DNA of 64,000 bases from positions 1 through 64,000 of the forward strand of contig CADEGF010000019.1 in NCBI GenBank assembly GCA_902826815.1. Reading direction: 5' to 3'. A program made the position numbers and the translations under genes. Origin of the DNA: an uncultured Mycobacteriaceae bacterium. GTDB lineage: Bacteria; Actinomycetota; Actinomycetes; Mycobacteriales; Mycobacteriaceae. Each line of letters opens with the position of its first letter. The stretch's first letter is position 1. The notes beneath the pieces were generated by a model. That model was not told where the DNA came from. It ran no database searches and saw nothing but the letters and a program-made list of their open reading frames with translations. This document shows positions 1 to 64,000 of this stretch, one piece after another.

Positions 1-99
1 CCCGAGCGCTACCTCATCCCCGACGAAAGCGAAAACGACGGCGACGATAGCGACGACGGTGAGGGCGACGACGGCGGTGAGGGCAAAGCGGACTGTTGA
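1..99 (+). CDS. C-terminal end of an unidentified protein (5' truncated by window edge)
   Basis: Reading from base 1 in frame 1, an open frame runs to a TGA at 97-99. The last 32 residues are dominated by Asp, Glu and Gly (a DGD/EGDD-like acidic tail) and end in KADC. The underlying DNA is an imperfect repeat of GACGG-type units. The gene would converge on the mbtD-like gene, whose stop lies 17 bases further on. Acidic tails like this occur on many unrelated proteins, so no function is assigned. It may be the last gene before the siderophore cluster or a cluster member. Confidence 0.4.
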   Translation, partial: PERYLIPDESENDGDDSDDGEGDDGGEGKADC

Positions 100-115
100 C
101 CTAGACGGCAGGCAA

Positions 116-3100
116 CTAGCTGCGGGCTGCGGCGAACAATCTTTGGTCGAGTCCGCACAATGCATGGTCCGCTGCGGGCAGCGCCGGCAGGGGAGTGAAG
201 CCGGCTGCCGCCAGTTGGTCACACCACTCGCCTACGGACAGGAAGATCCTGGTACCCGCCCTGATATCGGACTTGCCGGGATGCGGCTGGCCGGGATTGG
301 GCGACATGAGGAATTTCAGCGAGGTCAGCAGCTGGTAGTTGGCCGTGCAGGTCTCGATGAATACCAACGCGCCACCGGGGTTGATCAGCTCGTGCAGCCG
401 CCGCAGAGTGTCCCCGATGTGCAGCGCATTGTGAATGACGTTGGCGGCCAACACGATGTCGCAGTGCTCTTGCCGCGACAGGTCCGCGTTCAAATCGACG
501 ATTCCGTAGCGCAGCTGCGGGTGGTCACCGAAACGCTCCTCGGCGGCGCGAAGGAAGAACTGCGACACGTCGGTGAAGTAGTAGTCCACCGGCAACCCGA
601 CCAAGCCTGCGAGCACGTCGTCGGTCGTACCGCCGGTGCCCGCGCCCAGTTCGAGTATCCGGACTGGTGACCGGTCGCCTGCCAGATTTCGCACCAAGCA
701 CGCGATGACCTCGCGCGCTGCGCGATTCAGGTAGTGGCCGACCACGTTGTCCCGGTAGCCGGCGACAGCCGTGGCCATCTCACCGTCGGCGAACAGGAGC
801 TCCTGAATCCGGACGCGGTCCTGTGCGAGGTCCGTGAGGTGCTCGTTGCAGCTGCGCATGAAATCTGCGAGCGCCCTCGGATAGCCGAGATCTGCGCACA
901 TCGCGAATAGGTCCTGGCACATCGGCTCTGGCACCGGTTCGCCGAGCCGGTAGCCTTCGTCGGCATCGCGATCGAGGTGGCCGCGCTCGGTGAGGACGGC
1001 CAGCCACCTGTTCAGCAGCCAGCGGTGCCGGGGCGCGAAGTCGAGTCGGTCGGCGATGTCGTCCGCGCTACGGGCATCGGTTCGGCTCAGGGCCGGCGAC
1101 AGCGCGTTCATCATGGCGCCCATGCCGACGACGTCGAGATCGGCACGTGCAACCGACATCCGGGCCACATCGAGATCGCGCGGAACGACCTGTTCGGCGG
1201 TCAACCGTGCCTGTTGCACCACGTCGGCGGGGTTGACTCGCACCACGGGTGTGACGGTATGGGGCCGCGCGCTCAGCTTGGCAAGCGCATCGTCGATGGA
1301 GGCGCCGCTCAGCAGGTCGGCGACTTCCAGCTCGTAATCGAACTCGACCTGGACTCGCTTGCGAAACTCCAATGCCTGCAGGGAGTCCAGGCCGATGGCG
1401 ACCATCGGAATCGTGGTGTCGATGCTGTCGGCGTTGTCGAGCCCGATCACCTCGGCGAGCAGTTTCATGAACCGCTGTGAGACATCGGTGGTGTCGACGC
1501 GTTCGGAGGTCGCCTCAGGATCCGACGTCAGCCGCGAGAGCAAGGGCCCGTAGCCGAAGGTTTCCAGCGCGGGCCGGGCCCGATCGAGATCGAAGGCGGC
1601 CACGATGGCATTTCGCCGGAGGTCACTCATTCCGTGTGCCAACGCATCTGTCGGAGACATCGCGACGACCCCGGTGCCTTCCAGCTTGGCTTGGCCCGCG
1701 GCGTCGAGGTCGAGGTGCACCGTCCACTGACCCCACTGCACCGATACACAATCGAGGCCGTCGGCGCGGAGACGGTGCGCCATCGCGTCGAGCATGCGGT
1801 TGGCGGCCGCATAGACGGCTTGGCCGCGCCCGCCGATGGTGGCCGCCATCGATGAGCACAGGTGGACGCGGCAGGTGTCGGTACGGGGGACAGAGTCGAG
1901 TATCTGCCCGATGCCGACAACCTTCGCGCGCAGTGCCGCATCGGCCGCTTCCCTTGTGATATCGGACAATTCGAGATCGGCGTAGGCCACCGCCGTGTGC
2001 ACGATCGTGTCCGCGGGCACGTCTTCGAATGCGGTGGCGAGTCGCGAAACCGCCTCCGCATCACCGATATCGCACAGGAGCACGTCGATCTGCGCCGACG
2101 TACCCGAACGAATCTGTCGGAGCCGACGGGCGACAGCGTCGGTTTCACCAGACCGGCTGACCAATGTGATTCGTGCCGCGCCGGTGTTCGCGAAGTGCTC
2201 GCAGAACTCGAGCCCGAGGTTTCCGGTTCCCCCGGTGATGAGGACATGTGCGGGCGGTGCGGAATCGGGAGCAGCAGAGCTGGTCTCGGCCTCGGCGATC
2301 CGCTTGCCGTACAAGCCGTTGCGGTGTGCGAGCTCAGGCTCGTCGGCGGTGTGCAGCGCCGAAAGGATCGCCGCGGCCGCGTCCGACGCCGGTAGCCCTA
2401 CGGGCAGGTCGAGGTGTCCGAACGCGACGCCGGGATATTCGGCGCCGATGCTTCGGAATCCGGCGCCTGCCGCCGCATGCACCGGACTGGGTGAAGCATC
2501 GCCGTCGACGACCGCTTCGCCGCCCACCGTCACAAGCCAGCAACCAGCGGTAGTGCCACCCAGCTCCGGCCACCAGGTGCGCTCGGCATAGAACGTCGCG
2601 ACCTCGGCGGCGGCCGCTGTGTCGTCGACGATCGGCGAAGGCGGGAGCAGCACAAGCCGGGTATCGATATCGCCGTCGTCGCCGACGTTTCCGATCATCC
2701 TGGCCGTAGCGCCGACGGTATCTGCAGCCGTGCAGATGGCCTCAGCCAAGTCGGCGCAGGCACCGGTGTGATCGATGATCCCGATCGTGCGGGGCGGCAC
2801 GAGCGAGCGGCGCGACAGTCGCACCCACTCTTCGACGAGCAGACGCGCAGGTGCAGTGGATCGGGCCGAAATGTCTGGTGGCGCGTTCTCGGCGGGCGCC
2901 GCAGTGGTCGGCGACGGCGCGTCGTAGATCTGCCACAGGCTCGCCGCATTCATCGGGGTGTTGGGAAAGTCGATCAGCGGCAGGACAGGCGGCCCGTCGC
3001 CTTCAACGCGCAGACACGCCCACGGGTAGTCCAGTTCGCCGACGGCGATCCCGGCGAGGTTGCGGGTGAACTCGTCCAGGTCGGGAGCCGTGCGCTGAGA

Positions 3101-4282
3101 TGTACCGACCACATCCGCCGAGACGGTCTCCTCGATCGCCAACTGCAGCGCCGGGTGTTCGGCGAGCTCGACGAACGTGTCGACGCCGAGTCCGGCCGCG
3201 GCCCTGATCGCCTTGTCGAATCTGACGGTGTTGCGGAGGTTCCAGAACCAGTACTGGTCGACCGGCAGATCCTGGGTGATCGCACCACCGAGGGTGGCAC
3301 CGACGCAGGCGATCTCGGTGTCGAGAAACTTGGAGTTCTGCACTCGGTCCCTCAACGTGGAGCGCATGCGGTCGCCAAGTCCGTTGATGGCGCTGGTGTG
3401 CGCCGGATATTGAACACCGATCACCCGTGCGAAAATGCCACGCTCGGTGAAGGTCTCGACGATGCCGTGTACGGCATCGCGGCCGCCCGAGATCCCGACC
3501 ATGTTCGACGAGTTCACCACCGACAGCTCGGCCCAACCCGAACAGCGCGCGAGAATCTCCTCGCAGGTGTCGCGATCGGCCGCGGCGACGGCCATCGCGT
3601 AGTCACCCGAGACGAACTCGTCGGCCGCGCGAGCCCTAGTCCCGACGACGAGCACGGCGTCAGTCAGCGTCATCGCCCCGGACACGTACGCCGCCGCGAT
3701 CTCGCCCTGGCTGTGTCCGACGGTCACAGACGGCGCGACGCCGAACGACCGCCACATCGCGGCCAGCCCCGCCATCTGCACGAACAGCGCAGGTTGAACG
3801 GTGCGCGCGGTGTCCTCGGCGTGAAGTTGTTCGTCGAGAAGGTATTCCAGCGGCGAGTAGCCGAGTTGAGCCTCGAAGGCTCCGGCGCAGCGGTCCGCCT
3901 CGGCCCGGAACGCCGGAATCGAGTCGTAGAACATCCTGCCCATCCCCGGTCGCTGACCACCCTGGCCGGGAAAGACGTACGCGAGCCGGTGGGATGCGGC
4001 GGGTGTGGCCGATGTGACTGATTGTGGGTGATCGCGCCCGTCGATCACCGCGCGCAGAACGCCGATCAACTGCTCGCGGTCGACCGCGATCGCCAGAGCG
4101 CGGCACCGACGCCCGACGCGTGTCCGGAAGAGCATGTCGGCGATCCGGCCCGGGCCGATCTCGGGATGGTTCTCGGTGTAGGAAAGCAATGCTGCGGCGT
4201 CTGCGCGCATCAGGTCGGGACTGTCGGCTGAAACAAGAACGGGAACGGCGCCGTTGGGGAGCCGGTAGGTAGGACCTGTCAC
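116..4282 (-). CDS. mbtD: MbtD-like polyketide synthase with added C-methyltransferase domain (AT-KR-ACP-MT)
   Basis: This 1388-aa protein extends the polyketide arm of the siderophore. Domains in order: an acyltransferase from about residue 100 with the active-site GHSQGE near 187; a ketoreductase with NAD(P)-binding GGTGNLG near 680 and downstream Ser and Tyr/Asn residues; an acyl carrier protein with the phosphopantetheine serine in GLDSLQ near 963; and a C-terminal region of roughly 380 residues with SAM motif I (LELGAGTGGTT) near 1210. M. tuberculosis MbtD is about 1000 aa and, as I recall it, has no methyltransferase, so the last quarter is extra. A methyltransferase in this place fits alpha-methylation of the beta-keto or beta-hydroxy acyl unit. 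The start is GTG at 4282, 4 nt after the ketosynthase stop, so the two are almost certainly co-translated. The ketosynthase activity is supplied in trans by the preceding gene. Confidence 0.88.
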   Translation of the reverse strand: MTGPTYRLPNGAVPVLVSADSPDLMRADAAALLSYTENHPEIGPGRIADMLFRTRVGRRCRALAIAVDREQLIGVLRAVIDGRDHPQSVTSATPAASHRLAYVFPGQGGQRPGMGRMFYDSIPAFRAEADRCAGAFEAQLGYSPLEYLLDEQLHAEDTARTVQPALFVQMAGLAAMWRSFGVAPSVTVGHSQGEIAAAYVSGAMTLTDAVLVVGTRARAADEFVSGDYAMAVAAADRDTCEEILARCSGWAELSVVNSSNMVGISGGRDAVHGIVETFTERGIFARVIGVQYPAHTSAINGLGDRMRSTLRDRVQNSKFLDTEIACVGATLGGAITQDLPVDQYWFWNLRNTVRFDKAIRAAAGLGVDTFVELAEHPALQLAIEETVSADVVGTSQRTAPDLDEFTRNLAGIAVGELDYPWACLRVEGDGPPVLPLIDFPNTPMNAASLWQIYDAPSPTTAAPAENAPPDISARSTAPARLLVEEWVRLSRRSLVPPRTIGIIDHTGACADLAEAICTAADTVGATARMIGNVGDDGDIDTRLVLLPPSPIVDDTAAAAEVATFYAERTWWPELGGTTAGCWLVTVGGEAVVDGDASPSPVHAAAGAGFRSIGAEYPGVAFGHLDLPVGLPASDAAAAILSALHTADEPELAHRNGLYGKRIAEAETSSAAPDSAPPAHVLITGGTGNLGLEFCEHFANTGAARITLVSRSGETDAVARRLRQIRSGTSAQIDVLLCDIGDAEAVSRLATAFEDVPADTIVHTAVAYADLELSDITREAADAALRAKVVGIGQILDSVPRTDTCRVHLCSSMAATIGGRGQAVYAAANRMLDAMAHRLRADGLDCVSVQWGQWTVHLDLDAAGQAKLEGTGVVAMSPTDALAHGMSDLRRNAIVAAFDLDRARPALETFGYGPLLSRLTSDPEATSERVDTTDVSQRFMKLLAEVIGLDNADSIDTTIPMVAIGLDSLQALEFRKRVQVEFDYELEVADLLSGASIDDALAKLSARPHTVTPVVRVNPADVVQQARLTAEQVVPRDLDVARMSVARADLDVVGMGAMMNALSPALSRTDARSADDIADRLDFAPRHRWLLNRWLAVLTERGHLDRDADEGYRLGEPVPEPMCQDLFAMCADLGYPRALADFMRSCNEHLTDLAQDRVRIQELLFADGEMATAVAGYRDNVVGHYLNRAAREVIACLVRNLAGDRSPVRILELGAGTGGTTDDVLAGLVGLPVDYYFTDVSQFFLRAAEERFGDHPQLRYGIVDLNADLSRQEHCDIVLAANVIHNALHIGDTLRRLHELINPGGALVFIETCTANYQLLTSLKFLMSPNPGQPHPGKSDIRAGTRIFLSVGEWCDQLAAAGFTPLPALPAADHALCGLDQRLFAAARS

Positions 4283-4286
4283 TTAC

Positions 4287-5588
4287 TCACTCCGGTGAAG
4301 TTGCGGGCATGGCAAGGATGGCGTGCGCGTTGGCACCGCCCGCGCCGAAGGAGGACGCCACCCCAAGGCGCACATTGTCTTTCGGCTCCCACGGGTGCAG
4401 CTTGGTCGCCAACCGCATGCCGGTTGTGTCCCAGTCCACGGCGGTGGTCGGGTTGTCCGCGTGAAGCGTGGGCGGAATGAAACCGTGCTGGCCCGCCAGC
4501 AGCACCTTGATCAGGCCGAGAATTCCGGACGCCGCCTGAGCATGCCCGACGTTGGACTTGATGGAGCCGATCAAGGCGTCCGATCCTGCCGCCCCGTAGG
4601 TCTGGAACAAGGCGGTCAGTTCCCTCGGGTCGCCTGCCGGCGTCGCGGTGCCGTGGCCCTCGATCATCCCGACATCTGCCGGGTCGATTTCCGCGTGGTC
4701 GAGTGCCTTGCGGATGACTTGCACCTGCGCCTGGGTGCGGGGAACCAGGATCGGTTTCCCCTTGCCGTTGTGGTTGTTTCGAACGGCCAGAATCCGCGCG
4801 TACACGCGGTGTCCGAGCTGGTGTGCCCGAGATTCGCGTTCGACAAGCACCATGCCCGCGCCCTCACCCCAGACGGTGCCGGTGGCATCGTCGGAGTAGG
4901 CCCGGCAGTGTCCGTCGTCGGAAAGTGCGTGCAGCCGAGCGAATTCGAGGAATGGTGACAGTTCACCCATCACACACGTGGCACCGGCAAGCGCCCATTC
5001 GCACTCGTCATCCCGTACCGCCGTGGCGGCGATCTGCAGAGCGGTCAACGACGATGCGCAAGCTGTGTCGAGGCATATCGACGGCCCGAGCAGGCCGAGG
5101 CTGTGTGAGATGCGGCCCGCGGCACCCAGTTGTCCCATCCCGACCGTCCGGTGACCGGTGTAGCCGTCGGCGGTCGACGTTCTGCGGCCGTACTCCGACA
5201 GCGACATTCCGACGAAGCAGCCGACCTCTGTGCCTTCGAGGTCTGCGGGATTGACCCCGGAGTTCTCGAGCGCCTTCCAAGCCACCCGCATCGCCACCCG
5301 CTGTTGGGGGTGCATCGCCTTGGCCTCGCGGTGGGTGATTCCGAAGAACGGCGGGTCGAATACTGCGGCGTCGGTGAGGAATCCGCCCGCGTCGGGTACT
5401 TCTTGATAGCCGTCGATCCGCCGCGATATCGACAGCAGGTCGTCCACCGCCCAGCCGCGGTCGCGGGGGAAGGGGCTGATGAGCTCTCGCGATTCGGTGA
5501 GCGCGGTCCACAGCCCGGCAGGCGTGTCGACTCCGTCGGGCGCCTCGACCGCCATGCCGGTGATGACGACCGGATCGTCGATGATCAT
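4287..5588 (-). CDS. mbtC: MbtC-like stand-alone beta-ketoacyl synthase
   Basis: This 433-aa single-domain ketosynthase catalyses the Claisen condensation for the polyketide unit, working with the AT-KR-ACP protein encoded next. The active-site Cys lies in DTACASS near residue 175, the first catalytic His in EGHGTATPAGDP and the second in SNVGHAQAASG, so all three catalytic residues are present. M. tuberculosis MbtC is about 444 aa. An open frame continues upstream to 5798, but that part is antisense-like low-quality sequence overlapping the thioesterase. The start is taken at ATG 5588 (protein begins MIIDDPVVITG), which overlaps the thioesterase stop in an ATGA arrangement and points to translational coupling. 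Confidence 0.9.
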   Translation of the reverse strand: MIIDDPVVITGMAVEAPDGVDTPAGLWTALTESRELISPFPRDRGWAVDDLLSISRRIDGYQEVPDAGGFLTDAAVFDPPFFGITHREAKAMHPQQRVAMRVAWKALENSGVNPADLEGTEVGCFVGMSLSEYGRRTSTADGYTGHRTVGMGQLGAAGRISHSLGLLGPSICLDTACASSLTALQIAATAVRDDECEWALAGATCVMGELSPFLEFARLHALSDDGHCRAYSDDATGTVWGEGAGMVLVERESRAHQLGHRVYARILAVRNNHNGKGKPILVPRTQAQVQVIRKALDHAEIDPADVGMIEGHGTATPAGDPRELTALFQTYGAAGSDALIGSIKSNVGHAQAASGILGLIKVLLAGQHGFIPPTLHADNPTTAVDWDTTGMRLATKLHPWEPKDNVRLGVASSFGAGGANAHAILAMPATSPE

Positions 5589-6346
5589 GCCGTGTGCCCG
5601 CACTGCGCAGGCGAAGCCATCAAGTCCGCGATGGCGTCCAGATGGTCGTGCAGGTAGAAGTGGCCTCCGTCGAACATCGTGACCTGAAGTGTTTCGGTGT
5701 GTTTGCCCCAGCCGTAGAGGTCGCCGAGCGAGACGATGGGGTCCTGATCGCCACCCATCGCGTGGATCGGGGCAGCCACCTTGATGTCGTCGGCACACGA
5801 ATACGCATCGAATGCGCGGTAGTCGGCCTTGATCACAGGCAGCGCCAGCGTCATCAGATCGCGGTTAGCGAAGACATCGGAGCTGGTGCCTTCGAGCACC
5901 GCGAGATGGCTCAGGATGTCGTCGTCGTCGGTGGGATGCGACGGCTTGGCTGCCGCGTGGCATGGGGCGACGGCGGCGGACACGTTGAGTTGGTGCACGG
6001 CGATACCCTTGGCTTCGGCGATCCTGACGAACTCGAACGCGACCAGCGCGCCCATGCTGTGGCCGAAGGTGACGAGCGGAATCTCACGGTGCTGATCCGA
6101 CGTCGAGAACTCTTCGAAGGCGCCCGCGGCGATCGCGGGCACCGTCGCGAGCAGCGCTTCGGCGCCGCGGTCCTGGCGGCCCGGGTACTGGAAAACGATC
6201 ACGTCGAACTTGGCGCTGAGAACCTTCGAGAAGGTGCGGTACGCCGACGCCCCGGCGCCGGCATGGGGGAAAACGAGCAGTGGAGGGTTCTCGGGTGAGC
6301 CCGGTGCATGAAACTGCCTGATCCACCCGGTTGTCCTGCGCTGCAC
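5585..6346 (-). CDS. mbtT: Type II thioesterase of the siderophore cluster (MbtT-like)
   Basis: This 253-aa alpha/beta-hydrolase is of the LgrA/GrsT type, which releases or proofreads acyl chains on NRPS and PKS carrier proteins. The nucleophile is in GHSMG, the acid is probably the Asp of GGDQDP and the base is the His of GGHFYL. GTG 6346 is preferred over GTG 6355 because the GAGAGG ribosome-binding sequence sits 8 nt before it but abuts 6355. It is the first gene of a three-gene minus-strand operon (thioesterase, ketosynthase, MbtD-like) that diverges from fxbA across an iron-box region. It may also take over the role of the C-terminal thioesterase domain that M. tuberculosis MbtB carries and the MbtB-like protein here lacks. 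Confidence 0.85.
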   Translation of the reverse strand: MQRRTTGWIRQFHAPGSPENPPLLVFPHAGAGASAYRTFSKVLSAKFDVIVFQYPGRQDRGAEALLATVPAIAAGAFEEFSTSDQHREIPLVTFGHSMGALVAFEFVRIAEAKGIAVHQLNVSAAVAPCHAAAKPSHPTDDDDILSHLAVLEGTSSDVFANRDLMTLALPVIKADYRAFDAYSCADDIKVAAPIHAMGGDQDPIVSLGDLYGWGKHTETLQVTMFDGGHFYLHDHLDAIADLMASPAQCGHTA

Positions 6347-6418
6347 GCTTTCCACCTCTCGATCGCTTCGCGCGAATGGACTCGTTCGCCGCGTCAGCCG
6401 TAGGGGCGATACAACAAG

Positions 6419-6437
6419 TTAGCGAAGGCTAACATAA
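6419..6437. promoter_or_regulatory. IdeR-type iron box between mbtT and fxbA
   Basis: The 19-mer TTAGCGAAGGCTAACATAA matches 15 of 19 positions of the mycobacterial IdeR consensus TTAGGTTAGSCTAACCTAA by hand alignment. It lies in the 138-nt divergent gap between the thioesterase and fxbA starts. A plus-strand TANNNT element (TAACAT, 6430-6435) lies inside it, so bound IdeR-Fe would cover the fxbA promoter. A minus-strand TAACTT overlaps the left end and could serve the thioesterase operon. Confidence 0.75.
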
Positions 6438-6484
6438 CCTTGCGAAGCAAGGGATTGCTACTGCGGAGAGGCACAGAGAAACGG

Positions 6485-7426
6485 ATGCGCATCGTATCGT
6501 TCGGCTACCAGACCTGGGGTTTCAAGACTCTGCAGGCCCTCATCGACCTCGGAAACGAGGTCCCGCTCGCCGTCACTCATCCGGCCAGCGAACAGTCCTA
6601 TAAAGCCATCTGGTCGGAGTCGGTTGAGGACCTCGCACGGCAGCGCGGCATACCCGTGCATCTCACCGACCGGGTCGACGCCGAGACGATCGACTTGGTG
6701 AAGCGCGCCGAGCCGGACGTCATCGTCGTCAACAGTTGGTACACCTGGATGCCGCCGGAGCTGTACAACCTTCCGCCCCACGGCACACTGAACCTGCACG
6801 ATTCGCTGTTGCCCAAGTTCACCGGCTTCTCCCCGGTCCTGTGGGCATTGATCAGCGGTGAGTCAGAGATCGGGCTGACGGTGCACCGGATGGACGAACA
6901 ACTCGATACCGGCGACATCCTCGTCCAGCATTCGCTGCCCGTCGGTCCCACCGACACCGGCACCGAACTCGTCCTGCGCGGGATGGACCTCATCCCCGTT
7001 GCGCTGCGGGATGCGCTTGGTGCACTCGAGGCGGGGACCGCGGTCTGGCGACCGCAGAACAAGGCCGAGCGGACCTACTTCCACAAGCGCTCCGAACGCG
7101 ACAGCGTGATCGACTGGAGTTGTCCCGCCGAGGATCTCGAACGGTTCGTGCGTGCGTTGTCCGATCCGTACCCGCGCGCCTACACGTTCTATCGAGGGCA
7201 GCGAATCGAGGTCATCCAGGCACGAATATCCCAGGCGCGGTACGGCGGCACTCCTGGTCGGGTGATCGTGCAAGAGGACGCAGGCGCGGTGGTTGCCGGT
7301 CCGCAGGCCTACCGCGGCCGAAACCACGCACTCTTGATCACCCGCGTTCGCACCGCGGACGGGGCGGAGCACCGCGGCGATGAGTTCTTCACCCGAGGCG
7401 GCTACCTCGGCGGTGAGGCGCAGTGA
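6485..7426 (+). CDS. fxbA: FxbA-like N10-formyltetrahydrofolate-dependent formyltransferase for siderophore hydroxamate
   Basis: This 313-aa protein belongs to the formyltransferase fold of Fmt, ArnA and FxbA. It is predicted to transfer formyl from N10-formyl-THF to a hydroxylamine nitrogen of the siderophore amino acid. The catalytic signature is visible: Asn and His in NLHDSLLP, and Asp in DEQLDTGDIL. The start is ATG 6485 (MRIVSFGYQTWG), with a purine-rich GGAGAG about 14 nt upstream; the open frame back to a TTG at 6440 lies in the leader. The stop overlaps the GTG of the next NRPS gene (GTGA). In M. smegmatis FxbA formylates the ornithine of exochelin MS. Here the neighbouring genes are of mycobactin type, so N-hydroxylysine is the likelier acceptor. 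A house-keeping Fmt is unlikely given the operon. Confidence 0.85.
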   Translation: MRIVSFGYQTWGFKTLQALIDLGNEVPLAVTHPASEQSYKAIWSESVEDLARQRGIPVHLTDRVDAETIDLVKRAEPDVIVVNSWYTWMPPELYNLPPHGTLNLHDSLLPKFTGFSPVLWALISGESEIGLTVHRMDEQLDTGDILVQHSLPVGPTDTGTELVLRGMDLIPVALRDALGALEAGTAVWRPQNKAERTYFHKRSERDSVIDWSCPAEDLERFVRALSDPYPRAYTFYRGQRIEVIQARISQARYGGTPGRVIVQEDAGAVVAGPQAYRGRNHALLITRVRTADGAEHRGDEFFTRGGYLGGEAQ

Positions 7427-10400
7427 GTAGCGTCCAGGACCGTCGTCGCGAACTGCTGCGCAAGCGCATTGCCGAAAGCGGCCTTGCCGCAGCGGAATCG
7501 ACTCCACAGCCACGGTTGAGCGCGGGCCAGAGCTATCCGCTGTCCGCCGGGCAGCGCCGAATGTGGTTCCTGCAGACAATGGATCCCGACGACCCGACGC
7601 TCAACATCTGCGTCGGCTACGAACTGCACGGTGCGCTCGACGCTGACCGGCTGAACAGGGCATTCAACGACGTCGTCGCGCGTCACATCATCCTGCGCAC
7701 CACCTATGGGTCCGACGAACAGGGCGAACCCTTCCAGGTGTTCGTCGACGACGTCGAGATTCCTTTCCAGCGAACCGATCTGACGGAGATTCCGGCAGCC
7801 GACCGAGACGCGCAGATCGACACCCTGATCGACCGCGAGTTCGGCAGATCGTTCGACCTGGCCAAGGAACCGCCCCTGCGAGTTACCCTCGTGCGCGCGA
7901 ATGCAGACCGGTACGTGCTGCTTCTCGTCATTCACCACATCGCATGGGACGACGACTGCCTTGGCGTCTTCTTCGGAGAACTCAACGCCGCGTACAACGG
8001 CGAACAGCAGGGCCCGCAGGCGCCGCAATATTTGGCGCTCAACGTGTTCGACGCCTCGGCGGAGCACGATGACGCCGACGTCGACTATTGGCGCACCACA
8101 CTGAGGCCGTTGCCAGAACCGCTGGAGTTGCCGGGGATGGCCGCCGGCAACCGGTCGAGGCGGGCCGGGCACCGAGCCGCGCCGTTGCCCGCGGATTTGG
8201 TCGGCCGCGTAGAGACCTTCGCCGGCGAGCATTCCGCGACACCGTTCATGGTGCTGCTTGCGACCTTCGGGGTGCTGATCCGGCGATACACCGGAATACC
8301 CGACTTCCTGGTGTCGATCCCCGTGACCGATCGGCCCGCGGCGGCGACCAACGCCATCGGCTACTTCGGAAACACCCTGTTGCTTCGGATGGACGCACGG
8401 TCGTCCGACACGTTCGGCACTTACGTCGAAGCCGTGCGCGATACCTGTGTCGCCGGATTCGCGCATCAGTCGGTGGGCGTCGATCGTGTGGTGCGAGAAG
8501 CGAATCCAGAGCGGTCCTACGGGGCTGACGGGATGGATCAGCTGGTCCGGCTCGGGTTCAGCATGCGTAAGACCGCCGGAGGAATCGCGCTCGACGGCGT
8601 CCGTGCGCGACAGCTCGACGTGGGCGCGGTGACCGCGGAGCGCCCGATCGCCCTTGCGATCGTCACGGACCCGCAGGGAATCTCGCTCGAGGTCGAATAC
8701 CAGCGTGACGTGGTGACCGACGCGGTCGCCGCCCAGCTGCTGTCCCACTACACGACGCTGCTCGACAACGCTCTGAGCGATCCTGGCCGCCGTTTGACGG
8801 GGCTTGACCTGTTGGATGCCGACGAGCGAGCCGCGGTGCTCGCCCAGTCGCACGGTGAGCTCGTCGCGACTCCAGCCGCCACGATGGTCGGGCTGATCGA
8901 ATCGGTCGTCGCCGCGCGACCCGACGCGATCGCCGTGGTCTCCGACGACATCCGGCTGACCTACGCCCAGCTGCACGGTCGTGCGAATCGGTTGGCGCGC
9001 TGGCTGATCGCGCAGGGGATAGGTACCGAAGACGTCATCGGCCTGCAGATGACCACATCGGTCGAGTTCATCGTCGCCATGATCGCGGTGTTGAAGTCGG
9101 GAGCGGCATACCTTCCGATCGACCCCGCATACCCGCAGGACCGCATCGACTATCTGGTGGCGGACACCAAACCCAGAATCGTCATCGGGCCGGCGGAACT
9201 CGAGGCAGCGGAGTGGGCCGCCGCGCAGCTGTCGGACACCACGCTGACCGACGGCGACCGTCTCCGGCCGTTGCGTCCCGAGCACCTCGCCTATGTCATC
9301 TACACCTCTGGCTCCACCGGCAAGCCCAAGGGCGTCGCGGTCAGCCATCATGCGATCGCCGAGCATGTCGACGGCTTCGTCGCCGAGTGGAGTATGACCG
9401 CCGACGACCGGCTGTTGCAGTCGTCGTCGGTGAGCTTCGACGCCTCGCTGCTCGACATCTTCGTCACGCTTTGTCTCGGTGCGCAGTTGGTCGTGCCCAA
9501 ACCCGAAGCGTTCGGCGATATCCCGTACATGGCGGACCTGATCAACCGGCATCGGATCACCGTGCTGCACATGGTGCCCTCGATGCTCAGCACTCTGCTG
9601 TTGCTGCCGCAGGTGGGCGAATGGCGGGCCCTGCGACATGTCCCGGTCGGAGGAGAGGCGCTGCCCGGCGAGATAGCCGACAAGTTCGCAGGCTACTTCG
9701 ATGCGGAACTGCGCAACCACTACGGCCCGACGGAAGCGGTCGTCTGCTCGACCCACATGGATGTCAAGGGTCGGCAGGGCTCGGGTGTGGTGCCGATCGG
9801 GGTGCCTAACCGCAACGTCTACACCTACGTGCTCGATGAGGAGATGGCACCGGTGCCCGCGGACGTGGTCGGTGAGCTCTACCTGGGCGGCGTCCAACTC
9901 GCGCGGGGGTACCTGGGCCGCCCCGGCTTGACCGCGCAGCGTTTCGTCGCAGATCCGTTCAATCCCGGCATGCGGCTGTACCGGTCAGGAGATCTCGTCC
10001 GTCGTAACGTTTCCGGGCATCTGGAGTTCGTCGGCAGGGCCGACGAGCAGGTGAAGATCCGGGGATACCGCATCGAGCTCGGCGAGGTCGAGTCGGCTCT
10101 CGCGACGCACAAGGCCGTCGGCCACTGCGTCGTCGTGGTCGAGGACAGCGACGCCGGACCCGCACTGGCCGCATACGTGGTGCCGTCGGTGACGGGGGCG
10201 CCCTCCCGGCAGCCGGATCTCGAGGAGATCCGCGCGCATGGCGCGGCTGTCCTGCCCGACTACATGGTGCCGACCGCGTTCGCAGTGATCAGTGAGATCC
10301 CGCTGACCGTCAGCGGGAAGCTGGACAAGCGCGCGCTTCCCACTGCCACCCGGGTGACGGGGCGAACCCACCGTGCGCCGGGAACAGACACCGAGCGACG

Positions 10401-12375
10401 CGTCTGTGCCATCTTCGAAGGACTTTTCGGCTGCGATCGGGTCAGTGCCGACGACTCCTTCTTCGCGCTCGGCGGTCATTCACTGCTTGTCGCCCGTTTG
10501 GTCGCGCAGGTTCGTGCCGACTTCGGTGTCGACTTGAGCGTGCGTGCCGTCTTCGACTCGCCGACGCCATGCGGGTTGGCGACCGGGCTCGACGCGCTGG
10601 TGGCGACGCCTCCGTCGGGCCGCCGTCCCGAACCCGCCAAAAGAGTGCGACCGGAATGGCTTCCGCTGTCCTACTCCCAACTGGCGATGTGGTTTCAGCA
10701 CCGGATGGAGGGTCCGAGCGACGCCTTCAACATGGCGCTCGCGCTCGAGTTCGACGGCCCACTGAACGCCGTCGCCCTCACCGAGGCGCTCAACGACGTC
10801 GTGTTCCGGCACGAGGCGCTGCGAACGAACTTCGTCGAGCGCGATGGTCTGCCGTATCAGGTCGTACGCCCGCACACTTCCGTCGACCTGCCTGTCGCCG
10901 ATACGACGGCCGACCGGCTGACCGAAGCGCTGGCCGAGCTGAGACGTTTCATCCTCGATCCGGAGTCCGATCGGCTGATCAGGCCCACCCTGTTGCGGCT
11001 CGACGGCGACACACACGTGCTCAACCTTGTGATCCACCACATCATCGCCGACCACGTGTCGATGGGGGTGTTGTTCTCGGACCTGATCTCGGCGTACCGA
11101 GCCCGGGTGGAGCAGACGCCGCAGCAGTGGCCCGAACACTCCATTCAGTATGCGGATTACGTCCTGTGGCAACGGGATACATTCGATTCCGACGGCGAGT
11201 GGGCCACGGCGCAGCTCGCCCACTGGCAGGATGCACTGGCCGGCTTGCCCGACGAGATCTCGGTGGCGCCCGACCGCTCGCGGCCATTCATGCTCGGGAG
11301 ACGCGGTGAGGCCGTGAAGTTCACAGTGCCCGCCGAGCGCCGGGCCGAATTGACCCGGCTCGCGGAACAGGAACGCGCAACCGAGTTCATCCTCTACGAG
11401 GCCGTCCTCGCCGCGGTGATGCACAAGCTCGGCGGCGGCGTCGACATCGCGGTCGGCACGCCTGCCGCATCGAGGGTGGACGAAGCGTCGGCGAACCTGA
11501 TCGGGCTGTTCGCCAACATGGTGGTGCTGCGTAACGACCTATCGGGCGACCCGACTCTGCGCGGCATCGTCGGGCGCACCCGCGACACCGTTCTCGACGC
11601 GTTCGCACACCAGGAGCTGCCGATCGAGCGGCTGGTCGAGGCGCTCAATCCGCCACGCTCACGGTCGCGGAATCCCTTGTTCCAGACGATGATCAATTTC
11701 ATCGGCCAGGAGTGGGCCACGGCGCCGCGCGCCGTTTCGCAGGGCACGACGGTGGTCGGCCTTTCGATGGATCTCGATGTCCCGTATCTCGACCTGAACG
11801 TGGGCCTGAGTGTCAACCCCGATGGTGGACTCGATGTCTGGGTGGTGGCGAATGCGGATCTCTACGAGCCCGACACCGTGGCGCAGATCGCCGACGCAAT
11901 GAGCAATGCGTTGCACGCGTTCGCGTCAACGCCGGACAAGGCGGTGTCCGAGGTGGAGTTGCTGCCTGCGGCCACGATGCGCAGGCTGCTCGCCGCGCCG
12001 ACGGCGATCGTCGTGGAACCCGCGGCACCAGGTGCACGCGGCTCGGCTGAAACCGAACGTGCCCTCATCGGAATGCTTGAGGAACTGCTCGACATCTCAG
12101 GTATCGAGCCCGACGACAACTTCTTCGCCCTCGGCGGCGACAGCATCATCTCCGTCCAGTGGTCGGCACGCGCGAGCGCGACGGGGCTTGTGTTCACCCC
12201 CGCCATGGTCTTCGAGCACATGACTATCGGCGGGCTGGCCTGCGCGGTCGACGCACAGGCGAGTGCGCCTGCGGCAGAGGTGGACTCGACACCGCAGCAC
12301 ACGCCGATGAGCGCATCGGGCTTGAGCCCAGACGCGTTGGCCGATCTCACCGCGTCCTGGCAGCAGCAGTCGTGA
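7423..12375 (+). CDS. mbtE: MbtE-like non-ribosomal peptide synthetase (C-A-PCP-C-PCP)
   Basis: At 1650 aa this is close to M. tuberculosis MbtE (about 1680 aa). Domains: condensation with HHIAWDD near residue 171; adenylation with the ATP loop YTSGSTGKPKG near 626; a carrier protein with GGHSLL near 1019; a second condensation domain with HHIIADH near 1204; a second carrier with GGDSII near 1571. The second module has no adenylation domain, so its carrier must be loaded in trans or used as a relay, perhaps for the ester bond to the polyketide unit. Hand alignment to GrsA gives pocket residues D-A-L-H-P-G-H-V-C, which I cannot map to a substrate with confidence. N-hydroxylysine is expected from the mycobactin order. 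The GTG start overlaps the fxbA stop. Confidence 0.87.
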   Translation: MSSVQDRRRELLRKRIAESGLAAAESTPQPRLSAGQSYPLSAGQRRMWFLQTMDPDDPTLNICVGYELHGALDADRLNRAFNDVVARHIILRTTYGSDEQGEPFQVFVDDVEIPFQRTDLTEIPAADRDAQIDTLIDREFGRSFDLAKEPPLRVTLVRANADRYVLLLVIHHIAWDDDCLGVFFGELNAAYNGEQQGPQAPQYLALNVFDASAEHDDADVDYWRTTLRPLPEPLELPGMAAGNRSRRAGHRAAPLPADLVGRVETFAGEHSATPFMVLLATFGVLIRRYTGIPDFLVSIPVTDRPAAATNAIGYFGNTLLLRMDARSSDTFGTYVEAVRDTCVAGFAHQSVGVDRVVREANPERSYGADGMDQLVRLGFSMRKTAGGIALDGVRARQLDVGAVTAERPIALAIVTDPQGISLEVEYQRDVVTDAVAAQLLSHYTTLLDNALSDPGRRLTGLDLLDADERAAVLAQSHGELVATPAATMVGLIESVVAARPDAIAVVSDDIRLTYAQLHGRANRLARWLIAQGIGTEDVIGLQMTTSVEFIVAMIAVLKSGAAYLPIDPAYPQDRIDYLVADTKPRIVIGPAELEAAEWAAAQLSDTTLTDGDRLRPLRPEHLAYVIYTSGSTGKPKGVAVSHHAIAEHVDGFVAEWSMTADDRLLQSSSVSFDASLLDIFVTLCLGAQLVVPKPEAFGDIPYMADLINRHRITVLHMVPSMLSTLLLLPQVGEWRALRHVPVGGEALPGEIADKFAGYFDAELRNHYGPTEAVVCSTHMDVKGRQGSGVVPIGVPNRNVYTYVLDEEMAPVPADVVGELYLGGVQLARGYLGRPGLTAQRFVADPFNPGMRLYRSGDLVRRNVSGHLEFVGRADEQVKIRGYRIELGEVESALATHKAVGHCVVVVEDSDAGPALAAYVVPSVTGAPSRQPDLEEIRAHGAAVLPDYMVPTAFAVISEIPLTVSGKLDKRALPTATRVTGRTHRAPGTDTERRVCAIFEGLFGCDRVSADDSFFALGGHSLLVARLVAQVRADFGVDLSVRAVFDSPTPCGLATGLDALVATPPSGRRPEPAKRVRPEWLPLSYSQLAMWFQHRMEGPSDAFNMALALEFDGPLNAVALTEALNDVVFRHEALRTNFVERDGLPYQVVRPHTSVDLPVADTTADRLTEALAELRRFILDPESDRLIRPTLLRLDGDTHVLNLVIHHIIADHVSMGVLFSDLISAYRARVEQTPQQWPEHSIQYADYVLWQRDTFDSDGEWATAQLAHWQDALAGLPDEISVAPDRSRPFMLGRRGEAVKFTVPAERRAELTRLAEQERATEFILYEAVLAAVMHKLGGGVDIAVGTPAASRVDEASANLIGLFANMVVLRNDLSGDPTLRGIVGRTRDTVLDAFAHQELPIERLVEALNPPRSRSRNPLFQTMINFIGQEWATAPRAVSQGTTVVGLSMDLDVPYLDLNVGLSVNPDGGLDVWVVANADLYEPDTVAQIADAMSNALHAFASTPDKAVSEVELLPAATMRRLLAAPTAIVVEPAAPGARGSAETERALIGMLEELLDISGIEPDDNFFALGGDSIISVQWSARASATGLVFTPAMVFEHMTIGGLACAVDAQASAPAAEVDSTPQHTPMSASGLSPDALADLTASWQQQS

Positions 12376-12382
12376 GGCGCCG

Positions 12383-15300
12383 GTGACGGAGTCTTCCCGG
12401 ATGTCTGCCCGGATCGAGGACGTACTCGCGCTCAGCCCGCTGCAGGAGGGCCTGTTCGCGCTCTACCGATTGGCCGACGACGGTCTCGACGTTTACTCGA
12501 TGCAGTTCGTCGTGGACATCGACGGGCCGATCGATGTCGACCTGCTGCGGCGCAGTGCCGCCGCCATGCTCGATCGGCATCCGAACCTTCGCGCCGCGTT
12601 CTGGGACCGCGACGTTCCCAAGCCGGTGCAGATCGTGCCGGATCGCGCCGAGCTTCCGTGGGTTGAACGCACCGCGACACGGGAGGAATTCGATGCCATC
12701 GCCCGATCGGAGCGTCGGCGCCCGTTCGACCTGAGCCGCGGACCTGCGCTGCGTGTGGTGCTGTTGACGGTCCCCGGCGACGGCAGCCGCAGGTTGGTCT
12801 TCACCGCACACCACATCCTGATGGACGGCTGGGCGCTCGCGGTGTTCTTCACCGAGATGCTCACGGTCTACTGGGCTGGGGGATCGCTGGAGGGCCTAGC
12901 AGCCCCGCGTCCGTACCGCGACTACATCGGCTGGCTTGCACAGCAGGACACGGCGGCGGCCATCGCCACGTGGACTGACTATGTGCGGGGGGTGTCGGCG
13001 CCGCTGATGGTGGCCGACGCGACGGCAGTCGGTGTGCCCGAGGTGACGTCGGAGGTGTTGACCGCCGCCGACACCGACCGTCTTCGCAGGTGGGCGGGTC
13101 GCAACGGCCTGACCCTCAACACCGCAGTGCTTTTCGCATGGGCTGTCGTACTGAGCAGGCTCACCGACCGTCGCGACGTGGTCTTCGGCACCATCGTCTC
13201 CGGTCGGCCGGAACATCTGGCCGGGGTGGAGAGCATGGTCGGGCTGTTCATCAACAGCGTGCCGGTCGTAGCACAGATCAGTGGCTCGGAATCCGTCGTC
13301 GAGCAGTGCGTGCGACTGCAGCGCGAGGCATCGGCGATGCGCGACATCTCCTACCTCAGCCTCTCGGAGATCCAGCGCGCGGACGGCCGAGGCGCGTTGT
13401 TCGACAGCATGTTCGTGTTCGAGAACGCCCCGATCGGGGATGTCGTCCAGACGACGACACTTCCCGACGGAGCGCGCTTCACACCTGTCGAGATGGAGAG
13501 CCTGACCCACTACCCGCTGACCGTGGTCTCGCACATGAGCGGCGAGCAGCTGGTCGTCCTCGTCGAGGTGACCCGTGAGGCGCTGCCGCATCTGCCGGGT
13601 GACGAGATCTGCGAGCGGCTGGTGAGCGTGCTGCTCCAACTTCCCGACATCGACGGCGAATCTCCCGATGCCCTGGACGTTCTCACCGACTCGGAGAAGG
13701 CAGAGTTCGCAGGCATCACAACTCGCGAGGCAGTGACGCCCGTCGGCACGGTGTGGGAGGCGTTCGAATCGCAGGTCCGTGCCACCCCGGACGCGGACGC
13801 GCTGACAGCGGGAACCGGCGAACGCTACACGTATGCCGAACTGCATGCGCAGGCATGCCGACTGGCGGGGGAGCTGGTTGACCGTGGCGCCGGTCCTGAG
13901 ACAGTCGTTGCGTTGGCGTTGCCACGCTCGACACGGACCATCGTCTGTGTCCTTGCCGTGCTCGCGACTGGCGGCGCCTATCTTCCCGTTGACGTGACAC
14001 TCCCGCGGGCTCGCATCAAATCCATTTTGAGCCAGGGCAATCCGGTGCTGGCGATCTCCGAAAGCGGCCACGCGCACCTGGTCGAGACCGACACCCCGAC
14101 TCTGGTGCTCGACGATCCGGCCGTCGCAGCGGGCATCTCCGAGAATGCCGCTGTCGCGCCTGCGGTGCGGCGGCTGCCGGAACACAGCGCGTACCTGATC
14201 TTCACGTCCGGCTCGACCGGAGAACCCAAGGGCGTCATCGGAACCAATGCCGCGCTCCTCGGCTATCTCGCCGACCACCGTGACCGGGTGTACCGGTCAG
14301 CGGCCACCCGCATCCGCCGTCCGCTGCGCATTGCGCACGCGTGGTCGATGAGCTTTGACGCGTCGTGGCAACCCATGGTCGGACTGCTCGACGGTCACTG
14401 CAACCATCTATTCGACTCAGAAGCCATGCGTGATGCACACCAGCTCGTAGAAGGCATGGCGGCCAACGAGATCGACATGATCGACACTACGCCGTCGATG
14501 TTCGCCCAACTGAACGCCGCCGGGCTTCTCGACCGCACACTTGCGGTGCTCGCCCTCGGCGGCGAGGCGATCAACAGCGCACTGTGGGACGAGTTGCGGT
14601 CGCTGTCCGATACCGCCGTGTTCAACTGCTACGGGCCCACCGAGACAACGGTGGAGGCGGTGGTGGCGCCGGTGAAGGAGTATCCGTCGCCGACCATCGG
14701 CACCACCAACGCGGGCACGTTCGGCTACGTACTCGACTCCGCAATGCGGATGGTGCCCAACGGCACGGTCGGCGAACTGTACCTGTCGGGTGCCCAGCTG
14801 GCCCGCGGTTACGCGTGTCGGGCTGCGCTGACTGCGGGCCGATTCGTTGCCGATCCCTTTCGCGCGGGGCAGCGCATGTACCGCACCGGCGATCTGGTGC
14901 GCCGCCTCTCCCATGGCGGCTATGCCTATCTCGGCCGCGCCGATACACAGGTCAAGATTCGCGGATACCGAGTGGAGATCGGCGAGATCGAGACCGCGCT
15001 GCGTGCCCAGCGCGAGGTCCACGACGCGGCGGTCTCCATGTGCCGACGGCACGGTATCGCAAGCCTGGTGGGCTTTGTTGTGTGGCAACCGAATACCGAT
15101 GGCGACCCCAGCCGGCTTCGCACTGCGCTCACGGCCCGGCTGCCGCTGTACATGGTGCCCGCCCGGATCATCGCCCTACCGGAGCTGCCGGTGAACGCCA
15201 ACGGAAAGCTGGACACCCACGCACTGGACGCCATGGCCGAGGACGCACTCGCCCTGGTCACAGGGAACGGCGCGGCGTCGGCCTCCACCGCCACCGAGCG

Positions 15301-16909
15301 CGCGTTGTGCGGTGTGTTCGGCGAACACTTCAACGGCGCCGTACCGCACGTCGAAGACGACTTCTTCTCCCTTGGCCTCGACAGCATCGTCGCCATCTCA
15401 CTGGTCAGCACCGCGCGCAGGTGTGGACTGCCGCTGAGCCCGCGGATGCTGTGGACGGCTCCCACGATTAGGACCCTCGCGACCGCGATCGATGCGGCGG
15501 CCGCAGGCACCGATGCCGAGATCGAGGGGGACAGGTTCGGTGAGGTGCTTCCGCTGCCCATGGCGTCATGGCTGTGCGAATACGGAAACTTTCGTCGCTT
15601 CACGCATAATTTCCTGCTCCGGCTGCCACCCGACGTCGACCGGGAGTCCATCGAGACGGTGCTCCAGTTGCTGCTCGACGGCCACGACACGCTGCGTTCG
15701 ATTCTCGTCGAAACACCCGGTGGGCCGCGCCTCGTCACGCGCGAACCGGGGGTGGTCCGAGCCACCGACATCCTGTCGCTCGTCGAACTGGCGAACCCGA
15801 CCGAAGCCGAACTGTGCTCTGCGATATCGGATACCGCGAGGGGGGTCATCGACGACATCGACCCGCGAGCAGGCTCGGTGATGCGAGCGGTGTGGCTTGC
15901 AGGCGCCGCGGACGGTCACATGCTTCTGCTCTCTGCACATCACCTGACGGTCGACGTGGTGTCCTGGCACATCATGCTCGCAGACGTCACCGAGGCCGCA
16001 CGCGCGATGAAGGCGGGCGAGACACCGAAGATGCTGCCGGAGTTCACGTCTTACCGACGCTGGTCGGAGCTGCTCTGGCAGCGGGCTGCTTCGCCGGATG
16101 TGGTGGATCAGCGGGACCACTGGATCGCGCAGGTCGCCGATCCGGATCCAGTGCTGGGTGCGCGTGCTGTCGACCCGCGGGCGGATACCTGGTCGGATCT
16201 GCGGGTGACCCAGATCGTCAGCCCAGTCGAGGACACCCGGCGTGTGCTCGCCGCGGCCACCAGAGATGAGGGTGTGCGCGAATTCCTCCTCGCCGCAACG
16301 GCGATGGCGATCGCGAGCCGGCGCCGCGACCGCGACCAGGACGCGAGGGCGGGCGCGCTCATCGCACTGGAGGGCCACGGCCGGGCCGATGCGTTGTTGG
16401 ACGCCGACACCACCAACACGGTCGGGTCCTTCATCAGCTCGTTTCCGGTGCGGCTCGGAGCGGGCGACGCCGCGGTGCACGTCGAGCAGGCTGAGCGCGA
16501 ACCGCAGGCGGCGCGCGCGCTACTCGATGCGGTTGTCGCCAGGCTTGGCGATATCCCGAACGAGGGTCTGGACTACGGCCTTCTGCGGTATGTCACAGGC
16601 GTCGCGGAACTGTCCGCCGAACCACAGATCCTGTTCAGCTATCTGGGCCGCCTGGATCTCGGAGCGGTGTCCGAGGCGCCGTGGTCGCTTGTCGCAGCGC
16701 CGTACATCGATGCCCTGCCGATCGACCCAGAGCCCGATCTGCCGCTGCGGTTCGCTCTCAACGTCAGTGCGCTCGTCAGCACGACGCCCGAGGGCCCGCA
16801 ACTGGTCACCAACCTCCGGTGGAGCGATGCGCTGTTCACCGAATCCGACATCGAGCGCCTGACGCAGTTGTGGCAGCGCAGCATCGCTGCATTGGCGGCC
16901 GCGATCTAG
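12383..16909 (+). CDS. mbtF: MbtF-like terminal NRPS (C-A-PCP-E)
   Basis: At 1508 aa this resembles MbtF (about 1460 aa), which adds the second lysine and ends the chain. Condensation HHILMDG lies near residue 142, the adenylation loop TSGSTGEPKG near 607, the carrier LGLDSIV near 997, and a C-terminal domain with HHLTVDVVSW near 1185, EGHGR near 1330 and SYLGRL near 1418. These last motifs are those of epimerization-type domains. Hand-derived pocket residues are D-A-Q-D-A-G-C-V-E; the acidic Asp and Glu fit a basic or polar side chain such as (hydroxy)lysine. No thioesterase domain is present, so release is by this terminal domain or the separate thioesterase. The GTG start is 7 nt after the mbtE stop. 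The 3' end overlaps the convergent mbtB-like gene by 4 nt. Confidence 0.87.
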   Translation: MTESSRMSARIEDVLALSPLQEGLFALYRLADDGLDVYSMQFVVDIDGPIDVDLLRRSAAAMLDRHPNLRAAFWDRDVPKPVQIVPDRAELPWVERTATREEFDAIARSERRRPFDLSRGPALRVVLLTVPGDGSRRLVFTAHHILMDGWALAVFFTEMLTVYWAGGSLEGLAAPRPYRDYIGWLAQQDTAAAIATWTDYVRGVSAPLMVADATAVGVPEVTSEVLTAADTDRLRRWAGRNGLTLNTAVLFAWAVVLSRLTDRRDVVFGTIVSGRPEHLAGVESMVGLFINSVPVVAQISGSESVVEQCVRLQREASAMRDISYLSLSEIQRADGRGALFDSMFVFENAPIGDVVQTTTLPDGARFTPVEMESLTHYPLTVVSHMSGEQLVVLVEVTREALPHLPGDEICERLVSVLLQLPDIDGESPDALDVLTDSEKAEFAGITTREAVTPVGTVWEAFESQVRATPDADALTAGTGERYTYAELHAQACRLAGELVDRGAGPETVVALALPRSTRTIVCVLAVLATGGAYLPVDVTLPRARIKSILSQGNPVLAISESGHAHLVETDTPTLVLDDPAVAAGISENAAVAPAVRRLPEHSAYLIFTSGSTGEPKGVIGTNAALLGYLADHRDRVYRSAATRIRRPLRIAHAWSMSFDASWQPMVGLLDGHCNHLFDSEAMRDAHQLVEGMAANEIDMIDTTPSMFAQLNAAGLLDRTLAVLALGGEAINSALWDELRSLSDTAVFNCYGPTETTVEAVVAPVKEYPSPTIGTTNAGTFGYVLDSAMRMVPNGTVGELYLSGAQLARGYACRAALTAGRFVADPFRAGQRMYRTGDLVRRLSHGGYAYLGRADTQVKIRGYRVEIGEIETALRAQREVHDAAVSMCRRHGIASLVGFVVWQPNTDGDPSRLRTALTARLPLYMVPARIIALPELPVNANGKLDTHALDAMAEDALALVTGNGAASASTATERALCGVFGEHFNGAVPHVEDDFFSLGLDSIVAISLVSTARRCGLPLSPRMLWTAPTIRTLATAIDAAAAGTDAEIEGDRFGEVLPLPMASWLCEYGNFRRFTHNFLLRLPPDVDRESIETVLQLLLDGHDTLRSILVETPGGPRLVTREPGVVRATDILSLVELANPTEAELCSAISDTARGVIDDIDPRAGSVMRAVWLAGAADGHMLLLSAHHLTVDVVSWHIMLADVTEAARAMKAGETPKMLPEFTSYRRWSELLWQRAASPDVVDQRDHWIAQVADPDPVLGARAVDPRADTWSDLRVTQIVSPVEDTRRVLAAATRDEGVREFLLAATAMAIASRRRDRDQDARAGALIALEGHGRADALLDADTTNTVGSFISSFPVRLGAGDAAVHVEQAEREPQAARALLDAVVARLGDIPNEGLDYGLLRYVTGVAELSAEPQILFSYLGRLDLGAVSEAPWSLVAAPYIDALPIDPEPDLPLRFALNVSALVSTTPEGPQLVTNLRWSDALFTESDIERLTQLWQRSIAALAAAI

Positions 16910-19900
16910 GCGTGATCGAGTTCGGCTGCGATCTGCGCGCTGTCCATCGTCGAGATCTCCAGGTACATCTCCGCGACCTGAGACAGCCGATCACCGTCGT
17001 GCTCGCGCGATGAGAGCCGGTCAGCAAGCGCGGCAACTGTTCTGGCCGCGAAGACATCGGACAACACCACCGTCGGTGTGGCGAGCCAGTCGCGGATGCG
17101 GGCCACCAGAGTGGTCGCCTGCACGGAGTCACCGCCGAGCGAGAAGAAGTCGTCGTCGATGTCGAAGTCTTTGCGGCTCAACACCTCGCCCACCAGTGCG
17201 GTGAGAGCCAGCTGAAGCGGTGTCGACGGTGCGCGGTGCGCGCGTTCCTCAGCAGGCTGCGCCGCGGCGAGCACACGGGCCACCGCTTTACGGTCGGTTT
17301 TGCCTCCGACCGTGTACGGGATCCGGTCCACGAACACGATGAGTTGCGGAATCATGTGCGGCGGAACGATCTCCGTCATGACTGCGGTGACGTCAGCCGC
17401 CGTCACATCCGGGCCCGCGGCCTGCACGACCGCCGCGAGCACGTCGCCGTCTCGGTCGCCGGGCGCCGGTATGACGGCTGCAACGGCCGCCGCCACCACC
17501 GGTGTCTTCTGCAGCGCGGATTCGACGTCGCCCAGCTCGATCCGGTAGCCGCTGATCTTCACCCGGTGGTCGGCCCGCCCGACGAACTCCAATGTGCCGT
17601 CCGGTCGGTAGCGCACGAGATCCCCGGTCCGGTACCACTTACGGCCTGCGTGCTCCACGAAGCGTTCGGCGGTCAGATCCGGTCTGCCGCGGTAGCCGCG
17701 GGCGATGCCCCGCCCGCCGACCCACAGTTCGCCCGGCACCCAGTCGGGGCAGTCCTCGCCGTTGGCGTCGGCCACCCGGCAGGCGTTGTTGGGCAACGGG
17801 ATTCCGAACGGCACGGCGGTCCAATGGTCGGGCGGCTCGGTGACTTCGCAGATGGTGTTGTGGATGGCGGTTTCGGTCGCGCCACCAAGGCCGGCGAAGC
17901 GAAGGCCTGGCGCTTCGGCGACCAGTGTGCGCACCATCGCGGGCTTGACCCAGTCCCCGCCGGTGGGAACGACCCGCACCGAGGACAGCCGGCCCGCGCC
18001 GACATCGAGCAGCATATGCAGCCAACCCGGCATCCAGTGCAGCACGGTCACCTTGTGGCGTTCGATCAGCTGGGCCCAGTGGTCGGGGTTGCGCCGGTGC
18101 TGTTCGTCGACCGCGACGATGGACCCACCCGCGGCAAGCATCCCGAAGGTGTCCAGCGCCGACAGGTCGCCCTCCAACGTCGACAGCGCCAGGCAGCGGT
18201 CGGCGGGTCCGATTTCGAAGTGGCCGTTGATGAACTCGAGGGTGTTCATCACCGCGTCGTGGGTGACCTCGACCCCCTTGGGTTCGCCCGTCGAACCCGA
18301 TGTGAACAGCACGTAGGCGAGATCATGCGGATCGACCGTTGCGGGCACGAAATGTGCGGGGTCGCCGATGAGTTCGGCGTCGCTGACCCTCAGGGAGGGG
18401 GTCCGACAGTCACCTTCGTCGGCGCCGGTGAACAGTGCGAACTCCACATCGCCGGTGTCGAGTATCCTTGCGGCGCGATCGGTGGGCTGGTCGAATCCGA
18501 TCGGCAGGTAGGCGGCGCCGACGGCATGGATGGCGAGCAGCGCGGGAATCTGCTCGGCGTTCTTCGGGCCGAGCACGGCCACCACGTCGCCGTTCGTCAC
18601 GCCCCGCGACTGCAGTGCCGCAGCGACTGAGAGAACCTTGTCGAGCAAGTCCGCGTACGTGAGGGCTTCGGTGTCACTGATCACCGCGATGGCATCGGGG
18701 GCGGCCGCGGCATTGCGGAAGAATCCGTCAGCCAGTGTGTCTCCGCTCAGCGGTGCCGTCGTCGCGTTGAGTGCGTCGCGCACGGCCCGCGCCGACGGTG
18801 ACACCGTCGGCGGATCGGGTGCATCCCAGCTCGCGTCGTCGGTGGACAGCCGACTCAGCTCGGCGATGTGGTAGTCGAACATCGCCTCGGCGACGCCTTC
18901 TGGGAATGATTCGACCCTGACGTCCCAGTTGATCATCAGGCCGTCGGTCAGCGGTGTCGCCTGGGCGTCGATCAACACCTGGGGGCCTTGGGAAATGGTC
19001 CACACCGGCTTGCCGAACTGCTCGAGCACATCACCTGCGAACAGGTCACCAAGGCCCAGCGCGCTGGTGTACACGACCGGGGCAAGGGTCTGTTGGCCGT
19101 GGTGGCGACTCAGATCCCGCAACACGTCAAGCCCCGACACCGCAGAGTGGCGTGCGGTGGCGTGCAGAGTCTCCTGCATCGCGCGTGCCCGCCTGGCTGC
19201 GCTGTCGGTGTCCCGCAGGTCGATGTCCAACATCAGCGACGACGTGAAATCGCCGACCAGCCTATCGACGTCGGGGTGGTACTGCTCGCGGCCGAACATC
19301 GGGAGGTTCAGCAGGAAGCGTTTGTTGGTCGACCAGCGCGCAAGGGCGTTCGCATACGATGCGCCGATTGCCATCGCAGGCGTGATCCCACGTCGGTGCG
19401 CGGCCTCGAAGAGCGCGTTGCGGGTCGCCATGTCGAAGACGTGCCAGAGACGGATGCTGCGCTGCGGGTCGGTCTGCTCGGACAGCGGAATCAGCGGCAG
19501 CGCGGGCGGTTCCGGTAGATCGGGGATCCGCTCCGCCCACCACTCGACGTCGTGCGCAGGCGGCGGTGGAGTGGACGAGGTCAGCTCGGCGCGGTAGTCG
19601 CGGTAGGTGTAGCCGAGCTCGGGGATTTCGACGCCGCGGTAGTAGTCCGCGAGGTCGGCCATCAGGTTGCGGTAGCTGATGGCATCGGCGGCCTGCATAT
19701 CGAGGTCGACGTGGAGTCGGGTCGACCCGCCGGGCAGCAGAGACAGCGAGATCTCCAGTACATGACCGTCGAGCTGCTGATGCGACTTCGCCTCGCGGAT
19801 CCGCTCCAGCTCTTCGTGCGCCCCATCGGCCGTCAGTTCGCGGAAGTCGCCGACGGCAACCGCAAGCTCACGGTCGCCGATGCGCTGGGTGCCGTCGGAC

Positions 19901-20364
19901 AGAATCTCGACGCGCAACATCGGATGGCGGGCAGCCAGTTTCGCCGCTGCGATACGAAGGCGAACCGGATCGACGTCGGCGCCGTCGAGCTCGACGTAAA
20001 GATGCGACGAGACGCCACCCAGTTGCTGGTCGTCCTGGCGGCCCACCCACATCGCGTGCTGGATCGGCGCGAGCGGAAAGGCGGCTGTCGGATCGGCGTC
20101 CGGTGCGACGGCGGCGTTCCGTGCAATCGGGGGCTTGACGTCATGATCGCCGACCAACTCCGACCACGCCCGCACCGTGGGGTTCTCCGCCAGCACGGCG
20201 AAGCCGACGTCGATACCCCGCTTCCGCCACCGCCCCGACAGCGACATCATCCGGATCGAGTCAAGGCCCGACGCAATCAGGTCGGCGTCGGGATCCAGGG
20301 CATCCGGGGTGACGCCAAGCAGCTCGGCGACCTCGTCACGAACGCTGGTAGGCGCGTCACCCAC
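16906..20364 (-). CDS. mbtB: MbtB-like aryl-carrier/cyclization NRPS (ArCP-Cy-A-PCP)
   Basis: This 1152-aa protein makes the aryl-oxazoline (or methyl-oxazoline/thiazoline) head of the siderophore. An N-terminal aryl carrier has its serine in GLDSIRM near residue 33. The condensation-like domain carries DMQAAD near 220, the DxxxxD signature of heterocyclization domains that replaces HHxxxDG. The adenylation loop TSGSTGEPKG is near 683 and a carrier LGGDSVQ near 1076. Residue choice is Ser, Thr or Cys by family. M. tuberculosis MbtB is about 1414 aa with a C-terminal thioesterase; that domain is absent here. The GTG start has AGGAGGG 8 nt upstream (20373-20380). It diverges from mbtA across an iron box. 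Confidence 0.9.
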   Translation of the reverse strand: MGDAPTSVRDEVAELLGVTPDALDPDADLIASGLDSIRMMSLSGRWRKRGIDVGFAVLAENPTVRAWSELVGDHDVKPPIARNAAVAPDADPTAAFPLAPIQHAMWVGRQDDQQLGGVSSHLYVELDGADVDPVRLRIAAAKLAARHPMLRVEILSDGTQRIGDRELAVAVGDFRELTADGAHEELERIREAKSHQQLDGHVLEISLSLLPGGSTRLHVDLDMQAADAISYRNLMADLADYYRGVEIPELGYTYRDYRAELTSSTPPPPAHDVEWWAERIPDLPEPPALPLIPLSEQTDPQRSIRLWHVFDMATRNALFEAAHRRGITPAMAIGASYANALARWSTNKRFLLNLPMFGREQYHPDVDRLVGDFTSSLMLDIDLRDTDSAARRARAMQETLHATARHSAVSGLDVLRDLSRHHGQQTLAPVVYTSALGLGDLFAGDVLEQFGKPVWTISQGPQVLIDAQATPLTDGLMINWDVRVESFPEGVAEAMFDYHIAELSRLSTDDASWDAPDPPTVSPSARAVRDALNATTAPLSGDTLADGFFRNAAAAPDAIAVISDTEALTYADLLDKVLSVAAALQSRGVTNGDVVAVLGPKNAEQIPALLAIHAVGAAYLPIGFDQPTDRAARILDTGDVEFALFTGADEGDCRTPSLRVSDAELIGDPAHFVPATVDPHDLAYVLFTSGSTGEPKGVEVTHDAVMNTLEFINGHFEIGPADRCLALSTLEGDLSALDTFGMLAAGGSIVAVDEQHRRNPDHWAQLIERHKVTVLHWMPGWLHMLLDVGAGRLSSVRVVPTGGDWVKPAMVRTLVAEAPGLRFAGLGGATETAIHNTICEVTEPPDHWTAVPFGIPLPNNACRVADANGEDCPDWVPGELWVGGRGIARGYRGRPDLTAERFVEHAGRKWYRTGDLVRYRPDGTLEFVGRADHRVKISGYRIELGDVESALQKTPVVAAAVAAVIPAPGDRDGDVLAAVVQAAGPDVTAADVTAVMTEIVPPHMIPQLIVFVDRIPYTVGGKTDRKAVARVLAAAQPAEERAHRAPSTPLQLALTALVGEVLSRKDFDIDDDFFSLGGDSVQATTLVARIRDWLATPTVVLSDVFAARTVAALADRLSSREHDGDRLSQVAEMYLEISTMDSAQIAAELDHA

Positions 20365-20397
20365 TGTCGAAACCCTCCTGAATAAGACTGTCCTAAC

Positions 20398-20416
20398 TTT
20401 GCGCAGGCTACCCTAT
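20398..20416. promoter_or_regulatory. IdeR-type iron box and mbtA -10 element
   Basis: TTTGCGCAGGCTACCCTAT matches 13 of 19 consensus IdeR positions, with the right half nearly perfect. TACCCT (20409-20414) inside it is a TANNNT -10 followed by 6 nt and the mbtA ATG, so the mbtA transcript is probably leaderless and shut off directly by IdeR-Fe. A weaker, overlapping second candidate (about 10 of 19) lies just to the left, around 20382-20400, on the mbtB side. The whole divergent gap is only 56 nt. Confidence 0.65.
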
Positions 20417-20420
20417 CTCA

Positions 20421-22058
20421 ATGAGCGAGCACAGCGATCTTCTGCGCGGCTTCGTGCCGTATCCCGACGACCGCGCAGCCGAGTATCGGCATGCGGGTTA
20501 CTGGGAGGGCAGGAGCGTGGACACGATCCTCGGTGAGGCCGCCGTGAAGTGGCCGGACAAGCCGGCGGTGATCGACGCGGCCGGTGCCTACACATACTCA
20601 GAACTCGACGAGCTCGCCGACCGGATGGCCGCCGGGCTCGCCGGGCGAGGCATCGCTCGCGGCGACCGGGTCCTGTTGCAGCTGCCGAACTCCCGGGAAT
20701 TCGCGGTCGCGGCGCTGGCACTGCTGCGCGCGGGCGCGGTACCGGTGCTGTGCCTGCCGGGCCACCGCGCTGCCGAGCTGGGACACTTCGCCGACGTCAG
20801 CGGAGCCGTCGGCCTGGTGATCCCCGACACCGCGGCCGGCTTCGACTATCGCGAGTTGGCCACCCAGCTTGTCGGTGCGCATCCCGGCCTACGGCACGTG
20901 TTCGTCCATGGTGACCCCGGCGACTTCGAATCTTGGTCCGCACTGGCCGATTCGCGCGATGCGGACCCACCCGATCTGGCGCAGCTCGACACCGGCGCCC
21001 CCGCGGTCCTGCTGGTATCCGGCGGTACGACCGGACTGCCGAAGCTGATCGCCCGCACGCACGACGACTACGTCTACAACGCGATCGCCAGCGCCAAGGC
21101 GTGCGAGCTCGTCCACGACGATGTCTATCTGGTGGTGCTGCCCGCTGGGCACAACTTCCCCTTCGCGTGCCCGGGTCTGCTCGGATCGATGACCGTCGGC
21201 GCGACCGTGGTCTTCACCGATGACCCGAGCCCCGAGTCGGCCTTCCCGCTGATCGTCCGGCACGGGGTGACCGTGACTGCCTTGGTCAACGCGCTCGCGA
21301 AGCTGTGGACACAGGCCTGCGAATGGGAGCCGGTGCTGCCGACCTCGCTGCGGCTGGTCCAGGTGGGCGGCTCGCGAATGTCGCCGGAGGAGGCGCGTTA
21401 CATCTATCAAGGGCTGACAGACGGCCTGCAGCAGATATTCGGAATGGCCGAAGGCATGCTGAACTTCACCCGGCCGGGTGACCCGGTCGACGTCGTCGAG
21501 AACACCCAGGGCAGGCCGATGTCGCCACACGACGAGATGCTGGTCGTCGACGAGGCGGGGGAGCCGGTGGCGCCCGGCGAGGAGGGTGAACTACTCGTGC
21601 GCGGGCCGTACACGCTCAACGGCTACTACCGCGCCGAGGAGGCCAACGCGCGCTCGTTCAGCCCGGAAGGCTTCTACCGCACCGGCGATCGGGTGCGCAT
21701 CTTCGCCGACGGCGCACGAGCTGGATACGTCGAGGTGACCGGACGCATCAAGGACGTCATCCATCGCGGCGGTGAGACGGTGTCGGCGACGGACCTCGAA
21801 GACCATCTGCTCACCCATCCCGCTGTCTACGCGGCGGCCGCCGTCGCCCTGCCCGACGAGTATCTCGGCGAGAAGATCTGCGCGGCAATCGTCTTCAAGG
21901 GTGTGTCGATCAGCCTGGCGGAGCTCAACGCATTCCTCGACGATCGAGGGGCAACCAAGCATGCGCGGCCCGACGTTCTTGTACCGATGCCGTCGCTACC
22001 GATGACTGCGGTCGGCAAGGTGGACAAGAAGAAGGTCATCGCCGCCATCGCGTCGTGA
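20421..22058 (+). CDS. mbtA: MbtA-like aryl-acid AMP ligase
   Basis: This 545-aa member of the DhbE/EntE/MbtA adenylating enzymes activates the aryl acid as its AMP ester and loads it on the aryl carrier of the MbtB-like NRPS. Visible motifs are the ATP loop SGGTTGLPK, an aryl-pocket segment GHNFPFACPG, the YRTGD core and the C-terminal catalytic-Lys region GKVDKKK. M. tuberculosis MbtA is 565 aa. Activity toward salicylate is known for the family; with a 6-methylsalicylate-synthase-like gene alongside, 6-methylsalicylate is an equally likely substrate. The ATG start directly follows the iron box, 6 nt after TACCCT, with no ribosome-binding sequence. Confidence 0.9.
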   Translation: MSEHSDLLRGFVPYPDDRAAEYRHAGYWEGRSVDTILGEAAVKWPDKPAVIDAAGAYTYSELDELADRMAAGLAGRGIARGDRVLLQLPNSREFAVAALALLRAGAVPVLCLPGHRAAELGHFADVSGAVGLVIPDTAAGFDYRELATQLVGAHPGLRHVFVHGDPGDFESWSALADSRDADPPDLAQLDTGAPAVLLVSGGTTGLPKLIARTHDDYVYNAIASAKACELVHDDVYLVVLPAGHNFPFACPGLLGSMTVGATVVFTDDPSPESAFPLIVRHGVTVTALVNALAKLWTQACEWEPVLPTSLRLVQVGGSRMSPEEARYIYQGLTDGLQQIFGMAEGMLNFTRPGDPVDVVENTQGRPMSPHDEMLVVDEAGEPVAPGEEGELLVRGPYTLNGYYRAEEANARSFSPEGFYRTGDRVRIFADGARAGYVEVTGRIKDVIHRGGETVSATDLEDHLLTHPAVYAAAAVALPDEYLGEKICAAIVFKGVSISLAELNAFLDDRGATKHARPDVLVPMPSLPMTAVGKVDKKKVIAAIAS

Positions 22059-22063
22059 TCGCG

Positions 22064-25000
22064 TCAGGATGATTCGACCTGCTGCGGCTCGCGCGACAGG
22101 CCAAGCATCTCGGCCAGCCGCGCGGTGACCGCCGCCGCGGTCGGGTGTTCCCACAGCAAGGTCGGGGGCAGAGAGAGCCCGGTCTGCTTCTCGAGCTGAT
22201 GGCGCAGCCGAACCGTCATGATCGAGTCGACGCCGAGTTCGACGAGCGGCAGACCGGGGTTGACGTCCGAGTCGGGCAGGCCGAGCTGGGCGGCTACCGC
22301 GTTGACGACCTTGCGCGCCAACGCTTCCGGATCGAGGTCGCCGGCTTCCGGTGCGACGAGCGTTCCCTCGTCGTCGGGTTCGTCGTCGTCGGGCGCCACA
22401 TCCGCCAGCATCGGTACGGCGGCTGCTGTCGGAAGCACAGGCAGCACAACGATATTCGGATCATCAACCCGCATCGCCAGGTCGAGCGCACGCATCGCGT
22501 CGTCGGCGACGACAGTGCCCATGCCCAACGCATCGAGTTGAGCGGCGACGAATCCGGAGGTCGACCCCATGCCAAGCCCGCGCCAGGCCGTCCACGCGAC
22601 GGCGGTGGTGCGGTCGCCAAGACGGCGGCGGTGCCTGGCCATCACATCGAGGAACGAGTTCGCGCAGGCGTAGGCGCCCTGCCCTGGGAACCCCGCCAGG
22701 TAGCCGCATGAAGAGAAGAGCACCATCCAGTCGAGCTGTTCGGGCGGGAACACCCGGTGCAGTGTGAGCGTGCCGTGCACCTTCGGCCGCATTGCGGCGG
22801 CGAAGTCCTCCGCCGTCGTATGCGCCAGCAGCCCACCGGCTTCCACGCCCGCGGCATGGATCACCCCGCGGACCGGCGGCAGCTCGCGGAGCACAGCGCG
22901 CAACGCTTGAGCCGCATCGGGGGCGGCGATGTCGATCGCGGCGACGTGGACCGAGACCCCGCGGGCCTCCAGTGCCGTGATCGCGGCGACCGACTCTGGG
23001 CGGGGCTCGTCGTCCCAACCGGAGCGGTGTGGCACGCCCGATCTCGACAACAGCAGCAGCCGCCGTGCGCCAAGGTCGGCAAGGCGCTGCGCCATCCGCA
23101 GCCCCAGTACACCGGTGCCGCCGGTGATCAGATATGTGCCGCCGGGGGAGCAGTGCAGAGGCGTCGACGAGCCGGAAGCCGACGCCACCGCAGCCAGGCG
23201 TGCGACGTGGGGGACACCGTCGCGCTGCACGACCACGCCGTGCCCGTGAAGCGAGCCGAGCACACCGAGGGGGAGTCCGCCGTCGGCGTGGTCGATCACG
23301 CCACCCCACAGCTGGGGGTACTCCGTGGCCGCCACCCTGGCCAAGCCCCACAGTGGCGCATGGCTGAGATTCGACCCGTCCGCCACGCCGACGGTGCGAA
23401 CCCACAATCTGGTCGCGACACCGGACTCCTGTAGCCGCAGCAGCGTTCGCAGCACCAGGTCGACCGACGCCTCGGGTGGGTCGTCGCTGCGGGGGAGCAC
23501 GAACACCGCAGGACGGTCCGCGATCGCAAGGACTGCTTCGATCTCATCGGCGTCCTCGACCGCGACATAGGGCACGGCGGCCGCGGTGAGATCACTTACC
23601 GCGGAGTTCAATCCGTCGACGTCACCGCCGACGAGCACCACGCCGCTCGGCGGCTCTGCGCGTCCGTCTGGCAACGGATGCCACGCGACGTGGTGCACCA
23701 TCCGCCCGATGTCGTTGACCGACCATCCACGGCCGGAGCTCTCCAGCTCCTCGAACGCCATCCCCGTGATGGACAGCAGGACGGCACCTGACCGGTCGGC
23801 GATGGTGACGTCGGTCGTGGTGGTGTCCGGCCTACGCCGAACGAGCACCACCGCGCGGGCAGGCGGAGCGCCGTGTACGTGCAGCCGCTCGATGTGGGCG
23901 GGCATCCGCAGACGAGAGTCGAAGGCCGTCGACGCCGTCGACGTCGCCGCATCGACGAGAGATGCCCACGAAGTGGGTTCTGTTCCGTCGGCCTCCGCTG
24001 TGACGGCGGCGAACAGCTCACCGTCGCCGCGGCTGAGCTCGGTTACCCGCCAATCGAACCCCATCGCGGCGACGCCGAGCGTCTCGAGTGTTTCGATGAC
24101 GTGGTGGGTAGGCAGCTGCTCGGTGCAGCGACCCCGCGCGGCGACGACGTCGACGGTCGAGTCGAGAAGTTCCTCGATATCGTCCTCGGTGGCTACGACG
24201 GCACTGGTATGTGTCAGCCACCCGGAGTCCTGCCCGGCAGCCGTCTCGACGATGCGCGAGGACAGCGTCAGTTCCCGGTCGTGAAGGACCACCTGCAGAT
24301 CGCGCACACGCCCGGGCGGCACCGGCGTGTGCAGCCGCACATTGGCCAACCCCAACCCTGTGCACTGCGGCGACGCGGCATGGTCACCGCCACGGGCCGC
24401 CGCAAGGAAAGTATTCAAAAGCACTGCGGCGGGGACGATCTCGGTGCCCTGGACAGGGTGATCGCCCGGATAGGGCCTGCTGCCCATATCGAGCCTTGTC
24501 TCCCACAGGCACGTCCGGACGGTGCCCGCGACGAGGGTGCGCCCGCCGAGCAGTGTGTGGCTCGCGCTGTCGTGCACGCCCCGGCCTCCGGGCGGCGGCG
24601 TCGGCATGCGCCAGAAGCGGCGGTGCTGCCATTGGGTGCCAGGCAGGTCGGCAGCCCACGGACCGGCCGCGGTGACGCCGTGGGCGACGTCGGCGCCGTG
24701 GCACCACAGCGATGCCACCGCGGCGGCAACGCTTCTGCCCTCGGGCCGCTCGCGACGCAGCACCGGAACGATCGCGTACTCCTCGATGCCGTGGTGCAAC
24801 AGCGTCTCGGCGATCGAGTGGGACACCACCGGATGTGCGGCCACCTCGAGGAACAGCCGATGACCGTCCGCAGCGGCTGCGGCGACCGCCTCGGCGAAGC
24901 GCACCCGGCCCCGCAGGTTCGCCACCCAGTAGTCGCGATCACGAGGGGCAGCCGATCGCGGATCGCGCAGGGCGGTCGTGTACAGCGGCACGGCGGGGGG

Positions 25001-27277
25001 CCGCGACGGTGGCAGCCCGCCGGTGAGACGCGCCAGTTCACCGGTGAGCGCGTCCATCGCCGGACTGTGGAAGGCCACATCGGAGTTGACCCTGCGCACC
25101 TCGATGCCCTGTGCGGCCCACGCCCGCGCGAGGGCATCGACCGCCTCGGCGGCACCCGAGACGACCGTCGACTCCGGCGACGCGCTGATCGCCGCAACGA
25201 CGTCGGCGCATTCGGCCAGCTTCTGTTCGGCCTCGCCGAAGGGCAGCCCGACCAGCGCCATCGCACCGTCGCCCAGCACGGACCTGAAGCCGCGCGCCCG
25301 GTAACACGCCACCGCCGCGCCATGGCGGAGGTCGAACACTCCGGATGCCACGCAGGCAGCGACTTCTCCGACCGAATGGCCGATGACGGCCGCGGGGGTG
25401 ACGCCGTGGGCGCGCAGCACAGCGGCGAGGCCGGCCTGCATCGCGAACGTCAGCGCCTGGACCCGATCGGTGCCGCCGAGCTCGCCGCTCGAAAGTGCCT
25501 GGCGCGCAGAGAATCCGAGCTCGGCGCGGAACACGTCGTCGACCTCGTCGATGACGGCGGCGAAGGCGGGTTCTGTCGCGATCAGTTCCCGCCCCATGCC
25601 TGCCCAGTGCGAGCCGTGGCCGGAGAACACCCAAACGGCGTTCGTCTTGCCGGTGGGCGGGATCGCACCGGTGACGACGCTGGGGAGGCTTTCGCCGCGC
25701 GACAGTGCATCGAGTCCGGCCACCAGTTCGTGTGGGGCACCTGCGACGACGGCCGCGCGGACCCCGTCGTGCGCCCGCCTTGACCACAGGGTGGCAGCGA
25801 CGTCGGCGACCGGACTGGGGACCGCCCTGAGGCGGTCGGCGAGCGCGTCGGCCTGCCGTGCCAGCCGCGCTTCGGATCTCGCCGACACAGGCACGATGAC
25901 GGGCACCTGTCGTGACGACTCGCTGCTGCCGCTTGGCCCGTCGGGAGCCTCCTCGAGCAGTACGTGGGCGATGGTGCCGCCGTATCCGTAGCTGCACACC
26001 GCTGCGCGCCGCGGAACATCGCCGGTGGCCCACTGCTCGGGTTCGATGGGCACCCGAAGGCCGCTGCCCGCCCAATCGATCGCGGGCGTGAGTTTCTTGA
26101 CGCCTGCGGTCGGCGGAATGGCCCGGTGGTGCAGTGCCAGCACCGTCTTGATGAGACCGACGACGCCCGCACCACCCTCGAGGTGACCGACATTCGGTTT
26201 GACCGAGCCGATGGCACATCGCGCGCCGTCGGGTCTGCCCGCGCCGTAAACCGCGGCAAGCGCAGAGACTTCAACGGGATCTCCTGTGGGTGTTCCTGTG
26301 CCGTGCGCTTCCACGTAGCCAACGCTCGCCGGCGAGACCCCCGATACCTCGCAGGCTCGCCTGAACATGTCGGCCTGCGCGTCGCCGTTGGGCGACATGA
26401 TCCCGACGGTCCGACCGTCTTGCGCGACCGCCCCGCCGCGCACCACCGCCAGCACCCGGTCACCGTCGCGGTGTGCATCGGAAAGTCGTTTGAGCACAAC
26501 GACTCCCGCGCCCTCGCCTCGGCCATATCCATCGGCGGCCGCATCGAATGTCTTGCACCTGCCGTCGGGCGCAGTGGCGCCCGCCTCGTCGAGGACGCGG
26601 ATCAACCCTGGACCGATGAGCGCGCTGACGCCACCCGCGAGCGCGAGCGACGTCTCGCCGGCCCGCAGCATCTGGCATGCCTGGTGCACCGCGACCAGCG
26701 AGGCGGCGCATGCGGCATCGAGCGCCACGCTCGGGCCTCGTAGGTCGAGCAGGTGCGACACCCGATTGGCGATGCCGCACAACGAGGTACCGATGCCCGT
26801 CCATGCCTCGATGCCGCTCAGATCCTCCATGATGAGCTTGCCGTAGTCGTCGGAGTTCACGCCCATCAGCACGGCGGTGTCACCGCCTGCCAGCGAGCGC
26901 GGTGAGATGCCTGCGTGTTCCAGCGCCTCCCAGCTGACCTCGAGCGCCAGCCGTTGCTGCGGATCCATCAACTCGGCCTCGCGCGGCGATACCCCGAAGA
27001 ATTCGGCGTCGAATCCCGGCAGGTCGTCGAGGAAGGTGCCCCACCGGGTGATCTCGGCAAGCACCGCGGCATTGCGGGGATCCCGGTGCAGGTAGGGCTC
27101 CCAGCGCTCTTCGGGGACCTCGGTCACGCTGCTGCGGCCCTCCATCAGGAAGGACCAGAACTCCGCGGGGGTGCTGACGTCGCCAGCCACTCGGCAGCCG
27201 ATGCCCACGACGGCGATGGCTTCAGCCGATTCAGCCGACGACTTACGAGGGTAGCCTTGCCTAACCTCGCGTGTCAT
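22064..27277 (-). CDS. Iterative type I PKS, 6-methylsalicylate synthase-like (KS-AT-DH-KR-ACP)
   Basis: This protein of about 1737 aa has one module. The ketosynthase Cys is in DAACAAS near residue 187 with both His motifs (EAHGTGTPTGDP, NVGHLEGG). The acyltransferase has GHSVGE near 633 and a malonyl-type VAFHS motif. A dehydratase/hot-dog region has HPVQGTEIVP near 938. The ketoreductase has GGTGVLG near 1386 and the carrier has GVDSIM near 1682. There is no enoylreductase or thioesterase. This order and size match bacterial 6-methylsalicylate synthases. Beside mbtA it probably supplies the aryl cap. The start is uncertain: ATG 27277 is chosen, the frame extends to 27319, and an iron-box-like sequence falls inside the first codons. 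It ends 5 nt from mbtA, convergently. Confidence 0.82.
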   Translation of the reverse strand: MTREVRQGYPRKSSAESAEAIAVVGIGCRVAGDVSTPAEFWSFLMEGRSSVTEVPEERWEPYLHRDPRNAAVLAEITRWGTFLDDLPGFDAEFFGVSPREAELMDPQQRLALEVSWEALEHAGISPRSLAGGDTAVLMGVNSDDYGKLIMEDLSGIEAWTGIGTSLCGIANRVSHLLDLRGPSVALDAACAASLVAVHQACQMLRAGETSLALAGGVSALIGPGLIRVLDEAGATAPDGRCKTFDAAADGYGRGEGAGVVVLKRLSDAHRDGDRVLAVVRGGAVAQDGRTVGIMSPNGDAQADMFRRACEVSGVSPASVGYVEAHGTGTPTGDPVEVSALAAVYGAGRPDGARCAIGSVKPNVGHLEGGAGVVGLIKTVLALHHRAIPPTAGVKKLTPAIDWAGSGLRVPIEPEQWATGDVPRRAAVCSYGYGGTIAHVLLEEAPDGPSGSSESSRQVPVIVPVSARSEARLARQADALADRLRAVPSPVADVAATLWSRRAHDGVRAAVVAGAPHELVAGLDALSRGESLPSVVTGAIPPTGKTNAVWVFSGHGSHWAGMGRELIATEPAFAAVIDEVDDVFRAELGFSARQALSSGELGGTDRVQALTFAMQAGLAAVLRAHGVTPAAVIGHSVGEVAACVASGVFDLRHGAAVACYRARGFRSVLGDGAMALVGLPFGEAEQKLAECADVVAAISASPESTVVSGAAEAVDALARAWAAQGIEVRRVNSDVAFHSPAMDALTGELARLTGGLPPSRPPAVPLYTTALRDPRSAAPRDRDYWVANLRGRVRFAEAVAAAAADGHRLFLEVAAHPVVSHSIAETLLHHGIEEYAIVPVLRRERPEGRSVAAAVASLWCHGADVAHGVTAAGPWAADLPGTQWQHRRFWRMPTPPPGGRGVHDSASHTLLGGRTLVAGTVRTCLWETRLDMGSRPYPGDHPVQGTEIVPAAVLLNTFLAAARGGDHAASPQCTGLGLANVRLHTPVPPGRVRDLQVVLHDRELTLSSRIVETAAGQDSGWLTHTSAVVATEDDIEELLDSTVDVVAARGRCTEQLPTHHVIETLETLGVAAMGFDWRVTELSRGDGELFAAVTAEADGTEPTSWASLVDAATSTASTAFDSRLRMPAHIERLHVHGAPPARAVVLVRRRPDTTTTDVTIADRSGAVLLSITGMAFEELESSGRGWSVNDIGRMVHHVAWHPLPDGRAEPPSGVVLVGGDVDGLNSAVSDLTAAAVPYVAVEDADEIEAVLAIADRPAVFVLPRSDDPPEASVDLVLRTLLRLQESGVATRLWVRTVGVADGSNLSHAPLWGLARVAATEYPQLWGGVIDHADGGLPLGVLGSLHGHGVVVQRDGVPHVARLAAVASASGSSTPLHCSPGGTYLITGGTGVLGLRMAQRLADLGARRLLLLSRSGVPHRSGWDDEPRPESVAAITALEARGVSVHVAAIDIAAPDAAQALRAVLRELPPVRGVIHAAGVEAGGLLAHTTAEDFAAAMRPKVHGTLTLHRVFPPEQLDWMVLFSSCGYLAGFPGQGAYACANSFLDVMARHRRRLGDRTTAVAWTAWRGLGMGSTSGFVAAQLDALGMGTVVADDAMRALDLAMRVDDPNIVVLPVLPTAAAVPMLADVAPDDDEPDDEGTLVAPEAGDLDPEALARKVVNAVAAQLGLPDSDVNPGLPLVELGVDSIMTVRLRHQLEKQTGLSLPPTLLWEHPTAAAVTARLAEMLGLSREPQQVESS
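27251..27269. promoter_or_regulatory. IdeR-like box at the start of the 6-methylsalicylate-synthase-like gene
   Basis: On the minus strand AGGTTAGGC matches nine consecutive IdeR consensus bases, and the 19-mer as a whole 13 of 19. It ends in GGCTACC, part of the same GGCTACCCT string as the mbtA box; TACCCT here is 27248-27253. The box lies just inside the reading frame after ATG 27277. Either the operator overlaps early codons or translation starts further in. It could also influence the divergent thioredoxin gene. Confidence 0.5.
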
Positions 27278-27423
27278 GCGGAACATATTCGCACACCAAC
27301 CGGGCCGGGAGGAGGTCATACCTGGTGAGCAACGTCACGGTTCGGCGTGTGGTCACGCGCTTCCTGCGGTTCCATTGACCACATAGTGGGAACACACCGG
27401 AAAACACAGGCGTTAGGAGAAGC

Positions 27424-27789
27424 GTGACCACCAAAGACATCACCGCTGCCGAGTTCAACGACACCATCAACGACAACGAGATCGTGCTGGTGGATTTTTG
27501 GGCCTCGTGGTGCGGTCCGTGTCGTGCGTTCGCGCCGACGTTCGCCAAGTCAGCCGATAGTCACCCCGACATCGTGCACGCCAAGGTCGACACCGAGGCA
27601 GAACAGCAGCTCGCCGCCGCTGCCGAGATTCGGTCCATCCCCACGCTGATGGCCTTCAAGAAGGGCAAGCTGGTGTTCAGCCAGCCCGGAGCGCTTCCTC
27701 CCGCTGCCCTCGAGGATCTGGTCCAGCAGATCAAGGCGTTCGACATCGACGCCGCGATCGCAGCTGAGCCCGAATCCGAACAGGCCTGA
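27424..27789 (+). CDS. trxB1: Thioredoxin (Rv1471-type)
   Basis: This 121-aa thioredoxin-fold protein has the redox motif WCGPC within FWASWCGPCRAF and the cis-Pro segment SIPTLM. It reduces protein disulfides in the cytoplasm using electrons from thioredoxin reductase. The start is GTG 27424 with AGGAGA 4 nt upstream. It is the first gene in the window that belongs to the conserved Rv1471-onward block, so it marks the border of the inserted siderophore cluster. The symbol follows the M. tuberculosis name for this locus and does not mean thioredoxin reductase. Confidence 0.9.
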   Translation: MTTKDITAAEFNDTINDNEIVLVDFWASWCGPCRAFAPTFAKSADSHPDIVHAKVDTEAEQQLAAAAEIRSIPTLMAFKKGKLVFSQPGALPPAALEDLVQQIKAFDIDAAIAAEPESEQA

Positions 27790-27866
27790 CTGGATCTTCC
27801 CCTGCTCTTCGAGCGTGGGCCCATCGCTCCTGCCCCCTGGAGCTTGCACGCGATAGCGTGCAGTCC

Positions 27867-28688
27867 GTGACCGAGCAGAACGACTTCGTCCTCGTCGATC
27901 GTCCGCGCCCACATGTGGCGCTGGTGACCCTCAACCGCCCTGAGCGGATGAACTCGATGGCGTTCGACGTCATGGTTCCGCTCAAGGCAGTGCTCGAAGA
28001 CCTGACGCATGACAACTCCGTGCGCGCGGTCGTGTTGACCGGCGCAGGCCGAGGGTTCTCGTCGGGTGCCGACCACAAGTCCGCGGGTTCGGTGCCCCAC
28101 ATCGACAGGCTGACCCGGCCGACGTTCGCGCTGCGTTCGATGGAGGTGCTCGACGACGTCATCCTTTCGCTTCGCAAGATGCACCAGCCGGTTATCGCCG
28201 CGGTGAACGGCGCGGCCATCGGCGGAGGGCTGTGCCTGGCGCTGGCCGCGGACATCAGGGTTGCCGCCGACGGCGCCTATTTCCGGGCGGCGGGCATCAA
28301 CAACGGCCTGACCGCCAGCGAGCTCGGCCTCAGCTACCTGCTGCCACGGGCGATCGGCACATCGCGGGCGTTCGAACTGATGCTGACCGGCCGCGACGTC
28401 GACGCCGAGGAGGCCGAACGCATCGGTCTGGTGTCGCGCAGCGTGCCCGGCGGCCAGCTGCTCGACACCTGCTACGAGATGGCGGAGCGGATCGCGGGGT
28501 TCTCCCGGCCGGGAATCGAGTTGACCAAACGCACACTGTGGACTGGACTGGACGCCGCTAGCCTGGAAGGGCATATGCAGGCCGAGGGCCTTGGCCAACT
28601 CTTCGTGCGCCTACTCACCGCCAATTTCGAAGAAGCGGTGGCCGCGCGCGCGGAAAAGCGGCCCGCGGTTTTTACCGACGACAAGTAA
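27867..28688 (+). CDS. echA12: Enoyl-CoA hydratase/isomerase family protein EchA12
   Basis: This 273-aa crotonase-fold protein acts on acyl-CoA thioesters. Oxyanion-hole segments are visible (GRGFSSGADHK and NGAAIGGGLCLALAADIRVA). Crotonase members catalyse hydration, isomerisation or other reactions, and the substrate cannot be read from sequence. GTG 27867 is preferred to GTG 27858 because TAGCGT (27854-27859) forms a -10 element ending 7 nt before 27867, the spacing of mycobacterial leaderless starts. The stop is followed after 13 nt by the ABC-F gene with its own strong ribosome-binding site, so the two are probably one operon. Confidence 0.88.
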   Translation: MTEQNDFVLVDRPRPHVALVTLNRPERMNSMAFDVMVPLKAVLEDLTHDNSVRAVVLTGAGRGFSSGADHKSAGSVPHIDRLTRPTFALRSMEVLDDVILSLRKMHQPVIAAVNGAAIGGGLCLALAADIRVAADGAYFRAAGINNGLTASELGLSYLLPRAIGTSRAFELMLTGRDVDAEEAERIGLVSRSVPGGQLLDTCYEMAERIAGFSRPGIELTKRTLWTGLDAASLEGHMQAEGLGQLFVRLLTANFEEAVAARAEKRPAVFTDDK

Positions 28689-28701
28689 TGAGGAGAGCAG
28701 C

Positions 28702-30330
<1,629 letters not shown>

Positions 30331-30428
30331 CGCGATATTCCCTGCGGAGTTTGCTCCAATCTGCCGCTCCGTGATTAAGCCCGATTTACCCTGGGTATTC
30401 GTCGGGGCATCACAGCGGGGAGGTGTCG

Positions 30429-30617
30429 ATGAAGAAACTGAACAAATCACGGGATCAGTTGCTGACGGACTTGCGGAGTGCGTACGAGCGAGGCGCAAGC
30501 ATCCGTTCACTGGTCGCGACAACCGGCCGATCGTACGGCTCCATACACAGCATGTTGCGCGAGTCCGGCACCACGATGCGTAGTCGCGGGGGCCCGAACC
30601 ACCGCACCCGGCATTAG
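30429..30617 (+). CDS. Small helix-turn-helix protein (Rv1473A-type)
   Basis: This 62-aa basic protein (MKKLNKSRDQLL...) has a predicted helix-turn-helix around YERGASIRSLVATTGRSYGSIHSML, similar to the Lsr2-independent small regulators annotated as Rv1473A. ATG 30429 is chosen because GGGGAGG (30417-30423) sits 5 nt before it; an in-frame GTG at 30423 is inside that site. The stop overlaps the convergent TetR stop by 4 nt. The target is unknown. Confidence 0.75.
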   Translation: MKKLNKSRDQLLTDLRSAYERGASIRSLVATTGRSYGSIHSMLRESGTTMRSRGGPNHRTRH

Positions 30618-31180
30618 CTACGCTGACGGACCGACGTCTCGACGAGGTCGAGTACGGCGCTGAGCTTTTCGGGATCGTCTCCCGATGCCAAGCGTGCGAC
30701 CAGACCGTCGAGCACCAGGTCCAGGTACGTGTGCAGGACACCGCTCGGCACGTCATCCCGCAGCCGGCCTGCCTGCTTCTGTCTGCGCAGCCGTTCGGTT
30801 GTCGCCTCAGACAGCTCTGCCGACCGTACCGACCACCCTTTGTTGAATGCGGGGTCGTTGCGCAGCTTGCGTGCGATCTCCAGGCGCGTCGCCAGCCAGT
30901 CGAACTGTTCGGGTGCCGCCAACAGGTCGCGCATGACCTGGATCAGACCTTCGCGTGACGCGACGTCTGCCATCCGCTCCGCGTCCTCGTGGGCCAGTTC
31001 GAAGAACAGGGTGTCCTTGTCCTTGAAATGGTGGAAGATCGCGCCGCGCGAAAGCCCGATCGTCTGCTCGAGCCTGCGCACGGTGGCCTTGTCGTAGCCG
31101 TACTCGGCAAAGCACCGCCGGGCACCGTCGAGGATCTGACGGCGCCGCGCCGCCAGGTGATCGTCGGTGACCCGGGGCAT
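30614..31180 (-). CDS. TetR-family repressor of aconitase (AcnR-type, Rv1474c)
   Basis: This 188-aa TetR-family protein has an N-terminal HTH (ARRCFAEYGYDKATVRRLEQTIGLSRGAIFHHF) followed by a helical ligand domain. It begins 6 nt after the acnA stop on the same strand, so it is co-transcribed with the gene it should control. In Corynebacterium glutamicum the equivalent AcnR represses acn. An AcnR-like operator is present in the acnA promoter here (34042-34057), which supports autoregulated control of the pair. Confidence 0.88.
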   Translation of the reverse strand: MPRVTDDHLAARRRQILDGARRCFAEYGYDKATVRRLEQTIGLSRGAIFHHFKDKDTLFFELAHEDAERMADVASREGLIQVMRDLLAAPEQFDWLATRLEIARKLRNDPAFNKGWSVRSAELSEATTERLRRQKQAGRLRDDVPSGVLHTYLDLVLDGLVARLASGDDPEKLSAVLDLVETSVRQRS

Positions 31181-31186
31181 GTGTGG

Positions 31187-33982
<2,796 letters not shown>

Positions 33983-34034
33983 ATCAACTCCCGGCTAAGT
34001 AATCGCCGCGACGGGCTGTGTCGACGGCTCTCTG

Positions 34035-34057
34035 ATTCTAACAGTACGCTTGTCCTG
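34035..34057 (-). promoter_or_regulatory. acnA promoter with AcnR-like operator
   Basis: On the minus strand a -10 hexamer TAGAAT (34035-34040) stands about 50 nt before the acnA GTG. Directly upstream is the imperfect palindrome CAGTACGCTTGTCCTG (34042-34057, plus-strand reading). It closely resembles the operator CAGNACnnncGTACTG described for C. glutamicum AcnR, with two fixed positions differing. It lies between the -35 and -10 regions, where a repressor would block polymerase. Confidence 0.6.
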
Positions 34058-34141
34058 TAAAGCAAGCCTGGCATGCCCCAGTGTTGTCCTCACGCGTGCG
34101 TGCCGCCACTCGTTACGGTCGGTATCGCGTACGGTTCTCCT

Positions 34142-34678
34142 GTGGCCGGTCCGCACGTGATCCCGTTCCTCCCCTCGTATATCCCGCCCGACGTCGATAT
34201 GAACCAGGTGCTCGCCGATGTCGGTGAGGGCGGCGTGAGCGTGCCGCCCGCCAACGAGAACGTCCTACCCGAACTGCGGCAGGTAGTCACCGACGCGCGC
34301 CAGCAGGACATCGATCTCAAGATCGTGGTGATCTCGACCAACCCGCCGATCGACACCCCGCTGCGCGATATCGCCACTGAGGTCGGGCACGCGTACCCCG
34401 GTTCGACGGTGCTCGCGATGAGCCCGACGTGGGCGGGTACCTACAGCCCGGACTTCGATCGGGTGACGCTCGAAGCCGGTCAGGACATAGCGAAGAACGG
34501 CGATCCCGTTCAGTCGTCGAAGAATTTCGTGAGTGAGTTGACGACGCCTCACTTTCCGTGGACGGCATTCTCCGTGGCACTCACGCTGCTGGTTTTAGCG
34601 GCCGCAGTCGCGACCCGATTTCTGCAGGTTCGAAGCAAGCGCAGAGTGACCGAAATCGAACCGGAAAAGGCTGAATAA
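34142..34678 (+). CDS. Conserved membrane-anchored protein (Rv1476-type)
   Basis: This 178-aa protein has a soluble N-terminal part rich in Pro and Asp and one transmembrane helix near the C-terminus (FPWTAFSVALTLLVLAAAVA), followed by a basic cytoplasmic tail. No catalytic motif is recognised. It sits immediately upstream of ripA as in M. tuberculosis. The start is uncertain. GTG 34142 is chosen because TACGGT (34130-34135) ends 6 nt before it, matching a leaderless promoter; the frame is open back to ATG 34073. Function is unknown; a cell-envelope role is suggested only by the neighbours. Confidence 0.75.
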   Translation: MAGPHVIPFLPSYIPPDVDMNQVLADVGEGGVSVPPANENVLPELRQVVTDARQQDIDLKIVVISTNPPIDTPLRDIATEVGHAYPGSTVLAMSPTWAGTYSPDFDRVTLEAGQDIAKNGDPVQSSKNFVSELTTPHFPWTAFSVALTLLVLAAAVATRFLQVRSKRRVTEIEPEKAE

Positions 34679-34853
34679 GGCCTGGCAGAACCACCTGCCG
34701 AAGTCGAATATCACCATTCGGTCACACTCTCTTTAATTACAGATATGTAGTTTGTGACTAGAGTTTCTTTAGCGTCTGTTGTGACGTACGGTGCAGAAGT
34801 ACCCAATGGTGTCATTGTTGTTGTTGTGACTTCTGCGAGGAGACCTGAGTCGA
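34679..34853 (+). promoter_or_regulatory. ripA upstream region with four GTCACA/TGTGAC hexamers
   Basis: This is a 175-nt intergenic region of lower GC than its surroundings. It contains GTCACA at 34721-34726 and TGTGAC, its reverse complement, at 34753-34758, 34780-34785 and 34825-34830. MtrA, the essential response regulator that controls ripA and other division genes in M. tuberculosis, is reported to bind GTCACA-type repeats. The strong ribosome-binding sequence GCGAGGAGA lies about 10 nt before the ripA ATG. The transcription start was not assigned. Confidence 0.5.
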
Positions 34854-36242
34854 ATGAGACGCACCCCTCGCGCGCTCGCGTGTTTCGGGATCCTGTTGGC
34901 GACGGCCTTCTATACCCCTGGGGGTATCGCCGCCGCCGAACCCGCCAGCCCCGATTCGATCGGGTCGCTGGTCGCCGCGATCGCGAACGTCAATCAGAAG
35001 CTGCAGGAACTCGGCGCGAACATCCAGGCCCAGCAGGAGAGCGTCAACAAGGCCATCGTCGACGTGCAAACCGCGCGGGACAACGCCGCTACGGCTCAAC
35101 AGGATGTGGACGCCAGCAGGCGCGCCCTCGACGATTCCGGCGCGGCGATCAAGGTCGCGCAACAGAAATTCGACACCTTCGCGGCGTCTACGTACGTCAA
35201 CGGACCTTCGAGTTCCTACCTGACGGCCGCTGACCCGGCCGACATGATCGACACGGCCTCGGCGGGGCACACCCTTGCCGCCAGCGCGCAGCAGGTCGTC
35301 ACCGATCTGCAGCGGGCGCGCACCGAACAGGTCAACCAGGAGTCCGCGGCGCGGCTCGCGAAACAGAACGCCGATCAGGCCACCGGCGACGCGCAGGCCA
35401 GCCAGGACGCTGCAGTGCAGGCGTTGAAGTCGGCCCAGCAGACATTCGCCGACCAGCAGGGTCAGCTGACCCAGCTGACGGCGCAGCGCACCGCTGCCCA
35501 GGCCAAGCTGGAGCAGGCCCGCCAGTGGTCGGCACCTGCGACGGGCCAACCGAAAGCCGTTGCGCCGATGGCGAACCCGTCCGGAGACTGGGATCGCGCA
35601 CCGGGGGCATCCGCACCTGCAGCGGGTAACTGGGACGTGAGTCTGTGGGATCCGACACTGCCCGCGATCCCGAGCGCATTCGTCAGCGGCGATCCGATCG
35701 CCATCATCAACTCGGTGCTCGGCATCTCCTCGACCTCGGCGCAGTACACCGCCGATATGGGCCGAAACTTCCTGCGCAAGATGGGAATTCTGCCGACCCA
35801 GAGCGGCTACACCAACGGCGCCATCCCGCGCGTTTACGGCAGGCAGGCCTCCGAGTACGTCATCAAGCGGGCAGGCTCCCAGTTGGGTGTGCCGTACTCA
35901 TGGGGCGGTGGCAACGCCGCGGGCGCAAGCACAGGTATCGATTCCGGCTCCAACACAGTCGGATTCGACTGCTCCGGGTTGATCCTGTACGCGTTCGCTG
36001 GTGTCGGCATCAAGCTTCCGCACTACTCGGGTTCGCAATACGACCTTGGCCGCAAGATCCCGTCGTCGCAGATGCGCCGCGGCGACGTCATCTTCTACGG
36101 ACCTGGCGGCAGCCAGCACGTCACGCTCTACCTCGGCAACGGCCAGATGCTCGAGGCCCCGTTCACCGGCTCGCACGTGAAGGTTTCACCTGTGCGCACC
36201 AGCGGCATGACCCCCTACGTCGTCCGATACATCGAATACTGA
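34854..36242 (+). CDS. ripA: Peptidoglycan endopeptidase RipA (NlpC/P60)
   Basis: This 462-aa secreted D,L-endopeptidase cleaves peptidoglycan stem peptides at the septum for daughter-cell separation. A signal peptide with a hydrophobic core (LACFGILLATAFYT) ends near AAAEPA. A long Gln/Ala-rich coiled coil covers roughly residues 40-225, and a linker precedes a C-terminal NlpC/P60 domain. The catalytic Cys is in FDCSGL, the first His in GSQHVTLYLG, and the third polar residue follows. The family is made as an inactive form blocked by its coiled coil. The start is ATG 34854 with GAGGAGA upstream. The stop overlaps the ripB ATG by one base (TGATG). Confidence 0.95.
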   Translation: MRRTPRALACFGILLATAFYTPGGIAAAEPASPDSIGSLVAAIANVNQKLQELGANIQAQQESVNKAIVDVQTARDNAATAQQDVDASRRALDDSGAAIKVAQQKFDTFAASTYVNGPSSSYLTAADPADMIDTASAGHTLAASAQQVVTDLQRARTEQVNQESAARLAKQNADQATGDAQASQDAAVQALKSAQQTFADQQGQLTQLTAQRTAAQAKLEQARQWSAPATGQPKAVAPMANPSGDWDRAPGASAPAAGNWDVSLWDPTLPAIPSAFVSGDPIAIINSVLGISSTSAQYTADMGRNFLRKMGILPTQSGYTNGAIPRVYGRQASEYVIKRAGSQLGVPYSWGGGNAAGASTGIDSGSNTVGFDCSGLILYAFAGVGIKLPHYSGSQYDLGRKIPSSQMRRGDVIFYGPGGSQHVTLYLGNGQMLEAPFTGSHVKVSPVRTSGMTPYVVRYIEY

Positions 36243-36979
36243 TGCGAGTGATTCTCTTGAACTTCCTGCGCCACAACGTTTCCCGCTGGGCCAAGGCCGT
36301 CGTTCCTGTCCTTGCGGCACTGGCTATGACGATCGGGCTCGCCGTCCCTGCGACGGCCGCACCCGACGACGGCCAATGGGACCCGACGCTGCCCAAGTTG
36401 CTGAGCGCAGGTGCTCCCGGTGATCCGGTCGCAATCGCCAACGCCTCGTTCGAGGCCACCCAGATGGCGATGCAGACCACCCAGAGTCTTGGCCAGAAGT
36501 TTCTGCAGACCATCGGTCTCGGTGGAAGCAGTGGTGGCGCCAGCACCGGAAGCGTCGGTGTGGGCCGGGTTCGCGGACCCCAGGCGATCGAGTACGTGAT
36601 CCGCCGCGGGGCCTCGCAGATGGGCGTGCCGTATTCATGGGGAGGCGGCACGCCCAGCGGACCCAGCAGGGGCGTGGACTCCGGCGCCAACATCGTCGGC
36701 TACGACTGCTCGGGTTTCACCCGGTTCGCCTTCGCAGGCGTCGGCGTCCTGATTCCCAAGTACTCGGGGGATCAGTACAACACCGGCCGCAAGGTGCCCC
36801 AGTCGCAGGCCAAACGCGGCGATCTGTTGTTCTGGGGCCCTGGCGGCAGCCAGCACGTCGCGATCTTCCTCGGCGGCGGCAAGATGCTGGAGGCGTCGGG
36901 CAGCGCGGGCAAGGTGACCGTGAGCCCGCTGCGAACGTCGGGCCTGCAGCCGTATCTAGCACGCATGATCGAATCCTGA
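36242..36979 (+). CDS. ripB: Peptidoglycan endopeptidase RipB (NlpC/P60)
   Basis: This 245-aa secreted paralogue of RipA lacks the coiled coil. The N-terminus has basic residues and a hydrophobic segment (AVVPVLAALAMTIGLAVPATA) ending in a signal-peptidase site. The C-terminal half is NlpC/P60 with the Cys in YDCSGF and the His in GSQHVAIFLG. The start is ATG 36242, overlapping the ripA stop. An open frame continues upstream through ripA in another phase but is a shadow. The catalytic domain is closely similar to that of RipA, so this is an old tandem duplication retained across mycobacteria. Confidence 0.94.
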   Translation: MRVILLNFLRHNVSRWAKAVVPVLAALAMTIGLAVPATAAPDDGQWDPTLPKLLSAGAPGDPVAIANASFEATQMAMQTTQSLGQKFLQTIGLGGSSGGASTGSVGVGRVRGPQAIEYVIRRGASQMGVPYSWGGGTPSGPSRGVDSGANIVGYDCSGFTRFAFAGVGVLIPKYSGDQYNTGRKVPQSQAKRGDLLFWGPGGSQHVAIFLGGGKMLEASGSAGKVTVSPLRTSGLQPYLARMIES

Positions 36980-37112
36980 GCGCGGCCTAAGCGGACCCTG
37001 AGCACTGCCGGGCAACGTCGACGGATTCCGTAGTGCCTGGAATAGTTGACGGCGGGCACCCCGCCCGCGACGCACGACTGCGTCTATGGACTACAACGTA
37101 AGAGGATCGTCG

Positions 37113-38227
<1,115 letters not shown>

Positions 38228-38231
<4 letters not shown>

Positions 38232-39175
38232 CCACCTCAGGACGCAACGTCGATCTGCCTTCGCTGAAGCGCGGGGAGATCCGTGACCCCGCGCTGACGG
38301 CAGCGTTGCGCAAGCTCGAACTGACGGTGCGCCGCAAGCTCGACGGGGTGCTGCACGGCGATCACCTCGGCCTGTTGCCAGGGCCTGGCTCCGAACCGGG
38401 CGAGTCTCGGCCCTACCAGCCCGGCGACGACGTACGGCGGATGGACTGGTCGGTCACGGCGCGCACCACGCATCCGCACGTGCGCCAGATGATCGCCGAC
38501 CGTGAACTGGAGACCTGGCTGGTGGTGGACATGTCGGCCAGCCTCGACTTCGGCACCACCGGCTGCGAGAAGCGCGACCTCGCGGTGGCGGCCGCGGCGG
38601 CGATCACCTTCCTCAACAGCGGCGGCGGCAACCGGATCGGCGCGATCATCGCCAACGGCGACACCGTGCGTCGGGTGCCCGCGCTGTCGGGCCGGATGCA
38701 CGAGCAGGAGATGCTGCGCACGATCGCCACCATGCCGAAGGCGCCCACCGGCGTCCGAGGCGATCTCGCCGCGGCCATCGATGCGTTGCGCAGACCGGAA
38801 CGGCGCAGGGGGATGGCCGTGATCATCAGTGACTACCTCGGCCCGATCAACTGGATGAGGCCGCTGCGTGCCATCGCCGGACGCCACGAGGTGCTTGGCA
38901 TCGAGATCCTCGATCCGCGCGACGTCGAACTGCCGCCGGTCGGAGACGTCATCCTGCAGGACACCGAATCCGGTGTCACCCGCGAATTCACCATCGACGA
39001 ACAGCTGCGCTCCGATTTCGAACAGGCCGCAGGCGCGCACCGCGAAGAGGTGGCGCGGACACTGCGGCGCTGCGATGCGCCGCTGCTTACCCTGCGCACC
39101 GATCGGGACTGGATCGAAGACGTGGTCCGGTTCGTCGCCCAGCGGCGCCGCGGGGCGCTCGCCGGGCGGCCGTAG
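38228..39175 (+). CDS. DUF58 / VWA-like protein (Rv1480-type)
   Basis: This 315-aa cytosolic protein has the DUF58 signature (RPYQPGDDVRRMDWSVTART) and a degenerate von Willebrand A-type fold with WLVVDMSASLDFG. It is the usual second gene of MoxR operons, after the ATPase and before the membrane VWA proteins. The GTG start overlaps the moxR1 stop. The biochemical role of DUF58 proteins is not established; a scaffold or adaptor for MoxR is likely from conserved context. Confidence 0.9.
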
Positions 39176-39199
39176 TCTCGACGAAATGACGATTGGCAC

Positions 39200-40207
39200 A
39201 TGACATTACCGTTGCTCGGGCCGATGACGCTGTCGGGATTCGAACACGCTTGGTTCTTCCTATTCCTCCTCGTCGTTCTCGCAATCGCTGTCCTCTACGT
39301 CCTCGTGCAGCTCGCCCGGCAGCGACGGATGCTGCGCTTTGCGAACATGGAGCTGCTGGAAAGCGTTGCGCCGAAACGGCCTACGCGCTGGCGCCACCTG
39401 CCCGCGATCCTGTTGATCGCGTCGTTGCTGTTGTTCACCGTCGCGATGGCGGGACCGACAAACGATGTGCGGATTCCACGCAACCGCGCCGTGGTGATGT
39501 TGGTGATCGACGTATCGCAGTCCATGCGCGCGACCGACGTGTCGCCCAACCGCCTTGCCGCCGCGCAGGAGGCCTCCAAGCAGTTCGCCGACGAGCTCAC
39601 GCCGGGTATCAACCTCGGCCTCATCGCCTATGCAGGCACCGCCACCGTGCTCGTGTCGCCGACAACCAACCGCGAAGCCACCAAGGGCGCGATCGACAAG
39701 CTGCAGTTGGCCGACCGCACCGCCACCGGTGAGGGCATTTTCACCGCGCTGCAGGCCATCGCCACCGTCGGTGCCGTGATCGGCGGTGGGGACGAGCCGC
39801 CGCCTGCCCGAATCGTGTTGTTCTCCGACGGTAAGGAGACTGTGCCGTCGAATCCGGACAACCCGAAGGGCGCGTTCACCGCGGCGCGCACCGCCAAGGA
39901 TCAGGGTGTGCCGATCTCGACCATTTCGTTCGGGACGCCATACGGGTACGTCGAGATCAACGACCAGCGTCAGCCGGTGCCCGTCGACGACGAAATGCTG
40001 AGCAAGATCGCCGAACTGTCCGGCGGCGAGGCATACACCGCGTCCAGCCTCGATCAGCTGCGCGAGGTCTATGCAAACCTGCAGCAACAGATCGGCTACG
40101 AGACGATCAAGGGTGACGCCAGCGCGGGCTGGCTGCGGCTTGGCGCTCTCGTCCTGGCCGGCGCTGCGCTTGCGGCCATGCTGCTCAATCGCCGGCTACC
40201 CAACTAG
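39200..40207 (+). CDS. Membrane-anchored von Willebrand A domain protein, copy 1 (Rv1481-type)
   Basis: This 335-aa BatA-like protein has one N-terminal helix ([19 protein letters not shown]), a second at about 65-85 ([17 protein letters not shown]), a VWA domain with an intact MIDAS start DVSQSMR, and a C-terminal helix ([17 protein letters not shown]). It is the metal-dependent adhesion partner expected for MoxR1. The next gene is a full-length copy of the same size, so the single M. tuberculosis gene is doubled here. The ATG start is 24 nt after the DUF58 stop. Confidence 0.9.
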
Positions 40208-40229
40208 CAATGGAAATGGTAAGCAGCAC

Positions 40230-41237
40230 ATGACGTTACCGGTGCTCGGACCGATCACACTGACGGGCTTCGACCACCCATGGTGGTTTCTGTTCCTCTT
40301 GGTCGTGGCAGGGCTTGTCGGGCTCTACATCGCCATGCAGGCGGCCCGGCGCAAGCGGCTGTTGCGGTTCGCCAACACAGAGCTGCTGGAAAGTGTTGCG
40401 CCCAAACGGCCGTCGCGGTGGCGGCATCTGGCGACGGTCCTTCTGATGCTGTCGCTGGTGATGTTCACGATCGCGATGGCCGGGCCCACCCATGACGTCC
40501 GGATTCCGCGTAACCGTGCCGTGGTGATGTTGGTGATCGACGTATCGCAGTCGATGCGAGCCACCGACGTGTCGCCAAGCCGGTTGGCTGCTACCCAGGA
40601 AGCCGCCAAGCAGTTCGTCGATCAGATGACGCCGGGGGTCAACCTCGGGCTGATCACCTACGCGGGCACCGCCAACGTGCTGGTATCGCCGACCACCAAC
40701 CGTGACGCATCCAAGAATGCGATCGACAAGCTGCAAGTGGCCGACCGCACCGCGACCGGCGAGGCCATCTTCTCCGCATTGCAGGCGATCTCCACCGTCG
40801 GTGCGGTCATCGGTGGGGGCGACGAGCCACCGCCTGCCCGCATCGTGCTGATGTCCGACGGTAAAGAGACAGTGCCGTCCAACCCTGACAACCCCAAGGG
40901 CGCCTACACCGCCGCGCGCACCGCGAAGGACCAGGGTGTGCCGATCTCGACGGTGTCGTTCGGCACCCCGAACGGCTTCGTCGAGATGGACGGCCAGCGA
41001 ACGCCGGTGCCCGTCGACGACGAAATGCTCAAGAAGATCGCCCAGCTGTCCGGCGGACAGGCGTACAGCGCATCGAGCCTGGACCAACTGAAGGAAGTTT
41101 TCACCAACCTGCAGGAGCAGATCGGCTACGAGACGCAAAAGGGCGACGCAGGCACGGGCTGGCTGCGGCTCGGCGCTCTGGTGCTGGCGTTGGCTGCCCT
41201 GTCCGCGCTGTTGGTCAACCGGCGACTACCCAACTAG
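40230..41237 (+). CDS. Membrane-anchored von Willebrand A domain protein, copy 2 (tandem paralogue)
   Basis: This 335-aa protein is colinear with copy 1 from first to last residue, with the same membrane helices, DVSQSMR MIDAS motif and C-terminal NRRLPN. Long blocks are identical (for example [53 protein letters not shown]). Divergence is mainly in helices and loops. The start is ATG 40230; the frame is open upstream to 40071 inside copy 1 but that part is a shadow. The spacing between copies is 22 nt. Both reading frames are intact, so the copies are probably both made and could pair with each other or with MoxR1. Confidence 0.9.
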
Positions 41238-41259
41238 TGCACCTAAGGCGATTTCTTAA

Positions 41260-42111
<852 letters not shown>

Positions 42112-42139
42112 ATCTTCGATAGAGAAAAGGACTTACGAC

Positions 42140-42949
42140 ATGGCAGGACTACTAGAAGGCAAGCGAATCCTCGTCACGGGGATCATCACCGATTCATCGA
42201 TCGCGTTCCACATCGCCAAGGTCGCTCAGGAAGCGGGCGCCGAGCTTGTGCTGACGGGCTTCGACCGGATGAAGCTGATCCAGCGAATCGCCGACCGGCT
42301 GCCGGAGAAGGCGCCGCTGCTTGAACTCGACGTGCAGAACGAGGAGCATCTCGCGTCGCTGGCCGACCGGGTGTCCGAGGCCATCGGCGCGGGCAACAAG
42401 CTCGACGGCGTCGTGCACTCCATCGGGTTCATGCCGCAGACCGGTATGGGTGTCAATCCGTTCTTCGACGCGCCGTACGAGGACGTCGCCAAGGGCATCC
42501 ACATCTCCGCGTTCTCCTACGCATCGCTTGCCAAGGCGACACTGCCCGTCATGAACGCGGGCGGGTCGATCGTCGGGATGGACTTCGATCCGACGAGGGC
42601 CATGCCCGCCTACAACTGGATGACCGTCGCCAAGAGTGCACTCGAGTCGGTTAACCGGTTCGTCGCGCGCGAGGCGGGCCCGTTCGGGGTGCGTTCGAAT
42701 CTCGTTGCAGCGGGCCCGATCCGCACCCTGGCGATGAGTGCCATCGTCGGCGGCGCACTCGGTGAAGATGCTGGCAACCAGATCCAGCTGCTCGAAGAGG
42801 GCTGGGACCAGCGTGCCCCGGTCGGCTGGAACATGAAGGACCCGACGCCGGTCGCACGGACGGTGTGCGCACTGCTGTCCGACTGGCTGCCCGCCACCAC
42901 CGGAACGATCGTCTACGCCGACGGCGGCGCGCATACCCAGTTGCTCTGA
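42140..42949 (+). CDS. inhA: NADH-dependent enoyl-ACP reductase InhA
   Basis: This 269-aa protein is the same length as M. tuberculosis InhA. It performs the last reduction of the FAS-II cycle for mycolic acids and is the target of isoniazid-NAD and ethionamide-NAD. The glycine-rich start is [11 protein letters not shown] and the catalytic pair is Tyr158 and Lys165 in [10 protein letters not shown]. The residues at known resistance positions look wild type by reading (Ile21 in DSSIAF, Ser94 in HSIGFM). A ribosome-binding AAAGGA precedes the ATG. It shares an operon with fabG1 and its stop overlaps the hemH ATG. Confidence 0.97.
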
Positions 42950-43983
42950 TGAACGTTGATGGCGTCCTGCTGCTGTCGTTCGGCGGACCGGAGGCGCCTG
43001 AGCAGGTGATGCCCTTCCTGGAGAACGTCACTCGGGGCAGGGGGATACCGCGCGAGCGGCTCGCCGCGGTCGCCGAGCATTACCTGCATTTCGGCGGTGT
43101 CTCGCCGATCAACGGCATCAACCGCGCACTGATCGAGCAGTTGACCGCCGAACTGGCCGACTCCGCTATGGATCTGCCGGTCTACTTCGGCAACCGCAAC
43201 TGGGAGCCCTACGTCGAGGATGCGGTCGCGGCCATGCGGGACAACGGTATTCGCCGTGCCGCGGTGTTCAGCACGTCGGCTTGGGGCGGTTACTCCAGCT
43301 GCACGCAGTACATCGAGGACATCGCCCGCGGCCGGGCGGCCGCAGGGGATCGGGCACCCGAGCTGGTCAAGCTTCGGCAGTACTACGACCACCCGTTGTT
43401 CGTCGAGATGTTCTCCGAGGCGGTCGCCGAGGCCGCTGCAACGTTGCCAGCGGAACGCCGCGCCGACGCCCGCTTGGTGTTCACCGCGCACTCCATTCCG
43501 TTGGCGGCCGGATCGCGCTGCGGCACAGACCTCTACGCCCGCCAGGTCGCCTATGCGTCACGGCTCGTCGCGACCGAGACGGGGTATGCCGACTACGACC
43601 AGGTCTGGCAGTCGCGGTCGGGGCCTCCTTCGGTGCCCTGGTTGGAACCGGATGTGGGGGAACATCTTTCGGCCCTCGCGGATGCAGGTGTCAAGGCAGT
43701 CATCGTCTGCCCGATCGGTTTCGTCGCCGACCACATCGAGGTGGTGTGGGATCTGGACAACGAGCTGCATGAGCAGGCAACGGAGCGCGGCATCGCCTTC
43801 GCGAGGGCCGCCACGCCCAACGCCGACCGTCGTTTCGCGCAGCTGGCTGTGGATCTGATCAACGAGGTGCGCGACGGGCGAGAACCGTCTCGCTTCGAGG
43901 GCCCGCCGGGGCTGGAAGCTCCTCCGCTGTACGGCTATTCGATAAACGGGGCGCTGTGCACGCCTGCGTGCGTCAGGGCTTAG
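42949..43983 (+). CDS. hemH: Ferrochelatase (actinobacterial coproporphyrin type)
   Basis: This 344-aa protein inserts Fe2+ into a porphyrin for haem synthesis; actinobacterial members use coproporphyrin III. The catalytic His lies in FTAHSIPL, and the acidic metal path includes the [13 protein letters not shown] segment. The C-terminus ends in [12 protein letters not shown], providing Cys residues of the [2Fe-2S] type found in this group. The start is ATG 42949, overlapping the inhA stop, so it is part of the fabG1-inhA-hemH operon as in M. tuberculosis. Confidence 0.95.
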
Positions 43984-44843
43984 CGCCAAGCGGAGTGCAA
44001 GATCGCGCTCACCGCGGCCAACCGTGCCGAGCGCACGACGGCGGACAGTGGGCGCAACGCCTCGTTCGCGATCTGGGCCTCCGACGAGCTCTGAAGACCG
44101 ATTGGCATCAATCCCGAGCTGACGGTGACGATCGCGTCGATGTGGGCGGCGTTTTCCAGCACCCGCAGCGCGCGCGAGGGCGCATGGTCGGGCGCGCGGT
44201 GCTGCCCCGAGGACTCCATCACCTGCTCGACAAGCTTGCGCGGATCGGCGACGTCCATGCCGCCCGCCTCCGCGCGAATGGCGCCGAGCGCGTCGGCCGC
44301 TGACCGGACGGCTGAGCGCAGCGCGAACTCCGCCTCGCCGAGATCGATGTGCTCGGCGAGCGGTGCGGCAGGCATCGAGTACACCGTCCAACCCAGCCCG
44401 GACAGTTCGGCTTCTTCGGAGTCCGAGTAGGCGTTGTCGTCGTCGAAGTCATCGAATTCGAAGTCGGGCACCAGACCCACGGCGTGGGACGACGGGACGC
44501 CTGCGATGATGATGGCCTCGCCTGCGGTCACCGCGTCGCGTTGAAACTGGGTTCCCGCGGGCAGGCCGCGGACGTCGCCGGGTACGGGAAGCGCCACCGA
44601 GAACGCGGGGGTGCCCACGGGGATACCGGCCGCGGTGCGCAGAGTCTGCAGCAGCGACATGGTTCCCGAGTGGTTCATATCGGGCCAGGGCAGGCCTGTG
44701 CTGCCTGCCGCGACGGCGTCATAGGCGGTGACCGAATGCCTTGGCGCCCATTGCGATAACGCGTCGAGGATGTCGTCGGGCGCGGCGGCTCCTGCGAGCC
44801 AGGCGTTGGCCCACACCGACAGCGAGACACTAGGGCACCACAT
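43980..44843 (-). CDS. Conserved actinobacterial protein of unknown function (Rv1486c-type)
   Basis: This 287-aa soluble protein has acidic central sequence ([22 protein letters not shown]) and no catalytic motif that I recognise. M. tuberculosis has a protein of nearly the same length in this slot between hemH and Rv1487. The start is set at ATG 44843 ([16 protein letters not shown]), which follows TACACT by 9 nt; the frame is open to 44888 but that would run into the divergent promoter. The stop overlaps the hemH stop by 4 nt, convergently. Confidence 0.8.
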
Positions 44844-44903
44844 GATGCTCGCAGTGTAATAGTTCGGAGCTGTGTCAGCCGACTGCACGGGTAGGCTTTC
44901 GGC

Positions 44904-45335
44904 ATGCCTGTTTGGTTGTTCTGGCTAATCGGAGCGCTTGGCCTCGCCGGGGCCGAGGCGCTGACCGGCGACCTGTTCCTGCTGATGCTGAGTGGCGGGG
45001 CGCTGGCCGCGGTCGGGTCGAACCTGATCTTCGACAACTATGTGATCGACGGAGTCGTTTTCGCCGTGGTATCGGTCCTGCTGCTGGTGCTGGTGCGGCC
45101 CGCCTTGAGACGCCGATTCAGCCAGGGCGCGGGACTGCCGGACCGGCCGAAGGAGCTCGAGGGCAAGAGCGCGCTGGTGCTCGACAGGGTGGGACGCCAT
45201 GAGGGTCAGGTCAAACTCGACGGCGAAGTCTGGACGGCGCGGCCGTTGAACGACAACGATATCTACGAACCCGGCGACCACGTCACCGTCGTGCATATCG
45301 ACGGCGCGACCGCGGTCGTCCAGAAAGTCGTCTAG
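44904..45335 (+). CDS. NfeD-like membrane protein (Rv1487-type)
   Basis: This 143-aa protein has two or three N-terminal transmembrane segments ([44 protein letters not shown]) and a C-terminal OB-fold domain typical of short NfeD proteins. NfeD proteins pair with SPFH/stomatin proteins, and the next gene is one. TAGGCT (44892-44897) ends 6 nt before the ATG, so the transcript is probably leaderless. Confidence 0.9.
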
Positions 45336-45367
45336 TCCAAGCCTGGGCAACTACGGAAGGAACCGTC

Positions 45368-46594
45368 ATGGAAGGTGCCGTCGCCGGCTTGATTCTCGTC
45401 GGTGTGCTGGTGTTGTTCGCAGCCATCGTCGTCGCGAAATCGGTCGCGTTGATCCCGCAGGCCGAGGCCGCGGTCATCGAGCGGCTTGGCCGTTACAGCA
45501 AGACGGTGTCGGGTCAGCTCACGCTGCTCCTGCCGTTCGTCGACCGGATTCGCGCGCGGGTGGACCTGCGTGAACGGGTCGTCTCGTTTCCGCCGCAGCC
45601 CGTGATCACCGAGGACAACCTGACGGTGAACATCGACACCGTCGTGTACTTCCAGGTCACCAACCCCCAGGCCGCGGTGTACCAGATCAGCAACTACATC
45701 GTCGGTGTCGAGCAGTTGACCACCACGACGCTGCGAAACGTCGTGGGTGGCATGACGCTCGAGCAGACCCTGACCTCGCGTGACCAGATCAACGGCCAAC
45801 TGCGGGGTGTACTCGACGAGGCGACCGGCCGGTGGGGTCTGCGGGTGGCACGCGTGGAGCTTCGCAGCATCGACCCGCCGCCATCGATCCAGGATTCGAT
45901 GGAGAAGCAGATGCGCGCCGACCGCGAGAAGCGGGCCATGATCCTGACGGCCGAGGGCACCCGCGAGGCGTCGATCAAACAGGCAGAGGGCCAGAAGCAG
46001 TCGCAGATCCTGGCGGCCGAGGGCGCCAAGCAGGCCGCGATCCTGGCGGCCGAGGCCGACCGGCAGTCGCGCATGCTGCGGGCCCAGGGCGAGCGGGCCG
46101 CGCAGTACTACCAGGCGCAGGGGCAGGCCAAGGCGATCGAGAAGACATTCGCCGCGATCAAGGCCGGGCGGCCGACACCGGAGATGCTCGCCTACCAATA
46201 TCTGCAGACACTGCCGCAGATGGCCAAGGGTGAGGCGAACAAGGTCTGGCTGGTGCCCAGCGACTTCGGTGCCGCGCTGCAGGGGTTCACGAAGATGTTG
46301 GGCGCGCCCGGTGATGACGGGGTGTTCCGCTACGAACCGCCTCCGGTCGAGGAGACCCTGTCCAAGCCCGAGGACGATTCCGACGTCGCCGACTGGTTCA
46401 ACACCGAGACCGACCCGGCCATCGCTCGGGCAGTTGCCAGGGCCGAGGCCGAAGCGCGCGCGCCGGTCCAGGGAGTCCTGGGGTCACCCCCGTCGAGTGT
46501 GACCGCGCCGGTGCAGTACTCCCAGAGCACGCAGCAGCCGCTGAACCCGCAGCAGCCGCAGGCCGGACGCCACAGCGGGGACGCGGAGCAATAG
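45368..46594 (+). CDS. SPFH/band 7 (stomatin-like) protein (Rv1488-type)
   Basis: This 408-aa protein has an N-terminal membrane helix (GLILVGVLVLFAAIVVA), a band 7 domain (QAEAAVIERLGRYSKTVSGQLTLL to about residue 190), a long Ala/Glu/Gln coiled-coil (AEGTREASIKQAEGQKQSQILAAEGAKQAAIL) and a disordered Gln/Pro-rich tail. It probably forms large membrane-bound oligomers with the NfeD protein encoded 32 nt upstream; together they are linked to membrane microdomains. GGAAGGAACC before ATG 45368 is the likely ribosome-binding site. It is a little longer than the M. tuberculosis protein (about 380 aa), mainly in the tail. Confidence 0.92.
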   Translation: MEGAVAGLILVGVLVLFAAIVVAKSVALIPQAEAAVIERLGRYSKTVSGQLTLLLPFVDRIRARVDLRERVVSFPPQPVITEDNLTVNIDTVVYFQVTNPQAAVYQISNYIVGVEQLTTTTLRNVVGGMTLEQTLTSRDQINGQLRGVLDEATGRWGLRVARVELRSIDPPPSIQDSMEKQMRADREKRAMILTAEGTREASIKQAEGQKQSQILAAEGAKQAAILAAEADRQSRMLRAQGERAAQYYQAQGQAKAIEKTFAAIKAGRPTPEMLAYQYLQTLPQMAKGEANKVWLVPSDFGAALQGFTKMLGAPGDDGVFRYEPPPVEETLSKPEDDSDVADWFNTETDPAIARAVARAEAEARAPVQGVLGSPPSSVTAPVQYSQSTQQPLNPQQPQAGRHSGDAEQ

Positions 46595-46672
46595 TTGTCA
46601 GCTCGAAGTACACCAGGACCCTGACGAACAGCAGCACACCGGAATCGCCGACTCGGTCGACGCGCTGAGCGG

Positions 46673-47161
46673 TTACGAGCGAGCGCCTGCGTCGAGCCGC
46701 AGCTCGACCAACGGCAACGTGGTGTTGGTGTCGCTGATCGGACTGCCAAGCGTTTCCTCCAGCACCGGCTTGAACCGCGCCCACGCGCGCGGGTGCCGGC
46801 CGCGGTACGCGGCGAGCGCGCTGTCGGCCTCATCCTGGTCCAGCACGCGTGCGGTGGCGTTGGCGGGCGCGTGGCTGCCGACGTAGAGCCGTACCCGCGG
46901 GTTGGCCTGGATGTTGCGGAGCCATTGCGCCTTGGTGCCGAAACCGGACGCGACGAGAAAGGTTTCGGGTGTCGGATGGTCGAAGACTTCGAGGACGACG
47001 TTGCGTCGCGCCCCGGATTTTCGGCCGATGTGCTCGAGCATCATCAGCCGCGAGCCCAGCAGCGCCCCGGCACGCGCCTTGTAGAGCCAGATCGGAGCGC
47101 GCACCAGCTTGCGCGATCGAAGCAGGCGCGTTGCGGTGGTGGTGGTGGTGGTGGTGGACAA
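46673..47161 (-). CDS. Deazaflavin (F420)-dependent nitroreductase-family protein
   Basis: This 162-aa split-barrel protein of the DDN/DUF385 family is expected to use F420H2 or bind a related cofactor. The family pattern is visible in LGSRLMMLEHIGRKSGARRNVVLEVF and FLVASGFGTKAQWLRNIQANPRV. TTG 47161 is chosen because GGAGGAGG (47169-47176 on the plus strand, read in reverse) lies 7 nt upstream. An open frame to 47212 exists. Right after the start come seven Thr codons from a (GGT)n microsatellite. It lies 31 nt after the TetR stop, so the two probably form a regulated pair. The substrate is unknown. Confidence 0.85.
   Translation of the reverse strand: MSTTTTTTTATRLLRSRKLVRAPIWLYKARAGALLGSRLMMLEHIGRKSGARRNVVLEVFDHPTPETFLVASGFGTKAQWLRNIQANPRVRLYVGSHAPANATARVLDQDEADSALAAYRGRHPRAWARFKPVLEETLGSPISDTNTTLPLVELRLDAGARS
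47135..47157. repeat. (GGT)7 trinucleotide microsatellite in the start region of the F420-type gene
   Basis: There are seven uninterrupted GGT units plus GG (ACC on the coding strand), encoding Thr2-8 after the Ser following the TTG. Unit changes would keep the frame and vary the Thr tract. Confidence 0.95.
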
Positions 47162-47192
47162 CTGTTTTCCTCCTCCTTTAGGTTGGTTAGGT

Positions 47193-47822
47193 TCACGATT
47201 CGGTTGGGGCACCGGAGAGTCCGTCGCGGTATATCGCGAAAACCTCGGCGGCCCACCGCTTCATGCCGGCATTCGACAAAGGGTCTACGCCGAGCAGTTG
47301 GGTGAGGTGGGGGCGCAGAATCAGCACCGCCAGGTCGGCGACGAGCAAGAAGGACGCGCGAACGTCGGGATCGTCACCTGCCCTGGCGACTCCGCTGGCG
47401 ACCATGGCGTCGAGGGCGTCCCTGCTGACCCGGTAGAGCCGCTCGAATAGCGCGGATCCCGCCGAGGCACCGCTGACCAGTAACTGGCCCAGATAGGCCG
47501 GGATCGCCGAATCGGGCGGCAAGTGGGTGGCGAGGCCATCGAGCATGCCCGGCACCGCCGAAGGGCTGATGCCGACGACGCCGGTCTGCTCGGCCATCTG
47601 GGTCAGCAGCATCTCCATGGATGCGACGACATAGTTGTCGACCGCCTCGATCAGCCCGTCCTTCGACCCGTAATGCCGGACCAGCAGGGCAGGAGATACG
47701 CCGGCGGCGGTCGCGATGTCGCGCATCGTCACCGCTTCGGGGCCCCGTTCGGCGAACAGCCGTAGCGCTTCGTCGCGGATCCTGGCCCGCGCAGTCCGAT
47801 CATCGAACGGAGGTGAATGCAC
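47193..47822 (-). CDS. TetR-family transcriptional regulator
   Basis: This 209-aa protein has an N-terminal HTH (LRLFAERGPEAVTMRDIATAAGVSPALLVRHYGSKDGL) and a C-terminal helical domain. GTG 47822 is chosen because TACAAT (-10, plus-strand 47830-47835) ends 7 nt before it; the longer frame to 47897 reads through an inverted repeat and a decayed gene. It probably controls itself and the downstream F420-type reductase by binding the repeat at its own promoter. The ligand is unknown. Confidence 0.85.
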   Translation of the reverse strand: MHSPPFDDRTARARIRDEALRLFAERGPEAVTMRDIATAAGVSPALLVRHYGSKDGLIEAVDNYVVASMEMLLTQMAEQTGVVGISPSAVPGMLDGLATHLPPDSAIPAYLGQLLVSGASAGSALFERLYRVSRDALDAMVASGVARAGDDPDVRASFLLVADLAVLILRPHLTQLLGVDPLSNAGMKRWAAEVFAIYRDGLSGAPTES

Positions 47823-47840
47823 GTTCACTATTGTAAACGT
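47821..47840. promoter_or_regulatory. Inverted-repeat operator candidate for the TetR gene
   Basis: ACGTTCACTATTGTAAACGT has 8-nt arms (ACGTTCAC/GTAAACGT, 7 of 8 paired) and a 4-nt centre. It contains the -10 TACAAT of the TetR gene and touches its GTG. This is the usual layout for TetR autoregulation. Confidence 0.55.
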
Positions 47841-47844
47841 CTGT

Positions 47845-48171
47845 TTAATCGAGCGACAGGGGGTCAGGCGCGACGCGGATGCCGCCTGCGTGGGCAAGGC
47901 CTTCTCCAGTGCGCCGACGAGTTCTTCCAGTTTCTCGGGTTTGATCTGCGGCCAGGATGGGTGCGTTGTAGATGAAGTCCCCGACGAACAGAAAGCCGTG
48001 TTCGCGGTCGAGCAGCCTCACCGAATCCGCCGAATGTCCCGGCAACGGAACCAATTCCACGCGTCGTCCGCCAAGGTCGTCGCGCATCGATCTCCCACCG
48101 CTCGTGCACCGGGAAAGGCCGCGGCAGCGGAGCGATCCGCGCGGCCGCGATGTCGCGTCTGCAAACCGCCG
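47845..48171 (-). pseudogene. Remnant of a metallo-beta-lactamase-fold hydrolase
   Basis: Recognisable pieces lie in different frames. An upstream segment ends HERWEID. The next frame has [38 protein letters not shown], matching the PGH...GD core of metallo-beta-lactamase-fold hydrolases. A third has [16 protein letters not shown], a plausible helix from near the end of such a protein. At least two frameshifts separate them, the N-terminal HxHxDH motif is missing and no start is evident. It lies between the TetR gene and the TVP38-type gene. Loss of a former TetR-linked hydrolase is likely. Confidence 0.55.
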
Positions 48172-48933
48172 TTACGGTCGCGGTGGAGCACTAACGGAGC
48201 GGTCCGGCCCGGCCACCGCAATCCGATCCGGGTGGTGCTTGGGGTAGGTCCGGATCTCGTAGATCAGGCCTGCGACACCGAGGCTCGCGGTGAACAGCGA
48301 CGCGAGGATCAGCAGCGGACTGATCTGGTTGGTCAGCGCGTCGCCGAGGATGACGACCGCCGCGGTGCCCGGCAGCAGTCCCGCCAGTGTCGCCAGCGCG
48401 TACGGCACCACCCGGACAGACGATGCTCCCGCGGCGTAGTTGAGCACCGAGAACGGCACCGCGGGGATCAGCCGCATCGACATCACCGTCGGCCAGCCGC
48501 GAAGGCGTAGGCGGGCGTCGAGCGTCCTGACCCGCGGATGGGGCACAAGGCGGTCGAGCCGCCAGCCTGCGGCGCGCACCAACAACAGTGCGAGCAGCGC
48601 GCTGACAGCGCTGGCGACGACCGCGATCGCGATTCCGAGCCAGGGTCCGAACAACAGGCCGGAGGCCAGCGTGAAGGCGGTCCGCGGGAACGGGAAGACC
48701 GTGACCACGATGTGGGCTGCCAGAAACGCGAGCGGGAACCACGGACCCACCGATGTTGCCCAGTCCCGAAGCTGGACCGCGCCGGGCCGCGGTACCAGCA
48801 ACAGGATTGCGACGAGAATCACAATCGTCGCCGCGATGGCTGCCATCTGGCGCCGGGGGACCTGCTTGGCCGTCGAAATCACCGCGGTGCGCAGCGCGGC
48901 GAGGGTGCTGACGACGGACTTCACGCCTACCAA
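48172..48933 (-). CDS. TVP38/TMEM64-family membrane protein (Rv1491c-type)
   Basis: This 253-aa integral membrane protein has about five hydrophobic segments. The family signature region is FPFPRTAFTLASGLLFGPWLGIA, followed by the RLIPAVPFSVLNYAAGAS stretch. TVP38/DedA-superfamily proteins are thought to move or scramble lipids; the precise substrate is not known. It corresponds in place and size to Rv1491c, divergent from mutA. The start is ATG or an equivalent codon at 48933. The 3' end abuts the decayed hydrolase. Confidence 0.87.
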   Translation of the reverse strand: MVGVKSVVSTLAALRTAVISTAKQVPRRQMAAIAATIVILVAILLLVPRPGAVQLRDWATSVGPWFPLAFLAAHIVVTVFPFPRTAFTLASGLLFGPWLGIAIAVVASAVSALLALLLVRAAGWRLDRLVPHPRVRTLDARLRLRGWPTVMSMRLIPAVPFSVLNYAAGASSVRVVPYALATLAGLLPGTAAVVILGDALTNQISPLLILASLFTASLGVAGLIYEIRTYPKHHPDRIAVAGPDRSVSAPPRP

Positions 48934-49028
48934 CAGTACGGGCAGGCCGGTGATAACCCGGCCAATGCCGGTCGCGGCTCCGCCGCCCGGCGCACGCTGG
49001 TCGAACGGCGATCAATTAGCCTGAGGAC

Positions 49029-50869
49029 GTGCAGGAATCCGGCTTGCGGGAATCTCAACAGCGATGGCGCTCGGCGGTTGCGGGCGTGTTGGCAAAGTCG
49101 ACACGGCGCGATCCGGCCGACCTGCCGCCCGAACCGGAGAGCCTGCTGGATTCGCCGACCTATGAGGGCTTTCCGATCCGGGCGCTCTACACCAGCCTGG
49201 ACGCCGTGCCGGAGCCCCCGTTGCCCGGCTCGTGGCCCTTCGTCCGCGGCGGCGACGCGCTGCGCGACGTCAAGTCCGGGTGGAAAGTCGCCGAGGAGTT
49301 CCCCGCCCCAGGGCAGAAAGCCGTCACCGACGGCAACGGCGCCGTGCTGGTTGCCCTGACGGAGGGTGTCAGCGCACTGGTGCTGCGGGTGGGAGCACCC
49401 GACGGTGTCGTCGCGGGGGAGCTGGATCGTCTGCTCGAGGGCGTGTTCCTCGACCTTGTCCCGGTTGTGCTCGACGCGGGCACAGAGTTCGCGGCCGCCG
49501 CCGCCGAACTGCTGCCGCAGCTGACCGATATGGACGACGAACAACGCGCCCGGCTCTCGATCGATCTCGGCGCCGACCCGCTGACCGCACCGTTGAGCGG
49601 CAGATCCGCTGCCGACATCGCTGACGTAGTCGCCACCGCAGGGAAGATCACTTGCTACGGCGGCGGCGTTCGGGCGATCACCGTCGACGGGCCCGCCCTT
49701 CACAACCGGGGTGCGAGCGCCTCGTTGGAGCTCGGCGGAGCCGTCGCGGCAGGCGTCGGCTATCTGCGCCTGCTCGGCGAGGCCGGGCTCAGCGCGTCTG
49801 ATTCGTTGCGGCAGATCAGCTTCCGGCTGGCGGCTGACGATGACCAGTTCATGACCATCGTCAAGTTCCGGGTGCTGCGCCGCCTGTGGGCGCGGGTGGC
49901 CGAGGTGGTCGGCGATCCCGACGCCGGTGCCGCCCGCGTACATGCGGTCACCTCGACGCCGATGATGGCGCAGCGGGACCCGTGGGTGAATATGCTCCGT
50001 ACCACCGTTGCTGCCTTCGGCGCCGGTGTCGGCGGTGCGGACACCGTGCTTGTGCAGCCGTTCGACGCCGCCATCTCCGGCGGATTGCCAGGTACCGCAG
50101 CGAGTTTCGCGCGCCGCATCGCGCGCAATACCCAGCTGCTCCTGCTGGAGGAGTCTCACCTCGGGCGGGTGCTCGACCCAGGAGGCGGCTCGTGGTTCGT
50201 CGAGGACCTCACCGAACATCTCGCCGAGAAGGCGTGGGTGCACTTCCAGCAGATCGAGGCCATCGGCGGTTTCGCTGCGGCAGGCGATTACGTGGTAGCC
50301 AAGATCGCCGAAGTCCGAGACCGGCGGGCAGACGACATCAACCACCGGAGAAAGGCGCTCACCGGCGTCAATGAGTATCCGAATCTCGATGAAGCGCCGC
50401 TGCCGCAACATGATTCGTCGGCCATTGTGGCCCGTTATGCGGCAGGCTTCGAGGCATTGCGGGATCGCTCCGATGCCCACTTGGCGAAAACCGGCTCGCG
50501 GCCGAAGGCGTTGTTGCTTCCGCTCGGCTCGCTGGCCGAGCACAACATCCGGGCGACGTTCGCGACCAATCTGCTCGCCTCGGGCGGTATCGAAGCGGTC
50601 AACCCCGGCGTCGTCGACGCTGCGGGGGTGGCCGATGCGGTCACCGCGGCCGACCGCCCCGCTGTCGCGGTGATCTGTGGAACGGACAGCCGATACGGGA
50701 CGGAAGTGGCAGGCGTCGTCGAGGCCGCGCGCACGGCTGGCGTCTCGCGCGTCCTGTTGGCCGGACCCGACAAGGCTGTCGCGGATGCCGACCCGAAGCC
50801 CGACGACTACCTGACCGCCAAGATCGACGCGGTCGGCGCCCTTTCTGACCTGCTCACTCGATTGGGGGC

Positions 50870-50873
<4 letters not shown>
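49029..50873 (+). CDS. mutA: Methylmalonyl-CoA mutase small subunit
   Basis: This 614-aa beta chain of the heterodimeric adenosylcobalamin enzyme interconverts methylmalonyl-CoA and succinyl-CoA. It keeps the TIM-barrel and B12-like fold, but the cobalamin-ligand DxHxxG motif is absent from the C-terminal domain, as expected for the non-catalytic subunit. The start is GTG 49029, with TAGCCT (49017-49022) ending 6 nt before it, so the message is probably leaderless. The GTGA overlap with mutB implies coupled synthesis. Confidence 0.95.
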
Positions 50874-53101
<2,228 letters not shown>

Positions 53102-53112
53102 CCGCGGACTGG

Positions 53113-54090
53113 ATGGCCGACACACAGAAACTCGCCGCCGCGATCAAGCATCGCGATCGCGCCGCGCTGCCGCGCGCAATCACCCTTGTCGAGTCCACCA
53201 GGGCCGATCATCGCGAGCGGGCCCAAGAGCTGCTACTGGAGTTGACACCGGAGGCGGGCAGCGCCATGCACGTCGGCATCACGGGTGTCCCCGGCGTCGG
53301 TAAGTCGACGGCGATCGAGGCGCTCGGCATGTACCTCATCGAAGAGGGGCACCGGGTCGCTGTGCTGGCCGTCGACCCGTCGTCGACACGCACCGGCGGA
53401 TCGATTCTCGGCGACAAGACCCGGATGCCCCGGCTGGCGGTGCACCCCGACGCCTATATCCGGCCGTCGCCGACGTCGGGCACTCTCGGCGGGGTGGCAA
53501 GGGCGACCAGGGAGACCATCGTGCTGCTCGAGGCGGGTGGTTTCGACGTGATATTGGTGGAGACCGTCGGCGTCGGGCAGTCCGAGGTCGCGGTCGCCAA
53601 CATGGTGGACACCTTCGTGTTCCTGACGCTCGCCCGCACCGGCGACCAGCTGCAGGGCATCAAGAAGGGCGTGCTCGAACTTGCTGACATCGTCGTGGTG
53701 AACAAGGCCGACGGCGAGCACGCCAAGGAGGCCAAGTCGGCGGCCCGCGAACTCTCCGGTGCGATCCGGCTGATCCACCCGCGCGAAACGCTCTGGCGCC
53801 CACCCGTTCTGACGATGAGCGCGCTGGAGGGAAGGGGCCTGGTCGAACTGTGGGACACCGTGCTCAAACACCGGCAGGTACTCACCGACGCGGGGGAGTT
53901 CGAGGCCCGCAGAAACTCCCAGCAGGTGGACTGGGCCTGGGCGATGGTTCGCGACACGGTGTTGGACCGGTTGCTCGGCAATCCGGGTGTTCGCAAGGTC
54001 CGCGCCGAAGTGGAACGGCAGGTCCGCGACGGTGAGCTGACGCCGACGCTGGCCGCACAGCAGATTCTCGACGCCGCGGACAATCCCTGA
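53113..54090 (+). CDS. meaB: G3E GTPase chaperone of methylmalonyl-CoA mutase, MeaB
   Basis: This 325-aa GTPase gates cofactor loading and protects MutAB from inactivation. The Walker A is GVPGVGKST, switch/base-2 segment VDPSSTRTGGSILGDKTRM, Walker B ETVGVGQSE and the guanine-specificity motif NKAD. The ATG start lies 11 nt after mutB, giving a mutA-mutB-meaB operon. The length fits the family (about 330 aa). Confidence 0.95.
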   Translation: MADTQKLAAAIKHRDRAALPRAITLVESTRADHRERAQELLLELTPEAGSAMHVGITGVPGVGKSTAIEALGMYLIEEGHRVAVLAVDPSSTRTGGSILGDKTRMPRLAVHPDAYIRPSPTSGTLGGVARATRETIVLLEAGGFDVILVETVGVGQSEVAVANMVDTFVFLTLARTGDQLQGIKKGVLELADIVVVNKADGEHAKEAKSAARELSGAIRLIHPRETLWRPPVLTMSALEGRGLVELWDTVLKHRQVLTDAGEFEARRNSQQVDWAWAMVRDTVLDRLLGNPGVRKVRAEVERQVRDGELTPTLAAQQILDAADNP

Positions 54091-54198
54091 GGCGTTTGTT
54101 GCTGTTAGGTGGAGCCTTGGCACCTCTGACATGCGATGCAATGACGGATCGGTAACGGGCGGAAAATTTGCCGGGGTTGCAGGTAAATTGGATGCATT

Positions 54199-55473
54199 GT
54201 GAAGCACTCTGACAGCCTGGAGCGCAGCGCGGCGCTTCCACATGGTGTTCAAGGCGCGGCCGATGCGCACTTCGGCTGTGCGGTTCGGGCCTTCAGCACG
54301 ATGTTTCCCGGTCCGAAATTCGGTGGAGGGGCGCTGTCGGTCTACCTCGACGGCGAGCCCGTCGTCGACGTATGGACCGGTTGGTCCGACCGCGCAGGCA
54401 CCACGCACTGGTCCGCCGACACCGGCGCTATGGTCTTCTCGGCCACCAAGGGCATGGCCTCGACGGTCATCCACCGGCTCGCCGACCGCGGGCTGATCGA
54501 CTACGAGGCTCCGGTCGCGCAGTACTGGCACGCGTTCGGCGCCAACGGCAAGGCGACGATCACCGTCCGTGAGGTGATGCGGCACCGCGCCGGGCTGTCC
54601 CAGCTCAACGGCGCCAGCAGGGCCGACCTGATGGACCACGTCAGGATGGAGGAGCGGCTCGCGGCCGCGCCCGTCAACAAGGTCCTCTACGGCAAGGGCG
54701 CGTATCACGCGCTGACGTACGGCTGGCTGATGTCGGGTCTGGCCCGGTCGGTGACCGGCAAGGGCATGCGGGAGCTGATCCGCGAAGAGCTGGCCGAGCC
54801 GCTGAACACCGACGGGCTGCACCTGGGTCGCCCGCCCGTCGATTCGCCGACCAAGTCGGCGCAGATCATCATCCCTCAGGGCACGATCAAGAACGCGCTG
54901 CTGGGAAACATCGTGCCGAAGCTCGCCGCCATGCAATGGTCCAGTGGCCTTGGCGCGCTGTACTTCCCAGAGATGTTCTCGGTCGTGCAGGGCGACACCC
55001 CGTTCCTCGACGGTGAGATCCCCGCAGCCAACGGCACGGCCACGGCGCGGGGCCTTGCGAAGATGTACGCGCCGCTGGCATGCGGAGGCAGGGTCGACGG
55101 AAAACAGTTTCTCTCGCCCGAGCTGACCGCGGGCTTGATCGGAAAGCCCAACCTGCGACCGGACCGAAACATCGTGTTCCCCATGGCATTTCATCTCGGC
55201 TACCACAGCATCCCGATTGGTGGCCTGATGCCGGGATTCGGCCACGCGGGCCTCGGTGGATCGCTCGGCTGGGCCGACCCGAGCACAGGGATGTCGTTCG
55301 GCTACGTGCACAACCGGCTGCTCACGCCGTTCGTGGTCGCCGATCAGGCCGGCTTCGTCGCGACGGCGGCGTTGATCCGTCGGGGTGCCGCGGCAGCGCG
55401 GCGGCGTGGATACCGGCCGGTGCCCGCCTTCGGCGCTCCGTCCGTGCCAGAAACGCGGCCCGTCGCCCTTTAG
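54199..55473 (+). CDS. lipL: Beta-lactamase-fold esterase LipL
   Basis: This 424-aa serine hydrolase of the class C beta-lactamase/EstB family has the nucleophile motif SxxK in SATKGM, a Tyr in the YHALTYG region, and a C-terminal GHAGLGGS segment in place of the KTG box. M. tuberculosis LipL hydrolyses short- and medium-chain esters. The start is GTG 54199 (MKHSDSLERS). A 108-nt gap separates it from meaB; it contains a small AGGTG/CACCT inverted repeat and little else that I can name. Confidence 0.9.
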   Translation: MKHSDSLERSAALPHGVQGAADAHFGCAVRAFSTMFPGPKFGGGALSVYLDGEPVVDVWTGWSDRAGTTHWSADTGAMVFSATKGMASTVIHRLADRGLIDYEAPVAQYWHAFGANGKATITVREVMRHRAGLSQLNGASRADLMDHVRMEERLAAAPVNKVLYGKGAYHALTYGWLMSGLARSVTGKGMRELIREELAEPLNTDGLHLGRPPVDSPTKSAQIIIPQGTIKNALLGNIVPKLAAMQWSSGLGALYFPEMFSVVQGDTPFLDGEIPAANGTATARGLAKMYAPLACGGRVDGKQFLSPELTAGLIGKPNLRPDRNIVFPMAFHLGYHSIPIGGLMPGFGHAGLGGSLGWADPSTGMSFGYVHNRLLTPFVVADQAGFVATAALIRRGAAAARRRGYRPVPAFGAPSVPETRPVAL

Positions 55474-55477
55474 CGGC

Positions 55478-55690
55478 CTACGCGCCTTCCATTCGGAATC
55501 CGACCTTCAACGTCACCTGGAAGTGCCCGACCTCACCGTCGGCCAGATGACCGCGCACAGACGTCACCTCGAACCAGTCGAGGCCCCGAATCGTCTCGGA
55601 GGCACGGGAAATCGCGTTCTTGATCGCGGCGTCGATGCTGTCGGGTGAGCTTCCGACGATCTCGATGACGCGGTAGGTGTGATCGCTCAC
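55478..55690 (-). CDS. Dodecin (flavin-binding storage protein)
   Basis: This 70-aa protein has the same length as M. tuberculosis Rv1498A. The sequence VIEIVGSSPDSIDAAIKNAISRASETIRGLDWFEV is the dodecin fold, including the Trp that stacks on flavin. Dodecins assemble as 12-mers that bind FMN/FAD and CoA. GTG 55690 overlaps the ndh stop (GTGA), so the dodecin is translated behind the NADH dehydrogenase, a flavoenzyme, in one operon. A longer frame to 55927 overlaps ndh and is a shadow. Confidence 0.93.
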   Translation of the reverse strand: MSDHTYRVIEIVGSSPDSIDAAIKNAISRASETIRGLDWFEVTSVRGHLADGEVGHFQVTLKVGFRMEGA

Positions 55691-57111
55691 GACGCCCCTC
55701 TTTCCCGTTCGAGTTTCTCCGCCTCCTCGACCGCCGCGAGGGGCGATCGTTGGATGGCCTGCTTCTGCTGGCTCGCCAGCATGTCCATCGCCAGCCTGGC
55801 ATAGATCATCTGGCTGGTGATCGCCATCTGGCCGCGGCTGTGGCTGACGAACGTGATGAACCAGGTGATCAGCGTCGTGAAGCGGTTCTTGAAGCCGACC
55901 AGGTACACCAGATGCAGCGCCAGCCACGCCAGCCAGGCGATGAATCCGCCGAACTCCAGCTTGCCGATTTTCGCGACCGCGCTGAACCGCGAGATGGTCG
56001 CCATGCTGCCCTTGTCGAAGTACTTGAACGGGGCGCGGTTGGCCGGATCGTCGCGGCCTGCGAGCTCACGCTTGATGAGCTTGGTGACGTAGTTGGCGCC
56101 CTGAAGCGCGCCCTGCGCCATTCCCGGCACATTCGGCACCGACATCAGATCGCCGACGACGAAGACGTTGGGATGTCCCTTCACCGACAGGTCCGGTTCC
56201 ACCACCACCCGGCCCGCGCGGTCGGTCTCGGTGCCGTCGGACTGTTCGGCGATCATCTTGCCCAGCGGGCTCGCCTGCACACCCGCCGACCAGACCTTGC
56301 ATGCGCAGTCGATCCGCTGCGCGGTGCCGTCCTTGCACTTGACGGCGACGCCCATGTAGTCGACGTCGGTCACCAACGAGTTGAGCTGTATCTCGACGCC
56401 CATCTTCTCCAGCCGGCGCTGCGCCTGTGCGCCGAGCTTCCGGCCCATCGGCGGCATCAGGGCATCGGCGCCCTCGACGAGGACCACTCGGCATTCATTC
56501 GGCTTGATCGTGCGAAACGCCCCGGCGAGTGTGCGCTCGGCCAGCTCGGCGATCTGCCCGGCCAGCTCGACGCCGGTCGGACCGCCCCCGACGACGACGA
56601 ACGTCAACCGGCGCTGCCGCTCGGCGGGGTCGGTGCACACCTCGGCGGCCTCGAAGGCGCCGAGGATGCGGCCGCGCAGCTCCAGCGCGTCGTCGATGGT
56701 CTTCATGCCCGGTGCGAACGTGGCGAACTGGTCGTTGCCGAAGTAGGACTGCTGGGAGCCCGCCGCGACGATGAGAGTGTCGAACGGGGAGACCGTTGTC
56801 ATCGTCATCAACTTCGAGGTGACGGTCCTGGCCGTCAGGTCGATGTGCTCCACCTCCCCGAGCAGCACCTGGACGTTCTTCTGCTTGCGCAGCACCAGCC
56901 GAGTGGTCGGCGCGATCTCGCCTTCGGACAGAATGCCGGTCGCGACCTGGTAGAGCAGCGGCTGAAACAGATGACTGGTCGTCTTGGAGATCAAGGTGAC
57001 GTCGACGTCTGCCCGTTTGAGAGACTTGGCGGCTTCGAGGCCACCGAAGCCCGAGCCGATGACGACGACGCGGTGTCGCCTCGCGGCCTCAGGTGGCTTT
57101 GGCTGTGTCAT
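55687..57111 (-). CDS. ndh: Type II NADH:quinone oxidoreductase (Ndh)
   Basis: This 474-aa membrane-associated flavoprotein passes electrons from NADH to menaquinone without pumping protons. Two dinucleotide folds are visible: GSGFGGLEAAK near the N-terminus for FAD and GGGPTGVELAG in the middle for NADH. The quinone-side AQGALQGANYV motif and a C-terminal hydrophobic, amphipathic region (FIAWLAWLALHLVYLVGF) are present. ATG 57111 is preferred to 57126 because GGGGAGGA lies 5 nt upstream. In M. tuberculosis ndh lies elsewhere (Rv1854c), so its place next to dodecin is a local rearrangement. Confidence 0.94.
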   Translation of the reverse strand: MTQPKPPEAARRHRVVVIGSGFGGLEAAKSLKRADVDVTLISKTTSHLFQPLLYQVATGILSEGEIAPTTRLVLRKQKNVQVLLGEVEHIDLTARTVTSKLMTMTTVSPFDTLIVAAGSQQSYFGNDQFATFAPGMKTIDDALELRGRILGAFEAAEVCTDPAERQRRLTFVVVGGGPTGVELAGQIAELAERTLAGAFRTIKPNECRVVLVEGADALMPPMGRKLGAQAQRRLEKMGVEIQLNSLVTDVDYMGVAVKCKDGTAQRIDCACKVWSAGVQASPLGKMIAEQSDGTETDRAGRVVVEPDLSVKGHPNVFVVGDLMSVPNVPGMAQGALQGANYVTKLIKRELAGRDDPANRAPFKYFDKGSMATISRFSAVAKIGKLEFGGFIAWLAWLALHLVYLVGFKNRFTTLITWFITFVSHSRGQMAITSQMIYARLAMDMLASQQKQAIQRSPLAAVEEAEKLERERGAS

Positions 57112-57153
57112 CGCGGTCCTCCCCATTTCGACGGCGAGGCAACGATAACCGGG

Positions 57154-57882
57154 TTAGACCCGTGTGAACCACTTCGTCTTGATCCGCCACGAATGCGCCG
57201 ACGCCAGCGCGAACCCGGCGCCGCAGAGGCAGGCGAACACCCAGACCAGGCTCGTGCCAACCACAGTTTGGAAGGACGGCACGAAGGCGGTGATGATGCG
57301 GACGACGCATGCCATGATGCCTGCGACCGATGACGCCAGATAGAAGTTGGCGATGGTGCGCGAGCGCGGATCCTTGCGCAGCACCAGCGTGGCACGGATG
57401 CCGTAGCCAAGCAGATACATCAGGGTGCCGCAGAGCAGCAGCCAGTAGAGGCTGAGCCAGAAGTCGGTCGGCACAGTGAAGAAGTCAGGGGCGTAGATCC
57501 GTGCGCCGTTACCGACCGAGAACGTCACAAGCAGAACTGGGATGCATATAGTCGCCGGTCGCTCCACGTACTGCTTGAACGAGCGCTGCATGTTCTCGTC
57601 GTCGGCGAGCCTGCCAAGCGTGTTGTAGACGATGGCCGATGCCGCGACGATGTAGCAGTCGTGGCCGAGGTAGTCCTCGAGGTTCCATTTCCCTGTGAGG
57701 GCATGCAGCCAGTGGCCGAGGGTCTCGGACGCGAACGGCGACATCAACAAGACCGCCAAGCCCTGAAGGGCGATGTTGAGTGTTGCGGCGACTTCCCAAC
57801 GGCACGTCCACGTCACGCGCCGAATCCACAGGCTCCATCCAATGCATGCGATCGTGATCGCCAGGAGTGTTGCGAGAGCCAT
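57154..57882 (-). CDS. Integral membrane protein of unknown function
   Basis: This 242-aa protein has about six or seven hydrophobic helices, with conserved-looking polar residues between them (WNLEDYLGHDCYIVAAS, YVERPATICIPVLL). I do not recognise the family. It lies 38 nt downstream of an HTH regulator on the same strand, and similar regulator-membrane protein pairs recur in actinobacterial accessory regions. Start ATG 57882 gives a first helix directly at the N-terminus. The role cannot be inferred beyond membrane location. Confidence 0.8.
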   Translation of the reverse strand: MALATLLAITIACIGWSLWIRRVTWTCRWEVAATLNIALQGLAVLLMSPFASETLGHWLHALTGKWNLEDYLGHDCYIVAASAIVYNTLGRLADDENMQRSFKQYVERPATICIPVLLVTFSVGNGARIYAPDFFTVPTDFWLSLYWLLLCGTLMYLLGYGIRATLVLRKDPRSRTIANFYLASSVAGIMACVVRIITAFVPSFQTVVGTSLVWVFACLCGAGFALASAHSWRIKTKWFTRV

Positions 57883-57920
57883 CTGTGTTGCCTTTGCGCT
57901 GTATCGGAACCAGCAAAATT

Positions 57921-58271
57921 CTACAGCGGCGGGGCGTCCAGGCGGGGCTTCATTTCGGATAGCTTCGCCGGGCGGACACGTCGCGTTTCCAGGGTTGCCA
58001 ATGCGATACCGGCAGACTCGAAGTAGCTCTGCACTTCCTGGTGGCTCATCAGCCCGAACCGCACCTGTAGGTCGGGATAGCTGAGGTTGAACCGATCGGC
58101 GACTCTGCGGAGTTCTTCGGCGTCCGGATAGAACTCTTCCTTGATCCGCCGGTAGTACGTGCTGCTAGACACGCCGAGCGCGTCGTAGATGTCCTTCGAG
58201 TCGACATCGCCGTCGAGGAGATAGTCGAGCAGGGCTTTTAGCTGTCGGCCGTTCTCATCTGTCCGTGGCAC
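57921..58271 (-). CDS. Helix-turn-helix regulator (Xre-like)
   Basis: This 116-aa protein has an HTH in KDIYDALGVSSSTYYRRIKEEFYPDAEELRRVADRF, followed by a C-terminal region that may dimerise. It diverges from the NRPS-fragment gene across a 136-nt gap holding a 16-bp palindrome, and precedes a membrane protein gene. Local regulation of both flanks is a reasonable inference. The ligand and exact family are unknown. The ATG start at 58271 follows an AT-richer stretch. Confidence 0.78.
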   Translation of the reverse strand: MPRTDENGRQLKALLDYLLDGDVDSKDIYDALGVSSSTYYRRIKEEFYPDAEELRRVADRFNLSYPDLQVRFGLMSHQEVQSYFESAGIALATLETRRVRPAKLSEMKPRLDAPPL

Positions 58272-58360
58272 CGCATTACTTTATCTTGTCTTCCCGTAAA
58301 TGGGCAGTGCCAATCAAATCGCGGAAAGGGTTGCTGTTATTGACGCAGGTGTCACACTTT

Positions 58361-58376
58361 TGGGAGAGGTCTCCCA
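58361..58376. promoter_or_regulatory. Perfect 16-bp palindrome, operator candidate
   Basis: TGGGAGAGGTCTCCCA has 7-bp arms and a 2-nt centre. A third half-site TGGGA follows at 58381-58385 after a run of T. It lies between the divergent HTH gene and the NRPS-fragment gene, 32 nt before the latter's ATG. Confidence 0.5.
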
Positions 58377-58407
58377 TTTTTGGGACAGCGGACGTACTGT
58401 TAGCTCC

Positions 58408-59001
58408 ATGTTGATTGCAGAATTTGCCAGCAGCCCTCTTCGTATCGTCGACCACGACACCACCGATGCCCCTGCGGCGGCAGATCTCGCGAAGGTCTCG
58501 GCGCCTTTGGGCAGCATCCTGACCGGTGAGCTTGATGGCGCGCAGTGGTCTCTCGGCATTGCAGGCGAGGAGATTCTTCTCGCCGCCCTCGGTCTCGCCA
58601 TCGCCAGGACGATCGGCGAGGGGGTCGTTCTTGTCGACGTTGCCGGCCACAGCGGCTCGGTTCCGCTGTCCTGCACTTCCGCGGGCCTCGCGACGGCCAC
58701 AGAGACGCTCGGCGCCGTGCACCGCACCCTGTCCGGGGGCCCGACTGCCCCGAAAGTCGCCGCTGCGCCGCCGTCGGAGATCTTCTTCTCCTATCTGGCC
58801 ACCGAGCCGGGACTCCGGCATGCGCTCGAGCTTCGGGCCTACCGCGCCGACGACCTCGTGCAGCTCGACTGGTGGTACGACACCCGCAGCTTCGACGCCT
58901 ACACGGTGGAGGAACTCGCGGAGCAGCTGCCGCTCGCGCTGATCGAGCTGACGTCGGAGGCCATGCCGCTGCCGCACACCCCGATGGCCGTCGGCCACTG
59001 A
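58408..59001 (+). CDS. Orphan NRPS condensation/epimerization-domain fragment
   Basis: This 197-aa protein resembles only the C-terminal half of an NRPS epimerization/condensation domain. It has a segment like EILLAALGLAIARTIGEGVVLVDVAGHS, then PSEIFFSYLATEPG and HALELRAYRADDLVQLDWWYDTRSFDAYTVEELAEQ. The catalytic HHxxxD half, adenylation and carrier domains are all absent, so peptide-bond chemistry is not expected. The frame is intact and ends right before the ileS T-box. ATG 58408 is chosen; the open frame to 58300 would read through the palindrome. It may be a domesticated remnant or an accessory protein with a new role. Confidence 0.7.
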   Translation: MLIAEFASSPLRIVDHDTTDAPAAADLAKVSAPLGSILTGELDGAQWSLGIAGEEILLAALGLAIARTIGEGVVLVDVAGHSGSVPLSCTSAGLATATETLGAVHRTLSGGPTAPKVAAAPPSEIFFSYLATEPGLRHALELRAYRADDLVQLDWWYDTRSFDAYTVEELAEQLPLALIELTSEAMPLPHTPMAVGH

Positions 59002-59009
59002 GTCGCTAG

Positions 59010-59230
59010 AATCAACACGCATCGGCGCCGATCCGGCCATCACCGGGGAGCCTTCGGAAGAACAGTTCAGGCCACGGTCTGACTCAGTAGAGCCGAACGG
59101 GTAGGCCCGTCACAGCCACAAGTCGAGCGGCGCACATCTGTGCGCAAGCGGGGTGGTACCGCGGCGTTCGCGCCACCGGCGCATCGTCGTCCCCGTGCCA
59201 TGAACGACATTGGCATGGAGACGCACCACC
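59010..59230 (+). promoter_or_regulatory. T-box leader of ileS (tRNA-Ile-sensing, translational type)
   Basis: The T-box sequence GGGTGGTACCGCGG (59151-59164) carries the UGGU that pairs with the acceptor end of uncharged tRNA. The short stem I is visible around CCGGCCATCACCGGGG, with the isoleucine specifier ATC at 59039-59041 in its loop, followed by GAGCCTTCGGAAGAAC. In actinobacteria ileS T-boxes have a short stem I and expose the ribosome-binding site when uncharged tRNA-Ile binds, rather than acting by termination. GGAG (59217-59220) near the GTG is the likely sequestered site. Confidence 0.93.
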
Positions 59231-62200
59231 GTGACCACCTATCCGAAGCCGGCAGCAGGCGCGCCGAACTTCCCTGCGCTCGAATCCGACGTCCTCAAAT
59301 ACTGGGAGGACGACGACACCTTTCGCGCCAGCGTCTCCCGCCGTGACGGTGCGCCGGAGTACGTGTTCTACGACGGGCCGCCGTTCGCCAATGGCCTACC
59401 GCACTACGGCCACCTGCTGACCGGCTACGTGAAGGACATCGTGCCGCGCTACCGCACGATGCGTGGCTACAAGGTCGACCGTCGCTTCGGTTGGGACACT
59501 CACGGGCTGCCTGCAGAACTCGAAGTGCAGCGCCAACTCGGCATCACCGACAAGTCGCAGATCGACGAGATGGGCATCGGGAAGTTCAACGATGCCTGCC
59601 GCGCCTCGGTGCTCAAGTACACCGAGGAGTGGCGCGCGTACGTGACGCGCCAGGCGCGCTGGGTGGACTTCGACAACGACTACAAAACCCTCGATCTGAC
59701 GTTCATGGAGTCGGTGATCTGGGCCTTCAAACAGTTGTGGGACAAGGGACTTGCCTACGAAGGCTATCGGGTGCTGCCGTACTGCTGGAACGACGAGACG
59801 CCGCTGTCCAGCCATGAGCTGCGGATGGACGACGACGTCTATCAGAGCCGCCAGGACCCCGCCATCACAGTGGGTTTCCGCATCACCGAGGGGTCGCTGA
59901 CCGATGCGTATCTTCTCGTGTGGACGACGACCCCGTGGACGTTGCCGTCCAACCAGGCGGTGGCGGTCAACCCGGACGTCGAATACGTTCTCGTGCAGGC
60001 GGGGGACCGGCGCTACGTGCTGGCCAGGGCGCGGCTCGGCGCCTATGCGAAGGAGCTCGGCGAACAACCCGAGATCCTTGCCGTCTACCAGGGTGGCGAA
60101 CTGCTCGGCACGCGTTACCTGCCGCCGTTCCCGTATTTCATGGATGCGGCCAACAGTTTTCAGGTGTTGCCGGGCGGCCACGTCACAACCGAAGACGGCA
60201 CCGGCCTGGTCCACATGGCGCCCGCCTACGGCGAGGAGGACATGGGCGTCACGCAGCCCGCAGGCATCGTCGCCGTCACACCCGTGGACCCGAGGGGGCG
60301 ATTCGACGCGATGGTGCCCGACTACGTCGGCCAGCACGTGTTCGAGGCCAACCCGCAGATCATCCGTGACCTGAAGAACCAGAGCGGCCCTGCGACACAG
60401 AACGCTCCCGTGCTGGTGCGGCACGAAACCTACGAGCACTCCTACCCGCACTGCTGGCGTTGCCGAAACCCGTTGATCTACCGCGCGGTTTCGTCGTGGT
60501 TCGTCAAGGTCACCGAGTTCCGCGATCGCATGGTCGAGCTCAACCAGCAGATCACCTGGTATCCCGAGCACGTCAAGGACGGCCAGTTCGGCAAGTGGTT
60601 GTCCAATGCGCGCGACTGGTCGATCTCCCGAAACCGATACTGGGGCAGCCCGATCCCGGTGTGGACGTCCGACGACCCTGCGTATCCGCGCATCGACGTG
60701 TACGGCAGTCTCGACGAACTCGAGCGCGACTTCGGCGTCCGGCCTGACAATCTGCACCGGCCGTACATCGACGAGTTGACCCGGCCCAACCCCGATGACC
60801 CGACCGGCAAGTCGACAATGCGACGCATTCCCGACGTCTTCGACGTCTGGTTCGACTCCGGGTCGATGCCATACGCCCAGGTGCACTACCCGTTCGAGAA
60901 CGCCGACTGGTTCGACTCGCACTTTCCCGCGGACTTCATCGTGGAGTACATCGGCCAGACCCGCGGCTGGTTCTACATGATGCATGTGCTGGCGACCGCG
61001 CTGTTCGACCGCCCGGCGTTCAAAACCTGTGTGTCGCATGGCATCGTGCTTGGCAATGACGGCCAGAAGATGAGCAAGTCGCTGCGCAATTACCCCGACG
61101 TCTCCGAGGTTTTCGACCGCGACGGCTCGGATGCGATGCGCTGGTTCCTGATGGCGTCGCCGATTCTGCGGGGCGGAAACCTGATCGTCACAGAGCAGGG
61201 CATCCGCGAAGGTGTTCGGCAGGTGCAACTGCCGATCTGGAACGCCTACACGTTCCTGACGCTCTATGCGCCGAAGAAGGGCACCTGGCGTACGGACTCG
61301 GCCCATGTGCTGGATCGCTACATCCTGGCCAAGCTCGCACAGCTGCGTGACGACCTGACCGCGTCCATGGACGTCTGCGACATCTCCGGCGCATGCGACG
61401 AGCTCCGACAGTTCACCGAGGCCCTGACGAATTGGTATGTGCGACGGTCCCGTTCGCGGTTCTGGGAAGAGGATCCCGATGCCATCGACACGCTGCACAC
61501 CGTGCTGGAGGTGGCGGGCAGGCTGGCCGCGCCTCTGCTTCCGCTCACCACCGAAGTGATCTGGCGTGGCGTCACCGGCGAGCGGTCGGTGCACCTCGCC
61601 GACTGGCCCGAGCCGGGCGGGCTGCCCCACGATGCCGACCTCGTCGCGACCATGGATCAAGTGCGCGAAGTGGCCTCGGCGGCGTCGTCGCTGCGCAAGG
61701 CGAAGAAGTTGCGGGTGCGGCTGCCGCTGCTCAAACTGACTGTCGCCGTGGAGAATCCGCAGCGGCTCGAGCCGTTCCGGGATCTGCTGGCTGATGAGCT
61801 CAACGTGAAGGAGGTCGAGCTCACCGAGGACATTGCGTCCTACGGGCGTTTTGAGCTGACGGTCAACGCCCGTGAAGCGGGGCCGCGAATCGGCAAGGAC
61901 GTGCAGGCCGCGATCAAGGCGGTGAAGGCAGGCGAGGGGGTCGTCAACCCGGACGGCACGCTGACGGCGGGTCCGGCCGTGCTTCTGCCCGCGGAGTTCA
62001 GTTCGAGGCTGGTCGCCGCCGATCCCGAATTCACCGCGGCACTGCCGGAGGGCTCGGGCCTTGTGGTGCTCGACGGAACGGTCACGCCGGAACTCGAAGC
62101 CGAGGGCTGGGCCCGCGACATGATTCGCGAACTCCAGGAAGCCCGCAGGCGCTTCGACCTCGACATCGGAGATCGGATCGAGTTGGAGTTGACCATCAAG

Positions 62201-62398
62201 GCCCATCCGGACGGCTGGCGCGATGAGTTGCGCGTTCTGATCGCGCGCGAACTCTTGGCGACGCAGTTCGAGATCAATCTCGATCCGAATCTGCGGCCGC
62301 GCGATAAGGGGAGTGCGAGTCTTGACGGCGAATGGATGACCGGATTTGTTGGCGGGGACAACCCATTCCGGCTCAGGAAAATCAACAGTCGTTCGTAG
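59231..62398 (+). CDS. ileS: Isoleucyl-tRNA synthetase
   Basis: This 1055-aa class I synthetase charges tRNA-Ile. The HIGH motif appears as HYGH in [16 protein letters not shown] in [10 protein letters not shown], and the CP1 editing domain contains [13 protein letters not shown]. The C-terminal extension is of the eukaryote-like type often seen in actinobacteria and linked to mupirocin tolerance, though that is not tested here. The start is GTG 59231 ([10 protein letters not shown]), with GGAG 10 nt upstream; a TTG at 59210 lies in the leader. Confidence 0.97.
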
Positions 62399-62405
62399 CG
62401 CAAAT

Positions 62406-62452
62406 TTGCACTCACGGTCGTGCTTTCGCCGCAACTACGACCGTGAGTGCAA
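62406..62452. terminator. Perfect 16-bp inverted repeat in the convergent gap after ileS
   Basis: The arms TTGCACTCACGGTCGT (62406-62421) and ACGACCGTGAGTGCAA (62437-62452) are exact complements around a 15-nt loop. It lies 8 nt after the ileS stop and 28 nt before the ferritin-like stop, so it can fold in transcripts from both sides. There is no U tract, as is usual for mycobacterial terminators. It could equally be a dispersed intergenic repeat. Confidence 0.7.
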
Positions 62453-62480
62453 TATCGCGGTGGTTGGCGATCGCGAAGGT

Positions 62481-63218
62481 CTAGCGGCGCAAGACGGCGG
62501 ACGCGACCTTCGCGAAGTCGCCGAGAACGTCGCGGATGAAGCGTGTCCGTCGGTAGCCGATCGCGTCGAGAAGCGGGCCGTGGTCGAACGACACCACGAC
62601 AGTGGCTCCGATCGCGGTCAGCCACCAGAAGGCGAATGCCAGCGCCCGCACCCCGACACGTGACTGGGCAAAGCCGGTCCGCAGCCGGTCCACCTGGAAT
62701 CGCACATGCGGATGTTCGTCGGCGACGATCCGGTCGGCGACCGCCCGCACCACCGCATCGGGGCCTGATTTGGCGAGGCCGCCGTAATACGACAGCGCCA
62801 CCACCTCGGCGACGGTCAACACCATCAACTCGGTCCGCAGCCCCAGCAGCCTGCGCAACCGCACGAACACCGCATCCGACCAGTGCGTGTGCATCGGCCG
62901 GCCGTCGAGATATCGGAGCAGGCGCATGAGCAGCGCGGCGTGCTGCTGCTCCTCGGCCACGAAAAGTTCGGCGGCCAGCAGATACTCGGGATCGCCTGCG
63001 CGCGCCGCCTTGCGCAGCAGCTGTTCTCCGTCGCCGCTCTCGCCGAGCTGGAACCGCCGGATCGATTCGATGAGTGGCGGCCGCACCGAATCGGGGATAT
63101 CGCACTGGTCGTCGAACGCGATGGCCGCGTCGGCGTCGGCGTGCACCTGCTCGTTCTGCTCGAAATGGTCGACCCACGCCCCGAAGGTGCCGATACGGGC
63201 ACCGGCCTGTTGCGTCAT
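62481..63218 (-). CDS. Ferritin-like diiron protein
   Basis: This 245-aa helical protein has two ExxH-type motifs, one in [15 protein letters not shown] and one in [11 protein letters not shown], plus further Glu residues in flanking helices. This is the arrangement of a ferritin-like carboxylate-bridged diiron site. A C-terminal hydrophobic segment ([20 protein letters not shown]) may anchor it to the membrane. The family is annotated as ferritin-like oxidoreductases of unknown substrate. TAGCCT lies 7 nt before the ATG, suggesting a leaderless start; it diverges from the polymerase gene within 33 nt. Confidence 0.82.
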
Positions 63219-63251
63219 GGACGCCAGGCTAGCGCCCTAGCATCGGCAGGT

Positions 63252-64000
63252 GTGGCCACGCGATGGGTACTGCACCTCGATATGGACGCGTTCTTCGCGT
63301 CGGTCGAGCAGCTGACCAGGCCCACGCTGCGCGGACGGCCGGTGCTCGTGGGCGGGCTCGGTGGACGGGGTGTTGTCGCGGGCGCCAGCTATGAATCCCG
63401 CGTTTACGGCGCGAGGTCGGCGATGCCGATGCATCAGGCCCGCCGCCTCGTCGGCGCCGCCGCCGTGGTGCTGCCGCCGCGGGGTGTCGTCTACGGCGTG
63501 GCAAGCCGACGCGTTCTTGATACCGTCCGCGCTGCCGTGCCGGTGCTCGAGCAGTTGTCCTTCGACGAGGCCTTCGGCGAGCCTGCCGAACTCGTGGGAG
63601 CGGACGCCGCGGACGTGGAGGCGTTCTCCGAGGGGCTGCGGGCCAAGATTCGCGAGGTGACCGGGCTCGTCGCATCCGTGGGTGCCGGGTCCGGCAAGCA
63701 GATCGCCAAGATCGCCTCGGGGCTGGCCAAACCTGACGGTATCCGGGTGGTGCGCCGCGACGAGGAACGCGTGCTGCTCGACGGCCTGCCCGTCCGGCGG
63801 CTCTGGGGGATCGGCCCGGTCGCCGAGGAGAAGCTGCACCGGCTCGGCATCGAGACCGTCGGCGCGTTCGCCGCGCTGTCGGACGCGGAAGCGGCCAACA
63901 TCCTCGGCGGCACCGTCGGTCCGGCGCTGCACCAGCTTGCCAGGGGGATCGACGACCGCCCCGTCGCCGAGAACGGGCCCGCCAAACAGATAAGCGCCGA
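63252..64000 (+). CDS. dinX: DNA polymerase IV (DinX-type), 3' truncated by window edge
   Basis: The first 249 codons of a Y-family translesion polymerase are present. The palm acidic residues are in [11 protein letters not shown] and LSFDEAF, and the helix-hairpin-helix region is [17 protein letters not shown]. tuberculosis Rv1537 (dinX) follows ileS in the same way. GTG 63252 is chosen; TAGCAT (63238-63243) ends 8 nt before it. The protein continues beyond base 64000 and would lack its little-finger domain here only because of the window. Confidence 0.92.

What the first reader, a model, noticed from the sequence alone, without database searches (positions are those of the whole stretch)
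116..27277. Mycobactin-family cluster that predicts a new hybrid: 6-methylsalicyl cap, N-formyl hydroxamate and alpha-methylated polyketide arm
The order of MbtA, MbtB, MbtC, MbtD, MbtE and MbtF functions is present, but three features change the product. An FxbA-type formyltransferase replaces the need for a long-chain acyltransferase. MbtD has an extra methyltransferase. A 6-methylsalicylate-synthase-like PKS is included. Formylated hydroxylysine and alpha-methylated beta-hydroxy acids are known from Nocardia relatives (formobactin, amamistatin, brasilibactin), and 6-methylsalicyl caps from some mycobactins (for example mycobactin P). All three encoded at one mycobacterial locus is, as far as I know, unusual. 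Without the lipid tail the siderophore could be shed to the medium rather than kept in the envelope.
Basis: partly seen in the sequence, partly recalled or inferred. Interest (0 to 1): 0.88.

Follow-up and report, generated by a model that had tools for sequence, protein, structure and literature searches.

The report
Formobactin-like siderophore cluster in a mycobacterium
A mycobacterium carries an iron-scavenger gene cluster of the kind known from Nocardia, with an unusual trio of variations that predicts a molecule I found no record of in the papers I could search; the greasy tail is probably not lost, as first thought, but sits on another arm.

Summary
The cluster and its three features are real, but it is a nocobactin-type locus, not an mbt locus that lost its tail. 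The AT-KR-ACP-methyltransferase passes NCBI's NbtC cut-off (1432 vs 1150 bits) and fails MbtD's (734); the other genes fit the nocobactin set, with mbtG and mbtH on another contig. In that family the long chain sits on the PKS arm. A formyltransferase fills the slot that holds an acetyltransferase in a sister cluster. A methylmalonyl-type AT plus cMT predicts gem-dimethyl rather than mono-methyl. No salicylate synthase was found in the genome; the 6-MSAS-like PKS probably replaces it: over 396 mycobacterial genomes the two gene types are anticorrelated (20 both, 105 PKS only, 190 synthase only, 81 neither), and in a 15-row tree the PKS-linked aryl ligases form one clade. Iron-box-like sites stand at the three promoters, one of them weak. 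Among 19 genomes with an NbtC-type gene near such a formyltransferase, only this one has the PKS in the same cluster and an in-frame cMT. New variant of a known kind; the product is inferred, not shown.

The parts
116..4282 (-). nbtC-like PKS: AT-KR-ACP-cMT, 1388 aa
   Evidence: NCBIfam NbtC 1432 bits (cut-off 1150), MbtD 734 (cut-off 1150); Pfam AT, KR, PP-binding, Methyltransf_12; AT motifs GHSQG and YPAH
116..1252 (-). C-terminal C-methyltransferase domain of the above
   Evidence: residues from about 1010 to the end; LELGAGTGGTT, NVIHNA, FIETC motifs; 57% and 59% id to the cMT of Nocardia gamkensis and N. rhamnosiphila NbtC
4287..5590 (-). ketosynthase (nbtB/mbtC-like)
   Evidence: ketoacyl-synt domains; the 4287-5798 ORF runs into the thioesterase gene, so the start near 5590 is inferred
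5585..6355 (-). thioesterase
   Evidence: PF00975 146 bits
6419..6437 (.). iron-box (IdeR)-like site between thioesterase and formyltransferase genes
   Evidence: 15/19 to a recalled consensus, best score in 64 kb; 20 simulations average 0.05 sites of 14 and none of 15 per 64 kb
6485..7426 (+). N-formyltransferase (FxbA/TerH-like) in the acyl-transfer slot
   Evidence: PF00551 + PF02911; NLHDSLLP and DTGDI motifs; 74-84% id to formyltransferases of fetched mycobacterial and Nocardia nocobactin-type loci; stop overlaps next start, GTGA
7423..12375 (+). NRPS C-A-T-C-T (nbtD/mbtE-like)
   Evidence: Pfam architecture
12383..16909 (+). NRPS C-A-T-E (nbtE/mbtF-like)
   Evidence: Pfam; second condensation-like domain has HHLTVDVVSW, read as E-type
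16906..20364 (-). NRPS T-Cy-A-T (nbtF/mbtB-like)
   Evidence: Pfam; DxxxxDxxS motif DMQAADAIS
20398..20416 (.). weak iron-box-like site in the mbtB/mbtA divergent promoter
   Evidence: 13/19, alone no better than chance (0.65 expected per 64 kb)
20421..22058 (+). aryl-AMP ligase (mbtA/nbtT)
   Evidence: one 100/100 clade with the 7 other PKS-linked MbtA in a 15-row tree
22064..27277 (-). 6-methylsalicylate-synthase-like iterative PKS KS-AT-TH-KR-ACP
   Evidence: Pfam; HPVQGTEIVP; malonyl-type AT GHSVG/AFH; homologues of 48% id or more in 125 of 396 mycobacterial genomes
27246..27269 (.). iron-box-like site (two overlapping matches) at the 5' end of the PKS gene
   Evidence: 14/19 and 13/19

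Best explanation
An iron-repressed nocobactin/formobactin-type siderophore pathway. The MSAS-like PKS makes 6-methylsalicylate; the MbtA homologue adenylates it and loads the T-Cy-A-T NRPS, which makes an aryl-oxazoline with Ser or Thr (undecided; no SagB-like gene lies among the cluster's genes, which favours oxazoline over oxazole). The C-A-T-C-T NRPS adds lysine, N-hydroxylated by the unlinked MbtG and N-formylated by the formyltransferase. The KS and the AT-KR-T-cMT protein extend a fatty acyl starter with methylmalonyl-CoA, add a second alpha-methyl and reduce the beta-keto group, giving a 2,2-dimethyl-3-hydroxy fatty acid that is esterified to the lysine and carries the lipid tail. The C-A-T-E NRPS adds the second N-hydroxylysine, released as the caprolactam. 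Shown: gene content, domains, motifs, no salicylate synthase and no NbtH/MbtK found in the assembly, synteny, iron-box-like sites. Inferred: every chemical step, the regulation and the product.
For: NbtC by curated model, and the genome's only match to that model at E <= 1e-150 (2 of 24 first-look candidates scored). Three chorismate-binding enzymes in the genome: TrpE, PabB and an isochorismate synthase-like protein, each far below the salicylate-synthase cut-off. MSAS-like and MbtI anticorrelated over 396 genomes: 20 both, 105 MSAS-like only, 190 MbtI only, 81 neither. PKS-linked MbtA form one clade, 100/100, in a 15-row tree. The same slot in genome G170 holds a GNAT acetyltransferase of 175 bits; the own genome's best is 28 bits. 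This and all 34 other NbtC-type sequences put in the tree carry GHSQG and YPAH. MS of N. gamkensis and N. rhamnosiphila, whose NbtC also carries the cMT, fits N-formyl, gem-dimethyl products (PMC7413640). My formula for the family reproduces the published N. gamkensis ion 810.3199. The two best iron-box-like sites of the 64 kb lie at the formyltransferase and PKS genes, well above chance, with like sites at the relatives' promoters checked.
Against: No chemistry or expression data. The assembly is in 141 contigs, so a missing MbtI or MbtK could lie in a gap. No characterised 6-MSAS sequence was on hand for a direct tree, and the PKS has no curated name above cut-off. The MSAS/MbtI counts are not phylogenetically independent; 20 genomes have both and 81 neither. 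The genome searches scored only a few first-look candidates per genome. The cMT could be silent and AT specificity rests on motifs. Starter chain length cannot be read from sequence. The third iron-box-like site (20398) is weak. mbtG and mbtH are unlinked in this assembly. Salicylate from isochorismate by an untested enzyme is not excluded.
Confidence: 0.7

Rival explanations
1. The cap is plain salicylate, made from isochorismate by an enzyme outside the known salicylate synthases, and the MSAS-like PKS serves another product.
For: An isochorismate synthase-like gene exists (C21); 20 of 396 genomes hold both MSAS-like and MbtI genes.
Against: The MSAS-like gene sits beside MbtA here and in 7 of 7 other loci where both were fetched (loci chosen for their siderophore genes); it has an iron-box-like site; its MbtA belongs to the PKS-linked clade; no salicylate synthase passes cut-off in this genome.
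Confidence: 0.12
2. The alpha carbon carries a single methyl: the cMT is inactive, or it acts on a malonyl-derived unit, giving a brasilibactin-like arm.
For: PMC7413640 describes the family's hydroxy acid as alpha-methyl and the alpha-dimethyl acid as rare; AT specificity is read from motifs only.
Against: cMT motifs intact; methylmalonyl-type AT signature; two Nocardia strains with cMT-bearing NbtC give MS that fits gem-dimethyl products.
Confidence: 0.2
3. The formyltransferase belongs to an exochelin-like pathway that happens to lie here, and the hydroxylysine is left unacylated or acylated by another enzyme.
For: Ten fetched mycobacterial formyltransferases without nocobactin genes beside them are 77-81% identical and not separated from these in the tree; M. 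abscessus MBT Ab is proposed to lack an acyl group (PMC9505556).
Against: It is the genome's only match at E <= 1e-40, overlaps the NRPS start, has the iron-box-like site, and lies within 12 kb of an NbtC-type gene in 19 of 396 genomes.
Confidence: 0.08
4. One reading: a mycobactin without a lipid tail, shed to the medium.
For: No MbtK-like acyltransferase was found, so no long acyl group is expected on the hydroxylysine.
Against: NbtC class, not MbtD; nocobactins and MBT Ab carry the chain on the PKS arm.
Confidence: 0.04

Closest known systems
Formobactin / amamistatin-type pathways (Nocardia nocobactin subfamilies with TerH and AT-KR-T-cMT; N. gamkensis, N. rhamnosiphila)
   Same: Same NRPS/PKS logic, NbtC with cMT, N-formyl and gem-dimethyl product by MS, caprolactam (PMC7413640)
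   Different: Salicylate cap as described; no MSAS-like gene in the N. gamkensis, N. rhamnosiphila, N. sienata, Nocardia MAG or Aldersonia genomes with a cMT-bearing NbtC. The formyltransferase was not within the stretch fetched for these five
Mycobacterial nocobactin-type cluster with formyltransferase and salicylate synthase (e.g. M. simulans, L148/L142)
   Same: nbtC-KS-TE-formyltransferase-mbtE-mbtF block in the same order, 63-82% identical; same iron-box-like site before the formyltransferase
   Different: Has mbtI, MbtA 64% and best MbtB match 45% identical, and no cMT
Sister cluster in unnamed Mycobacterium genome G170
   Same: Same gene order and right flank (trx, enoyl-CoA hydratase, ABC-F); MSAS-like, MbtA and MbtB 70-87% identical
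   Different: Acetyltransferase in place of the formyltransferase; no cMT
M. abscessus MBT Ab and M. marinum mycobactin M
   Same: Mycobacterial products with the alkyl chain on the PKS-made moiety (PMC9505556)
   Different: Salicylate-derived (M. abscessus); no acyl group on the hydroxylysine in the proposed structures
Mycobactins P, F, H (6-methylsalicyl caps; recalled, not read)
   Same: 6-methylsalicyl cap
   Different: Long acyl chain on the hydroxylysine, short hydroxy-acid arm (recalled)
Cahuitamycin C
   Same: 6-MSAS feeding a salicylate-type ligase and an oxazoline-forming NRPS (PMC4757757, passages)
   Different: Streptomyces, 6-MSAS unlinked, different backbone

Membership tests
Nocobactin-type siderophore cluster | NbtC-type AT-KR-T PKS | tested here: met
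   1432 bits against cut-off 1150
Nocobactin-type siderophore cluster | NbtD C-A-T-C-T, NbtE C-A-T-E, NbtF T-Cy-A-T, NbtB KS, aryl ligase | tested here: met
   against the architecture in PMC7413640 section 9
Nocobactin-type siderophore cluster | Short-acyl N-transferase (NbtH or TerH) | tested here: met
   formyltransferase in the slot
Nocobactin-type siderophore cluster | Salicylate synthase NbtS | tested here: not met
   none found in the genome; MSAS-like PKS instead. This is the variation, so membership is claimed only as a variant
Nocobactin-type siderophore cluster | Lysine N-hydroxylase | tested here: met
   MbtG homologue on contig C50, outside the window
Nocobactin-type siderophore cluster | Long-chain hydroxy acid in the product | not testable with these tools
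   needs LC-MS
Mycobactin (mbt) cluster | MbtD | tested here: not met
   734 bits against cut-off 1150
Mycobactin (mbt) cluster | MbtK-type acyltransferase | tested here: not met
   best PF13523 hit 28 bits, a general GNAT
6-methylsalicylate synthase | KS-AT-TH/DH-KR-ACP on one chain with an HxxxGxEIVP-type motif (recalled) | tested here: met
   TH region matches one solved PKS domain, 7vwk
6-methylsalicylate synthase | Groups with characterised 6-MSAS enzymes | not tested
   no characterised reference sequence on hand; PMC2636887 (passages) places four Mycobacterium PKSs of unknown function as sister to fungal 6-MSAS, not matched to these genes
6-methylsalicylate synthase | Makes 6-MSA | not testable with these tools
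   needs enzyme assay
Formobactin/amamistatin-type pathway | NbtC with C-terminal cMT plus methylmalonyl AT | tested here: met
   AT specificity by motif only
Iron (IdeR) regulation | Iron box at promoters | tested here: met
   15, 14 and 13 of 19 at the three promoters, the last no better than chance alone; an exact-consensus search with up to 3 mismatches found none; binding not tested

The most novel reading that the evidence does not exclude
Mycobacterial siderophore loci are built from exchangeable cassettes: a starter cassette (MSAS-MbtA-MbtB, or MbtI with its own MbtA and MbtB), an acyl slot (acetyltransferase, formyltransferase, or both), and an optional cMT on NbtC. This locus is a combination not seen in the other genomes examined and makes an undescribed 6-methylsalicyl, N-formyl, gem-dimethyl lipid siderophore. 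The MSAS-like gene is then the genetic source of the long-known 6-methylsalicyl mycobactins, and may give a function to the Mycobacterium PKSs once reported as sister to fungal 6-MSAS.
Probability: 0.6. Interest if true: 0.65.

Novelty: new variant of a known kind. Interest (0 to 1): 0.55.

Why it matters
It gives a concrete, mass-testable prediction for an apparently unrecorded siderophore, shows that Nocardia-type formyl chemistry with the lipid on the PKS arm recurs in Mycobacterium (NbtC-type gene near a formyltransferase in 19 of 396 genomes), and offers a gene for the origin of the 6-methylsalicyl cap (MSAS-like in 125 of 396 genomes). Inhibitors such as salicyl-AMS act on MbtA (PMC9505556, passages); a clade of MbtA that likely takes 6-methylsalicylate may matter for their spectrum.

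Tried and rejected
Rejected: a lipid-less mycobactin (NbtC class; the chain belongs on the PKS arm). Rejected: calling the cMT a recent import from Nocardia. Its identity to other cMTs (50-59%) is like that of the AT-KR part to the same cMT-bearing proteins (51-56%), and the small cMT tree can be rooted to fit vertical retention; undecided. Not usable for Ser/Thr prediction: the MbtB A-domain code (DLLHPGLIH) is shared, but for one position, only with the two sister clusters among the 24 others read. The formyltransferase tree is poorly resolved. Rfam scan of the window: 0 hits at gathering threshold. The exact-consensus iron-box search with up to 3 mismatches found none; the scored scan replaced it.

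Own errors: the first MbtI query was an antisense reading, so its MbtI labels were unsafe; one search repeated it in the right frame and found MbtI in L148, L154, L155, L176 and L182. Residues that separate PKS-linked MbtA (26 positions) include some near the expected aryl pocket, but a clade always has fixed differences, so I do not count this as evidence.

Rows dropped before counts: 15 of the 140 genomes (only 30-35% identical); the tree used 35 of the 57 loci with an NbtC/MbtD-like hit, plus the window; G007, G010 and G392, whose formyltransferase and NbtC lie on different contigs, are not in the count of 19.

Literature: 10 paper searches used. In their listings, and in the passages I opened, I saw no paper that ties a 6-MSAS gene to a mycobactin; not every listed paper was opened, and subscription papers are not held. 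Seen: PMC7413640 (passages, section 9, part 1 of 2 of section 10), PMC9505556 (passages and section 11), and passages of PMC8978914, PMC4757757, PMC11877719, PMC4810606, PMC10296737, PMC2661021, PMC2636887, PMC4256081 and PMC6262359. Others: listing only.
Full report
Observation. The nine genes are intact ORFs with the domains named in 'parts'. The window is bases 1-64000 of contig C19 of a 6.87 Mb, 141-contig mycobacterial genome (99.91% complete, 1.25% contaminated). The first 68 bases are a repeat also found near the starts of contigs C22 and C2, so the left edge of the cluster is an assembly edge. To the right of the PKS come genes read as thioredoxin and enoyl-CoA hydratase, then an ABC-F protein, aconitase and other housekeeping genes; the first three flank the sister cluster of genome G170 in the same order.

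Class. The AT-KR-ACP-MT protein scores 1432 bits with NCBI's NbtC model (cut-off 1150) and 734 with MbtD (cut-off 1150). Over 396 mycobacterial genomes the NbtC model gives 69 genomes over the cut-off; the lower matches listed lie at 676-731 bits, apart from two fragments (1095 and 888), and more are not listed. This genome has one match at E <= 1e-150, the window's; only one or two candidates per genome were scored. The remaining genes match the nocobactin architecture of Chen et al. 2020 (PMC7413640, section 9): KS, C-A-T-C-T, C-A-T-E, T-Cy-A-T and a stand-alone ligase. Cy, E, formyltransferase and cMT motifs are intact. The N-hydroxylase (436 aa) and an MbtH protein (PF03621, 103 bits) lie side by side on contig C50, with a 15/19 iron-box-like site just before mbtG and a gene with an integrase core (rve, 41 bits) just after mbtH. 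In G170 mbtG and mbtH abut the 3' end of nbtC, so a mobile-element insertion between mbtH and nbtC is a likely reason for the split; this was not resolved.

Lipid tail. In nocobactins the KS/NbtC pair is proposed to extend a fatty acid with methylmalonyl-CoA, and the hydroxylysine carries acetyl or formyl. M. abscessus MBT Ab likewise has the alkyl chain on the MbtC-MbtD moiety; like ions were seen in cells and supernatants (PMC9505556 section 11).

Hydroxamate acyl group. The formyltransferase lies between TE and the first NRPS and overlaps the NRPS start by GTGA. In G170 the same slot holds a 180-aa GNAT with 175 bits to Acetyltransf_8. The own genome's best such hit is 28 bits, a general GNAT. 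Of 396 genomes, 109 have a formyltransferase match at E <= 1e-40, and 19 have it within 12 kb of an NbtC-type gene on the same contig. G007 and G010 are not counted because contig ends intervene, although their formyltransferases lie beside siderophore genes. Of the 30 formyltransferase loci fetched, the window's included, five (G367, G381, G235, G107, G210) also carry the acetyltransferase and a sixth (G007) is cut off within it; M. asiaticum (L189) carries both too, with a formyltransferase identical to G235's, so perhaps not independent. The slot therefore looks exchangeable. Chen et al. also report one Nocardia cluster with both nbtH and terH.

Alpha-methylation. The 35 NbtC-type sequences of the AT-KR tree, this one included, all carry GHSQG and YPAH, read as methylmalonyl-type; the single MbtD-type row does not. 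With the cMT this predicts an alpha,alpha-dimethyl acid. An in-frame cMT was found or is indicated in 7 of the 70 genomes with an NbtC-type gene that I considered (69 over cut-off plus the fragment in G044): this one, G341, G038, G080, G062, G313 and G121, the last only partly fetched. For most of the others this rests on open-frame length alone. Among the 19 genomes with a formyltransferase nearby only this one has it; G229 and G164 have long frames but no cMT by tblastn. N. gamkensis and N. rhamnosiphila carry the domain, and Chen et al. report MS fitting N-formyl, gem-dimethyl products from both. My general formula gives 810.3199 for the C14 formobactin gallium ion, equal to their value.

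Aryl cap. The PKS is KS-AT-TH-KR-ACP with HPVQGTEIVP and a malonyl-type AT. Its TH region matches one solved PKS domain, 7vwk, at 6e-31. No curated family names it above cut-off. One search found 140 of 396 genomes at E <= 1e-30 (three candidates scored per genome in the rows shown); I kept the 125 with 48% identity or more and dropped 15 with 30-35%. Salicylate synthase (TIGR03494) passes cut-off in 210 of 396 and not in this genome. Together: 20 both, 105 MSAS-like only, 190 MbtI only, 81 neither; Fisher p 1e-24, which ignores shared ancestry. The three chorismate-binding enzymes of this genome are TrpE, PabB and an isochorismate synthase-like protein. In a 15-row MbtA tree the 8 PKS-linked sequences form one clade, 100/100, across clusters whose other halves differ. 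MbtB shows the same split: 72-78% to the two sister clusters (pieces) and 64-68% to five other PKS-linked loci, against 45-50% for the best match in the two formyl clusters read (G023, G229). The starter half and the elongation half thus have different affinities. Precedents from passages: cahuitamycin's unlinked 6-MSAS (PMC4757757); MSAS/OSAS sub-clusters moving between cluster types, one into a coelibactin-like siderophore cluster (PMC4256081); and four Mycobacterium PKSs of unknown function placed as sister to fungal 6-MSAS (PMC2636887), which I could not match to these genes.

Rarity. Of the 19 genomes with NbtC near a formyltransferase, 17 have MbtI and 2 have the MSAS-like gene: this one, and G201, where it lies on another contig with its own MbtA and MbtB. 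In 21 genomes reached through named records, 5 had a match to the PKS segment at E <= 1e-20: M. barrassiae and a Mycobacteriaceae MAG at 54-59% identity (their match places equal those of G080 and G213, so they are probably in the 396 too) and three at 33-35%. The five Nocardia and Aldersonia genomes with a cMT-bearing NbtC had none (a 22nd genome, L155, was not held).

Regulation. Against a recalled iron-box consensus the best positions of the 64 kb are 15/19 (6419), 14/19 (27246) and three at 13/19 (27251, 20398, 6009). The last lies inside the TE gene; the others are at the cluster's divergent promoters, 27246-27269 within the PKS ORF as annotated. Twenty simulations average 0.65 sites of 13, 0.05 of 14 and none higher per 64 kb, so the 20398 site alone is weak. 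Sites of 13-15 stand at the matching G170 promoters and of 15 before the formyltransferases of G023 and G229. A plain search with up to 3 mismatches had found none.

History. The AT-KR part nests in a 14-row mycobacterial group (97/95) whose other members lack the cMT, but the data do not tell ancestral retention from an old gain.

Verdict. A nocobactin/formobactin-type cluster with a 6-methylsalicylate starter cassette: a new variant of a known kind, with a sharp prediction and no chemistry yet.

Noticed in passing
G000:C50 (L027 9337-10843): mbtG and mbtH sit together behind an iron-box-like site and just before a transposase-like (rve) gene, away from the cluster they probably serve.
   Followed up: partly
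L189 (M. asiaticum) and genomes G235, G210, G107, G367, G381: Nocobactin-type loci that carry both a formyltransferase and an acetyltransferase in the acyl slot, suggesting mixed products or an intermediate of a swap.
   Followed up: partly
G201: C8 807001-827000 and C9 420001-440000 (L140, L141): A formyl NbtC locus with no mbtA or mbtB hit in the stretch fetched, plus a separate MSAS-mbt locus; the two might cooperate.
   Followed up: no
G000:C5 about 26-40 kb (L025, L026): A second large NRPS/PKS locus in the genome, product not identified.
   Followed up: no
window 22064-27319: An iron-box-like site overlaps the 5' end of the PKS ORF, so the annotated start may be too far upstream.
   Followed up: partly
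window 1-68: Contig-end repeat shared with the starts of contigs C22 (99%) and C2 (82%).
   Followed up: partly
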